From contig OZ038454.1 of assembly GCA_964036195.1 (NCBI GenBank), positions 3,968,001 to 4,032,000 of the forward strand: 64,000 nucleotides of DNA, written 5' to 3'. Under the pieces are notes generated by a model. The model saw only the letters and a list, made by a program, of their open reading frames with translations, was not told the DNA's origin and ran no database searches. Position numbers and translations under genes: made by a program. Shown here in pieces: positions 1 to 64,000 of this stretch. Within the stretch, counting starts at the first letter, position 1. Each line of letters starts with the position of its first letter. This stretch comes from Sphaerolaimus hirsutus. Its lineage: Eukaryota > Nematoda > Chromadorea > Monhysterida > Sphaerolaimidae.

Positions 1-56
1 ACTTTTGCAACCCTCTTTTCCAACCCCCAAAATCAAAATCACAATAAAAAACCCAC

Positions 57-3000
57 CCTTTTCTGCACGGGCACGTGAGGGGGCACGATCATCACATCCA
101 AGGGGGGACCAAACGCAACGTGACCAAAATCGACCCGAAATCGTTCGCAGTACACGCTGAGCCAAGTAATTTGGTCCACCGTGTGCGATTCGGGTAGCTC
201 GATTATTACGTCGTGCCGGCCGGAGTAGCGCTCGTTCATTGCCGTGATGCTGTGGGGGGTTGGGGTTAGGGGGTTAGAGGGGTTGTGTGGACTGTTTTTT
301 TACCCTTGATTTACTCGTACAGGTTTTTTACCCCAGTGACATTCGGGAGAGGGGTCAATTTACCGTATGTCCTCAAATAAGACCACAGGGGAGCTTTTTA
401 CGTAAGTTTTTGAGGGGGGTTATTCAAGGAGAGGAGTCACTTTTTTCATCAGAATATTCGGTACAATTAATTATCAATATATTGTATGAATCGGCTTACA
501 TTAGTTCATAGACCAGAGTGAACTTCCAGAAGTCTAGGGATGAAATCAATGCTAGTGAACGTCAATCGCAAAAAAATACAACGTTACATACATAAAACGT
601 TTTTTACATGCTATGTTCATCCACCAATCAGAGGGATTTTTTCGAGGGGTGAGTTACTTTTTCCTCACAGGGAAAACAGGGCCGACAGGGGGATTATTCA
701 AGTGGAAGTTATTCCAGGGGCCAGTTCCGCAAATTAAGAAGTGAGAAGTAAAATGGCAAATGCGAAGTGAAATGAGAAGGAAATTGGCAAAAGCGAAGGG
801 AATTACTTTTTAATTTTATTTTTTTACTTCGCTTTTGCCAATTTTATTCTCGCAATTCACTTCGCATTTGCCAGTTTACTTCTCACTTCTCAATTTGCGG
901 AACTGGCACCAGGTCACTTATTCGAGGATATACGGTATTCTATAAGAATGGTTACAAAACACACTGATCCAACGTGTCCCGGCCGCGGATGGCCGCTTTA
1001 GCGCCATTTTCGGGCTTCACGTCGCCGCTGCCCACCATGAAGTAGCCATCTGAAAATTTATGTGTTGTGAAAATTAATTAACCTTTGACGCGGCGCATAC
1101 TGCATTTTTTTTTGTGAATGGGAGATAATATGTAAATGTAAAATGTGTACATCAGGGGGCGCTTCCGAGCCCTGTAAAATATCATGTGAAATGTGAAATG
1201 TTAAGTAATGACTAGTCTTCAAAAACTCATCAAAATGTCAAACGCACAGTAATAAAATCTGATATTCTGCATAACATTTCACACAACTTTTTTACACTTT
1301 ACATGCCATTTTACAGGGTGCGGGACTTAACACTTGACCCTGACTGGCCAATTTTGGAATTGGCACCAGCAAGTTTGAATACCGTATTACCTCGAAATAC
1401 CCCCATGGGGGTTCATTTTTTCGCCAGGAAAATTCGAGGGGGGGTCTATTCGAGGTTTTTTTTTATTATTCCGCCAGAAATTTTCGTAAGGATAGTAGTA
1501 AAAATTAGGCATTTTCATACCAAAAACAGGTAATAAATGCGTCCAAACAGGATGTATTTGGACATTTAAACGTAGATTGCTACACAAACAAGTCTATGTG
1601 TATTTAGCTGCGATACAAATAAGCAGTAATAAATACATCATGTACATTGCATACATGATGTACATCATTCTGGAGGGGGGTATTTCGAGGGGGTTAATTC
1701 AAGGGGGATTAATTCGAGGTAATACGGTATACCACAGTTATGACATGGTAAATATTTACGTTTACCCGGAATACCCGGGTATAAATATGTACTTACCTTT
1801 ACGTTGTTCTAAAATATCATTATTTTAACAATTCTGATGTATACCCACAAAAAAACCCAAACCCACCGGGCGCCTTATCTCCGTCGAAAACGAATCCATA
1901 AATCTTGATCGTTTGCTTGTCCATGACCAAAATCGGACCGGAACCCACGCTGTACTCTTTTCCATTCAAAGTGCCGTTGAGAAACTGCGGCCTGGGCACG
2001 GAAACGCCGTCGGGCAAGGGCAAATGCCCGTAACTTCGGGCAAACTGGGGGGCACTCCCAGAGCCTGTAAAAGACCCTGTAAAGTGTCAAATGTCATGTA
2101 AAAGTCCATACAAAGTGTCATGTAAAAGTTCATACAAAGTGTCATGTGTATCCAAATTTTATTTTATCGTATCCAAATATTTTGTTTTTGTATCCAAATC
2201 TCACTTTTAGGCATGAGATTTCAATACAAAAACATAAGATTTGAATACGATAAAATAAGATTAGGATACATGACATTTTACTTTGACACTTTTACATGAC
2301 ATTTGACATTTTACAGAGTCTTTTACAGGGTCTGGGAGTGGCACCTGGCTGCAGTAAAGCCCGACTGATTTGAAGTCGGTCACTCGGTGGTCGTGCGGCA
2401 GGGATAGGACAACTCTGGCGTCGGAATATTTGCCCAGCGAGTGCTCCCTGGGGGGGGGGGTCAATTAGTATTGCAAAAATTTATGGGGGTTTACACTTTT
2501 TAGATGTTTTAACGGGTTTATTGAGAGAGGTTAAATTTTGTTGTTGCAGATTTTATGATATTTTGAACTTTTTCCAACTTTTTTTGTTCAAATCAGGCGA
2601 CTCCAATGTGGGGTTGCCCCACCACAAATATCGGCCAGCTATCTAAATGGGGTAAATTTTTTACGACTGCGCTAGAATCTCGGGGTAAAATAAAAAAAAC
2701 TGCAAAAGAAAAAAGAATACTAACCCAAATTCAAAAGTAGGCAATCTCACGCCGGCAGAGGTCAGCTCCTCCTTGTAATCCGCGTAAAAGTAGAGATCTG
2801 CGATGGTTTTTTATTTATTTTTATTTATTTGTAAAAAATATTATTGTGGGCCCAATTCCGCTAGTGGACAAGTGGCAAGATAAGTGATAAGTGGTAAATA
2901 AAACTGCTATATAATGTTTCAACTAAGTGGCACTATTAAACATTAAGTGGCACTTTCTGGCATTTTTGATTTTGCATTTTTTTACGAAAACGGCTTGTCA

Positions 3001-4603
3001 CTTATTTTAGGAGTTTTCAAGTTATTATACCTGACACTGATAGGTATACCACTGGGTGAAAAATACTTGCTTTTTCAACGACACTGTTTTTTAATATCCG
3101 GTTTCGATACTTGCGTTTTTTATTTAAAAAAATCTGCCATCCCTGCACTTAGGTAACTGAAATTATCAATTACCACTTTTCTTGTCAATTTTCCATTGGC
3201 GGTTCAAACATTTACCATTATTTCGAAACTATTTACATTCCACACAGTGTAAACATAGGATTGGCTGCATTACGCTAAACATCGAACCAAAAATCTAATA
3301 ATTTTATTAAGCCCGGTAAAATGCGCATGCGACTTTCGACAAATTTTGGCAACTTTTCAATCCTGCTTACCGTGGCAGAATTCTGGCTGCAGAAATGCTG
3401 CAGTCGGCAAAAAATGGCCAATAAGTATTTATCATGTCAAAATATTTACGTTTTGGCGCTGCAAACACTAGTTTACTGCCAGTAAACTAAAAATTGGGTA
3501 ACTCGTAAATCGACTTTGAATGGGACTAGAGTTTGCTGGAATTTGATGTTCGTCAACTAGTTGTTGGAGAGTAAACGAATATAGTTGACACGAACTTTGA
3601 TGTCAACTAGTGTGTGGAGGCCCTTTGAACACCCCCACAATTTTTACTCATCAGATCACAATCGCGGTAGACTTTTTATCGCACTTTCTACCACCACAAA
3701 AACTTTTGTCAAAAGTCTGCACTCAGTGGTGCCATCCCGCCAGACATCTTATTCCATTTTATGTCGAAGAAAAGTGTGCCGGGGTTCAAGGACAAAAACT
3801 TTTCATCGTGTCAAGAGCGAAATTGTAAATATGCGAGAAAGGGAAATTAAAAAGTGCCGCGTGAAAAATTTCCATTGATACGAGGATATTGAATTTTCCG
3901 TACAACTAGAGCCAATCCCGGACCGTGTAAAATAAAATGTTAAATGTCATGGAACAAAGTGTCAAATGCAGGGGCTTCGAAAGGGGGGGTTAAGGGAGGG
4001 GATTACCCCCCCCCCAAACCGCCCAGCTATCTATCTATCCCGGAGGCCGCTCAGCTATCTATCTATCACGGAGGCAAAATTTTGGGCTACTACCCCCTAA
4101 ACCCCAAACCCCAACCCCCAGAAAAATTTTCAGCTATCTATCCCTCCGGAGGAGCGATTTGCTATCTATCCAACCACTCGCAGGGTTGAAATACAAGATA
4201 CCCCTGGTAAAATGTCATGTACAATACACTGTAAAATGTCCACACAAAAAAAAACACATTTTTTGTTGGATTTTTAATATTTTATATTATTTTTGACAGC
4301 GTGTAGAGCATTCGTGGCACCTTGGCTTGAACGTCAATTACAATAAAACATTTTATAACAAACAGAAAAAAATCTGAAAAAACTCACCCGGCGCGTCAGC
4401 ATTATAGGTAAATCCAATCACTTGAAGGCAGGTATTATTCACCAGAAAAATATCTCCCTTTATGCCGACCCCCTGGGGGTCTGGCAAGCTGCCAAGTGGC
4501 ACACCGTATTCACTTTTCGGTTTCGGTTCCGATAAAACAGAATTGGTGTCTTCTATTTCGGTGGGAGTTTGCCCGGTGCCAACTGAGGCGGAAAATGCAT
4601 AGC
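57..4603 (-). CDS. Tandem DM13-domain protein (Skeletor-like), partial
   Basis: Six exons join in frame: 4388-4603, 2725-2797, 2345-2447, 1867-2044, 965-1049 and 57-249. Donor/acceptor phases agree at every junction (1, 2, 0, 1, 2). The product has two DM13 domains in tandem. The first runs from DIFLVNNTCLQVIGFTYNAD through LYFYADYKEEL and KYSDARVVLSLP to VGLYCSQFARSYGHL. The second runs from FLNGTLNG and IKIYGFVFDGDKAPDGYFMV through YSGRHDVIIELP to ITWLSVYCERFRVDFGHV. Known family facts: DM13 occurs in animal extracellular or membrane proteins such as Drosophila Skeletor, usually before a DOMON domain. No DOMON is visible, because the gene leaves the window at the left edge. The first exon seen starts in phase 1, so at least one 5' exon, probably with a signal peptide, is missing and was not found. 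The intron between 2345-2447 and 1867-2044 is an introner that splits the first DM13 domain. The donor at 2725 (gttagt) was chosen because it keeps frame and gives SAGVRLP, the usual DM13 middle. Function is inferred only: secreted or surface protein. Confidence 0.85.
361..937. mobile_element. TA-bounded foldback element, TACCGTATGTCCTC tips
   Basis: The left end TACCGTATGTCCTCAAATAA is mirrored at the right end by TTCGAGGATATACGGTA. The interior has G-rich 'ttattcaaggggg' stretches typical of this family throughout the window. It lies in the last visible intron of the DM13 gene (250-964), and a family B introner copy sits inside it at 718-909. No transposase is present, so it is non-autonomous. 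Confidence 0.7.
718..909 (-). mobile_element. Introner family B copy, not at an exon edge
   Basis: Palindromic element with GGGCCAGTTCCGC at the left and GCGGAACTGGCAC at the right, flanked by CAG on both sides (715-717 and 910-912), which fits a 3-bp target duplication. On the minus strand the GT tip is upstream. It lies inside another foldback element within an intron, so it makes no intron of its own here. Confidence 0.75.
1156..1370. mobile_element. Degenerate introner family A copy
   Basis: The left part (GGGGCGCTTCCGAGCCCTGT, then AAAAT) and right part (CATTTTACAGGGTGCGGGAC, then a second arm ending in TTGGCACCAG) match family A with divergence and an extra arm. It lies in the DM13-gene intron 1050-1866. 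The ends are approximate. Confidence 0.5.
1380..1731. mobile_element. TA-bounded foldback element, TACCGTATTACCTCGAA tips
   Basis: TACCGTATTACCTCGAAATA at the left is matched by TTCGAGGTAATACGGTA at the right, an almost perfect inverted repeat. The interior carries G-rich 'attcgaggggg' motifs. It sits in the same DM13-gene intron as the degenerate family A copy. No ORF of note. Confidence 0.75.
2045..2344 (-). mobile_element. Introner family A, forming an entire intron (300 bp)
   Basis: Removing exactly this element joins VGLYCSQ to FARSYGHLPLP and restores a standard DM13 domain in phase 0. On the minus strand the intron starts CCAG|GTGCCACTCCCAGACCCTGT and ends GGCTCTGGGAGTGCCCCCCAG|TTT. 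The element is an inverted repeat of those arms with an AT-rich centre that includes extra 'tatccaaat' units. The donor GT is the element's own tip; the acceptor AG lies in the repeated CAG. Confidence 0.9.
2849..3190. repeat. Family C-like foldback (degenerate introner relative)
   Basis: The left arm CCAATTCCGCTAGTGGACAA begins a run of 'aagtggcaag/gataagtgg' units and the right arm has 'taccacttttcttgtcaatt'. This is the interior of family C, whose exact-intron member is 49877-50195. The right tip is eroded. It lies in the DM13-gene intron 2798-4387. Confidence 0.5.
3971..4215. repeat. 'CTATCTATC' C/G-rich repeat inside a family A remnant
   Basis: A block of cccccc runs, repeated 'cagctatctatctatc' and 'ctccggagg' palindromes. 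Fuller copies lie at 10708-11258, 27411-27908 and 30236-30570. Family A arm fragments (GTGTAAAATAAAATG at about 3924; 'gtaaaatgtcatg' at about 4205) flank it, so it seems to have inserted into a family A element. The rest of the intron (about 3190-3970) shows nothing I recognise. Confidence 0.55.
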
Positions 4604-4799
4604 CTGAACAAGAAAGATAGAGTTGTTAAAAGTACCAGTTTTTTCAATGTACGCGTAAATGTTGAGTATTTCAAATTTACTTTGCTCAATTTACTAAAAT
4701 GTAATTTATCATGATTTTTTCAAAGATTTCCTAACAAATTTCAGTTTACATGTGGAAACTAATTTGCAGAGGTACTTGCCATATACACGTTATAAACAG

Positions 4800-5072
4800 G
4801 TATACTCCGCGGACCGCACGGTATGCATTTTTCTGAAGGAAACACTCCATCATGACGCAATAATAAAAAAAAATTGGTCCAAAAATAGTAAAAAATTATT
4901 TCAGGCACGAAACATCTGTTGGTAGTAAATATTTACATGTAAATACATGACTCCACCTTTTATTTTTCAGATATTTTTTTGTGAAAGTGCGCACATAAGT
5001 ATCCTGTTCATGCGTTATCAACTAAGACATAAGTAATTTTTGGCGCGTACTTTGTGGTCCGCCGAGTTTATC
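4800..5072. mobile_element. 'TATACTCSGCGGACC' foldback element
   Basis: The left tip TATACTCCGCGGACCGCA is mirrored by TGTGGTCCGCCGAGTTTA at the right. Related tips recur at about 10024, 25135-25370, 43465-45009, 54797-55058, 56960 and 62400, often followed by 'ttcctccgaaaaaatg', so this is a shared short non-autonomous family. No coding capacity. Confidence 0.65.
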
Positions 5073-6496
5073 CATAATAGAAGCAACAAAATGAGATTAA
5101 CATAAAGCTAGTTACTGACCCGCGGCGTCAATTCTCAATCGAATTTTAATTGAAAGTTTGTTAAAATTTTAATTGTGAACTCGTGCAAATGAATTGCAAA
5201 ACAATTGAATCAAGGCAACATTGGCACACTTTCAATAACTGAGAAGAATTGACCACTGAGAGCAATTTACAATTTGAAATTTGAAAGAAAATTCATTGCC
5301 TCATTCCCAAAATTTCAAAGAGTTACAAGACCTTCCAAAAATTTAAAAAAATGCAGAGACGGTCCCCCACCAAATCCCCAGTTACCACACATTCCATAAA
5401 TTCCACTAATCAATCATATTTATATTTACTACTCGTGAAAAATGTTGCAAGAAACGTTACATTTACGTTACGTTTACTGTACAGAAACAATGGAGCACAA
5501 AAGAATTTTCGAAATCAATTGACCTTCGCGTGAACTGAAGATCATAAACGACCTTGGATGCGTATTAATTCTTTGAAGATTTTGGGGTGGAAGGGTTGGT
5601 GTTTAAAAAACTATATAGGTATTGTAAAAAGACGTTTTTGACACGTTTTAAAAACAGCTTAAAGTTGAAGTTTTTATGAGGTTCAGCTAGGTTACCCACA
5701 TTCGCGTACTTGGCCGTACTTCCCCATACATGACAACACAATAGCCATAAAAAACGCTATTTGACAAGTACACCAAATGTCAACTGGTTCCCATCCCAAT
5801 TCAAAGCTTGCTGACCATAACACAGATTGTACGTAATTGTACGTGAGTACAGCTTCATTTGCAACATGAATAAACATTTCTGCATGTGAACGTCGTTCGT
5901 CGGCTCCATTGAATTAGGATCTCAACCAGTTGACGTTTGGTACCGTGGTCAACTAGTGAATGTGTGCGGGACTATCATTTTTCTAATTTTCACCCGTAAT
6001 CAAATAATGTCAAATTCGATACACAATCGAATATCGAACCGAAAATTGAACATTCAAAATCGTCAAACACGGTCAAAATTCATTCAAGGTCAAAAAAACG
6101 AACCGATGGCGGCAAAAAGGTGAGCCAATTCCAGCGTGATTGGCCGCATAATTGTCAAATAACAGCAGATAATTTATGTCAATTTGGAAAAGTGCCAAGA
6201 AGTAAAAATCGGTCACAGGATAAATTTCACAGGCAGATTCCCCGCCGGACAAAAGCGAAGTATCTCGTTGAATTTTTCTGCGAGAAATGTTGCATTTTTA
6301 GTCGCAAAAATCAAATTTCGAAAGGTGTCAAGTGAACAATACGAAATTGCCGAACATTAATTCCTACTTAATTGTGGGAAAAAGGCAATAATAAAGTGTA
6401 CTGCGAACTAGTTATACGTCACAAATTGACGCGGAAAAAACTTATGATTGACCCTCATGAAAACAAAAAGGTACAGTTTGTAAGAGCGATTTCCAT
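5073..6496. other. Stretch with no gene recognised
   Basis: AT-rich sequence. A 'gtcaactggt/accagttgac' foldback spans roughly 5755-5960 and ends in 'tcaactagtgaatgtgtgcggg'. Open frames here are short and lack splice-consistent partners. Confidence 0.5.
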
Positions 6497-7224
6497 TTTT
6501 CATCCCGTACGGTTTACATGCTCACGGTTTTCATGCCATTCTGTGTCACTTTACTAGCTGAGTGTGACACTTTACTTGCTACTCTACTGTGCCAGTTTTC
6601 ATCCAAAGTATAACACTTTACTAGCTTGAAGTATGCCACTTTTCAAGCCAAAGTTGTGTGTTTTGCTCCAATTTACTATTTTACATGAAATGTGGCATAC
6701 TGTATTTCTTCTAATAGAAGGGCATCTCCAATAGAAGGTACATAGTAAAACTGATGGAAGCGCTGATGTCAGACAGTTCCATCATTTAGTATGGTATGTA
6801 GGTAGTAAAAATTTTGATATCGTTGTTATTGTTCTTTTCAAATACTCTATGAATTGTTTCGAATGATGCTTAATAAAGACTGGTCAGTATGCCCTGTACA
6901 ATGTTGGTGACATTTGAAGAAAATGTCTGAAAAGATGACGAAAAAAATAGAAGGGCAATCTTCAATAGAAAGGTGGGTAAAAAAGTTGTTGAAAAATAGA
7001 AGGGCGCCGTTCTATTAGACGAAATACGGTATTTAGTGGCGTGTATGTGGCTTGTAAACCGTAATACTTTGGCACGTAAAGTGGTATACTCTGGCATGAA
7101 AAGTGACACATAAATTTGACATGTAAAAACATGTCTGGGGCTTGAAAACCGCACGTTTCAGCAAGTAAAACGGAGCATTTTAGATGAAAAACGTGAGCAT
7201 GTAAACCGTAAGGGATGAAAAACG
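6497..7224. mobile_element. Foldback element with a nested foldback
   Basis: Outer arms TACGGTTTACATGCTCACGG near 6508 and CGTGAGCATGTAAACCGTAA near 7190 are inverted copies. Inside, 6699-7034 is a second element with TACTGTATTTCTTCTAATAG at the left and CTATTAGACGAAATACGGTA at the right. The same inner family occurs at 39882-40249. Confidence 0.65.
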
Positions 7225-8017
7225 GAACACACTCGTTTGTAATGCGGTTTGAAAATTAAAACAAAAGACACCAAAAAATCACGATAAACAGTCAAGGAAG
7301 TGACTAAAAATTGTCCAAACAATGAAATAAATGATCATTCAAAAAGCTTCTACAGCAAGGCATTTGGCAATGTTTACACATGAGATACATGGCCACAGAT
7401 AGTGTTTTTAAAATGGCGCCAAGAAAACATCGCGCCAAAAATATTATAACACAAATTGGTGCCACTGTTAAAGAGTGCAGCGCCAAAGAAAATAGCGCCT
7501 AGGAAAAAAAACTGAAGATTTACCGTACCGTAAAGGTTACCGAAAAATGGAAGGTTTGCCGTATTACACCATTTGCGGTACGGTAAATTGTGCCACCCAC
7601 CCAGTCCCAGGCGCCATTAATCCAACGCCTACTGAATTTACTGGGTGGCCCATTTAAAAATTCCTAAATTTCCATCCAACCCAGATGGAACACCCTGTAG
7701 CAATAATCCCTTTGCACATGCAGTAAGCCGAGCAATTTTACTCGGAAGCTTCTTGCATGTGCACGCGCCACCAGGGGCCCAATTCAATGAAAATATAAGG
7801 CGCCAGACACATGAAATATTGTCTGAAAAAGCGTGATTTGGGTGCAAAATTTCATTCACTTTCGCGCTAAACACACACTCTGGTGTCAACTGGTTTTGTG
7901 GTCAATTCAGATTTTAGTTGACGTGTTGCATGCAGGACAATTTTGAATTTCGATGCGGCAACGTCGAATGTGCATTTGAACATCGTGACCCACCAACTAA
8001 ATCTCCATGGAAACCTG

Positions 8018-8186
8018 GTGCCAGTTCCGCAAATTGAGAAGTAAAATTGTAAAAGCGAAGTAAAGTGGCAAAAGCGTAGTGAAATGGCAAGAGAATTGGC
8101 AAAAGTGAAGGAAAAATAAAAAGTGAGTTCTCTTCGCTTTTGCCATTTTACTTCTCAATTCACTTCTCAATTTACGGAACTGGCCC
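8018..8186 (+). mobile_element. Introner family B copy, intergenic
   Basis: GTGCCAGTTCCGCAAATTGA at the left and ACGGAACTGGCCC plus CAG at the right, with a palindromic interior of 'gaagtgaaatggcaaaagcg' type. It has both splice-competent tips (GT donor, CCCCAG end) in plus orientation, but no flanking coding sequence was found. It sits between two 'gtcaactggt' foldback arms (about 7873-8245). Confidence 0.75.
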
Positions 8187-8289
8187 CAGCTCAGCCCAGT
8201 TGACACCTGAATCAGGTGACCTGATGTCATCGTCAACTGGTATTTGTAGCGCCTTACTCAGGTGTCAGGCGCCTTAGGTTCCAAATGAA

Positions 8290-10226
8290 TTTGGCTCCGG
8301 AGGCATCCCTTTTATGGCTCAAGAAAACCGCTGCCCAATTGGGTTCAGCCGAAAGATAAATACAAGGGAACGGATATGGGATACACAACTACATGGATGT
8401 ATTTTTATCTGCTTTTGAGGAACATCTCAGGGGGTTCTGTATTTAGGGGGTTCAGATATGCCCCCCTCCAACAAAATATCTCGCCGTTAAGACATGTTTT
8501 TATGGAGCCCTAACTCAAGTTTTTGAGTGTGGTAAAGTCGCACAAAATCTCAATTTTATGCTTGAGTATGGTGTGAAAATCATTTTTTAAAAATTGATTC
8601 GCTTATGTATAATACACAAAAAAGAATGGCGCCAGTTTGACGGCCACTTTTTCGAGAAAAAAATCACCCCTCAAAATGAAAAAAAATAAATACCTGTCAA
8701 ACCGCATTAAAAGCCAATTTTTTTGCAAATCGGGGCCACTCTCAGTCAAATCAGATCAAAAGACAAAAATAGAAGCAAAACAATCCCAAAAAGTCAAGTC
8801 TCCCAAAACATCAATCATCCAGCATGATATGATGCCCCGATATGAGAAAATAATGCCTGTCCGTTCGGGAACACATGAAATGCTGCATGGAGACCCCATC
8901 TGTGCAAGCATTTAGGCCATAATGTCATAACAAATTTGCCCAGCCACCCATGTGCTTGTGCAACCATTGTGCAAAGTAGGTAGAGTTGGCAAGAATTTTT
9001 TTTCAAATGCAATTTTTTCTTTAAAGAACAACAAGAGTATAGGGGAGGAAAAATCTATTCTTAAAGTGACTAATTTTAAAAACATTTTGAATTATTTTTT
9101 AAAGAAGTAAATAATTTTTTACATTTTCTTAAAGTAGTAAAAGTGCAACAATAAGTGTGTATGATGCAGTATAAATACTTGGCTGCTACTATGTATACAG
9201 TTGTATATGTCCCTAGCTGTGGAGTAACCAAAAAGAACAGCAATGATTTCTGATAAGAAATCATTTTTATGCAATATAATTTTGCCTTATACCTTTATGT
9301 TGGTTTCAGTTGGAAATCAAACTTTTCCTTATGATAGCAGTAATTTCAAATCAGAAAAAACCCATACATTTGCAGTGATATTTGCTACATTAGAAACGTG
9401 TTGATCATATTGCTGAATTATATTATAAACTAGCTTATCTGCAAAAAAAATTTAAACCTGTCAACTAAAAAAATATTTTGTCAACGCTAGTGCTAAACGA
9501 ACGCAAGCCGTGCACTGAACGTTTATGTAATGGACTGAGATTGAGAGTAAACTGAACGCTTTCAAATGTGCTCGAGAGGTCACCGCAGGCAAAAGCATGT
9601 GAATTTGGTTTTGACCACTTAAAACATTCTTAGCAGTGTGCAAATATGAACAGATTCACAATACAATTATTTAGAGCAAACAAAAAACATACATAGGTAA
9701 ATACACATATCTTAGATCATGAATAAATATTGCATAATGACAACTCAAAGAATGATCAAATATGATGCATGTAGACAAATTTGGAAGGTTGCCAAATTGC
9801 ACCTGTCCACCGAGCACACATCACATGCACATGTTCACGTCAAAATTCACATGCACGCTCAATCTGATGCAGTATTCACATGCAGCAATTAGTAGACGGC
9901 TGGCAAATGGCCCCTGCGATGGCTTTCAACCTTAAATCGACCCGACCCGACCCGACCCGTCAAGACCCGAGTTTGGGGTGGTTAATGAATTTATTTGTTT
10001 ACAAAAAGCCGGCTAATATATTTAGGTATACTCGGCGGACATCAGACTTTGCATGGAAACGTACCATAAAACAACGGAATAACGAACCAAAAATTATACA
10101 GTTTTTATCATAATATTTCCCTTTTACTATGGAAAAATTAATGACGAAATTTATCACAAGATTACATTCATTGAAATATGGTATATGCTTCACTCAGTAT
10201 ATGAGCTTTTTCTAAGTGAAGAATGG
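8290..10226. other. Stretch with no gene recognised
   Basis: AT-rich unique-looking sequence. The open frame at 8637-8915 (+) is Lys/Ser-rich with no motif I know and no splice partner. 9930-9965 holds a short 'cccgacccga' run. Nothing else is supported. Confidence 0.4.
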
Positions 10227-10386
10227 CCCTACACACGTCAGTTGACATCGACACCAAATGTCAACTGGTTCCGTTCCCAATTCAAAGCTGGCGTTTGAAC
10301 GTCGTTCGCCGGCTCGTCAGCAACCTTTGTATCGGGATCGTCACCAGTTGACATTTGGTGTCGATGTCAACTAGCGTGTGTGGGCC
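10227..10386. mobile_element. Foldback element, CCCTACACACG / CGTGTGTGGG tips
   Basis: About 160 bp with near-perfect arms: GTTGACATCGACACCAAATG at the left and its reverse complement at the right, bounded by CCCTACACACGTCAG and CTAGCGTGTGTGGG. The tips resemble the larger elements at 22769-23006 and 39989-40228. Confidence 0.7.
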
Positions 10387-10707
10387 CAATGCAACAAAAA
10401 GCAAGCAAAATCACCAAATACGGGTGGAAAATAGCTTAAAAATAGGCATATAAATCAGCTCCAGAATCCAGATTGCAGAAAATGACAAAAAGTTTCAATG
10501 AGTGATTTTGTCTCAAAAATTTGTGGGAAAAATCATTCAAAATTTCTCGGGTCAAATCGGGTTTATATTCGGGCATTCTTCCCAGGTCTATTTGCTGGCA
10601 CCATGACTCATACAGATTTAGTGCCATATCATGATTCAGCGCAAAATGCATGTGCTGTTTGATATATTCACCGCCTTTACATAGGATCCTAACAATAAAG
10701 TCACACA

Positions 10708-11258
10708 TCCAGGGGTATCTTGAATTTTGACCCTCCGAGTGGTTGGATAGATAGCAAATCGCTCCTCCGGAGGGATAGATAGCTGAAAAATTTTCTGGGG
10801 GGGGGGGGTTGGGGGGGGTTTGGGGGGGGGGTTGTGGTGGTTCGATATATAGGCTTTTTCGGGGCATAGAAGGAAGAAAAGGGTTAAAAATCGCTAAAAG
10901 TAGGTGTAAAATAGCTCAAAATGGGTATACAAGAGCATATAGTACTTAAAATAGCTGAAAATAGGCAGTTAGACGCATGAACCAGTGATTTTGGAGGTGA
11001 AAATCTATATATAGGTATGAAAAATAGCGACTTTGAGCGAAAATTGGGGTATAGTTTCTGAAAAATCGCTCCAGATAGGTAGATAGCTGAGCGATTTGGG
11101 GGGGGGGGTTTAGGGGGTAGTAGCCCAAAATTTTGCCTCCGGGATAGATAGATAGCTGAGCGGCCTCCGGGATAGATAGATAGCTGGGCGGTTTGGGGGG
11201 GGGGGGGGGTAACCCCCCCCCCCAACCCCCCCCCCCCCCCCCATTCGAGACCCCTGCA
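10708..11258. repeat. 'CTATCTATC' repeat element, long copy
   Basis: Begins 'ccaggggtatcttgaatttt' and ends 'cattcgagacccctgcac'. It contains gatagatag units, a CTCCGGAGG palindrome and long G/C runs near 10800 and 11195-11242. The Pro/Gly-rich open frames here are artefacts of those runs. Confidence 0.65.
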
Positions 11259-11545
11259 CACATCACATGTTACAAAATGCACCAAATTCAACAAAAGTGA
11301 AAGTGGATGGTATGGAGAAAACAATTTTTTCAAGCAGCTTGATAAGTTTAAAAAAACTTTTTTTATAAAAATTAGTTGAAAGATTGAAGTGCCTTCTCTA
11401 GTCAGAGCAATGTAATGTGATGAAAGATTTTTCTGGGGTTTTTACTAAAATGGTATATGGTAGATTTAACTACAAACTGTGCGGTCATTTGGAATTAATA
11501 AAGATCTGACATGATGTTGATGATTATGATCTATGTGTTGCATTG

Positions 11546-11968
11546 CAGGGCCGTATCCAGGGGGGCGGGGGGGGGGGGCTGCAGCCCCCCCCCCTTTCCT
11601 GGGGTGAGACCAGAAAGTGTCCGGAAAATGCGACTTTTTCTAATATCAGCGTTAAAAATTTTGCGCGCAAGCGCGCATTTTTCACCAGACATGAGATATC
11701 ATCATCAGATTTGCTCACAGTGGCTGGAAATCGCTAAAATGCACTCAATGGTGTCCTTTTTGCTGTATTTGTATGAATATTTACATATTTATACATCGTT
11801 TCATGGCGCTGGCGCCAACGCCAACGGCGCCATTGCGTGACGCCTACTATGGCGCCAGCGCCATTCCGTAGGTAATATTTTAGGGGGGGGGGCTGAGCCC
11901 CCCCCACGTTCGCCGGCCTCCGTAAACAAGCAGCCCCCCCCCGCTCAAAAACCCTGGATACGTCCCTG
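11546..11968. mobile_element. hAT-like non-autonomous element, CAGGGCCGTATCCAGG tips
   Basis: Left tip CAGGGCCGTATCCAGG and right tip CCTGGATACGTCCCTG are inverted repeats, with G/C hairpins just inside. The 24688-25093 copy has a clean 8-bp target duplication. Here the flanks match only with an offset ('atgtgttg'). No transposase ORF. Confidence 0.7.
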
Positions 11969-14638
11969 ATGTGTTGGTAATTTATGAAGCATGAATTGAA
12001 AGCAATTTTGCCGGTTTACTCAAAAGTAGAGATAATTAAATCATGGAGTGGTGCTTAACTGACTATTTAAATATTTAGTTTAGAACGGTTTCAAACATTG
12101 TGAAGTGTCAGGAATAATGGCGAAAATTTCGGATACCCATAAATCAACTTTGAACGCAACTGAATTCACCGAAATGAGCGGTCCGTCAACTACTGTTGGT
12201 GGAGATCGATTTCATTCGATTCATTCTGGTAAACTCAGATTTGTCTTAACTAAATACACTTATCAGTTTGAGAAGTTTCAGCCGTCAACTGAATATTTAG
12301 TCGTAGAGACAAATTTACACAGAAAAATTCCTCCGTCAATTCAAACTCAAAAAATATATACGAAAACACATTTCGGCAACTGAAAATTCCCACGTGATCT
12401 CACGCATATGCATATCACCCCGCAAAATTGCGATCAAAATAAACGTGAATAATGTTAGCAGACATATGGCCACCCTAAAAACGTCCCATCAATAATTCAA
12501 TTCGACCAAGGCGTATAAATGTGAACAGATAAAACGCATTTAATATGTGGTGGTTGTAAAAGGGAATTAAATGAAAATGGAAATATTCAACCGGGCGACA
12601 TTCGGGAAATGTGGACGAAATCGATTTGAAAATTGGTCAAATACGTACGCAAAATGTGCGTGTACATACAATGTAAAGTGTGTATACACAAGGAAATTGT
12701 GTAATCGTTCATACTGCATGAAACATGTCAATGGAAAGGAAAGTCAAACTCTGAGTAGAGGCACTTTCGTGCCCCTGATACAAACTAGCGTTGGGAATTT
12801 TATGGAATTTTGAAATCTTTTTAGGGTTTGAAATGACAATAAAGGGCTAATTCTGAAGTTATTTAAGTGACAGACTTGGTAAAAAGTCAAGTTTTATGGG
12901 AAGAAACTTGTAAAAGTTAACTTAACAGATAATTCAATCATCATAACTATATTTTAAAAAACATTGAAATACCTCATAGCCTTTAGGAAAATTCTGGGAA
13001 GATGTTGAATGGCATGAGAATCATCAAAAGTCATGAAAAATTCTCAGTAAAATGTGAAAATCTCTTCTATTTTTTTACTGGGTGTATGACACATTGCATA
13101 TTATTGATTGCATATTGTTTGATATTTTACAAGGTGTGGGAGAACAACATGATAGTTTTGCATGCAAAAAATGCAAATAAATGGAGCATATGCCAGTTCT
13201 GCAAGTGAACAAGTGGCAAAAAAGCAGCTTTATTGACAGCACAAGTCATAAACATATAAATCACACGAATAAATAACTATTTACAAATTTACTTGTCATT
13301 ATGAGTTGACTTGTCACTTGACCTGCCACTTATAACTTTACCAACCACTTACCACTTTTCTTATCACTTGTCCACTTGCAGAATTAAAACCCGTCCAAAT
13401 AAAAAAGGCGGTTCCCCAACCCAACGCTAGTTCCCTTCACCGGCCCAATCCAATTTCCAAACATTCTGAAAGATTCCAATCGCAATTTCACCTTAGAAAA
13501 GAAAATGGTAAATGGATCGGACGGGCGGGGGGAAATATTGCGCAATTGATGTAGGGAATCGATAAGAAAATCGAACGATTTTTACCGATTTTGCGAAAAG
13601 TATCGATGAAATTAAAACTAAATCGTGTTTTTTTGCGGTTTCTTCAAGCTGCAAACTAACGATGGCATAGTTTTTGGAGGAAAGTGTTTACGTTTTCAGG
13701 TGTTTTTCTCTGAAAACAGTTTTCGAATTTCAAAAATATTGTTTTCAAAATTTAGAATTTTTTGTGGTTTGAACAAATATTCTGAATTTATGAATGTTTT
13801 AGGAAATTTTGAATGCTTTGCAATTGGATACGTCCCAAGCTCTGATGCAGTCACTTTTTGGCAAAAGCGTTTTTGTTTTGACAGTGAGATAAATTTAAAA
13901 AAAAACAGGAAAACTTTCGATATTTTGTTTACCATCGTTAGCTGCAAGGCGTAGTTTTTCTATTTAAAAAAACGGGTTGGAAAGTTCGCAAAGGTAAAAT
14001 AAATTAAACGCGTGAATGTCTGAAAATTCAGGCGTGGAAAATAGCCAAAAAAATTGGGACACCGTAAAAAGTGTCGTAAGTGCCATTACGGTTTTAATGA
14101 CAGATATGGTAAAATCGAAGGAAGTAATATCCTGGAAAGATAATGTAAAATTCGAAAGACTGAAAAATTTGATAAAATTTGATGTTGACGAAAATTGGTC
14201 GAATTTTCCAAATTTCATTCTGACAAAAAAGTGTAAATAGGTAAATAAAATGTATCGAAATTATATTCTAAAATCTATATGAATTAATTGGAAACGTATA
14301 AATACATAGTTGGCAATGAAAAATGGCAAAAAATGTTCACGCCACATTTACAAACTGGTCTGAGAAAAACTTGTTACTTGATCAAGTGTGGAGTTCACTC
14401 TTGACAAGTATCAACAATTGTCAAAATTGACACTTGTCAATCACTAAAAAGTTTCATATTGCTATCATTCTACAAGTAAGTGCGAAGTTATATTAAACTT
14501 GACACTTAGAATGTGACTTTTATCCTCTTAAAACTTGGCGAGAAGGAGAGAAAATTTCCCACGACATTCAGATCGTCAACTAAACAAATTGAGTAATAAC
14601 TGCAATGAGTTGGTCAAAGAGCCCCTAAATATCATAAA
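11969..14638. other. Stretch with no gene recognised
   Basis: AT-rich. 13190-13387 is a family C-like foldback (GCAAGTGAACAAGTGG at the left, CACTTGTCCACTTGCAGAAT at the right). Around 12120-12370 lie 'cataaatcaactttga'-type repeat arms also seen at 3510, 26150 and 40850. Both-strand open frames at 13625-13954 and 14016-14240 are low complexity. Confidence 0.45.
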
Positions 14639-15204
14639 TACCGTATTTCCTCGAATTACCCCCCGGGGGTTTATTGAAAAGTGTGAAAAGAGTTTTTAGA
14701 GTGAAAATTTTGAAAGAAAAACGTGAAAAATGCAACAATAACCACTATTTATAAGTTTTTACAGGCTTATATAAGGACTAGCAGGATTCTCTCCGACCTT
14801 CGGTCGGGTTTTGTGGTTCTCTACAATTAATACCATTGGAGAAAATATGATACTTTAGTTAAGTTTGCCCACATGCTAGGCATGTGTTTTGAAATGCAGT
14901 ATGTAATGTACCAACAATAACAAGACCAATACCAAAGATGCAATGTTTTGGAATGGATTTTTGTAAACTTGGTTGGTAAAATGTAAAACTGTTAACTGTA
15001 AAATGGTTGGGCATGAAACTCGGTAGTAAAATGTGGACAGTTTGCGATTTGGTATGATGGTGTGCAGTGTGCATTCTGTGTGGTATAGGTTTTGTGATAT
15101 GATAGTGTGGTTTTTGCAAGGTGTCAAACTTTGTTGTAATCTTCAATTGGTTACATTTGTGCTTTGCTGTTCTTTTTGTGTTTGTAAATCCTTGTGGTAT
15201 TAAT

Positions 15205-15256
15205 TGTAGAGAACCACAAAACCCAACTGAAGGTTGGAGAGAATCCTGCTATAGGT
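15205..15256 (+). repeat. Inverted internal copy of the Helitron 3' end
   Basis: Plus-strand CCAACTGAAGGTTGG hairpin followed by AGAGAATCCTGCTAT. It matches the element's own 3' terminus (which lies on the other strand at 14778) with compensating changes in the stem. It suggests an older terminus or a nested smaller Helitron. Confidence 0.65.
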
Positions 15257-15287
15257 ACCCACTACTCAGAGGCTTGCAAAAACTGAC

Positions 15288-15807
15288 ACCCCAATGGGGA
15301 CCCCCCTCCAAATGGCACCCCCCGGGGAACCCCCCAAAAGTGGCACCCCCTGGGAACCGCCCAAAAATGAGACCCCCTAGGGCCCCACAAATATGGCACC
15401 CCCTGAGGACCACCGAAAAATGGCACCCCTTAGGGACCCCCCAAAAATGGCACCCCCTTGGGACCCCCCAAAATAGCACCCCCTGGGGACCCCCAAAACA
15501 TGGCACCCCCTAGGAACCCCCACAAAAATGGCACCCCCTGGGGACCCACCCAAAGTTGGCTCCCCCTGGGGACTCTCCAAAAATGGCACCCCCTGGGGAC
15601 CACCCCAAAATGGCACCCCCTTAGGACCCCCCTGCAAAAAAAAAATAGCACCCCCCTGAGGACCACCAAAAAATGGCACCCCTGGGGACCACCCAAAAAA
15701 TGGCACCCTATGTGGACCCCCTTGAAATGGCACCCCCATATGTACCTCCAGAAAATGGCACCCCGTGGAGACCCCCCAAAAATGGCACCCCATGGGGACC
15801 CCCTCTA
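15288..15807. repeat. Minisatellite, GGCACCCCCTGGGGACC unit
   Basis: About 18 tandem units of 27-31 bp, each of the form 'atggcaccccctggggaccccccaaa'. Long open frames on both strands (repeated GCHFWGVP-like or WHPLGTPQK-like peptides) come from the repeat and are not genes. Confidence 0.9.
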
Positions 15808-15812
15808 AATCC

Positions 15813-16212
15813 TGTAAACACAGCCCCTAGTTTGGAAACTCCTGTAAACTCAGCCCCTAATTTGGAAACTCCTATAAACTCAGCCCCTAACTTGCAAACT
15901 CTCGTAAACTCAGCCCCTAACTTGCAAACTCCCATAAACTCAGCCACTTATTTGTAAGCTCCCATAAACTCAGCCTCTAATTTGAAAACTCCCATAAACT
16001 CAGCCCCTAATTTAGAAACTCCCATAAACTCAACCCATAATTTGGAAACTGCTGTAAACTCAGCCCTAATTTGGATACTCCAATAAACTCAGCCCCTAAT
16101 TTAGAAACTCCCATAAACTCAGCCCCTAATTTGGAAACTCCCTTAAAATCAGCCCCTAATTTGGAAACTCCCATAAACTCAGCCCCTAATTTGGAAACTC
16201 CCGTAAACTCAT
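15813..16212. repeat. Minisatellite, 31-bp AAACTCAGCCCCTAATTTGG unit
   Basis: About 13 tandem units of 'aaactcagcccctaatttgg' plus 'aaactcccata'. Worn copies reappear at 18690-18860, so the array brackets the satellite between them. Confidence 0.9.
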
Positions 16213-18690
16213 TTTCAGGTTTATGGTAATGTAGTGTGAAAATGGTATGAATATTTCAAAAAATCACTATCATCAATCCACAAATGCATCAATTCACAAT
16301 TTTCAATTTTTTAGCCCCAAGGGTTAGACTTAAAAGGTTATGGTAATGTAGAGTAGAAATGGAGTGCACATCTCAAATCACTGCAATAAAAAACCCACAA
16401 ACGCATCATTTCACAAATTGAAAGTTTTTGTGCCCAGGGGTTCATTATCAGGGTTTTAGTAATGTGGTGTCAAAATGGAGTGCATATTTGAAATCGCTAC
16501 AATCAGAAACCCACAAACACATCATTTTATGATTTGAAAATTTTTGGCCCTGGGGGTTCATTTTCAGGGTTATGGTAATGTAGTGTCAAAATGAAGTGCA
16601 TATTTCAAATCAAGGCAATCAAAAAGCCACAAATGCATCATTTCACAATTTCTAATTTATTAGCCCCATGGGTTCAATTTAAGGCTTACAGTAATGTAGA
16701 GTTGAAATTGAGTCATTTCAAATCAGTGCAAAAAGAAACCTGCAAAATGCATCATTTTACAAATAGAAATTTTTGGGTCTAGGGGTTCAATTTCAGAGTT
16801 TTAGTAATGTAGTGTCAAAATGGAGTGCATATTTGAAATCGCTACAATCAGAAACCCACAAATGCATCATTTTATGATTTGAAAGTTTTTGGCTTAGGGG
16901 GTTCATTTTTATGGTTATGGTAATGTAGTGTCAAAATGAAGTGCATATTTCAAATGAGTGCAATCAGAAACCTGAAAATGAATGATTTCACAAATTGAAA
17001 GTTTTTGGCTCCAGAGGTTCATTTTCAGGGTTGAGGTTATGTAGTTTTCAGGGTTATGTAGTGTCAAAATGGATTGCATATTTCAAATCAGTGCAATTAG
17101 AAACCCACATCAAATCATTTCACAATGTCTAATTTTTTAAGCCCTGGGCATATTTGAAATAGCTACACTCTGAAACCCACAAATCCATCATTTTATGGTT
17201 TGAAAGTTTTTGGCCCAGGGGGTTCATTTTTAGGGTTATGGTAATGTAGTGTCAAAATGAAGTGCATATTTCAAATGAGTGCTATCAGAAACCCGAAAAT
17301 GCATCATTTCTCAAATTGAAAGTATTTGGCCCCATGGGTTCATTTTTAGGGTTATGGTAATGTAGTGTCAAAATGGAGTGCATATATCAAATTGGTGCAA
17401 TCATAGACCCAAATTTGAAATCAGTGCAATCAGAAACCCAAAAATGAATGATTTCACAAATTGAAAGTTTTTGGCTCCAGAGGTTCATTTTCAGGGTTAT
17501 GGTTATGTAGTTTTCAGGGTTATGTAGTGTCAAAACGGAGTGCATATTTCAAATCAGTGCAATTAGAAACCCACATTGAATCATTTCACAATTTCAAATT
17601 TTTTAAGCCCTGGGCATATTTGAAATAGCTACACTCTGAAACCCACAAATCCATCATTTTATGGTTTGAAAGTTTTTGGCCCAGGGGGTTCATTTTTAGG
17701 GTTATGGTAATGTAGTGTCAAAATGAAGTGCATATTTCAAATGAGTGCTATCAGAAACCCGAAAATGCATCATTTCTCAAATTGAAAGTATTTGGCCCCA
17801 TGGGTTCATTTTTAGGGTTATGGTAATGTAGTGTCAAAATGGAGTGCATATATCAAATTGGTGCAATCATAGACCCAAATTTGAAATCAGTGCAATCAGA
17901 AACCCAAAAATGAATGATTTCACAAATTGAAAGTTTTTGGCTCCAGAGGTTCATTTTCAGGGTTATGGTTATGTAGTTTTCAGGGTTATGTAGTGTCAAA
18001 ACGGAGTGCATATTTCAAATCAGTGCAATTAGAAACCCACATTGAATCATTTCACAATTTCTAATTTTTTAAGCCCTGGGCATATTTGAAATCACTACAC
18101 TCAGAAACTCACAAATCCATCATTTTATGATTTGAAAGTTTTTGGCCCAGGGGGTTCATTTTAGGGTTATGGTAATGTAGTGTCAAAATGAAGTGCATAT
18201 TTCAGATGAGTGCAATCAGAAACCTGAAAATGCATCATTTCTCAAATTGAAAGTATTTGGCCCCATGGGTTCATTTTTTGGGTTATGGTAATGTAGTGTC
18301 AATGGAGTGCATATATCAAATCAGTGCAATCAGAAACCTAAATTTGAAATCAGTGCAACCAGAAACCCAAAAATGCATCATTTCACAAATTGAAAGTTTT
18401 TGGCCCCAGTGGTCCATTTTCAGGGTTATGGTAATGTAGTGTCAAAATGGAGTGCATTATATATCAAATCAGTGCAATTAGAAACCCACAATGCATCATT
18501 TCACAATTTGAAAATTTTGGCCCCATTTTGGGTTCAATTTCAGGGTTATCGTAATGTACTGTCAGAATGGAGTGCATATTTCAAATCATTGTAATCAGTA
18601 ACCCACAAATGCATTATATCACAATTTATATTTTTTAGCCCCGGGGGCCTCACTTAAGGATTATGGTAATGTTATTGTTAACTCCCATAA
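16213..18690. repeat. Satellite of ~116-bp units with a 466-bp higher-order repeat
   Basis: Each unit carries 'ggttatggtaatgtagtgtc', 'gtgcatatttcaaatcagtg', 'aatcagaaacccacaaatgc' and 'ttgaaagtttttggcccc'. Landmarks such as 'gccctgggcatatttgaaat' recur at 17141, 17607 and 18073, exactly 466 bp apart, so blocks of four units were amplified together recently. Confidence 0.88.
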
Positions 18691-19233
18691 TTTGGCAAAC
18701 ACCCATCAACTCAACTCCCATAAACTCAGCCTCTAATTTTTAAACTTGTGTCAACAGCCCCTTATCTTTAAACTTCTGTCAACTCAACCCTAATTTATCA
18801 ACACCCATCAACTCAACCCTGAATTGTAAACTCAGCCCCTAAAAACTCAAGTCAACCCCCTATACATGTGCAATTGCATTCTTGGGAAGCAACTTTGCCA
18901 TCTACTAACCCTGTTTGTCAAGATTGTGGATCGTGTTTGTAAAGGGCATTTGTACTAATAAATAGTGACTGCATTGTGTGCAAAAACACACACGAATCGG
19001 GCACAATGAGGCCTGTGATTGTGCCTCCTATCTTTTGCATTGAAGCATCCTTAGCGTGCAGTTCTCTCGAAATTGTATAGGTGGAGATGTAGATGGTATA
19101 AACGATGTTCTAACGTAACACAGTAAGTGTTTTGAACATCTGTTATGCATTTCCCGGACCACAAATCCATAGTGCCCATTTTGAGGGGGGTATTTCGAAG
19201 GTGGGGGGGGGGGTATTTCGAAGAAATACGGTA

Positions 19234-20373
19234 GCATAGCGCGCAAGCAAATTTAGCATCATATTTGGATACGCAAAATCAAAATTTGAAAAATCTCATT
19301 ACGTGAAATTTCAGCAATGGCACTGCTGACAATGTTCCTGACTTCCTGTGCACACCTAATTGACAACTGTAACTTTCAAAGTTGATAAATCATTTTCGAA
19401 ACCATTTAAGTTAACCTCCTTAACCTTTAGTAGTTGACGGACGCCTCAATCCCGTCAACTCAAATGTGTTTAAAACAGACTCAAAATTTTATTTCTGAAA
19501 ACGGAAATTTATGTTGTCAACTAAATAGTGTGCATATGGCCATTATTTCACAACAAAAGGGCGAAAACGATTGTTTTTATGCAGTTATGACTTCACACAT
19601 ATTTTTAAATATAATGCAAACACACGACCTCATTTTTGCTTTCTCAAAATTTGGCCAAGAAAAAAATGACCTCTACAAAACGTAAATATTAAAAGCCTTG
19701 ACAGAAACCGGTTAAAATGTAAAGGTATGGTATTAAAAATGCAGGCAAAATATATAGTAGGCAATGTGCAAAAAAGCAAGTTTTTCAAGTTTCTGAATTT
19801 TTTATTTCTCACAATAGTGTCGACATAATTGCAAAATGGGGGAGTGATAATTCGCGAAATTTAAATTCACACATTTCAAATATTCGAATATACATTCCGG
19901 ATGTTATGTGTGAATCGAATCTACACAGGATGCACACTATTTATGGATTTGGATATTATCAAATAGGAAATTTATAGGCTGTGAATAATGTGAACAAAGG
20001 CTTTGGAACGCGGATATGTACGTAAAACACACAGACTTGAGTAAAGGGGGTGTATTTGAGTAAAATGTCGATCAAAAAAATATATATATAGGTAAATAAA
20101 AAATAAATAGCTACTTAAATTTTGACATTTTCTGAAATTGAATTGACCACAAATTTTCCAATGACATTTTCTGCGATTTTTAGCTCTACGAGGTGGGCAA
20201 AAATACATTTTTACATAAATTGTGATCCCAAAATCTAAACAGCAAACGAAAATACGATAATATTTGTGTTGTAAACATCGACCAAGGATATTCAATTCGA
20301 ATATATTTATGAAGTATTATATAAAGAAAGTGATAAGAATATATCACATTTGATTGAAAGACAATAAATCATA
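19234..20373. other. Stretch with no gene recognised
   Basis: AT-rich sequence between the split foldback element and the 'acgtttacgt' element. Open frames are short and low complexity. Confidence 0.4.
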
Positions 20374-20927
20374 GTTGTTAAAACGTACTTACGTTTACTC
20401 GATAATTACGGATACTCGAGTACTGTGTAAATACGTTTACGTTTCCTCGCGAATAAAATACTGGTACTCACTTACTCGCGTACTTTTTGAAAGCACGCGA
20501 GTACAGAAAACGTATTTTTAGGGGACAGAAAATGTCATTATGCCACACAGAAAGTGACAAACATAAAACATTTTCGTAAGAAATACTTAGCAGGAGAGAA
20601 AAACACATCATTTTGTGAAAAGTCAGTAAAAATTCAAAAAATACTGACTTTTTTCTGAAAATTTTTTTAACTTTTACGTTTTCTGTGAGAAAAAATACCC
20701 GTTTTTTACGTTTTCTCCAGAAAAAGATCTCGTTTTTACGTTTTCTCTGGAAAAAGTATTTTAGTCACGTTTTACGCAGTGTAAAAGTATTTTTAAAATA
20801 CTTTACGTTTTCTGTACTCAGGGATGAGTAAAAGAAAAATACTTTATATACGTTTATATACGTATACGTTATATACGTATACGTTTACGTTTACTTTAAA
20901 AAAGTTTAGTACTTTTAACAACTCTGC
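20374..20927. mobile_element. 'AGTTGTTAAAACGTA' foldback with acgtttac repeats
   Basis: AGTTGTTAAAACGTACTTAC at the left is mirrored by 'agtacttttaacaact' at the right. The interior is built of 'tacgttttctcc/acgtttacg' motifs. Similar interiors occur at about 36780-37280. Confidence 0.6.
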
Positions 20928-21850
20928 AATAAATGTGGAGGCATTCAACCTAAAATGAATCATTTTCAATGCGCCAATTGCAAGAAATGATAATGATGAA
21001 TAGCACTTTCAATTTTACAAGTTCAACGTTCCCCAATAATAAATCAACTCTCCACGTGCAAATATTGACAGGAAAATGTTGCTTATCAAATACCTATAAT
21101 CAAGGAAATACACACATTTTAGTACACGCACAATTTCGAAATAAACTCGCTGCAGTGATCGGACTATACGCTACAGAAACAATGTTACCGTATTTTGATG
21201 AATAAAGTCACACGGAAAATTCACAAAAAAAATACCCAAAGTGAGACACTCAAACATTTTGAATCTAGTGAGAAAAATACAGTGTTTTATTCAGATGGGA
21301 TACGGTAGATTTCATTTGTCAGTGGGATGGACAATATCCATATTTATCGGAAATTGTATGTAGAAAAAGTAAATAAACATTGAATATATCTGTTCTATGA
21401 CTAAATTGACCAACACATTTAGGGCTAATATTTGAGACCCTGTGTTTTTACCCTGTCGCGCATTTACTATTTGAAGGTATTTACCCTGATCCCCTGCCCA
21501 TTTAACAAAACAAATATTTACCTTACGTGTTGTTAATTTACCTTGGTAGGGTATGCATTTACCCTGGAGGTAAATGTCAAGTGGCAAAAATTTACCTTCA
21601 CATAAGTGGATTTACCCCCATAATAAAGTATAGGGCGTTGAACTCAAAGGCATGATTCATAAGTACCTGTGTCTGTTTGGTGCATTTTCATGTGTGCAGA
21701 TGAGTGCAAATATTCATTATGTAGACAGAGACATTTAGTGCACAACAAGTAAATATAAATACGTAAATAGGACATTCTCATTAGAAAAAATATTGGTGCA
21801 ATGTTAAAATGCAGATATATAAGCAAGCATAAGCATTTGGCATAAGAAAA

Positions 21851-22227
21851 CTAGTCTAATTCAACACCAAGCGACAACGACAAAGCTTCCCCAATGCTGC
21901 TGCCAGCCTGCTGCTGCTGCTCGCTCAACTGCTGTGCCATAATGCCAAACAAAAGCGGAACCTGCAGCATTAGACAATTAGCATTAGACAACAGAAAAAC
22001 CATCAACTTCAAAACATCAAAAAGACTCACATGTCAACTTTTATCGATGGCCGCACTTTGAACTTCATGCAGTGTGTGCAGTGCAGCGACCCAGCTCCAG
22101 TTTTCTGGTTTTGAAGTGTGGAGCGATACCAATGGTCTTGTAGGAGGGTGGATTTGTAGTAATAGCAGGTGGCGCCACGCTCTGTGAGCCCATTTGCCCA
22201 TTCTTCAAGTTTACCGAAATTTGCCAT
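21851..22227 (-). CDS. Small two-exon gene, product unknown (~99 aa)
   Basis: Exon 1 is 22039-22227, starting at an ATG just downstream of an in-frame stop. It encodes MANFGKLEEWANGLTERG, then CYYYKSTLLQDHWYRS, a CTHC pair and KVRPSIK. Exon 2 is 21851-21961 (VPLLFGIMAQQLSEQ, a short Gln run, then SLSLGVELD and a TAG stop), with acceptor ctgcag. The phase-0 donor gttgac at 22038 is weak but keeps the exon 2 frame. A stronger donor (gtgagt at 22030) would shift it and stop after about a dozen residues. Base composition and residue mix stand out from the surrounding AT-rich DNA. CxxC plus Cys/Tyr spacing could be a small zinc-binding fold, but I do not recognise the family. It is isolated, with repeats on both sides. 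Confidence 0.6.
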
Positions 22228-22768
22228 TTCACAAGAACAATTTCAACTGTCATGGCAGATAAATTGGGGACACAGAACATAAAAAAACAGTGATTACCAT
22301 CGCTTTCCCTTACATAACAAAATTGGCATGCAGACAAAAATCATTGATAAAATCAGGTGCAAAGCTTTGTGCAAACAAATGAGGGATATGCATGTGTTAG
22401 TACAGCCGATAATCTGCATTATGAAGATTAAAAACTTGATGGTATTGATTTCTATGTATGGTGAATGGTAAATCCAAACCCTGGGTTTACCATGAACATG
22501 CGTGCATACTTTGTGTTAGGGTAAATACATACCCTCATTGTGGGTGAATATTGGTTGTGTAGGGTGAATCTTATATCTGTAAGGTACATTCATACGTAAA
22601 GTAAATGGACAAGCCCAGAAGGTAAACTAATTAGCAGGGTAAATACACCACAAAGGTAAAAGCGCATTCTCCCTAATATTTCAGAAACTGAAACTGAGCT
22701 GTGAACGCAAGTGAGAGTTCACCGGAATGAGAGATCAGTGAACTGTTGACGGAAATTAACTCATTGTG

Positions 22769-23006
22769 CCTACACACACTAGTTTTCACCGTGACTTCGT
22801 GTGAAAACTGAAATTTTTTCAAATGCAGATTAATGAACACGGTTGAATGATTTAATTTTGATTAAATTTGAATTTAAATAAATGAAAGTTAAAGTTGTAA
22901 AATTTGAAAACTAAAACACATAGCATACGATAAGAGTAGGCTGAATATCGCCATGTGGCCATTTCAGTTTTCACACGTGTCACGGTGAAAACTAGTGTGT
23001 GTAGGG
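22769..23006. mobile_element. Foldback element, CCTACACACACTAGTTTTCAC tips
   Basis: Arms CCTACACACACTAGTTTTCA and its reverse complement at the right end (GGTGAAAACTAGTGTGTGTA). A same-family copy in reverse orientation is at 39989-40228, inside an intron. No ORF. Confidence 0.8.
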
Positions 23007-23310
23007 CCATTCATTCAACTCAAATCTCTTTTCAAGTTTATCAAATATGGCTTAAAAAATAAACTTTCAACATTTTCTTTGTAATTAATCAAACCATAAA
23101 TGCCTTTTTGACACACTTTACAATCTTCCAGAATGAAAAAAAACACAAAAATTAATTCTACAGTAGTGCTACTCAAAATAATATTTATTCAAAAACCACT
23201 GGTGAACTAATCCGAGCGTAAACATATTTAATTGACAGTCATGTGAAATATGAAAAGAGCAAATAGCTCCACGTGAAAATGCATCTAGCTTCCGCAATTA
23301 AAATGCATAT

Positions 23311-23521
23311 ACCGTAAATCCTCGAATAAGTCCCCAGAAAGTTTTTCTTTGTTCTGATTTTTTTGACTGTATGTTCATTCGAATTAGTTATTTTACGTTA
23401 TTTTTGTCGGAATTGTCTGGAAAATGAATGGCCAGATTTTTTACATGAATGAAATATTTGAAATTTTATTTGAAATTTTTTTTCAAAAATGTTATTCAAA
23501 ATTCCGAGGATCACGGTATAT
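23311..23521. mobile_element. TA-bounded foldback, TACCGTAAATCCTCGAATAA tip
   Basis: Left TACCGTAAATCCTCGAATAA, right TTCCGAGGATCACGGTA. Next to it, 23489-23948 has overlapping open frames on both strands (up to 124 codons) with no recognisable domain. I left them uncalled. Confidence 0.65.
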
Positions 23522-24053
23522 CGAATTATTGCGCATGCCATTTGCATAAAACATATTTACATTTGTTTGCCGCCCAGAAGTCTGAATCGAGAAAATAAAA
23601 TTGCAAAAACCGCAACTTTTCATAGCGTTTTTGCAGAAACTCGGGACTGCGCGCGGAGAAAAATAATGAGAAATAATTGCACCGTTCGCGGCGGATTGAC
23701 GCTGGCCGGTGGAAACTTAATCGCTTATGGCATTCGAATTGATTTGAGTCGATTTGAAAATCCGACCCGACAAAACTCGAGTCAAAGACTTTGGCCCGAA
23801 AAGGGGAGCGAAATATCGGGACTTTGACACCAAAAACTGGGTCGACATTATCGGGCTGATGGATTGCATGCATACTACGCTTTGCACAGAATGTTACCAT
23901 AATTTGATAAAAATTTGTGAAGAAAATATTAATGATAAAGTCATGTGATGGGTAACCCCACCCCTCTATGAGGTTTTTTGTATTCAGATTTTCATTTTCA
24001 GATAGATTTTTTCATCAATAGTGTGCAGTCCGTGCTAGGGTTCAAACGGGATT

Positions 24054-24235
24054 GACTTTTCGGGATCGGGATTTGTTTTTTGAAATTTCGGGATCGGGAT
24101 TGGCCTTTCGGGATCGGGATTGGCCTTTCGGGATCGGGATTGACCTTTCGGGATCGGGATCGGGATTGGCGTTCTTTTCGGGATCGGGATCGGGACCACA
24201 AAACCCCGAAATTCCTCGGGATTCGGGATCGGGAG
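24054..24235. repeat. Tandem 'ATTGGCCTTTCGGGATCGGG' repeat
   Basis: About seven units of roughly 20 bp built on 'ttcgggatcgggattggcc'. The Arg/Asp/Gly-rich frames on both strands derive from the repeat. Confidence 0.85.
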
Positions 24236-24687
24236 CCCGTTTGCACCCTACCGTGCCCCAACTCCCAAATCCGATGACTCAAATCTTGACCCGGGTTTTT
24301 CACGTTTCACATGACCCGCGCATTTCGAGTCAAAGTCGAGCCGGGCCGGGTCGGGTTTCGAGTCGAGAAAGGCACGCGCATCCCAAGAGACTCACTTTGC
24401 AGCTGTATCAACACGCTTCACTTGCTTGTCACAGTGGACAACAAAAAAGGTATAATATCTCAATGAAACTGCCTATACATAGATGTGCTTATTTTTCGAA
24501 GAAAAATTGGCCGAGTGAAAATTCACTCAAACGTAAATTTCTTTATGCAAATTTTTTTTGTGACTGCAATGTGAAAAGCTGATCACTGTGAAATTCCGAC
24601 ATTCAATGCTCAATTGGCGATATTTCGAATATTTTAATTTAAACTATTTGCGCAAAACATATTGCAAATGCAATTTGCACAGGTGTG

Positions 24688-25093
24688 CAGGGCCGTATCC
24701 AGGGGGGCGGGGGGGGCTGCAGCCCCCCCTTCCCGGGGCGAGACCAGAAAGTGACCGGAAAATTCGACTTTTTCAACGTCAGCGTAAAAAATTTTGCGCG
24801 CAAGCGATACGATCTTCACCAGAAATACGGTATTATCATTCGATTTGCTCCATGGTGGCAAATCGTTGTAAGTACACTCAATGTTGTGTTTTTGCTGTTT
24901 TGTATACATACATATACAGCATTCCATGGCGCTGATGCCAACGCCAATGGCACCATGGCGTGGCACCTACTAATGGCGCCATTCCGCCACTACGTAGCTA
25001 AAATTTTAGGGGGGGGGGGGCTGAGACCCCCCCTCGCCGGCCTCCGTAAACAAGCAGCCCCCCCCCCGCTCAAAAATCCTGGATACGTCCCTG
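24688..25093. mobile_element. hAT-like non-autonomous element with 8-bp duplication
   Basis: Tips CAGGGCCGTATCCAGG and CCTGGATACGTCCCTG. The flanking target duplication is exact: 'caggtgtg' at 24680-24687 and at 25094-25101. It is the same family as 11546-11968. The 8-bp duplication and CAGG-type tips fit the hAT superfamily. It carries no transposase. Confidence 0.82.
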
Positions 25094-25101
25094 CAGGTGT
25101 G

Positions 25102-26927
25102 TTGACTGTGTATGCAGATAAATATGCGTATACACGGCAGACCGCAAAGTATGCGCCCAAAATTAGTTATGTCTTGGGCGATAACGCGCAAGCAGGATAC
25201 TTATGTATGCACTTTATAATAAAAAATATTTCAAAAAAGGAGGAGTCGGTACAGGCGGTGAATGTTTTTTTCCTGAGATATTTTTCATTTTTTTTGCTGG
25301 GACATTTTTTCAATGAACGATGACGTCATTATGGAGTGTTTCCTTTGGAAAAATGCATAGCGTGCGGTCCTTAGGGTTGGCTTAGGCTTAGGGTCCTTAG
25401 AGTCTAGGGTTGGCTTAGATGGCAGAGTTTACCTTACCGTACCGAAAGATTAGAAAATTGACCGTTTACCGCAAAATTTAAGATTGACAGTTAGCATCAA
25501 AATGGGAAAAATTTACCGTACCGTACCGCAACTTTTACCGTAATTTTCAAAATCTTGCTATATGTTTTCAATATGGAAAAAAAAAATTGATGATAGATTT
25601 TTCAAACCCTAGTTACGCTTAGCGCGGTTGCATGACGGAAGAAACATGAACGCATTCGAAAATGTAAAAATGGCAAAAGGTAAACAGAGGTTTTTCATGT
25701 ATACACAAAAAAATTTCATCGGGTCAGCACAGGTTAAATTTGTCACTATTTTTTTAACTAATAAGTACAGAAAACAAAATTTTATTTGACAAAAAGTGTT
25801 TAGTTCAGAAACCAGAAGTATTTATGTGGAAGCACATTAGAAACAAATTTGACCAAAATATTTTATGTGAAACACACTACGCCTTATTTTTCAATGAATA
25901 AATGCTTGACATAGGAATAAAATACAATCAGAATTTAAAAAAATTTGAAACAAGAAAACATGACTTGCGCGCGCAATTTCTGCTGGTGAATTCATACCAC
26001 ATTTTGTTTAAAAAAAAAAATTGTTTTGACCTGTTTCTGTTCTACATAAAAACACCTGCCAAGCCTAATAATTTACGCAGAACCGATGTCAATCGCTGGC
26101 GCTGCGCACGCTAGTTTACTAGTTTAACACCAGTAAACTCAAAATTGAGTACTCATAAATCAGTTATGAGTGTATTTGAGTTTTTTTATGAGTTTACTTT
26201 TTTATTTAAGTTAACTGAAGACAAAAAGTCAACTGAAAGATAAACTCAAATATATTCAATGCTGATTTATGAGTACTCAATTTTCAGAATACTAATCTTA
26301 GTAAACTAGCGTGTACGGTGACATTTTCAATTCGTAGTATCAAAGTAATACTTGACAAGATGTTAGATATCTATATAATATACACTTCCTTAAACCAAAT
26401 CAATAAAAGATATACACAAACATGTAGATAATAGATATCACGCAACCGATATCCAAAAACATCCAATCAAAATAAAAATCACTATTTTATATAACATATT
26501 TCTCACGCGAATGTCGGCTGGAACGAACAATACTGACACGAAGGCACGTAAATATATAAAAGACCTTCGCTGGAAATAATTTGGGCATTTTGGCGCACAT
26601 GCGGCAACAACAATGAACATAAGCAAACACGCGGGGGGTCACTTTTGTAGTGTCAAGGCGCCGTTCTCGAGTACACGGTGGTTCAAAATTAGGAGTCAGT
26701 GAGTATTGGTAAGCACACCGGGTGTCAACTGGTTTCTATGTCAACGTAAATTTTAGTTGACTTGACAGGTTGGAGGGTAATTTTCAAGTGAACATGCGTC
26801 AATGTCAAAAATGAACACAAGTATTTAAAATCATTTCATGATGCATCAACTAAAATCCGAATCAAAACCAGTCAGCCCAGTTGACACTGTAAACTAGTGT
26901 GCATGTCACTGTAAACTAGTGTGCATG
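25102..26927. other. Repeat-bearing stretch without genes
   Basis: 25135-25370 holds a 'tatacacggcagaccgc' foldback, and 26109-26318 a 'ctagtttactagt...aaactagcgtg' foldback. 26720-26930 carries 'gtcaactggttt' arms. No coding sequence is supported. Confidence 0.45.
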
Positions 26928-28012
26928 GCCATTTCTGCAAGTAGACAAGTGACAAGAAAAGTGGTAAGTTATGTCATTATGTAAGTAAAGTGACATGTAA
27001 ACCTGTAAGTGACAAGTACTTTTGTAAAAATATTATTTATCACTTATCCATTTGAATGCCACTTGAGTTACAATTTACAGCTTTTGTTGTCACTTGTCCA
27101 CATGTGAAAATTGTACAAGAATTGAATTTTGGGTTTTAGATGAAGTGAAACATTCATAAAAAAAGGAAATTTTCAGCTGGCACTTAATTTATAATGACAA
27201 CAAAACTCCCAACTTTCACAAACTGGTGGTAACAATAACCCCATTTGGAGACAGTAATCCCATCCTAATAAAAAGAAGAGAAACAGGTCCAAATTTTGCC
27301 ATTGGACAAGTGACAAGAAAAATGGTCATGTTATAAGTTGTTAGTAACATGAAAAGTAAGCTCAAAGGTAACAGGTTTTCTTCTTAAATTTACTTCTCCT
27401 ACTCGCAGGGATCTCCTAGGGGGGGGGGGCTGGGGGGGGGGCTGCCCCCCCCAAATCGGCCAGCTATCTATCTATCCCGGAGGCCGCTCAGCTATCTATC
27501 TATCCTGAGGCAAAATTTTTGGCTACTACCCCCAAAGACCCCCCCAAATCGCTCAGCTATCTATCTACCTGGAGTGGTTTTTGAGAAATGTTGCCCCAAT
27601 TTTTGCTCAAATCACCAATTTTCGCACCTTTTTATAGTTTTTCACCTTCAAAATCGCTCTTTCCGGCTATATACATGGTTATATACCTATTTTTACCATT
27701 TTATACCTACTTTTGGCTACTTATAACTCATTCTTAGCGATTTTTTTCTCCTTTCTGCCTTCTTAACCTTGAAAAAGCCTGTATATTGTGCCCCCGCCAG
27801 CCCCCCCCCAAGCCCCCCCAGAAAATTTTTTCAGCTATCTATCCCTCCGGAGGAGCGATTCGCTATCTATCCAGCCCCCGCGAGGGCCAAAATCCTGGAG
27901 ACCCCTGTGTACTTGTCACTTATGAATCTACTAGTCACTTCACGTGCCACTTATAATTTGACTTCTGACTTACCACTTTTCCTGTCACTTATATACACTT
28001 GCGCAATTCGAC
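26928..28012. repeat. Family C-like foldbacks, one split by a 'CTATCTATC' element
   Basis: 26928-27108 and about 27290-28012 show arms of 'ggacaagtgacaagaaaa' and 'cttttcctgtcact' type, as in introner family C. The second is interrupted at 27411-27908 by a C/G-rich 'cagctatctatctatc' element ending 'ggagacccctgtg'. Confidence 0.6.
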
Positions 28013-28459
28013 CACACTCACCTACCTTGTCATAACTAAAACAATATTTGGACCACCCTGCAAGTGGCAGTGTCATCAGTCAATGAGCCATCAGAGTATT
28101 TATGTCACTTTAATGACAGGGGTCACCTCCTGACCACAACACATAACTATACTGAGCGGGCCGCATGTTTTACTGGGAATATTACCGTAATTTGATAAAT
28201 ATAGTCACGTTATGATATCGCGCTGAATTCACAAGGGTGAAAACAATATCATGTGAGTAGAGAAAAGAAACAAATAAATTGCCCTTTATTCAGATGGTTT
28301 ACGGTAGATTCCCCCTAAACTTTGCAGTCCATTCACTAGACTACACAGTGTTCCACTCACCCAACCATCAGTGTCAATGTCAATCACACTGCCACTTCAT
28401 ATGTATCATGACAATTGACAGATGCAGCACTTGCCATTTGCCACTTGCCATTGATCAGA

Positions 28460-28618
28460 TCAAAGGGCTGCGCCGCTGCGCACAGAAGGCTTTATTTGTG
28501 CAGTTTTGGCCGGTGCTATGTCAAATATTGATTCATATGTGGATTTTGGATGGCCACTTGTTGTGATTGATGTCTTTTTCAGGGTGTTTTGAGGTGTTTT
28601 ACTGGCATTATCACTCAT
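28460..28618 (-). CDS. Short ORF, 52 aa, possible small gene or first exon
   Basis: ATG at 28618 opens a frame to TGA at 28460: MSDNASKTPQNTLKKTSITT at the start, YESIFDIAPAKTAQIK in the middle, SVRSGAAL at the end. It is hydrophilic, Ser/Thr/Lys-rich, starts with an acetylation-type MSDN, and is GC-richer than its surroundings. It reads like a real small intracellular protein or the first coding exon of a longer one; a possible donor gtgcgc lies after KPS. I do not recognise a family. Chance is the main alternative at this length. Confidence 0.5.
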   Translation of the reverse strand: MSDNASKTPQNTLKKTSITTSGHPKSTYESIFDIAPAKTAQIKPSVRSGAAL

Positions 28619-30235
28619 GTTTTGCTTCAATATTTGTCAGGTGACAAGATTGGCAACAGAATTGTGATAAAAGAAGGTATTTTGTAAAGATCATGGACGA
28701 CAAAACAGAAATGGAGAAATATGAAAAATCAACATGCCAACCAAGTTGATACAACCTGTACATGCTTGAAAAATACCATTCACACACACAAACAACAAAC
28801 GTGCATCTTTATGAGAAACATGCTGGAAAACACATGATGTTATGTAGAAATGGATGCCATCTAATCAGTTGAACCAAGAGTTTAGACAAAAAATTTCAAA
28901 TTAGGAACATAATATAATACAAATACAAGTGAAGTAACATCAACATGATAAATCTGCTGTTTCTGTAACTGTATATTTCATAATTGTTTTTTTTTTGCAA
29001 ACATAATATTTATCTCAATCTCAACCAGGCACTGATACGAAATGATCATAACAATAAAATTATATCAGTGATTCACTAGCAGCACACCATTTCCACCCAA
29101 CTCAAGTGTTTCCATTTCCCACACAAATGAATGCTGCATAATGCATGTTTACATTAAACAAGCAGCCAAACCAGCTCAAAATGCATTGACACATGCAAAA
29201 CAATCTGGCTACCATTGATATGTAGACAGATTTTGAGTGAAATGCCCACTTGGGAATATGCAACACAACAATATAGCCCAAATGTGTAGATGGATGGGTA
29301 TCATGCACAGATGGGAGGGATTAAAGTCACATGCACAATTCACATGAGTGTGGCTTGATGCTGCCAAATGTGCACCATCTTATCTTGTGAATGTGTATGC
29401 TCAGATCTCAGCTAATGCATGGAAATGGAAATTGTATTTGATGTATTCATGCTTCTGGTCATGTTTGAGTGTGGTGAGTGGACAATGGTCACTCAGGGGC
29501 ATGATACATTGATTGTGTGGTAGAATGGAGTTCAAAAATTTGCATTTTGCACCAATGGAATGGAGATATTCACATCTGAATTTAATAAACCAATTGAAAT
29601 TGAGCCAGGATTCAATCTAGGATTGGCAAGATAAGCAGATTTTCAAATGCAAAACTCGACTATACACAGTGTAACAAAACCGAGGGAATTTATGAGTGAA
29701 ATTTGATTACCAAAACTCGCGAGCGCTCATAAAACCGTGCAAACCTGCGGTCATAAAATAACAATTGACGGTATTTCATTACGAAAATCGCGATGAATTT
29801 TTTTGAGAAAAATTCGAAAATTTGACATTAGTTCTAAAAAAATTGACAGTCAATATGCTTTCGCTTTTCGAAAAGAATTCAAAACGAATAAAAATCTTAT
29901 TTGCGTACAGAATAGAGAGCGAGAAATCTGTGTATTTTACAATACGCAAGGTGTAAAAAAGTCAACACGGGATTGTGACCACACAAACACAGAATGTGAG
30001 TAAAATGTGTTGGTGCGATTTTGCAATGTAAAGTGATGAAAAAAATCAAAGTTGAGATTCTTGATTCAGATGGGATATGGTAGTTTTTTTGTAAAGTGGA
30101 CTTTTAAATTTATTTGTAAGGATCAAAAATTATTTTTGTTTCCGAGGTATTTATGTAAAGATTTATGTACCTATGTAAAAACAGCATGATTGCACTGGGC
30201 CTGTGCCTCTGTGCATGTTTACCCGCTGTGCATGT
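28619..30235. other. Stretch with no gene recognised
   Basis: AT-rich, unusually free of foldback elements until about 29640. It may be upstream or untranslated sequence of the small gene at 28460-28618. No promoter motif can be defended. Confidence 0.4.
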
Positions 30236-30570
30236 CAGGGGTATTCTAGATTTTGACCTTCCAGGGGGTCGGATAGATGGCTAATCGCTCCTCTGGAGGG
30301 ATAGATAGCTGGGTAAAAACGTTTGGGTCGTTTGGGGGTTCGCGGGGGTTCAATATATAGGCTTTTTCAAGATGTAGAAAAAAATGCAGTAAATCGCTAA
30401 AAGTAAGTGAAAAATTACTAAAAATGGGTATATAAGCACATATACTACAAAAATAGCCAAAAATAGACAATTAAACACTTGAACTAGTGACTTTGTAGGT
30501 GTAAATCTACAAAAAGGGTATGAAAATTAGCGATTTTGAGTGAAAATTAGGGTCTACATGCACACCGGGT
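30236..30570. repeat. 'CTATCTATC' repeat element, short copy
   Basis: 'aggggtattctagattttga' at the start, ctcctctggagggatagatag inside, as in 10708-11258, with fewer G/C runs. 30571-31670 beyond it holds nothing recognised. Confidence 0.55.
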
Positions 30571-31670
30571 AAACATGCACAGAAGGCCTCAGTCGATTGC
30601 ACTTATCTAATGCCAATGTTTTTAAAATTATTTTTCGTAACATGGTCAGGGAAAGTGAGTGAAATCAGACAAAATTTATGATGTTGAAAGCCAAAAAATA
30701 TCTAAAAACAATGTCTCCCTGACACTGATGGCCGGTGTTGTTTTAACCATCTTTTTTATGAAAAGATGCCTTTTTTAAAGATGGGGTTGTTAAAAAATAC
30801 GTTTTTTTAGATTCCAAAATTCAATTAATGCCAGGCGCTTAACTTTTGTGATGGGGGGTAAAATACACACAAACGAAATGAATTCTGGCTGAATTACTAT
30901 TAAGGATCAAAGTCAATACAAACATATGAAAGGGGGAAATTTTCAAGGGCACATTAGACAGTGTTAGATGCGCAATGCTGCAGGGGAAAATTTGTAAAAA
31001 AAATGATTCATCAGACAAAAGAAAATGTACCGCAAATTCCCGCATAATTCTTGTGGGAAGTAGTTTTTGGAAGCTTGCCAAACCGATAATTTTTGCATCT
31101 GCAAAGTGATATGATTTAGCTCATTTAGAAAGTCGCATGGTATACTACAAATTTTGGTCCCGTATATTATACGAACCTTTTTCGCACTGTAGACGGAAAA
31201 TTTTACTTCCGCATTCGAACATCTTTGTTGTGCGGAAATGGTGTTTTGAAATACGTGATTTTTGTAAAAGAGACACCGATCGCGGAAATTTTAAAAGGGA
31301 ATGCGATCCTTCGAGCAATTTTCCAGTAGCGGGTGCTGGGACGGTTCAGTGAATAGTAGCCAAAATTGTCACCCCGTTGTAAATTTGGCTACGAACTACT
31401 AAACCCCTGAGAGGGTAAATTCTGGCACGATGCCAAATCAAACTCAAATGTTTGCATCCAATCTATTTACAAAATCTGTGAAACAAAAACTCAAATACAC
31501 AAGTATGTACTCAATTCAAATAAATAGCCGGTGCAAACAAGCATTCTCTTCTCACCCGCGAAAATCAACACATTATGCCGGTAAAAAAGTTCGGGAATGT
31601 TTGCACATACTTGGCCTCTACAAAACGGACAATGAAATGAGAAGTACGTACCGTAATAGGGTTGGGACGA

Positions 31671-32002
31671 TACCGTATTTGCTTGAATAATCCCCCTGGG
31701 GGATTATTATTTCGCCAGACTTTTTTGAGGGGGGAACTATTCGAGGGGGGGATTATTCAAGGGGGAATTATTATTTCGTCAAAATTTTCAAGCCTGTTTG
31801 TATCACATAGTTTCACGAATTATGCATTATCAACACAATAATGTGTCATTTTTGTTCAAATTGGGCAGAACAAATTGATCAACTGTCTTAAGGGGGGATT
31901 ATTCAAGGGGGTAATCATTTTTTCCTCACTCGTCTCACAGGGGGGGGGGATTATTCGAGTGAGGGACTTATTCAAGGGGGAACTATTCAAGCAAATACGG
32001 TA
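31671..32002. mobile_element. TA-bounded foldback, TACCGTATTTGCTTGAATAA tips
   Basis: Exact tip TACCGTATTTGCTTGAATAA at the left and TTCAAGCAAATACGGTA at the right. Sister copies at 47624-48039, 56415-56725 and 57140-57468 share 'gggggattattatttcgtc'. Non-autonomous. Confidence 0.85.
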
Positions 32003-32529
32003 CATACTAATGTTATACGGACTACCGGTATTTTCAGTTATTGCAATTTGTATTGAACATCGCGGTCGCATATTTTGAAAAAATATCGAATATCGACAAT
32101 TTTCTCATATCGAACATCGACCATTTTCCTGTCGAACGTCGAATATCGAGTTTGAGAAAAGAATATGAAATATCGAAAATATCGACCCAACACTAACCGT
32201 ATTTACAGAAAGTAAAGTCGTGTTTGCATTTGCGCCAGGAAGTGCGAAAAACCGCGATAAAACGAATTCTTGGGAGAAAGTGCGTAGATGAATAAAGATG
32301 TCGACAAATAAAAATGAATGTCGGAAGTGTGCCGACTGCGGGCGTTCGCGGGTTTTCTTAATTTTTTTTAATTTCGAAATTTTCGGTCTTCACGGCGAAA
32401 TATCGCCTTGATGATCAAGTTAAATAAAACGATAACTGGATACATGAAATATTTAAATGGAAATTTGATGTCATGCAAAATGTCAATAAAAACATAAAAA
32501 CTTTATAACTGAACTTCAGACATTTTCCA

Positions 32530-33365
32530 TGCCATTTGCAACGATGGAAAAAACACAGAAGTTGAACACAGAAACTCAATGAGTTTCTGTGTTTTTGTTT
32601 TACACAGAAACACGGAAACTCACAAATTTCGAAAAACTCAAAACTCAAATGAGTTTTTTTTTGGAGAACACAGAAACACAGAAACACGGAAACACAGAAA
32701 AGTTTTTTGAGTTTTTGAGTTTTTTCAGCGAAGTGGTTGAACACAATTTCAGAACGCACATGAATTCAGTTAAACTAAACAAGATAAGATATGCATGCAT
32801 AGCATGTAAATATGTACATAATGTATTCAAATTTTATGATGGAACAAAAAATAATTTAAGGATGGCATGCAAATCTCCTGGTGGACATGTTTAAATATAG
32901 TTGTAGTTCAAATCAATTCTGTAGTCTTCCATACAGTGCACATCCATTGAAGAATTTTGGAGTACTGCGTAAATTGTCCTTTGTGAGCATTTTGTTGATG
33001 CTGGTGTTGCGATGTGGGTGGATGTCCGTTGGATTGAGGACATTTTTATGGACGTTTTGACACTTAAATGAGTACACATATGTTATGTCGGGTTAAAACA
33101 TGTGCAAAACCAATATTTTGTATGAAAACCGCTGTTTCCACATCAAAATGCTGTAAATCAGATTTTTTGGGGGGAAAACTCGAGTTTTTTGGACAAAAAC
33201 TCAAGTTTTTTGGAAAAAAAGTCAAAAAAACTCGAGTTTTAACAAAAAACACAGAAATAAAAACAGAGTTACTCAAGTTTTTTTCGATAAAAAAACTCAA
33301 AACACAGGTATTCATTTTTGAAAAACTCAAAACACAGAAAGTCTTTTTTTTTGAGAACTTACCCA
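32530..33365. repeat. Low-complexity 'aaacacagaaactc' blocks
   Basis: Arrays of 'cacagaaacacggaaact' (32545-32720) and 'aactcgagttttttgg' (33170-33350) in near-inverted relation. Between them, 32890-33080 has a weak minus-strand frame that I do not call. Confidence 0.55.
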
Positions 33366-33860
33366 TCGTTGGCCATTTGAGAAATTTGTGTGACATTTTG
33401 CATGCAACTTGACAAATTTGTATGACATTTTACATGTCATTTGAACCTTGACTTTACATTTTACATGTTGCGGCCTGGTGTATAATACTGCATAGTTTTT
33501 TTGCAAATCATGGATACCTATGCAAACGGTCGAGTTGCTTTACACACCTAAGAAGAAAATGCTTTATTAGCTATCACTGCTGAACAAAGGCTATCACTTC
33601 CAATTCCCCCCCCCCTACTCAATAACACATCAAAACGCACCAACCTATCAATTTCTTATCACCAATGTTGCCTCGATCAATATTCATTTATTCCCTGATT
33701 GTGAAGCGAAGCATGATAATTCGTTTGATGCAGAAATCACCGGAAGTCACATTTCGAACACGATGCACATTTATGTTTCATGTTTCACGAACTTTCTTCA
33801 CTCGTTTGAGCAATCATTTGGTCAATAATGTGACGTGGTGTGTTCCTGATTTAGTGGGAC

Positions 33861-34107
33861 TAGTGATGGAAAAGCGCCGGGATGTTGGCGCCAGCCGCCA
33901 AAAGCGTCATGGCGCTTTTCTGAACCCCAGAGCCAAGCGCCAATGGCGCCAGAGCAAAATGGCGCCAAGTGCCAAAAGCGCCATGGGGCTTTTTGCTCTG
34001 GCGCTAGCGCCAAATGCCAGCGCCAGGCGTTGTGTTCCTGGTACCATGCAAAAATAGTGCCAAGTGCCAAAAGCGCCAACCAGGCTCCATGGTGCCATCC
34101 ATCACTA
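33861..34107. mobile_element. hAT-like element, TAGTGATGG tips, GGCGCC-rich inside
   Basis: TAGTGATGGAAAAGCGCC at the left, GGTGCCATCCATCACTA at the right. The exact 8-bp target duplication 'agtgggac' lies at 33853-33860 and 34108-34115. The interior is a run of 'gcgccaaaagcgccatgg' palindromes. 34108-35394 and 36340-37758 contain no recognised gene. Confidence 0.85.
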
Positions 34108-35394
34108 AGTGGGACACACACACTCCATGCTGGGAAAGTGGGTGAAGTGTGTATACTCAGCGAACAACACAGTTTACATTATATCCACAAATAGCATTCC
34201 AAATATCCCAGGAGATTTATATATTTTTAAATATGAGAACATATTAAAAAAATTCTAGATATTTCCTTATATATTTTTTCCAATTTTTCCCAAGAGACTT
34301 AATCACATTTATTTATGATGAGAAAATCTGCCTTAGGGCAATTCAAGAACTTGTTGACTTATAGTTATAGAAGTTAGTGCCTATTCTGAAATTAGTACAT
34401 TTCTTGCTTCTGTTTCCCAACAAAAAAATGCTGCACAAGGTGGACTTGTTGATTTTTAGCCCAAAATTTAGTGGAATTGTCAACTTCTTGCCCAAATATT
34501 TTGCATTTTTTCCACAAGTGTCAAAGTTGGCACTATGAGAAGGGGCATGTGAGGTTGAAAAAAATTATAGAAAATAGTGAAAAGTAAGTGGGAGCAGTCC
34601 CAGATAATGTGCCTAACTCAAAAAATTTTAAATTTGTACTTTTAGATTTGGATGCCCCAACTATATTTTCAGAAAAACACCCATTTTTGCAAATGCTATC
34701 CACACATAGTATGGCTTATGTACCAATGCACCAAAGCAATGCTTCACACACAAAAAAAAATTTCAAATAAGGAAAAAGTAGAGTTGCTAAAAGTACCACA
34801 CTTCTTTTCAAAGTATTAATGCATAAAGTAATTACTTTTCACTCACCCCTCTGAAAACAGAAAGCATAAATTTTTTACTTTTACTCATGAGTAAATGATA
34901 GTAAAATAATCTGTTCCCAGAAAGAGTAAATGTGAGTATTTTTTCGCATGAAAGCATAAACGTGGGTGAAATTACCATTCTTTTAGAAGGGAGCATTATG
35001 AAATAAAAGATGTCTAGCCATATACAAATCACCAAATAAAAATAAACCATGGTTTGTTGATGTTGGGGTAGAGTAGAACGTCATCTCTTGGAGTAACCAC
35101 ATTGAAAGTTTTCATAAACAGTAAAATCAACAAAACCATCCATTTGCCAGTGTAAATTGTCATTTTGAGAGTGGAAAAGTGTACGGACACACCTCACCCA
35201 CCCCCGCTTGCAGAATCTACCATGTAAATTTATAATGTTTACCCTGGAGAACAAAAAAGGTGTTTTGTTTCTATAAATAAGTATTCTTATGTAAAGCAGG
35301 GGTCCTGTATAGCAAAAATACTCTTTCTGTACTCGCAAAGATTACTCTACTCTGTACTCAAGTACTCTCAAAAAGTAAGCGTACAGGTGAGTAC

Positions 35395-36331
35395 TAGTGA
35401 TGTTAAAGGCACCGGGAAAAATGGCACCGCACCGCACCGGCACCTTTGCCAACGCATGAAAAGGGCACCTGGCACCCTGGGGCACCGGCCAGAAAATGGC
35501 ACCGCACTGCACCGGCACCGGTGCCTTTTTGAAAAAATGGCACCGGCACCGAAGGGCACCGGCGGGTTGCCGGTGCTAGCACCGAAAGGCACCGCACCGG
35601 GCTGGAATTTCTGAAGTAAATATCGGGCAGTTTCTCAGTGGTCTCACCTTTGGAAGTACATATTTCCATGAATTTTCAACCGATTTTGATGGTTGAGCAC
35701 TTAAAATGATCAGAATGATGTGGCAATCACTTTTATGAAGCAATTACAATGATTACAAATGAAAGATAAAATATTTAATTCACTACAATGTCCATAGCCA
35801 CTATTGTCTACTGATCGGAGTCGTTGCTGTACAGAGAATGGAGCTATCTCTGTCATAAACTGACAACAAATTTTGAACAAAAAAGTAAGATAAAAAAATA
35901 AATAAAAATGATTTAAAATTCAACAAAATTTTAGATTCGCCCATCAGATCACGTATCAGGTATAATGGATTTCACAGTAGGTATATTTATTTGATGGGAG
36001 GTTTACAAAATAGGCAAAAATGGTTGGGTAAATATATCACTGTTTTTTTGAAATATGAATAAGCACATACTGTGGACAAAATTGCACAGCACATGAAGCC
36101 TTGGCCGGTGCCTTTCCCGGTGCCTTTTACTTTGGCCCTGGTGCTAGCACCTTTGGCACCGGCAAAAAAATGGCACCGCACCGCACCAGCACCGGTGCTA
36201 TTCTGAAAAAAATGGCACCGGCACCGGCATGGCACCCCTGAAAAATGCAATGGCACCGCACCAGCACCGGTGCTGGTGCCCTTCGGTGCCCAGCACCGGG
36301 GCACCGGTGCCCCGGTGCCTTTACATCACTA
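35395..36331. mobile_element. hAT-like element, TAGTGATGTTAAAGGCACCG tips
   Basis: TAGTGATGTTAAAGGCACCG at the left and its inverted copy CCGGTGCCTTTACATCACTA at the right. The exact 8-bp duplication 'gtgagtac' lies on both sides (35387-35394, 36332-36339). About 200-bp subterminal arms are packed with 'ggcaccgcaccg' units in opposite orientation. The 500-bp AT-rich core has no transposase. Confidence 0.87.
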
Positions 36332-37758
36332 GTGAGTACACATACTTTTTTTAAAGTATGCATATGTGTAAATATGTTTTGAATCGTGCGTTTGGTAAAT
36401 TGACTCCCCAGACTGCTGCAGTACTTCCAGAACATACCGCGTCATGGATATGATAATAGGGAAACATTCATGTGATGAGGGTTGCATCACACCTAAATAT
36501 GCATGTATAAATTCACACAGGTACTTCCGAACTCTTCCAACATACAAATAGGTACATCGGAATTGCTTTCCAAACATGCATTTTACATTTTTTTATGATA
36601 TGATTGCAACCACGGTTTACCTGGAACCTACATATTTCAGAACGCTGAAATGAAATTCATCGAAAAGTGAGCTTGATTTTGCGGTGGGCAATTCATATCG
36701 TGTCAATTGTCAAAACAATTGAAAAAATGATGACAAGTTACGAATTGTAGAAAGAGGATGAGGGTATTTAGTCACTACCTATCAGATTACGTTATTTACG
36801 TTTACCCGAAATACCGGTTATTTGGGTATTTATATTTACGTTTACGTTTACGTTTTCCAAAAATACCATTACGTTTTGTTACGTTTTCCTGGCACAATTA
36901 CCCGGGTACCAGAGAAAACGTAAAAATCGTATGGAAAATGCACAAAAACAGTGCATTTTTGAACTTTTTTCTGATACAATAAGTACAATTTATATTTTTG
37001 GCCAATTAGCTGCTTAATTGTTTGATAAATAACATAGGTAAGCAAAAATGTGATCGTATTAGCAGAGAAATGCTTGAAATAGGAAAAACAAAGGCGTTTT
37101 TCAATGCAACTGATCACTGGTTGTGCACTTCAAAGAAATTTTTACGTTTACGTTTTTTTTACGTTTACCCGTGTATTTTAAAAGTATTTTACGTTTTCAG
37201 TATTAATACTCACAATTTAGAAAAGGTATTTACGTTTACGTTTACGTTTTCCGAAAATACCAGTATTTGTACAACTCTGCTACCTATGTATGTAGCTCAC
37301 TCACTAGTTTTCTGCCGAAATTTCAAACAATTTGGAGAACTCGTAAATCAGCTTTGACCGCATTTGAGTTGACGGGAATGATTTTTTTAGTTCTCCATCA
37401 ATATTACTTGACAGACACCTCATTCTGGTAAACTCGAATGCGTTCAAAGCTGATATATGAATTAGGATAATTTTCCTGTCTTCTTGTCACTTGAAAATAA
37501 GTGAAACTAGACCCTGATCTCAATTTCTCGTGAACCGGGCGTCCTACCTAATGTTCAGTGATGCAACAAGTTGACAATTTCTATTTAAGTCGGTCATTTC
37601 CTCCCAAATCAAATTGCGTAGAATTTCGATTGTTTGCGATATTTCAGCGAGATGACTTGAAATTTGAAAACGGAAATTTGACAGCCTAAAATTGACGATC
37701 TAAAATACTAGTCAAAAATTCTATCAATTTATTTCCCTGTGTATTTTGCTGTAAAACC

Positions 37759-40700
37759 ATGACAACAAAAACTGCCTGCAGTTGCGTTCTTTATTTCATT
37801 TTCAATGTGGCGTATTGCCAGATTTTTCCGCAGTCCCAACAGGTGAGTGTGTACTTTTGCACTTTTATTATATGGCGCCGCCATTCAAAAAAGCCCACAA
37901 ATGTCTTTAAAGTTCTTGTTTCCTTGAAATAAATGAAAAATGTGGGTTCAACATGAACTTTGTCCCAGGAATAGCGTTCCGAAAGTCTCGAGAGATTTAG
38001 GTATATTTTTGAAAATATAGGAAAATATAAGATATTTTATATTAATTAATATTTTCTCCAGGTTTTTCTGGGGAGATATTTATTTTATGAGAAGAAAATA
38101 TGAAAGAATCTCCAATTCATATTGACCTACCGTATTTCCTCGAAATACCCCCCCCCTCGAAATACCCCCCCCTCAAAATGGGCACTATGAATTTGTGGTC
38201 CGGGAAATGCAGACGTTCAAAACATTTACTGTGTTACGTTAGAACATCGTTTATACCATCTACATCCTTATATAAGGCTGTAAAAACTTATAAATGGTGG
38301 TTATTGTCGCATTTTTCACGTTTTTCTCTCGAAATTTTCACTCTGAAAAAATAAACCCCTGGGGGGTATTTCGAGGAAATACGGTATATATATTTTCTCT
38401 GCGTGTTTCTGAGAGATTTAATTATACCTTTTATTTACCTATTTTATTTTTTGAGACATTTTTCTAGACAATCTTTTGTTACCTATATTTTCTGAAAAAC
38501 ACCCATTTTTGGAACGCTACCCAGGATGCACAACCAAATTAAAAATGGAATGCATCCACCCATAGAATGTCTTCAATGGAAACCTGCCAATTCTGCATTC
38601 GGCGCTCCAATCAAACTTCCCGCAATCAAGCAATTTCATCGATTTGCTAACGTCCAACAATCCATCGTCTCTACAATCCGGGAGAGTTTTCAATGCTCAA
38701 GCTCCGCCTACTTTGCCTACTGTTGTACCGAATTTTGGAGAGTTTGCAAATAGAGTTACTGCGTCGTTGCCGCAGGCAAAATTGGATGGAGTCAACCCAC
38801 TTTTCGCGCATATTGTGTCTGGTTGGTGGCGATTTTTTAGTATGATGTTATACTCGGTGGACATGATACTTTGCCCTCGCACTCATTTAGGTCTCACGTT
38901 GGAAGCGTGCCAATGATGCCAAGCATGCGATTGTTGTATAAAAGATGAAAGAAATCATTGTTCTGAATAAGTTAACGTATACCGTTATAACAGAGACTTT
39001 TTCTACTTTCTATGAAAATCGCATGTGTAACAAAATTTTGGCACGCTTCCAGCGGGAACCACGCGTGCAGGGTGTAAAGTGACTGGAGTATATATAAGGT
39101 GGGTATGCAGGTAAGTGGGGCGTTATTAATTCATGAAAAAATAACTCATTTCATGAAATATTCTTTTTTACATAATAACATGCCATTTTTGTTCAAATTG
39201 GACACAATAAATTTTTTATAAATTCCTATGTGTTGAAAAAGGGGGAGAATCACTGAGGAGGGGGGATTATTTAAGCGTGAATAGCCTATCCGAGAAAACA
39301 CGGTAATTTACACAAATCCCTATCAAATCAAACAGGAATAGGCAGCCGGGCGGCACAAAGTATTTACAAGCCGAACAAAAAACGTCCCAAAAATATCCGC
39401 CGACGAGATTTTCCTGTAGGATTTGGCACCGCCATGACTCAAGATCTGCGATCCAAAAATAGAAATAACCATTTTGGCCCTGCGGAGAATACTAGACGGG
39501 TGCAGGATATCAATTGGGGCCATTTCCAGAGATTCGGAGACGCCATAGAATCAGATTTGAAATCCAGAAAACAACGAGAAATCGATGGCAGGTAAAATTC
39601 TGATCTGAATTATTTATGTCCTTTTTTGGGCTTTTACTTTTACTTAAAAAATACTTTTTTTATCGAATCACGCAGGATATCTGCTAGAGTTTTCGGGGGA
39701 AAGCCTTGGGTGGGTGGAAGCAGAAATAGCAACAGAAATAAGCAAAATGCCTGGTCCCAGCCGCAGCTGGTTAGAAAACCGCTCAGAGAAGTGAGTTTGA
39801 TATTTGAGTCATTTGTGAGAATTGGATAAGTTTTTGCCCAATTTTGATAAAAAGTGTAGCATTTTTGAACGTGAAGACACTTACAGTATTTCTTCTAATT
39901 GAAACACCCTGTCCTATTTTTTTGTCAAGTTTTTTACCTGCCGTTCTATTAGAGGTGCCGTTCTATTGGCAATATGCCGTTCTATTGGCCCTACACACAC
40001 TAGTTTTCAGCGTGACTGATGTGAAAACTGAAATGGGGACATGGCGACATTCAGCCTACTCTTATTGTATGCCTCATGTGTTTTAGTTTTCAAATTTTTA
40101 AATTTTAACTTTCATTAATTTAAATTCAAATGTAAATTCAATTAAATCATTCAACTGTGTTCATTTATTTGCATATTTTTAAATTTCAGTTTTCCCACGA
40201 AGTCACGGTGAAAACTAGTGTGTGTAGGCACAATAGAAGAAATACGGTAACTCAAATCCAAATTCGCACATTTCATTTCCAGAGAGACGATCCGATCAGT
40301 CGCGCGCTAGTGTCCGTTTCCGAGCAGCTTTTATTCGGCCGTCCGCGGACATTTAATCCGCGTTCGGCTAGCGGAATTTTCAACAGTTTCACTGGCGCCC
40401 GGCCACAATCGCAAACGGCGGGTTTCGGCGCAGCGGCGCAAAATCTGCTTACTGGAGCCTTGTCTGGGGTGGTTACGCCCAGGTGAATTTTTTATCTCGA
40501 AATTTTGGAGATTATTTTTGGATTTCTTGGGTTTTGAGTTAGAGTTTTTTCTCGTGGTTGAGTAGTTTCTCTCTCTGGTCAAATATTATTCAAAGCAATT
40601 AGGCCCGGTGCTATTCAGCGAAAGATCACTTGGTATCACAGCAGATGCTAAAGTTGTTTGCATCTTCCAGCTGGGAAAACAGACATTAAATTTTTCATCT

Positions 40701-43700
40701 TCATTTCTAAAAGCAACAACAAAAACAACAATTTTCAACATTATTACTCAAAAACATCAGCTTTTCAACCCCAACACTATAAAATTTGTTGTGTTAAAAA
40801 TTTGGATTTAAAAAACACACTGGTTCTGAACTGAAATTTGAAAACTCATAAATCAACTTTTGAGCTGACTGCAATGCTATTTCTTTTGGCTCCAGATGAT
40901 GTAGATAAAAAAAACTCATTCTGAAAAACTCAAATGCATTAAAAGCTGGATTTATGAGTATTCAAAATTTCAGTTGAAAACCAGTGTTGACATTGACATT
41001 TTCCCCCCCCCCACAAACCCCCCCCCCCCAAAAAAACAATAAACAACAACAACAACAACAAACACCTCCAGGCAGCAGCAAAACCCAGTATCAGCGCTGC
41101 CCTTTCTAATGGGGGCCTTTGGCGGCACAGGACAAAACGCTCCGGGCACACAGAATCAGGCCCAATTTCCACCATTTAGCGATCCTGGAGCATGGCTGGG
41201 TAATTTCGGCATTGGCGGGAAAACCACCTCTGGTTTGGCACGGGGGTTTCCCTCATTTGGAGGGGGGTTTGGTCGGGGGTGGGAGCAGAATCCACCTACG
41301 ATTAGGATTGTGAGGAATGATTTGGCTCAGAATAGTGGGTTTGGGGAGGTTTTTGACATTGCATTTTTATATGCGAAATAGAACTTGTGAAATATTCGTG
41401 CCGTTGTCGGCGGCAAGCAGCAGAAGTAACTTTTTGATTTGAATGTCTTTTCATGTCCCAATTTGCAATTAATTTTGCAAATACAAATACACCTAAAACT
41501 TCAGACCAAGGTCATATGACTAGCGATGTAAAAGCGCCATGGTGCTATTTTACTCTAGCGCCATAGCACTTTGCGTCTGAGTCCTGGCGCTTTTTACATC
41601 GCTCACTAGTCATGTATTTATCCCAAAAACCTACTACCAAAACATGTATTTTCCACTTTCAGATTCACCATTCAAACAAGAACTATCAATTTCACCAGTA
41701 GGCACCCAGCCAATAGTGCCGCAGTCTCAGACACCAATAATTTCTGGCAACTCAAAAAGCCAAGGGAACAAAAATGGCCCAAAAATCGACCCTGTCACTG
41801 AGCAGCTGATAATTCCCCAATCCTCCAATCCACAAGTGAAAAATGAAAATCCATTGTATTACGAGACGGAATATGGAAGTGCCCCGGTGGATTTGCGGTC
41901 CACAATTTTGACTGTGGCAAAACCGGAAGTGACCATCACCAAGCCGCCAGAAAACCTGCCAGGATTTGACCAGGTGCCACTCTCAAACCCTGTAAAATGG
42001 CCTCTAAAATGTCAAGTAACATCAAAGTATCAAAAGGCATCTAGGTAAAATGGCAGTAAAATGTAAAATGTCATGCAAAGTGTCTAAAGCCATGCAAAGT
42101 GTCTAAAGCCCTGTAAAATGCCAAATTTTCTTGTATACTTTACTGGTTGTTTGACATTATCCAGCGCGTTTAACATGACTTTTTGAAAATGCATGGCATT
42201 TTACACTTTACAGGCCATTCAACGTGACTTTTGACACTTTGAATGACATTTTACATTCTACAGGGCATTTTACAGGGTCTGTGAGTGCCCCCAGAATGGC
42301 ACAGAAACTCTGCCAGACACAGCAGAGCCATGGTTCATTGATTCAAGTGGCGAGTGGCAGCAACCAACGACACAGATCACGCCAGAAAATGGTCGGTTCG
42401 AAAATAATTTGGTTGAAATTTTGGTAGAAAATGTATTAAAATTTTGTACCTTTGTGTTATTAGTGAAACCGGAACTTCTCGAATAATGCCTCACCCTTAG
42501 ATAACACCCTATTGACCAAGACAGGAAAATGACCCCCTACCCCTGTAATGGGTGATGCTGATGGAATATCAGTTGAATGTGACCTATTTGAATTTTAATA
42601 GTTAATTAACAAAAATTATATTATAAACCTTTTTACAATCGATTAATTGTCTGATAGATTTTTCTTAAAGTACTGGTGAAAAAGTCCACCTTTTTACTGG
42701 TATAACTTCCCAGTAAAAAGATAAAAATATTCCACCCATCACAGAAGGGAAGTTATTCAAGTGGGGAGCTTTTTTTCTCACCCAGCCAGCAGGAGGGATC
42801 ATTCACGAGGGGTCTTATTCAAGGATGTCTTGTATATAGTCATTGCTAATGTCGGTTTTATTACATCACCTATGAACCCACCCATCCCCAGAATCCACCA
42901 ATCCCGAACCAAAAACGCCACAACCCGCCCCTGCCAACTTGCTGACAGGTCAGACCACCAGCCCAATACAGCCAGTCAGGCCAGCAGAAAACATCCCAGG
43001 TGCCACTCCCACACTCTGTAAAATGCCCTGTAAAATTTAAAATGTCATGCGAAGCGTCAAAAGTCATGTAAAATGGCATGGTAAATATTGGTGTTACAAA
43101 AAAGTATTCCTGGGCATTTTACATGACTTTTGACACTTTGAATGACGTTTGCTATTTTCCAGGGCATTTCACATACTTTAAACACTTTGCACGACATTTA
43201 ACATTTTCCAGGGCCTTTTACAGGGCCCGGGACTGGCCCAGTACTCAGCAACAGACTGCCAGAAACAGAGCAAGATATCCTGAGGTCAAAATGGATCCAG
43301 GGGCCACAGCCACTGGCCATTATTCCTGCCAATGTGAGGGCAAATGTGGCATTTCCTGTGATTGTGAATGATGATGGCAGAAATGGTGGTAATGGAGATT
43401 CTTGGGCGGAAAATGGATTGCTCCAAGAAAATGACACTGGAGCTGGCAGCTGGGACGATGTGAGTATACTCAGCCGACTCGATACTCTACAAGCATATAG
43501 GAGTTATGTCTTTGCTGGCAGATGGCCAGCCGAAAACTTATGAAACAACCGTGATGAAACATCCGCATGAAAGGGCGTCATGCGTCATGAAGGGCCGCAG
43601 TGCGCTTCAGTCAGACGCAGTTCACTGCACACTAGGGTGTCAAATTTCCGTTTCCGTTTTCCGTTTCCGCCTTTCCGCAGGAAAATTTTTTACCTTTCCG

Positions 43701-45616
43701 TTTTCCGTTTTCCGGCAGCTGAAAAATTTTTACCTTTCCGTTTTCCGGCAGCCGAAAAAATTTTACCTTTCCGTTTTCTGTTTTCCAGCAGCTGAATTTT
43801 TTTTACCTTTCCGTTTCCGTTTTTCCGGCCCATTTTTCCGTTTTCCGGCTGAAAACTTTTTACCTTTCCGTTTCCGTTTTACCAGGCCATTTTTCCATTT
43901 TCTGGCTCGATTTTCAGTTTTCTGGCATTTTTCCATTGTTTTTACAATCTGTATTTATCTTCAATTGGCTCATCCCATTGTGTTGTTTTTGTCTCTTGGA
44001 GCAGCATTGACAACTAGGATTTCAGGGTCAGTGAAACAGGTGCTATGAACCCAATTGGGTCATATGCTGACACCAATAATTTATTCAAGTTTTGTCTGGT
44101 TGGTGTTGTGATGCTGTCAATTTGCAATTTTGGTGTTGATATTGCCAGCATGTCCGTTTGGTGATTTTATTTCATGCCCATTACTGCGACAATTATTCCC
44201 TTTTCTAGTTGGTCATCCAAAACTTTCCGGTATTGTTCGAATAAGTTTGGATCTTTGTTGAATCTTCTTATCAGTGATTTAAACCGCACCAAGGCTTCTG
44301 CTTTTCCCGTGGGCAGGTCACTGATACTCTCTTTATACGGCCAGTCAATATAGTATTGTTTGTTGTTGTCATTGAATTTTATGCTATTTATTGTCATCTC
44401 CTCTGCAATGTTGTCATCAATTGCATAGGGGTCATCAGTGATTCCCACTGCTTCTAGACTGTGAAATTGTCATAGTGTTTATTTCCTATGGCCACTATGG
44501 CTACTTTTTGATGATTTTTTGTTGGTTCAGTTAAGCTTGAACTACAAGTGAAGTTACAGGCATGATCCATAGTTGCAGAATGTACAGTTACCACAATCAA
44601 AGCCAAACAGGCAAACCTGCATGCAGGTTTTCCTTCTGCAAATTTGTCTATTACCGTGCTAATTTCACTTTATTTTTTCTGTTTCTGTGAAAATTTTGCT
44701 TTCCGTTTTCCGTTTTCCGGCATTTCATTTTTCCGTTTTCCGTTTTCCGGCCTACAATTTTTTTTTACCTTTCCGTTTTCCGTTTTCCGTGGAGTGAAAT
44801 TTTTTTACCTTTCCGTTTTCCGTTTTCCGGCAGAAATTTTTTTTTTACCTTTCCGTTTTCCGTTTTCCATAAAGTGAAAAAAATTTACCTTTCCGTTTTC
44901 TGTTTTCCGTAAAAAAAATTTTTTGACACCCTACTGCACACTGCGTTCATGACGTAATGATGAAATGTTTCCTCCGAAAAAATGTAGGCTGTGATGTCAC
45001 CCGAGTATAAATACATTTCACCTTTTTGGATTTCGGGTAATTGAATAGTTATAATCTCAGAGAATTATCTAGAAAAAGAATCTTTCCCAGAACCAGAAAA
45101 AAATACCTATAAATAAACATTAAACAGATATTTTTCAGATTTCCTGATATTTTTGACGATCTCAAATCATGTTTCTGCGAGCGATCGTATGTCGTTCCCT
45201 TTGTAGTATAAATATTGTAGTAATTCAAACAAATACTACACACCTTAAAGAGTTACGTGTTAAGTCAGTCATACAAGTTTGTCAAATTTTATGTAAAATG
45301 TCGTAAAAGAAAACAAATTTGTCAAATGATATGCAAAACGTCAATACATTACATTTGACACTTTCCATTCACTTTACATTGCGCCCCCATATTTTGCACT
45401 AGTACTTATTTATCCAAACATTTACGATGATTAATTTAAGACAATCAACGTTTTCATTTTTTCTTCAAAATAAACACAATAAATACACATTCACAGGCAA
45501 TCCGATCAGATAACAAAAGAATATCATCATCCGCAGAAAATGGCGAAACGAACATTCCACAAGATGTTATAGATGATTTTTTAGACTGGAATCCGATTGA
45601 ATTTGACACAGTGTGA
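37759..45616 (+). CDS. Secreted Gln/Asn/Gly/Pro-rich protein, 647 aa, 11 exons
   Basis: Exons 37759-37842, 38566-38821, 39420-39591, 39676-39790, 40283-40482, 41072-41334, 41663-41973, 42295-42391, 42892-42999, 43242-43459 and 45497-45616 give 1944 nt in one frame, ending TGA. Every phase agrees. The first exon is a typical signal peptide (MTTKTACSCVLYFIFNVAYC) followed by QIFPQSQQ. The rest is low-complexity: NPLFAHIVSGFGTAM, an Arg/Asn-rich stretch, a Gly/Phe/Gln-rich centre (GAFGGTGQNAPGTQNQ, FPSFGGGFGRG) and an acidic C-terminus (DDFLDWNPIEFDTV). It has no known domain; a secreted matrix or cuticle-type protein is inference. Introns 7 and 9 are exact introners. Intron 10 holds a foldback with a BEL/Pao relic. 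The donor gtcggt after exon 8 is weak and is the least certain junction. The gene converges on the lipocalin-like gene 1.5 kb away. Confidence 0.85.
38128..38386. mobile_element. TA-bounded foldback, intact sister of the Helitron host
   Basis: TACCGTATTTCCTCGAAATA at the left, TTTCGAGGAAATACGGTA at the right, 259 bp, within intron 1 of the secreted-protein gene. It contains 'accatctacatccttatata' unbroken, which defines the empty site for the Helitron at 14778-19087. Confidence 0.85.
39882..40249. mobile_element. TACAGTATTTCTTCTAAT foldback with a nested CCTACACACAC element
   Basis: The outer tips (TACAGTATTTCTTCTAATTG; CAATAGAAGAAATACGGTA) match the inner element at 6699-7034. 39989-40228 inside it is a CCCTACACACACTAGTTTTC foldback as at 22769-23006. 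All lies in intron 4 of the secreted-protein gene. Confidence 0.7.
41521..41608. mobile_element. Short TAGCGATGTAAAAGCGCC foldback (hAT-like)
   Basis: 88 bp, TAGCGATGTAAAAGCGCC at the left and GGCGCTTTTTACATCGCTCA then CTA at the right. It is related to 33861-34107 by its tips. The flanks 'gtcatatgac' and 'gtcatgta' only partly match. It lies in intron 6 of the secreted-protein gene. Confidence 0.6.
41974..42294 (+). mobile_element. Introner family A, forming an entire intron (321 bp)
   Basis: Splices LPGFDQ to NGTETLPD in phase 0. Starts GACCAG|GTGCCACTCTCAAACC, ends CTGTGAGTGCCCCCAG|AATGGC. Long inverted arms of 'ctgtaaaatgtcatgcaaag' type fill it. The exonic CAG is repeated at its 3' end. 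Confidence 0.88.
43000..43241 (+). mobile_element. Introner family A, forming an entire intron (242 bp)
   Basis: Splices RPAENIP to VLSNRLPE in phase 1. Starts ATCCCAG|GTGCCACTCCCACACTC, ends GGCCCGGGACTGGCCCAG|TACTC. Inverted arms surround a short AT-rich centre. Confidence 0.88.
43465..45009. mobile_element. TATACTC foldback carrying 'tttccg' repeats and a retroelement relic
   Basis: The left tip TATACTCAGCCGACTCGATA begins inside the donor of intron 10 (gtgagtatact); the right end is 'cacccgagtata'. The subterminal regions 43645-43935 and 44698-44935 are arrays of 'ttaccttttccgttttccgg' units. The left part resembles 54797-55058 (TATACTCGGCAGACACGATA). Between the arrays lies the BEL/Pao fragment. 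Confidence 0.6.
44167..44478 (-). pseudogene. BEL/Pao retrotransposon polyprotein fragment
   Basis: A minus-strand frame reads HSLEAVGITDDPYAIDD at its start and LPTGKAEALVRFKSLIRRF, then a NLFEQY and QLEKGII stretch, before a stop. This matches the short conserved block before the reverse transcriptase of Pao-type elements (a GI motif, the LP...A..RF.SL..R pattern, then the Y...DQ..KGII pattern). Only about 100 codons remain; protease and reverse transcriptase are absent and a stop lies upstream. It is a relic inside intron 10 of the plus-strand gene. Confidence 0.65.
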
Positions 45617-46015
45617 TAATTTATTCAGATAATGTCACTCTGCGCACTGATTTTTGACAAGTAGAACTAAATATTTTTTTTACCTATAATTTTTTGGCTA
45701 AATACCGTATTTCCTCGAAATAAATTTTGAGGGGGTAATTTTGGGGGGTTTTAGAGGGGGATCGATATTTCGCCAGAATTTTTTGAACTCCCAGTACCAT
45801 TCCCAAAACCCGAAAATGGCTCCTGAATACCCCCCTAGCACTTAAACCGGCAGTCAATTTTTTCCTAAGAATCAAAATTTTATCACATTTTTTCCAGAAA
45901 AGAATCTTAGTAAACCTATGTAGAAATATTTACGTAGTCGATCATTTGCGGCGGGTTAAATATTCATTGCCCTAAAGTAAGGTCACAAATTAGGGCGCAG
46001 GGTGTGATTGTGATC

Positions 46016-46580
46016 AGTGTTGTAAAAAGCAGCGAGACTTTGGCGCCAAGTGCAAGCCAAAAGCGCCATGGCGGAGAGCGCCAGTGGCTCCACAGCCCAC
46101 AGCAATCATATGGCACCAGTGGGCAGTCCCAAGCCCTGTAAAGTGTAAAGTAAAGTGTCAAATGTAAAATCAAATGCAAAGTAAAGTGTCAATAAAAAAA
46201 GGTTTTTACTGAACTTTGCATGACAATTGACACTTAACTTTGCATTTGACTTTACATTTGACACTCTACTTTACACTTTACAGGGCTTGGGACTGTCACC
46301 TGGTCCTTGTCAACTCAGATTTCAGTTTCACGTGTTGCAGAGCGATCTTAAAATGCACGTGCGGCAATGTTGAAAAATGAATATTACGGCAGGTGCATTG
46401 GAAGATCGCCCTGAGACACGTGAGGCCGAAATGTGAGTTGACATAGACCAGTTGACGCATTTGTGTCAACTAGTGTGTGGAACGTCAATATGGCGCCAAC
46501 GATCACGGCGCTTGTGCCATGGCGCCAGCGTCAGGCGCCTCTGTACAGGAAGCCACGAAAAATAGCGCTTTTACATCACT
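46016..46580. mobile_element. hAT-like GGCGCC element with a nested family A copy
   Basis: Outer arms 'gtgttgtaaaaagcagcgag' and 'agcgcttttacatcactg' with 'ggcgccaagtgc' interiors. 46119-46302 is a family A foldback (GGGCAGTCCCAAGCCCTGT to AGGGCTTGGGACTGTCACCT). 46320-46470 has 'gtcaactcag...tgagttgac' arms. 46581-47119 shows no feature. Confidence 0.5.
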
Positions 46581-47119
46581 GATTGTAATTTCGACATAAT
46601 TTAATAAATATTTATTGACAGATTAAGTAAATACTGTGTAAATGAAAATACAATGGTATTTGATGACGACACATGAACGGCAAATATGAACATCGAGGAA
46701 AGGAAAGGGAATGTGAAATGTCCTGATGAAATCATGTGAAAAAATGCTAAAAAACTATAAAACGTAAAAAGGTACACGGAACACAGAACGAGCTCGAAGT
46801 TTCCTCTGCAAAGTAGATTCCGAAATTACTTAATGATCAGAAATTCTTCGATGAATCAGGAAAATATTAAAATTGGTTCGACGAAAGTTTGCACTAAGTG
46901 TGAATAGGTCAAAAATTCATAGGACATTTATTACTCGACTGAAGGATCTCTCAGGACTAGAAAATTTCAGGGAACTAAATTGCACAGGCATCGAGCGCAT
47001 TGTCTAAGATTTCTCAATTTTAATTTCAAACCAACAGTTAAATTGGCGTAATTTCAAACATCATTTTAAATATCACAGTCAAAAATCGCAGCCACATCCA
47101 CAAAAAACACATCCATCAA

Positions 47120-50100
47120 TCAATAAAACTGTTCAAAATAATCGGGCACTTGCGATCCGACACGATCACCTCCGCCGCCCTCTCCGAGCTGATCAACACT
47201 TTCCCCGGGCACGTGGCACAGCGAGGGGAAAGGCAGAACGCTAACGGGCAATAGTCTCGTTTCGTCACGAGTTCTTCTGCCGCGCGTCTTTTCGCCGATC
47301 CACTTAGCCACGTCGACATTGTCGGCACGGAAGAATCTGTCCGCGTCGCGAGCGAAAACGTGCAGGGATTTGCACTTGCGTGCACCCAATGTCTCCGTGA
47401 GGATTAGGTAGTCCCGGTTGTGAAGTAGGGTGCAGACTGGGGGGGGGTATATGGGTAGGGATGATTGCGCGAGTAGATAATGCCACAAGTTTGTAAAATG
47501 TGGAAACAAGCAGTGTGTAAAATAAGGAAACAATATTTGAAAACATTTTTAAAAATTTTATCGCAAATTCAAAAACGTCTCAAAAACAAAGGAAATACAA
47601 TGCCAACAGTGGAATTAATAAATTACCGTATTTGCTTGAATAATCCCCCTGGGGGATTATTATTTCGTCAGACTTTTTTGAGGGGGGATTATTTGGGGGG
47701 GGGGAATTATTATATCGTCAAAATGTTCAAGCATGTTTCTATCAATTCATTTTGCGAAATATGGTTTATTAACAAGATAATATGACATTTTTGTTCAAAT
47801 TGCACACAACAAGTTTATCAAATGCCTAAAGTTCATATTCAACAGAATCAGTGTCAGCGCACATTCATTCTGTAAATGTGTACACACAACATACACATGT
47901 ATTTACCTGTGTTCTGTTTTTAGTTCATATGTGGGGGGATTATTCAAGGGGGGAATTATATTTTCCTCACGTGTCTAACAGGGGGGATTATTCGAGGGGG
48001 GAATTATTCAAGGGGGGAACTATTCAAGCAAATACGGTATTTTTTTACAGAAACTTCCTGCAATTGTTTGCAGTCAAAACTGAATCTGATTTTGGAAAAT
48101 TCAAAAGACAAACATGGAAGATCGATGGCAGGCAGCCGGAGTAGAAGATTTTTGCCTCGCAGTTCCATCACACCCAGTTGCTGTAATATAATATTTTATT
48201 TCAGTATACATTCTAAAAATTTCTATTTTTGGAACACAATGTATACTGAATAAAAATAAAAACATTCCAGGTGCCAGTCCCAGACCCTGTAAAATGCAAT
48301 GTAAAATGTCAAATGTCATGCAAAGTGTCAAAAGTCATGTGAAATGCCCCGCAAAATGGCAACTAGTTCCCATTTTGTAGGGAATTTTACATGCCTTTTG
48401 ACACTTTGTGTGACATTTGACATTTTACAGGGCATTTTACAGAATCTGGTAGTGCCCCCAGCCAACCTCATGCAGACGCCGATTAGATGAATCATCTCTA
48501 AAGTGTAGAAAAGCATCGGTCAAGTTCTCGCCGCGCTTTTCCGCCGCAACTGAAAAAAGCAGAAATTCGAAAGTCGAAACGAGACAAACCGAAAAATGCT
48601 CTTTCAAAAAATAAAAATCGCGACCAAAAGAGACTACACGAACCCTGCAATCCGACGCAACTCGGCTGCAATGGGGAAACATTGACAGTAGTAATTCCAT
48701 CCTTCCCCGCACCAAGTGCACCTTCGAATTGACCCAAACTCATTAGAGTTGTGTAAATGGATCTAAGCGACTCGGGACTGCCGTAGATTTGGGTCCAGGT
48801 GCCCGACAGCTCCGACAGCGTGACGGACTGGCACTGGGCGCACGTGGAGCTGATGATGGACGGGGGCGGGGCTGGGGTGGTGATTACTCGCGCTTCCTGG
48901 GTGGTTTTGGGTTGGGGTTAGTGATTGGATTGTGAATTGGAATTGAATACATGTGCAAATCAAATGTCATGCAAAGTGAAGTGAAGTCATGAAGTTAAAT
49001 GTCATGCAAAGTGTACAAGTCATGTAAAATCCTCTGGAAAATGTCAAATGTCATGTAAAGTGTCAAATGTCATGTAAAATCCCTGGTAAATGACAAACGA
49101 TTTTGACATTTTCCAGTAAATCTTACATACTTTTGACACTTTACATGACATTTTACCGGGTCTGAAAGTGGCACCAGGTGGAGCGGGTTTTCCGCTGCCA
49201 GAAAAAAATCAAAACCCCAAAAACTCACCCTGACCAAATTATTCCTGCCCACGGCTCTATCCACAAATGGGAAACCCAACTCGTCCAAGCTGTCCACCTG
49301 CGTCTTGCCCTGCAACAAGTCGTCCAAGGGCACCGCTGGTGGCGGGGTGGGTATAGAGGCCATTTGGTGCACTCGGGGGAGCAGGAATTCCATTGGAGGG
49401 GAGGCTGGGGGGTTAATATTTGGGGTTGGGGTGGTGGGGATGTATGCATACTGTAATACTTGGAAAACTTGCAAAATCCCCTTGCAAAATCCTTGAATAA
49501 TGATGGAATGGCATTTTTCTGTCGCTATTATTTACATCACTACCCCCAAGTAAAAAAACTAGTGGAAAATAACCCCATTGTGGGCTTATTCGAGGATTGA
49601 CAGTTTTCTGATGGACACCACAAAATAACAACCAAAAACTCACAACTAAAATCGAATGGGTTTCTTGACTCTCTCTGTTGCTCCACAAATTGTGCCTGAC
49701 GCTGCCCCAGCCCATCTCGCCCTAAAGAAATGCCCTGCAATCCTTCACCCCCATTTTGCCCAAATCCAGGATTATCCTGACGATCCCTACGCACAAAGGG
49801 AAGTGCTCCCTGACCCTGAGCCCACCAGGGTTCCCCACTTCCAGGGGGGAATACACCACCGGGCTGAGTTCTGAATCTGGGGCCAATTCCTTGAGTTGAC
49901 AAGTGACTTGGAATGTGGTAAGTGACAAGTGAAATTGGATGTGGTGAGGATGTGACGGGTAATCTTGTAAGTAACATGTAAACTTGTAAGTAACATTTTA
50001 ACTTGTACATGATGGGCAAATTTGTAAATGACAAGTAATGTTGTTGTAACAAACATGTAAACCAGTAAAAGGCAAATAAATTTGTGAGTGAAAGTACTTG

Positions 50101-53100
50101 TACCTTATCAGTTTACCTTCACTTGATTTTCCACTTACAAAATCCCATACTACTTACCACTTGTCTTATCACTTGTACACTCACGAAATTGGCACCTGCT
50201 TATTGACACATCCCCAGCAGATTGAGGCCTAAATTGCTGCGAAAATGAATTTTGTTGGGCTTCCAATTGCTGAGCTGCCCTTTGCTGGGCAAATGGTGAC
50301 TGCGGCGCATTGATTCCAGTGTTTATCTGTTGCTGCTGCTGCGCCAGCTGGGGACAATCCCAGACCCTGTAAAATGCCCTGTAAAATGTAAAATGTCATG
50401 TAAATCTCCCTGAAAATTGTAAAATGTCATGCAAAGTGTCCAAAGTCATTTTGAATGCCCTGGTAAATGGCAAACGTTGCGGAATTGTTATGAACATTAT
50501 TTTTAATACTTTGCAGGACATTTGACATTTTTCAGGGCACTTTACATGACATTTTACATGACATTTGACGTTTCACAATGCATTTTACAGGGTCTGGGAG
50601 TGGCACCTGGTTCGCTCGCTGCGAAAACGGCGTTTGCCCGGTAATCAGCCCGGACTGCAGGGCAGTAGGGTTTTGTAGGGCAAATGTACTCCGCCCTGTA
50701 GCGCCGTTTTGACGCTCAAATCGCAGATCATTTCCCACTGGAGAATTGGCGGCACTGTTTTCATCGGACGCCTGGACGAAACTGGATTGTGAATTCGCAA
50801 TCGAACTGGGGGCATTCCCAGACACCGTAAAAGCCCTGTAAAATGTCAAATGTCATGCAAAGTGTCAAAAGTCATGTAAAATGCCGTTTGCAGGGCATTT
50901 TACATGACTTTTCACACTTTACATGACATTTGACGTTTTACAGGTCTTTTACAGGGTCTGGGACTGGCACCTGAGCGGAAGGCCGCCGAAACGAGTCACG
51001 GCGGGTCGGGCAGCGTCCGATTGGGTCCGACGCAGTACGGCCGCTGCCGTTTCGTCACCGGCACCGGCGCGCTGTGCTAGTTGGTTCCGCAGAGCTGACA
51101 GCTCTCGCTGAGCCTGGGGTATTGAGGGGGAGTTATTCAAGGGGGAATTTTTTCATTAGAATTTATATATAGGTACACTATCACATACATGATTTGTAAC
51201 TTAAATGGCTAACTAATTTTACAGCGTAAATTTTTTAACAAAGACAATAGATAACCTTCGTTTTTTAACGTTTAAAAAAACACTTTTCTTTTTAAAACGA
51301 GAGTAATGTGAACATGGGTGAAAAGGTATGATGTTAGCGATTATGAGCAAAAATTTGGATAAAATTTCTCAAAAATCGCTTCATAGACAGTTGGGCGATT
51401 TTGGAGGAGGGGTCAAGAAATAGTAGGCAACAATTTTGCCTAGGGATAGACAAATATTTAGCTAGTTGACCGTCTCTCGGGATAGATAGTGGAGAAAATG
51501 GGGGGGACGTTCCCTACAGCTACAAGTCTCTACAACTCACCGTAGGTCCAATAGAATACTCGTCCCCACCCCCATCCGGGAACACTTTAGTACCCGGCGC
51601 CGCAAACGGGTACACATAATTCGAAGGTAAATCTGTGCGTCCATTCAAACCGGATCCAGTGGGAAACAGGGTTCCCTGTAGATTTTGATTATTCAAAAAA
51701 GAACCGGATTGAGGTTGTCTTGGCGGCCTGCCAAGTTGTCTGGTGTCACCGAAGGAAAGCAGCTCCTGTGTGGTTTTGTTTGAATTTTGGGAGGAATTAG
51801 GGTTTATGGGTAGTGATGGGATTGTGTTTTTTGTGCATGTTGCTATTTTCTGAAATGGCTGATATTTCCAATAGTCAAGTTCCAATGATTTAGGTCCATA
51901 TTTTCCATATTTGGACTAGGTTAAGAGCTAAATTTTCACAGACAATGGCAAAAAGCTGACGGCTTGCTGTTTTAAAAAGTGAACTTATAATTGAGAAGTG
52001 AATTTCTTGATGAGTATGAAATTTGACACTTTACTTTACTTCCTCATTCAACCCCCCATACGCCCCACCCCCCTCCCCTCAAACCAACCCTAGGCTGTTG
52101 TTGCAGCAACTGTTGTGCACCGGCGCCATTGGCCCCACGAAGGACTTCGCCAGTGAACGGGTCAGTTCTGACCAATTGCTGAGCCAATTGAGACACCCCA
52201 TTTTGTCCGCTCAGACCATTTTGTCCTGCACCTGGGGCCAGTTCCGCTTAAGTGGAGAAAAGGAACCATTTGAGAATTTGAGAAGTGAAATGACAAGTGA
52301 AGTGAGAAGTGAAATGACAAGTGAAATGACAAGTGAAATGACAAGTGAAATAACAAGTGAAATGGCAAGTAAAGTAGTGAGAAGTTAAAAAGGAAGTAAA
52401 ATGAGAAGTGAAATGAGAAGTGAAAAGTATGAACACTTCGCTTTTAACTTTTAACTTCTCATTTCACTTCTCACTTCTCATTTGAATGGCCATTTCATAT
52501 CTCATTACACTTCTTATTTCACTTCTCTCTCTTTTTCACTTCTCGCTCTTTTTCACTTCTCGCTCTTTTTCACTTCTCACTTCTCATTTACTTCTCACTT
52601 CTCAAATGGTTCCCTACTTCTCCATTTAATCGGAACTGGCACCTGGTTCCGACGGAAAAAATGAGTCGATCAAGCTGCCGGCCAAATTCGATAAAATCGG
52701 GTTCAATGTCAATGGAGGTTGAGTTGTCGGCGCCGGGGTCGTTGTGGTCGTGGGTTGGAGCAAATCTTTTAGATCTGGGGCGGGTTTTAATTTGCCCGAT
52801 CGGTTTTTTTGTCGGGCAGCCCGATTTTTTGGGTTGGGAAGTTATGAGGTGCCCCGATTCAATGTGGGTCTATTTTTTGGCGGTTTAGCTCCAAAAATGC
52901 CGTTTAATTTTGTGTCACAACTTTACATTTTGCTCGATGTGGTAAATACGATGGAAAGTGTGCCACCTACTTCCAGACCCTGTAAAATGTCAAATGTTAT
53001 GCAAAGTGTCAAATGTCAAGTAAGATGCGATGGAAAATGACAAACTTCGTTTTAACGACAAAACATTTACAGGGCTTTTTCATGGGGGCAGTCCCAACTC

Positions 53101-53564
53101 CCAAGCCCTGTGAAGTGTAAAGTAAAGTGTCAAAGTAAAGTCAAATGTAAAGTAAAGTGTCAATCAAAACAAAAAAGAAAAGATTTTATTACTGAAATTT
53201 GCATGACAATTGACAGTTTACTTTGCATATGACTTTACATTTGACACTGTACTTTGCATTTGACTTTACATTTGACACTTTACTTTACACTTTACAGGGC
53301 TTGGGATTGCCACATGGCCTATGACATTTTACAGGTCCGGGAGCCGGTATCAAGCGGCAAAAGCAAACTATTGGTTGGAACCACTTTAGAAACATCGAAT
53401 CGTGTAGCATAAAAAAGATTTTAAAAAATTCGACAGCCAAAAAAACACATGTCGGGCTAATTAAATCTCGCACCTGCTTTCAACAATTCCACAATAGATT
53501 GACTGTTGGTTCTGATCGCGAGTGAAGTAAACAAAATAAGTAACAATAAATTGAGTTTAGCCAT
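47120..53564 (-). CDS. Secreted Gln-rich protein with a C-terminal lipocalin-like domain, ~737 aa
   Basis: Thirteen exons: 53474-53564, 52643-52774, 52089-52231, 51541-51765, 50971-51113, 50607-50805, 50196-50347, 49644-49876, 49229-49404, 48644-48896, 48467-48549, 48114-48180 and 47120-47436. They total 2214 nt with all phases consistent. Residues 1-22 are a signal peptide (MAKLNLLLLILFTSLA...). Residues 30-498 are disordered-looking: a Thr/Pro run, then Gln/Asn/Gly-rich segments (QLAQQLVRTDPFTGE, LAQQQQQINTG). From about 499 comes a cysteine-bearing domain: CAQC, SELSGTWTQIYGSPES (lipocalin GxW-like), EKRGENLTDAFLHF, MELRGKNLLLRLPAIDLP, DYLILTETLGARKCKSLHVF. These resemble the strands of animal lipocalin-related domains that bind small hydrophobic ligands; the assignment is tentative. 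Four introns are exact introners. The donor at 48643 (gttcgt) could instead be at 48634 (gtctct), adding three residues. Confidence 0.82.
47624..48039. mobile_element. TA-bounded foldback, TACCGTATTTGCTTGAATAA tips
   Basis: Tips TACCGTATTTGCTTGAATAA and TTCAAGCAAATACGGTA, with CCCCCTGGGGG just inside. It sits in the last intron of the lipocalin-like gene (47437-48113) and is the same family as 31671-32002. Confidence 0.85.
48271..48458 (+). mobile_element. Introner family A copy in reverse polarity, inside an intron
   Basis: Plus-strand CCAG|GTGCCAGTCCCAGACCCTGT to TCTGGTAGTGCCCC|CAG. Its GT tip faces the wrong way for the minus-strand lipocalin-like gene. It lies eight bases inside the 48181-48466 intron, whose real donor is gttggc at 48466. 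It shows the element also lands where it cannot be spliced as a unit. Confidence 0.75.
48958..49175 (-). mobile_element. Introner family A copy, partly eroded, within an intron
   Basis: The minus-strand GT tip GTGCCACTTTCAGACCCGGT is clear at 49175; the other end is worn and approximate. It lies in the intron between exons 9 and 10 of the lipocalin-like gene (48897-49228). Confidence 0.6.
49877..50195 (-). mobile_element. Introner family C, forming an entire intron (319 bp)
   Basis: Splices GDVSIS(R) to FRTQPGGV in phase 2. Starts AGCAG|GTGCCAATTTCGTGAGTG, ends AAGGAATTGGCCCCAG|ATTC. The interior is 'acaagtgataagacaagtgg/taacatgtaaac' foldback, unrelated to families A and B apart from the tips. 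Confidence 0.87.
50348..50606 (-). mobile_element. Introner family A, forming an entire intron (259 bp)
   Basis: Splices FSQRANQ to LAQQQQQI in phase 0. Starts AACCAG|GTGCCACTCCCAGACC, ends GGGTCTGGGATTGTCCCCAG|CTGG. Confidence 0.88.
50806..50970 (-). mobile_element. Introner family A, forming an entire intron (165 bp)
   Basis: Splices RFGGLPL to (S)SIANSQSS in phase 2. Starts GCTCAG|GTGCCAGTCCCAGACC, ends GGTGTCTGGGAATGCCCCCAG|TTCG. It is the shortest and most regular copy: essentially two arms and a tiny loop. Confidence 0.9.
52232..52642 (-). mobile_element. Introner family B, forming an entire intron (411 bp)
   Basis: Splices LIDSFFPSEP to GAGQNGLS in phase 1. Starts GAACCAG|GTGCCAGTTCCGATT, ends AAGCGGAACTGGCCCCAG|GTG. 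The interior is a long 'gaagtgaaatgacaagtgaa' foldback. Confidence 0.88.
52959..53347. mobile_element. Family A copy with a second family A copy nested inside
   Basis: The outer arms GTGCCACCTACTTCCAGACC and 'acattttacaggtccgggag' are interrupted by 53084-53313. That inner element (GGGGCAGTCCCAACTCCC to GGGCTTGGGATTGCCAC) is flanked on both sides by ATG, a clean 3-bp target duplication. It lies in intron 1 of the lipocalin-like gene. Confidence 0.72.
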
Positions 53565-54691
53565 GGTGCCTGTGAATACAAATGGTGATATTGAACGATA
53601 ATTTCTCTGATGTAACGCATTCTATTTCAATTAATCTACCTGTAGTATTTCAATTAGTATTTTAATTAAAAACAGTTGACAAAACTTGATCAAATACAAT
53701 GGCGAGTACTGAAATATTTAACACATTTCACATGTGATGCACTGATATGACATGCCTGTCTTTTGTCACACGCGGTTTTTCTGATTTACATTATGCATGG
53801 TTGTCAAAATTGTTGGAAAATTTTATTTGAAATATAAAAAATATTTTTTCATTTTTATTTTTAGATTTTGTGCTTTTTGGGTCATTTGAGTATGTTTCAA
53901 AAATTTCTTTTATACAATTTTTTAGTTGGTATGTCATTTGGCTTCATATACTGGCTTCTTACCCAATACCGTACTTTTCAAGGTGTATTCCTACAAAGTT
54001 AAATTTTGAAATTTAAGATTTTTTTCATAAATCAGTGAAATGATCTGGGAGCCTGAAATAAAATGTCATGTAAAATGCCTAATAAAACTGGCAAAACGAA
54101 ACTTATTTTACCCAATTGTGCATTTACAGTTGACAAATTTGCGCGACATTCACATGACATTTTACAGATGTATAATTGGACCATATATTGATGAAAAACA
54201 AAACTACCTACGGTATTTTTCGAATTTTGAATTCCCACCATCACTGGTCATGCATCAGACAGATATAAATGAATTCGGCCATCCGTTCTTGTGGCATTTT
54301 CGAAACTTTCCCATTGTGCAATTTATTGTGCGCCGTTGTATTTTATTTAATACTTGACGGGCATTTTTGTCGCGTGAATGTCGACCCAAATTATATTATT
54401 TTGCACTCTTAAATGTGCAACTTTGAATATCACTGCGCAATTTCGTGGTGACAACATTGGTGGGGAATCGTGATATCGGCCACATTTAATTGTGCTTCCA
54501 TCGTAGTTTCATTTTCGTGTAGTTTATGGTATAGGTATTCTAGTTATTTTACCTAATGTATTATTGTTGTAAATATTATTCAAAAATGTCGAAAGTCATA
54601 TGAAACCAGTAAAAATATTTATATAAAAACCGTTTACATTTTACTTGATCTTTGACACTGCATGGCTTTTGACGTTTTGTAGTGTCTCGGT
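53565..54691. other. Upstream of the lipocalin-like gene; no further gene seen
   Basis: AT-rich and presumably promoter-proximal at its left end, though no motif can be defended. 54050-54180 contains worn family A arms. Confidence 0.4.
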
Positions 54692-55540
54692 CTAGTGATG
54701 GAAAAGCGCCAGAAAAGGGCGCCACGCACCAAGGGCGCCATTTGAAAAATAGGGCACCAGGCGCCGAGGGCGCCAGGCTAAATAAGTGCATAAAGTATAC
54801 TCGGCAGACACGATACTCTACAAACAGATAGGTGTTATGTCTTCGGCTGGCAGACGGCCAGCCGAGAACTTATGACCAACCAACTTAAGACGTGATGACG
54901 ACAAAGTGATGGCGTCATGAAGACGACGAGATGGCGAGAGATGATGATGGCGACGAAGTGATGGCGAGAGGTGATGATGGCGACGAAAGTGATCACGTCA
55001 CGATGGAGTGTTTCCTTCGGAAAATTTACGGCGTAATGTCATCCGACTATACCCTGCGTGATCCAGCACTGTAGTGCACACATTTACTTCTCTTTCACAT
55101 TCATTCACGGGGCCAGTTCCGCAAGTGGAAAAGTTAAGAGTTGAAACTTAAGAGTTGAGTAAAATGACAAATGACAAGTTATGAGTAAAGCTAATAGTTA
55201 AGAGTTGAGTAAAACGACAAATCATTTTACTCAACTCTTAACTTTTAACTTTACTCTTAACTTATCATTTATCATTTTACTCAACTCTTAACTCTTTACT
55301 CTTAACTTTTCCACTTGCGGAACCGGCACCAGATGTACCATTGAAAGACAGATTTCCGTCCACTCGCACCACTTTTCATTATCAGTGGACGAGTTTTTTT
55401 CGTTTATTTTTCATTTACGTAGCACTCACATTGAAACCCTGCTGGCGCAATCTTGGCGCCCATAGGGCAGGGCGCCACGACAAAATGGCGCTATGGCGCC
55501 ATCAAATGGCGCCAGCGCCATGGCGCCATTCCATCACTAG
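54692..55540. mobile_element. hAT-like CTAGTGATGG element with nested elements
   Basis: CTAGTGATGGAAAAGCGCC at the left, GGCGCCATTCCATCACTAG at the right; the flanks 'tctcggtc' and 'gcttggtc' match at 6 of 8 bases. Inside are a TATACTC foldback (54797-55058) and a family B introner copy (55110-55329, GGGCCAGTTCCGCAAGTGG to CTTGCGGAACCGGCAC). Confidence 0.72.
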
Positions 55541-55746
55541 CTTGGTCCCAATAAATGCAGACCGACAGGAAAAATTAAAAGTGTTTTATGGTGTCACTAA
55601 ATTATAATTTGGCCATTTTTATTGTCGCCTGCTTGGTAAATCCGTGCCTGTTTTATTTATTCGAAAAGCTACGGTATTTATTAACACCATCATACGCCAA
55701 TTTTCCTCCGAATAAAAACTTTCTTCGCCGCACAGCGTGGAGTTTG

Positions 55747-56215
55747 TCATAAATACAATTTTGAGTGAATTTCTGAGAACGTTTTATTAATTGACTCGAA
55801 ATTTTCTATCAAACACGCGATCAACGTGTCAAAGGTCGTCTCAAATGTGAAGTGCAATAAAAATTTGAGGGACGCAACAAAAACCGGATTTCGAACATCG
55901 AACATCCCGCTGGAAAGTTTTCGAATCTCCCGCAAACACGTCGTCGTTTTATCAAGAGTTCTGTAAATATTTACGCAGAGCCTGAATGTGTCGAAAAAGC
56001 GAAAATTTAAACGAAAAAAATCCATTTAGTTCAAGAACTTTAAATATCATTTTCTTATCCAAAGTTGTAGTAGGTATTATACTTAAAATTTGCGAATAAC
56101 CAGGAAAATTCCAAAGTCCATATTTTTCTCTGCCATTTCTTAGCCGATTATCACTAGGTAATTCCCGCATCGATGTGGGTTTTTTTGGTTGGCGATTAAA
56201 ACTAGATAAATACAT
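55747..56215 (-). CDS. Doubtful hypothetical gene, two overlapping frames
   Basis: 56215 down to about 55952 reads MYLSSFNRQPKKPTSMRELP, then NGREKYGLWNFPG, before ending in KYLQNS. A second frame, 56025-55747, reads TLDKTTTCLREIRKLSSG, FETTFDTLIACLIENFES and ends SKLYL with a stop. They look like two exons of one protein, but I could not find a splice pair with matching phase. It may be a small gene with one unrecognised intron, a pseudogene, or chance. Confidence 0.28.
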
Positions 56216-56414
56216 TCAAACGGTTGCCATTGACATTGAAATTTATTGAAAATGCAGAACGTCGTTAAGCTCAAATTTCATGTCCGGTCTATTCAAAATA
56301 TTCTGGAGCGACTTTTGCTTAGCAAAAATAACTGTTTTAAATAGCCACACAACACAATTCAAATTCATTTCTTAATATCATTTCTAAAAAAAATATAGCA
56401 CCAATAATTGCAAA

Positions 56415-56725
56415 TACCGTATTTGCTGGAATAGTTCCCCCTTGAATAATTCCCCCCCCCCCTGTAAGACGATTGAGGAAAAAATAATTACCCCCCCCCC
56501 CGAATAATCCCCCCTTAAAGATATTTGATCAATGAGCTGTGCCAAATTTTAACAAAAATGGCACGTTTTTGTGTTAAAAATGCATATTTCATCAAATGAC
56601 TTGATAGAAAGATACTCAAAAATTTTTGACGAGAGTATAATTCCCCCCCCCCTCGAATAGTTCCCCCCTCAAAAAGTATAAGGAAATAATAATCCCCCAG
56701 GGGGATTATTCAAGCAAATACGGTA
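56415..56725. mobile_element. TA-bounded foldback, TACCGTATTTGCTGGAATAG tips
   Basis: TACCGTATTTGCTGGAATAG at the left, ATTCAAGCAAATACGGTA at the right, in opposite sense to 31671-32002. 56726-57139 has a worn TATACTC-type tip at about 56960 and no gene. Confidence 0.82.
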
Positions 56726-57139
56726 ACCGCACCGCGCCCCAATTAGCAGTGACGTCATCTATAAAATCAGCGATGGGAGTGCACGAGTATCGGCGCTTGA
56801 TAAGGACCCCCGTGTTAAATAGATGCTTTTTCTTGTTTGCATTTACACTACCTTTTTCTTTTTTGAACATTTTTTTTGTAAAAGTGCATACATAAGTATC
56901 CTGCTCGCGCGTTATCGACTGAGACATAAGTAATTTCGAACGCATACTTTGCGGTCCGCCGAGTATATGTAAAGTTATGTTTCCATCATCACAACACCTG
57001 CGAATGCACGCAAAATGTATAAATGAATTTTAATTATTAGATCAGGGACGTTAATTAATTATTTTAGAGATTTTCATTTTTAGATTATTGGATGAAGGCT
57101 TCAAGATGTAGCGCGTTTGAACGAAAATAAAAATGAACA

Positions 57140-57468
57140 TGCCGTATTTGCTTGAATAACCCCCCTGCGGAATTATTATTTCGTCAGACATTCGAGGAAG
57201 AACTTTTCGAGGGGGGATTTTTCGAGGGAAGTTATTATTTCGTAACAATTTTCATGCATGTTCCTCTCAACTCATTTTATGAAATATGCATAATAATAAC
57301 ATAATAACACAATAACGTGTGATTTTTGTCAAAATTGGGCACAATAAATTGATCAAATTAGGGGGAAATTATTCAAGGCGCGGGGGTTATTATTTTCGCA
57401 CTCGTCTTACAGGGGGGAATTATTCGAGGGGGGAGTATTCAAGGGGAACTATTCAAGCAAATACCTAA
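57140..57468. mobile_element. TA-bounded foldback, CCGTATTTGCTTGAATAA tips
   Basis: Left 'gccgtatttgcttgaataac', right 'ctattcaagcaaatacc', same family as 47624-48039. The tip has lost the outermost TA match. Confidence 0.75.
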
Positions 57469-57610
57469 ATAAAATAAAATCATCAAATTAATGCGGGTGA
57501 AGACAACGGAGGTCGCAACATAAAACAATCATCGATATGAATCCTCCAAAAATGATCAATGCGACAAAATATTCATGCATACCTAAATATTTTTAAATGT
57601 ACCTACCTAA

Positions 57611-58850
57611 ATGTATATACCGTATTTCCTCGAAATACCGTCTCCCTCGAAACCCCCCCTCCCTCAAAATGACCACTACGAACTTATAACCCCCCTCGAA
57701 ATACCCCCCCCCCCAAACTGAGTGTAAAGAGTATGTAGACGCTGTTTGTGTTCTGCTTAATACAGAACACACGTGAAAATAATATTTAAGGCACGTTAGA
57801 ACAGGGTTTATACCATCTACCGTATTTCCTCGAAATACCCCCCCTCGAAATACCACCCGTCTCGAAATACCCCCCTCAAAATGGGCACTATGAACTTATA
57901 ACCCCCCCCCCCCTCGAAATACCCCCCCAAATTCAGTGTAAAGAAAACGTAGATGACAAATGTTGCGGGAAACGCAGATCACACGTGAAAAACAATGACT
58001 GTGCTATGTTAGAACATGGTTTATACCCTCTACGTACTTATATCAGTCTATGGAGTCTTATAAATGGCTGTTTTTTGACGTCTACCCTAAATCCTCGAAT
58101 AAGACCCCAGGGGAGTTATTTTTTCGTCAGAGGTTTTGGAGGGGGGAGTTATTCAAGGGGGGGAGTTATTCGAGGGGGGGAGTTATTATTTCCTCAGGAA
58201 ACTTGGACTTAATTCACTGTATGGATGCAGCATGTAAACTGGTGTAATTCAGGTATTTCACTGTCCAACAACAACAAAACAATGTGTATACACTGCACTG
58301 CATACACATTATTATCTGCTGTCGCTGCCATACTATTATTTCATAGTTTTGTATTGTATCCTTTTCATCAGAGGGAGGAGTTATCTAAGAGGGGGGAGTT
58401 ATTCAAGGGGGGGAGTTGTTTTTTCCTCACCCCGGCAGCAGGGGGGACTTATTCAAGGGGGGGAGTTATTCGAGGGGGGGGTCTTATTCGAGGATTTGCG
58501 GTATGTACGTTTCAAACAACGATTTTCTACTGGGATTTCAAAAAAATTCTGGAGAAATAATAACCCCCCCCCTCGTTTAACCCCCCTCAAAATTTCCACT
58601 CTGAAAAAATAAACCCCCTGGGGGTATTTCGAGGAAATACGGTACATACTTATATAAGTCTACAGACGTTAATTATCGTTGCATTTTTCTACCTCAGCGC
58701 ACGTTAACAACGACAAATTAGTAAATTTACTGGCGAAATAATAACACCCCCCTCGAAATACCCACCTCGTTATACCCCCCCCCCCACCTCGAAATTTCCA
58801 ATATGGAAAATAAACCCCCTGGGGGTATTTCGAGAAAATACGGTATAATT
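57611..58850. repeat. Cluster of TACCGTATTTCCTCGAAATA and related elements
   Basis: At least four partial or nested copies: tips at 57618, 57823, 58085 (CCTAAATCCTCGAATAAGAC), 58490 (TTCGAGGATTTGCGGTA), 58630 and 58840 (TTTCGAGGAAATACGGTA types). C-runs and 'aaatacccccc' fill the spaces. It contains the 'tataccatctac' core shared with 38128-38386. Confidence 0.7.
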
Positions 58851-59000
58851 CTGCAATTTCTATTGTATATTTTTGAATAAGACGCACGCGAAGGACCTTT
58901 TTAACGTTTTTTCATGCGGGTGCAAGTTTTGTGAGGAGACTTAGTCAAGAATATACGGTATATATCGGTATATGTATAAATATTTACAGCAGCACAAAAG

Positions 59001-59176
59001 GGGGCAGTCCCGCACCCGATAAAGCGTAAAGTTAGGTGTAAAATGTCAATTGGAAAAAAACACATCATTAGTTAAAATTAAACATTTTGGAAGACATCTG
59101 ACAAATTTACATGACATTTTACTTGGCTTTTGACATTTTACTTTACACCTTGCACGGTGTGGGGCGGGACCGCCAC
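59001..59176 (-). mobile_element. Introner family A copy, downstream of the membrane-protein gene
   Basis: GGGGCAGTCCCGCACCCGAT at the left and GTGTGGGGCGGGACCGCCAC at the right. The GT tip (GTGGCGGTCCC) is on the minus strand. Intergenic. Confidence 0.7.
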
Positions 59177-59413
59177 GAGTATTGAATATATTTAGGTATA
59201 TGTCCATCGGCAAACCGAGCACTCAGTGGAATACGGTCACGGAAATCTTTCATTTTTACACATCATTATTCGGAAGCCCAAAACTCCTCGTTCTAAAGAC
59301 ATTCGCTCTAAAGAAACTTCATAAACTCGGCAGACAGGAGTTACCGGAGTATACACAAATAAATACACTTAAAAGAACAGTAGAAAAAAAACGCCACCAA
59401 AAAAATTACCCCC

Positions 59414-62400
59414 TCACAATCTTCTAACCAACATCGAAATATCCTTATTCATCTCGTGCATTCTCAAACTATTTTCATCATCACTCTCATGCGTTACCAA
59501 AACCACGGGAAGGGCAAAATTCAACGCTCCAGCCGCGTCGAAACTTCTCGCGTGTCTGCGTCGATTTTCGCCGATTTCCGCCTCGAAAGGGCCCCGCCTG
59601 CAGATTCGTTCGCTGGTGACGCTCTTGTGCATTAGAATCTGGGAGGAGTCGCTGGCGCAGTTGCCAGCTGTGGTTGTCGTCGTGCCTGGGGTTGGATAGA
59701 AAATGGTATGGATTTGCGGTAAATGGGACGGTAGATTTTCCATTTTACGGTAAAGTGTACGGTAGATTTTCCATTTTACGGTAAAGTGTACGGTACGGTA
59801 AATTTCGAAAAGTTCGGTAAACAGTACAGTGCGGTACATTTTGAAATTTGCGGTAAATAATATGGTATTTACGTTGAGTTTACATATTTTAAGGTAAATA
59901 CGGTACTTTCATTTGCGAATTCATTTGAGAATTACGGTTTGAAAATGTGAAAATTGAAAAATTGGAAAAAAACATCGTTGTAATTTAGCCCTACACACAC
60001 TAGTTGACAATGAAATTGGCTGTCAACTGGGCCGACTGAATTCCATTCAGATTCTAGTTGGAGAGTCACGGAACGATGTTCTAATGCACGATTCTAATCA
60101 ATTTCCTGTCGACGTTGCCCCATGTGCACACAAAACATGTCAAGCGACCCGTCAACCCGTCATTTTTCAGTTGACATGAAAACCAGTTGATACCCAGGGC
60201 AAGGGCCCATTCCGCAAAAAAGCCCATTCCGCATCCCGCAAATTATGTGACCCATCCCGCAAGTTGCATCACCTGTTTGCGGAATGGGCACATTTGCGGG
60301 ATGGGTCACATAATTTGCGGGATGGGCAAAAATGCGGAATGGGCTTTTTTGCGGAATGCTACACTGTCGATACCCAGTACGTGCAGGCCCCACTCTGCCA
60401 GCCCACCTGGCGTAGCCGTAAACGCATTCGCAGCGGCGTCGTTGCACGGCGTGGCGGCCCGGGTCGAGTTGCCCGACTTGTCGGGCTGTCGGGTGCCAAT
60501 CTGGCGCTGTGCGTTTTCAGTTGACGAGTCGGCCGCGCCCAGCCACACGCGCTCCTCGTGGTTAGCCGTGCCCGACGCGGCCACCTGCGAAGGGGCGGTT
60601 TGAGTTTTTGGGCCTGTGAGCACTCTCAGACTCAGAGACAGAGCAACAGTGGGCATCTGACACCACTGGTGCCAGTCCCAAACCCTGTAAAATGTCATGT
60701 GTTATGTAAAAGACCCTGTAAAGTGTCAAACGTCATGTGGAAGACCCTGTAAGTGTCATGTGTATCCAAATCTTTTTTAGTATCCAAATCTTATGTTTTT
60801 GTATCAAATCTTACTTTTTGACATAACATGGTATTTTACACTTTACATGGTCCTTTACAGGGTCTGGGAGGGAGTGCTCCCGGGCATTTGAATGTGCGCA
60901 GTTGGCATAAAACACCCTGGACATGAGAGCACATTACTGGCCGGGCGGGTGCGAATGCCCGTACAGACACCATACACATTGCAGCTGACAGCCAAAACTT
61001 CTATACCTGATAAATTTGTTTTGAGTTCACCATAACGAATCATTGTTGATATCCATAACAGTAGTTGACGGACTCCCTATTCCGTTTAACTCAAATGTCT
61101 ATAAAGCAGATTTCTCAGCTTTTGAAAATTTCGGTCGTCAACTAGTGTAAATACGTAGCACCAGTTAATCATTTTATCTCTGTCAACAGTAGTTGACGTA
61201 CTTCTCATTCCGGTGAACTCAAATGTTTTTAAACCAGATTTATCAGCCTTGTAAATTTCAATTGTCAACTGGTGTGTGGAGGATAAACGAATCCAAACTT
61301 ACAACAAAACTGCCAAAAAGTCACTCGCAGAAAAATAGTACCCTAACCCATCACAAATATCTACACTCACCTTAACTCTAGCCTTCTGTTGCAACTTCCT
61401 TCTTCTAATATACTGCAAGCATTTGAGCTCCACTTTGAGCAGATAGATCATACCGATCAAACCGAATATATACCACGGTGCGGAGGACAATGTCGTACGG
61501 TGCGCGTTTATCCACAGCACGTCGACCCCCTCGAGCGAGACGTACAGCGACTGCAAGTGGGACAGTGCTCGAGTCCGGTGCGGCTGGACTTTTACGGTAC
61601 CGGTTGTTGGTAAACGGTGCGGTAAATTTTCCATTTTGCGGTAAAGTGTGCGGTAGGTACATTTTCAATCTTGCGGTAGACGGACGGTACGGTAGGTGCA
61701 TAGCATATATTTACACTCCGCGAACTGCATGCAATGCATTTTCCAGAACAAAACACCCCATAAAAACATTTTCCCATAAAAATTGTTCCAAAAAATGTTT
61801 TCAGACACAAAAGATGTACTCGACTCCGCCTTTTTAAACTTATTTTGTGAAACCGCCTGCACAAGTACACGGCGTTGGTGTGCGGTGCAGATTTCTTTAT
61901 ATTCAAACTGGTCTCGTAAGCGTAAATATAAATACCCAGAATACCCAAGTATTCTGGGTATTTACACTTTCTATAGCTGGAGCTTCACCACCGAACCCAC
62001 TTCCTACTGTACCCCCTTGGAATACTAAACCAAATAGAGACCCCCTTGAACCAACAGTGATAACAAAGTGAGGCAGAATGAGCCAAGGCCATTGTTTGTG
62101 CAGCGCGAGTATCATGACTAATATAGTCGACGTGTAGATCGAACCGAAGATGAATAGACCCTGGTTCTCGAATCTGCGAGTGAGACAAGAAATGACACAA
62201 TTGATGTGATGTGTGATGGAGTTTAGTTTGTTGATGAAGTATCCATCGGAATCACACAAACGTATAATACGGGCAGGGTTGGCAACATCTCAGGAAAAAT
62301 AAAAATAAAATGGAAAATTGAAGAAAAATAATCTAAAATGAAACATGAATAAAATTAAAATAAAATACAATTTTTATACAATTTTACTACAATTTTAGTA

Positions 62401-63579
62401 TACTCGACGGACAGCACACCTAGTATGAAAACCTACCATAATTTGATGAATAAAATCTCGTGATAACTTTCGTAATTAATTATTCCATAGTAAAAACGAA
62501 ATATTATGACGAAAAATTGAAGAATAAAATAAAATGAAACATGAAAAAAAATATAATAAAATACAATTTTTATACAATTTTACTACAAATTTAGTAAAAA
62601 TAATTCCACCAAAACCAACCCTGGACTCGAGATATCCCAGACCTCGTGAAATGATACATTTTTTACTTCTTTTATTGGACATTTTAGATTTCCCAGGGCA
62701 TTTTACCTGACTTTTTACACTTTACATGACACTTGAAATTTTACAGGGTGCATCACACCCACAACCACCAAACCCACCTCTTCTGATCGGTGACCCTCTC
62801 GTTGCTCATGATGGCCACGCCGTTCATGTAGAGGGCGGCGACGGACAGCACGGGCAGCATGAAGCCCAGCTCGGCGAACGCGACCAGCCACAACACGGTG
62901 CGCACGTGGCAGATCGCCGCGCACGCTCGGTACTCGTCATCCTGGGGGAGGGGGTTGTGAAGGGGGGATCGATCGAAATCGATCTGCAAATCGATCAAAG
63001 TCGATCAATCGATCTGCAAATCGATCTAAATCTAGCAGAGATATAGTCCATTAGTATGGGCCGGGTAGACCGGCTATGGTAGTCCCCCTCCATCTCAGGT
63101 CTGGGGGATTATTCGGGAAACAAAAAATTTGATTAGGTTGTTGCTTGTTTGCAAACCACGGCATATTTAAGCGGATACGAAATCGGCCAAGGTATTTATA
63201 ACATGTTCACCCCCCCCCCCCCCCCCTAAAATGACACCCCACCCGACAGCTCACGTTAGCTAAGCTCAGCCACACTCTGTCAAGTGTAAAATGTCATGTA
63301 GAATGTCATACAAATTTGTCAAAGCCATGCAAAATTTCAAAAGTTCAGTAACAAAATCTTTTTAAGTTTTTTTTTGTGTTATTTACTTGACACCCCACTC
63401 GAACTTGACACCCCAATTGAACTTGACACTTCACTTGCCACGCAGGGTACGGGACTGCACCACGGCCGGCAGTTTTTAAGTGTCTTTAAAACTAGACGGA
63501 CCTGTTCCAAGTCCTCGTCGAGCAGCTTGACTGCAGCTGCGGTGCTGGCGCCGCTGGCGGTTCGGTTCCGCTCGCCCAT
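59414..63579 (-). CDS. Multi-span membrane protein, LAPTM4-like, ~340 aa
   Basis: Six exons, 63502-63579, 62778-62941, 62056-62173, 61371-61550, 60374-60584 and 59414-59685, give 1023 nt with consistent phases. It starts MGERNRTASGAST and ends MLVRRL at a TGA. Exon 2 has ICHVRT followed by a hydrophobic span (VLWLVAFAELGFMLPVLSVA), exon 3 a second (LFIFGSIYTSTILVMILAL, then PWLILP), exon 4 a third (APWYIFGLIGMIYLLKVEL) followed by KCLQYIRRRK. A CHVRT motif at the start of the first span and a late basic 'YI..R' after the last span recall LAPTM4-type lysosomal membrane proteins and their invertebrate relatives. Those have four spans, so one may be missing or the exon 3 donor (gttggt) misplaced. 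The last two exons code a hydrophilic tail. The start was chosen at the first ATG; a tttgcag acceptor 15 nt upstream may mark a 5' UTR or trans-splice junction. Confidence 0.78.
60198..60368. mobile_element. GCCCATTCCGC foldback with 9-bp duplication
   Basis: Strong palindrome of 'gcccattccgcaaaaaagcc' and 'cccatcccgcaaattatgtg' arms, flanked by an exact 9-bp repeat GATACCCAG at 60189-60197 and 60369-60377. The right copy overlaps the end and donor of exon 5 of the membrane-protein gene, so the element landed a few bases into the intron and preserved the splice site. Confidence 0.75.
60669..60891 (+). mobile_element. Introner family A copy within a larger intron
   Basis: CACTG|GTGCCAGTCCCAAACCCTGT at the left, GGGTCTGGGAGGGAGTGCTCCC at the right. 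It lies in the 60585-61370 intron of the minus-strand gene with the GT tip facing the other way. The 'tatccaaatctt' centre matches 2045-2344. The rest of that intron has 'agttgacggactcc' foldback arms (61062-61280). Confidence 0.65.
62174..62777 (-). other. Intron of the membrane-protein gene
   Basis: Two near-identical AT-rich blocks ('aatacaatttttatacaatt' at about 62363 and 62560) form a direct duplication of roughly 200 bp. Worn family A arms lie near 62690-62755, just inside the donor. Confidence 0.5.
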
Positions 63580-63810
63580 GCACCACCGAATGCCTGCAAA
63601 TGCGCTATACCTCCAGCCACACGTCACATTACAATGGAATCTACCGTATCCCACCCGTATAAAAGAACAAACGTTAAGTTTTTCTCATCATAGTTATCAT
63701 ATTGCTTCTATTTTACTTTGGGTGAATTTGGCGCAGTTTTTCGCGTGGCCTTATTCAGCGAAGTATGGTAGCATTCATTGTATAGCGATTTGTCTGTCCA
63801 GTTTTACATG

Positions 63811-63980
63811 GGGCAGTCCCAGACCCTGTAAAATGCTCTATTGCTCTGGATTATGTCAAATGTCACGAAAGTCATAGAAAATGCCCTGGAAGTGGTAAAC
63901 GTACGATGAAAGGCAAATTACGTTGGACATTTTTCATGATATTTGACATTATTACATTTTACAGGGTCTGGGATTGGCAC
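63811..63980 (-). mobile_element. Introner family A copy at the right window edge
   Basis: GGGCAGTCCCAGACCCTGTA at the left, GGGTCTGGGATTGGCAC|CAG at the right. On the minus strand it starts CCTG|GTGCCAATCCC. Coding sequence may continue past 64000, but the bases left do not show it. 63262-63462, in intron 1 of the membrane-protein gene, is a more eroded copy. Confidence 0.7.
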
Positions 63981-64000
63981 CAGGTGAAGGCACTCTGGTC

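Follow-up and report, generated by a model that had tools for sequence, protein, structure and literature searches.

The window, by which we mean the whole 64,000-nucleotide stretch of DNA analysed here, contains seven putative introns that each coincide with a single repeat element. These are:

2045..2344, minus strand: introner-type intron in the DM13 gene; 300 nt, phase 0, CAG/CAG duplication
41974..42294, plus strand: introner-type intron; 321 nt, phase 0, CAG/CAG
43000..43241, plus strand: introner-type intron; 242 nt, phase 1, CAG/CAG
49877..50195, minus strand: introner-type intron of another subfamily (GTGCCAATTTC..GGAATTGGCCCCAG); 319 nt, phase 2
50348..50606, minus strand: introner-type intron; 259 nt, phase 0
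50806..50970, minus strand: introner-type intron; 165 nt, phase 2; its last internal TTTTACAG no longer intact (TTTTACGG)
52232..52642, minus strand: introner-type intron of the TTCCG subfamily; 411 nt, phase 1

Related elements also lie elsewhere in the window, as the sequence-only reading had stated:

715..909, minus strand: related element outside coding frames; CTG/CTG
8018..8189, plus strand: related element of the TTCCGC subfamily; 5′ CTG, 3′ CAG; no coding context
46117..46299, minus strand: related element; 5′ CAG, 3′ CTG; coding context not clear
48271..48461, plus strand: related element; CAG/CAG; open frame across the element not convincing
55106..55329, minus strand: related element; 5′ CTG, 3′ GTG
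63807..63980, minus strand: related element; 5′ CTG, 3′ ATG

That same reading had let the intron edges and the ends of the repeats coincide, and on re-checking all seven pairs of coordinates proved right to the base. The gene strand is minus for 2045-2344 and for all four introns from 49877 to 52642, and plus for 41974-42294 and 43000-43241; read on that strand, every one of the seven elements starts with GTGCCA, ends with CAG and is palindromic, and the exon preceding it ends with CAG as well. The introns are 165-411 nt long, a multiple of 3 in four of the seven. Once the element is removed, one or more frames run open through both flanks in all seven cases, in agreement with the earlier claim that the frame is restored in phases 0, 1 and 2. 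A second phase is open too at 2045, 43000, 50348, 50806 and 52232; codon scores, listed for the introns other than 52232, favour the chosen phases, with a codon table trained partly on the same exons. The DM13 domain said to be intact without 2045-2344 was found in the spliced gene as a PF10517 match that spans the junction (E = 4.8e-08). A paralogous region at C6:4.766 Mb has, at the corresponding site, a copy of the 2045-2344 element with 97% identity. With boundaries placed by the coding frame, introns alike up to both boundaries comprise all seven in the window and three of the copies sampled elsewhere (L042, L047 and L071), which lie in unrelated genes. In predicted RNA folds, pairing starts no more than 4 nt from the 5′ end of each of the seven elements. 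Their fold energies per nt lie between -0.27 and -0.63 kcal/mol. Among 60 random 300-mers taken from the window the mean is -0.24 and the lowest value -0.455, so that only 2045 and 50806 fall outside the random range.

The genome of 348 Mb is that of a nematode, as indicated by 56 matches to cuticle collagen (Col_cuticle_N) and by Srx receptors. An arthropod host, suggested by the introners of copepods, received no support: Chitin_bind_4 had no match in the genome, a weak negative, as control genomes also gave none. Searching the assembly with the element ends, along the lines of a check proposed with the original observation, recovered 18,724 repeat ends at up to 3 mismatches and none with the reversed control. 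Perfect 5′ ends number 1,276, and a 30-nt 5′ end has 370 exact copies against 0 for its reversed control, a recurrence that excludes a chance origin. The ends read GTGCCA[N]TYCC... and ...GGRA[N]TGSCCC, and the elements are about 120-411 nt long. By their length, hairpins, inverted repeats and copy number, they are short inverted-repeat transposons (MITEs).

The target-site duplication is 3 bp long and of the form CWG (CAG or CTG), and in a fair number of pairs the two triplets differ. When copies were picked by a 5′ CCAG, CAG followed the element directly in 16 of 20; the misses were L029, L034 (CAG one base further on) and L037 and L046 (both lacking a well-placed end). Copies picked by a 5′ CTG (n = 10) carried a 3′ CTG in seven cases, CAG in two and ATG in one, and the frequency of a 3′ CAG differs between the two samples (16/20 versus 2/10, Fisher P = 0.004). 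Both of the two copies with a 5′ CCG had a 3′ CAG. Among the first 100 5′ flanks, 42 were CAG and 37 CTG. Such frequencies would be expected of an insertion target and not of sequence belonging to the element. A comparison of mismatch direction in hand-made pairs (3′ CAG in 5 of 17 non-CAG copies against 0 or 1 of 22, P = 0.01 or 0.07) was set aside, as it depended on a misread count for the CCAG sample. In the first 30 copies the flanks were mixed, which had left room for a duplication of 2 bp, of 4 bp or none; the paired flanks decided for the 3-bp CWG. Nor are the flanks the TA duplication of Tc1/mariner elements.

We propose that the element is a non-autonomous inverted-repeat DNA transposon that inserts mainly at CWG and duplicates those 3 bp, with exceptions. 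A sense insertion at an exonic CAG would give exon-CAG/GTGCCA...CCCCCAG/-exon (slashes mark the splice points), in which the GT of the 5′ splice site would come from the element and the 3′ splice site would be the duplicated CAG. The RNA would form a long hairpin that brings the ends of the element together, and splicing would restore the prior message exactly. Of this scheme, the target, the duplication and the frame are observed. We consider it probable (roughly 0.84) that MITE insertion at CWG makes introns in this nematode, in part recently.

The sites without an insertion bear on how old these events are. The joined flanks of L069 match 28 other places at C1:7.06-7.75 Mb, and of these paralogues 24 extend at least 13 bases past the junction with no insertion, three extend 3-4 bases past it and one does not cross it. 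For L020, the joined flanks find two paralogues on C2, which are of equal lengths and run 88 and 110 bases past the junction. These calls rest on joined-flank matches, not on the letters of the paralogues, and both loci are of the CTG type. Of the 13 loci searched, the remaining 11 yielded no empty site, and a self-search of joined flanks among the collected sequences gave nothing clear. Empty sites in two paralogous sets indicate that some insertions are recent. It has been suggested that this genome has an active or recently active intron-generating system; the two loci with empty sites, the 3-bp duplication and the unrelated genes that were hit all support this for introns that are probably spliced as proposed. 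Taken together, the hits in unrelated genes, the duplication and the empty sites argue that the introns were created by insertion. The opposite order of events, in which repeats invaded old introns and expanded to fill them, would fit the presence of related copies outside coding sequence. We regard it as extremely improbable, as the element ends are the breaks in coding sequence at all seven window introns and in conserved domains elsewhere, the whole intron is flanked by the 3-bp duplication, and paralogues at two loci have the empty site.

Several copies outside the window interrupt conserved genes. Domains span the junction in the sense orientation at L047 (carnitine octanoyltransferase, a carnitine acyltransferase domain; E = 5.6e-15), L042 (NSUN6; E = 5.4e-07), L071 (CHGN; E = 4.3e-16), L066 (Oscp1; E = 5.8e-17), L072 (Xan_ur_permease; E = 1.4e-14) and L073 and L020 (Srx; E = 4e-06 and 6.7e-07, respectively). 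Four CTG-flanked copies lie inside conserved domains. The homology searches used sequence from which the element had already been removed, and thus establish the site and not the splice. Most of the sampled copies were called exonic from G+C content or codon use. Before counting, we left out L031 (a duplicate of L030), the L012 element (a duplicate of 2045-2344) and L038 and L054, which codon use left undecided as to strand.

With both strands scored for codon use, the held-out loci divided into eight sense and one antisense (P = 0.04), at a strand cut (at least 8 for the favoured strand, and 1.5 times the score of its opposite) that was set after the scores had been seen. The codon-use frames upstream and downstream agree at 7 of 10 held-out loci (P = 0.02), and at 2 of 4 of the CTG type. 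Codon use calls the wrong strand for L042, whose strand is known by homology, and makes L060 look antisense. By homology, seven further loci are sense (those just named with domains across the junction) and one, L040, looks antisense, with GDT1 (PF01169, E = 1.3e-08) on the opposite strand starting 26 residues past the junction. That match came from a search of antisense frames, added since the first homology searches had held almost only sense frames; an antisense frame is open for 40 nt on both sides at 31 of 34 end-picked loci, and the search covered most such frames, omitting L031, L069 (searched separately) and some frames of L046, L068, L071 and L072. L040 was its one match. Exonic copies thus show a sense bias that is good but not perfect.

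This bias bears on two other accounts of the exonic copies. If the elements were removed from somatic DNA, as in ciliates, splice signals would be irrelevant, and CTG and CAG copies would be about equally exon-like, as they are; the two copies that look antisense (L040 and L060) also fit. We nevertheless hold this to be highly unlikely, as excision of DNA should be indifferent to strand. Alternatively, many exonic copies, above all those at CTG, may be unspliced and represent young disabling alleles or insertions in dead gene copies. L069 and L020 do belong to multigene families in which a dead copy is affordable, but Oscp1, interrupted at L066, has no second copy at an E of 1e-10, and a sense bias is not expected of unspliced insertions, which makes this account rather unlikely.

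Exon-like flanks (at least 49% G+C on both sides) were found for 7 of 10 CTG copies, over 50-60 nt, and for 14 of 20 CAG copies, over 100 nt. At a CTG target, the insertion mechanism that we favour would give GT...CTG/; copies of this kind also lie in sense within exons, and either TG would serve as the acceptor or internal sites would be used. In the latter case, a GC donor two bases in (GT/GCCAGT) would be joined to an acceptor TTTTACAG that lies 19 nt from the end, and the message would retain 21 nt (7 codons) irrespective of the target triplet. Such a scheme would account for CTG being about as frequent as CAG in exon-like DNA; every one of the eight CTG/CTG copies checked has the GC-AG pair in frame, as do most of the perfect copies, and the retained 21 nt hold one stop in three phases of the 7 copies examined. 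The pair fails, however, in five of the seven window introns (2045, 43000, 49877, 50806 and 52232) and in L042, L043 and L044, where the internal acceptor has disappeared or has shifted out of register. Other in-frame internal combinations exist in each of these copies, but no single internal pair fits all, whereas the element ends fit 29 of 29 copies compared. Internal splicing would also add 7 residues to conserved domains, and we consider it unlikely.

Use of the element ends at both targets would mean that one target base sets two intron classes, CAG giving GT-AG introns and CTG natural GT-TG introns, both spliced exactly. We view this as possible, while leaning somewhat against it. It would require a nematode spliceosome that is not strict about AG and a hairpin that pins both ends together. 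In C. elegans an AG acceptor is reportedly dispensable (Aroian 1993; Zhang and Blumenthal 1996, cited through PMC10946897), which makes GT-TG introns plausible. The likeness is a nematode spliceosome that accepts non-AG 3′ ends; the cases described there differ in being point mutants (G to A or C) and not a natural intron class. If the two classes are real, one animal genome would hold hundreds of GT-TG introns. With CAG or CTG as the target, the genome also offers a natural experiment, with many replicates, on the weight of the 3′ AG in splicing.

Introners as a kind are already known; the nematode elements, with their CWG duplications, add a variant to them. They have been described as similar introns reaching both splice sites and mostly consistent with DNA transposition, and the survey reports them in only two animal groups, copepods among them (Gozashti 2022, PMC9860276). 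Among its families with duplications, the Chrysochromulina introners carry the 5′ site in the element and co-opt the 3′ site (PMC9860276). The elements described here are like the surveyed ones in their similarity up to both putative splice sites, and probably in an element-borne 5′ site and a co-opted 3′ site, and differ in the nematode host, the CWG duplication, the end-to-end hairpins and the many copies that would leave a 3′ TG. In Eurytemora affinis, recently gained introns break the GT-AG rule with GA and GG donors and nearly usual acceptors (PMC5714493); here, in contrast, the elements have a GT donor and would have a TG acceptor. Work on the non-canonical introns of tunicates names introners with weak sites as one possible source of divergence (PMC13326754). 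A survey of 104 nematodes counted more intron losses (4,070) than gains (2,291), and its discussion raises the possibility that source sequences escaped notice (PMC9169325). The origin of new animal introns is an old question, and here a source appears to be visible, abundant and recent, with empty sites remaining.

As for an autonomous partner, at least 163 DDE_Tnp_4 matches were found (150 of 306 candidates scored); none of the six loci examined, from about three families, had the ends of our elements, and the examined families begin with GGCCCCACAC or end with GGGGCC, not GTGCCA. Four TGA codons in most of the DDE_Tnp_4 matches raised the idea of a recoded transposase, which we rejected, as the coding frame is interrupted by introns. 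The NuwaI group of the PHIS superfamily is described as making a 3-bp CWG duplication, having repeats that usually start with GGG and occurring in animals only (Han 2015, PMC4482050). Our elements share the CWG duplication. Their right end, read inward, is GGGGCA or GGGGCC, starting with GGGG where NuwaI repeats usually start with GGG; their left end is GTGCCA and starts with GTG, not GGG. No transposase with these ends was found among the examined loci.

The sequence-only reading had proposed that seven introns in the window (2045-2344, 41974-42294, 43000-43241, 49877-50195, 50348-50606, 50806-50970 and 52232-52642) are each exactly one palindromic element, and its coordinates proved right: on the gene strand, all seven are preceded by CAG, start with GTGCCA and finish with CAG. 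The elements fold as hairpins, and the open frames on both sides join when they are removed, as the sequence-only reading had claimed. The DM13 domain said to be made intact in this way was recovered as PF10517 (E = 4.8e-08) in the left-end gene without its element, with the match spanning the junction. The region of this gene is duplicated (window 1-5613 and C6:4761600-4768152, 89-97% identical in pieces), and both copies retain the same element at the same position. A Pfam search with the window's other two element-bearing genes gave no match, which leaves frame and codon use as the basis for reading them; the codon training set included exons of these two genes, and their codon-use support is therefore not independent. 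Open frames at window 44014-44669 resemble, by eye only, a Bel/Pao-type polyprotein fragment, and one of them had no Pfam match.

Outside the window, we removed the element and one flanking triplet before homology searches and found that the coding sequence continued into a conserved protein at seven sampled loci. At each, the element lies in sense and the domain spans the junction.

Element copies in conserved genes, all on the sense strand (locus; triplet 5' / 3' of the element; match)
L047; CAG/CAG; carnitine octanoyltransferase, 1xmc, E = 5.6e-15, junction gap-free; PF00755
L042; CAG/CAG; NSUN6, 9imb, E = 5.4e-07, with 5 residues preceding the junction
L071; CTG/CAG; CHGN PF05679, E = 4.3e-16; chondroitin sulfate synthase 2, 9q8z, E = 1.4e-07
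L066; CTG/CTG; Oscp1 PF10188, E = 5.8e-17, 40 residues on 40 positions
L072; CTG/CTG; Xan_ur_permease PF00860, E = 1.4e-14
L073; CTG/CTG; Srx PF10328, E = 4e-06
L020; CTG/CTG; Srx PF10328, E = 6.7e-07

A PDB search with the L066 Oscp1 peptide gave no match, and Pfam supported neither of two by-eye assignments, sirtuin-like at L041 and START-domain-like at L045.

These copies belong to a large population. The 30-nt element end CCAGGTGCCASTCCCRGACCCTGTAAAATG occurs exactly 370 times in the genome, against 0 for a reversed control; a 5' end pattern with three nearly free upstream bases occurs 1,276 times, and a 3' end pattern with a comparably free triplet 1,027 times. Element ends with at most 3 mismatches number 18,724, which counts both ends because the opposite end differs from the pattern at two places, and we infer elements on the order of 9,000. 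A second subfamily (GTGCCAGTTCCGC) has 212 exact 5' ends following CAG.

The first 100 listed places all lie on contig C1; their 5' triplets were CAG (42), CTG (37), TAG (8), CGG (6), CCG (3) and others (4), in a pattern that bars G as first base; the first 100 3' triplets were CAG (50), CTG (35) and others (15), in a pattern that bars G as first base and fixes it as third. CAG and CTG are mutual reverse complements, which fits insertion at a CWG target in either orientation. In copies picked by a 5' CCAG, CAG directly followed the element in 16/20, whereas copies picked by a 5' CTG had a 3' CTG in 7/10, CAG in 2/10 and ATG in 1/10 (Fisher P = 0.004 for CAG, 16/20 versus 2/10). Both copies with a 5' CCG had a 3' CAG, and mismatched triplet pairs were fairly common. 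PMC4482050 describes the NuwaI group of the PHIS superfamily as defined by CWG duplications, with ends that start with GGG; the right end of our element, read inward, starts with GGGG. A transposase sharing the element ends was not found, and a NuwaI affiliation is likely at most. A Harbinger-type transposase family, 4.2 kb or longer (C2:10034800, C15:6822500 and C47:87000), has ends unlike the introner ends; its copies are 98.6-99.4% identical where compared, with more than 100 similar genome matches, and it is a recently active DNA transposon. A Harbinger-like gene (L052) apparently contains an introner-type element at about 3878-4072, with CTG 5' and CAG 3'.

If AG were required at the acceptor, CTG copies would be expected to be scarce in exons. 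Exon-like surroundings (at least 49% G+C on both sides; window average 39%) were found for 14/20 CAG copies with 100-nt flanks and 7/10 CTG copies with 50-60-nt flanks. Codon frames agreed at two of the four CTG loci that were held out from codon-table training and scored above the cut (L068 and L069, not L067 or L070), and also at L072 and L073, which scored below it. It is possible that splicing uses an internal GC donor with a TTTTACAG acceptor, retaining 21 nt in frame; this pair could form in all 8 CTG/CTG copies, but it fails in five of the seven window introns and in L042-L044. AG-independent acceptors have been reported from C. elegans mutations, as PMC10946897 recounts. We put the probability that TG is a working 3' acceptor in CTG copies at 0.4.

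When held-out loci were scored for codon use on both strands, eight elements lay in sense (L019 at 1076, L030, L036, L039, L043, L067, L068 and L069) and one in antisense (L060; P = 0.04), with a strand cut chosen post hoc once the scores had been seen; the same model misjudges L042. At L040 (C1:9064477-9065676) the element is antisense to a GDT1 domain that starts 26 residues past the junction on the opposite strand; it either sits within the exon, as an antisense insertion with GG..TG ends, or lies just upstream of the exon. L060 (C1:5513721-5514140) has CCG 5' and CAG 3'; its sense frame looks membrane-protein-like by eye, and neither its antisense nor its sense frame matched Pfam. The sense bias, to which there may be antisense exceptions, points to a process acting on RNA that requires a 5' end.

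A genome search used joined flanks from 13 of the 16 loci. For L069 (C1:7491570), a CTG-flanked element in a gene that is zinc-finger-like by eye, they gave at least 28 further matches clustered in C1:7063123-7746438 at 80-86% identity. The junction is query base 990; 24 of the 28 matches reach base 1003 or further, three end at 993-994 and one (C1:7486480) ends at 988. In no match do the genomic and query lengths differ by more than 4 bases, so none carries an element. Many end at base 1009, immediately past a CAG|GT of the query; here the paralogues may carry an intron themselves. Two C2 paralogues of L020 cross the junction at 81% and 77% identity with equal lengths, and about 16 kb from L073 lies a second copy, interrupted by an insertion at the corresponding position. 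At E of 1e-10 the remaining loci gave self-matches only.

Among the PMC titles and abstract openings listed for introners, we found no report of introners in nematodes; a later, larger survey might include them. Gozashti 2022 (PMC9860276) gives two animal groups with introners altogether, and names copepods.

The host assembly comprises 348 Mb in 762 contigs, at least 11 of them longer than 23 Mb. It holds 56 Col_cuticle_N matches as well as Srx chemoreceptors; Chitin_bind_4 had no genome match, a weak negative since control genomes likewise had none. Together these matches mark the host as a nematode. The mitochondrial contig C762 (14,754 bp, 17% G+C) reads TGA as tryptophan and has genes on both strands, with no atp8 seen. 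About 1.6 kb of it (C762:3990-5620) consists of nested tandem repeats with 11% G+C.
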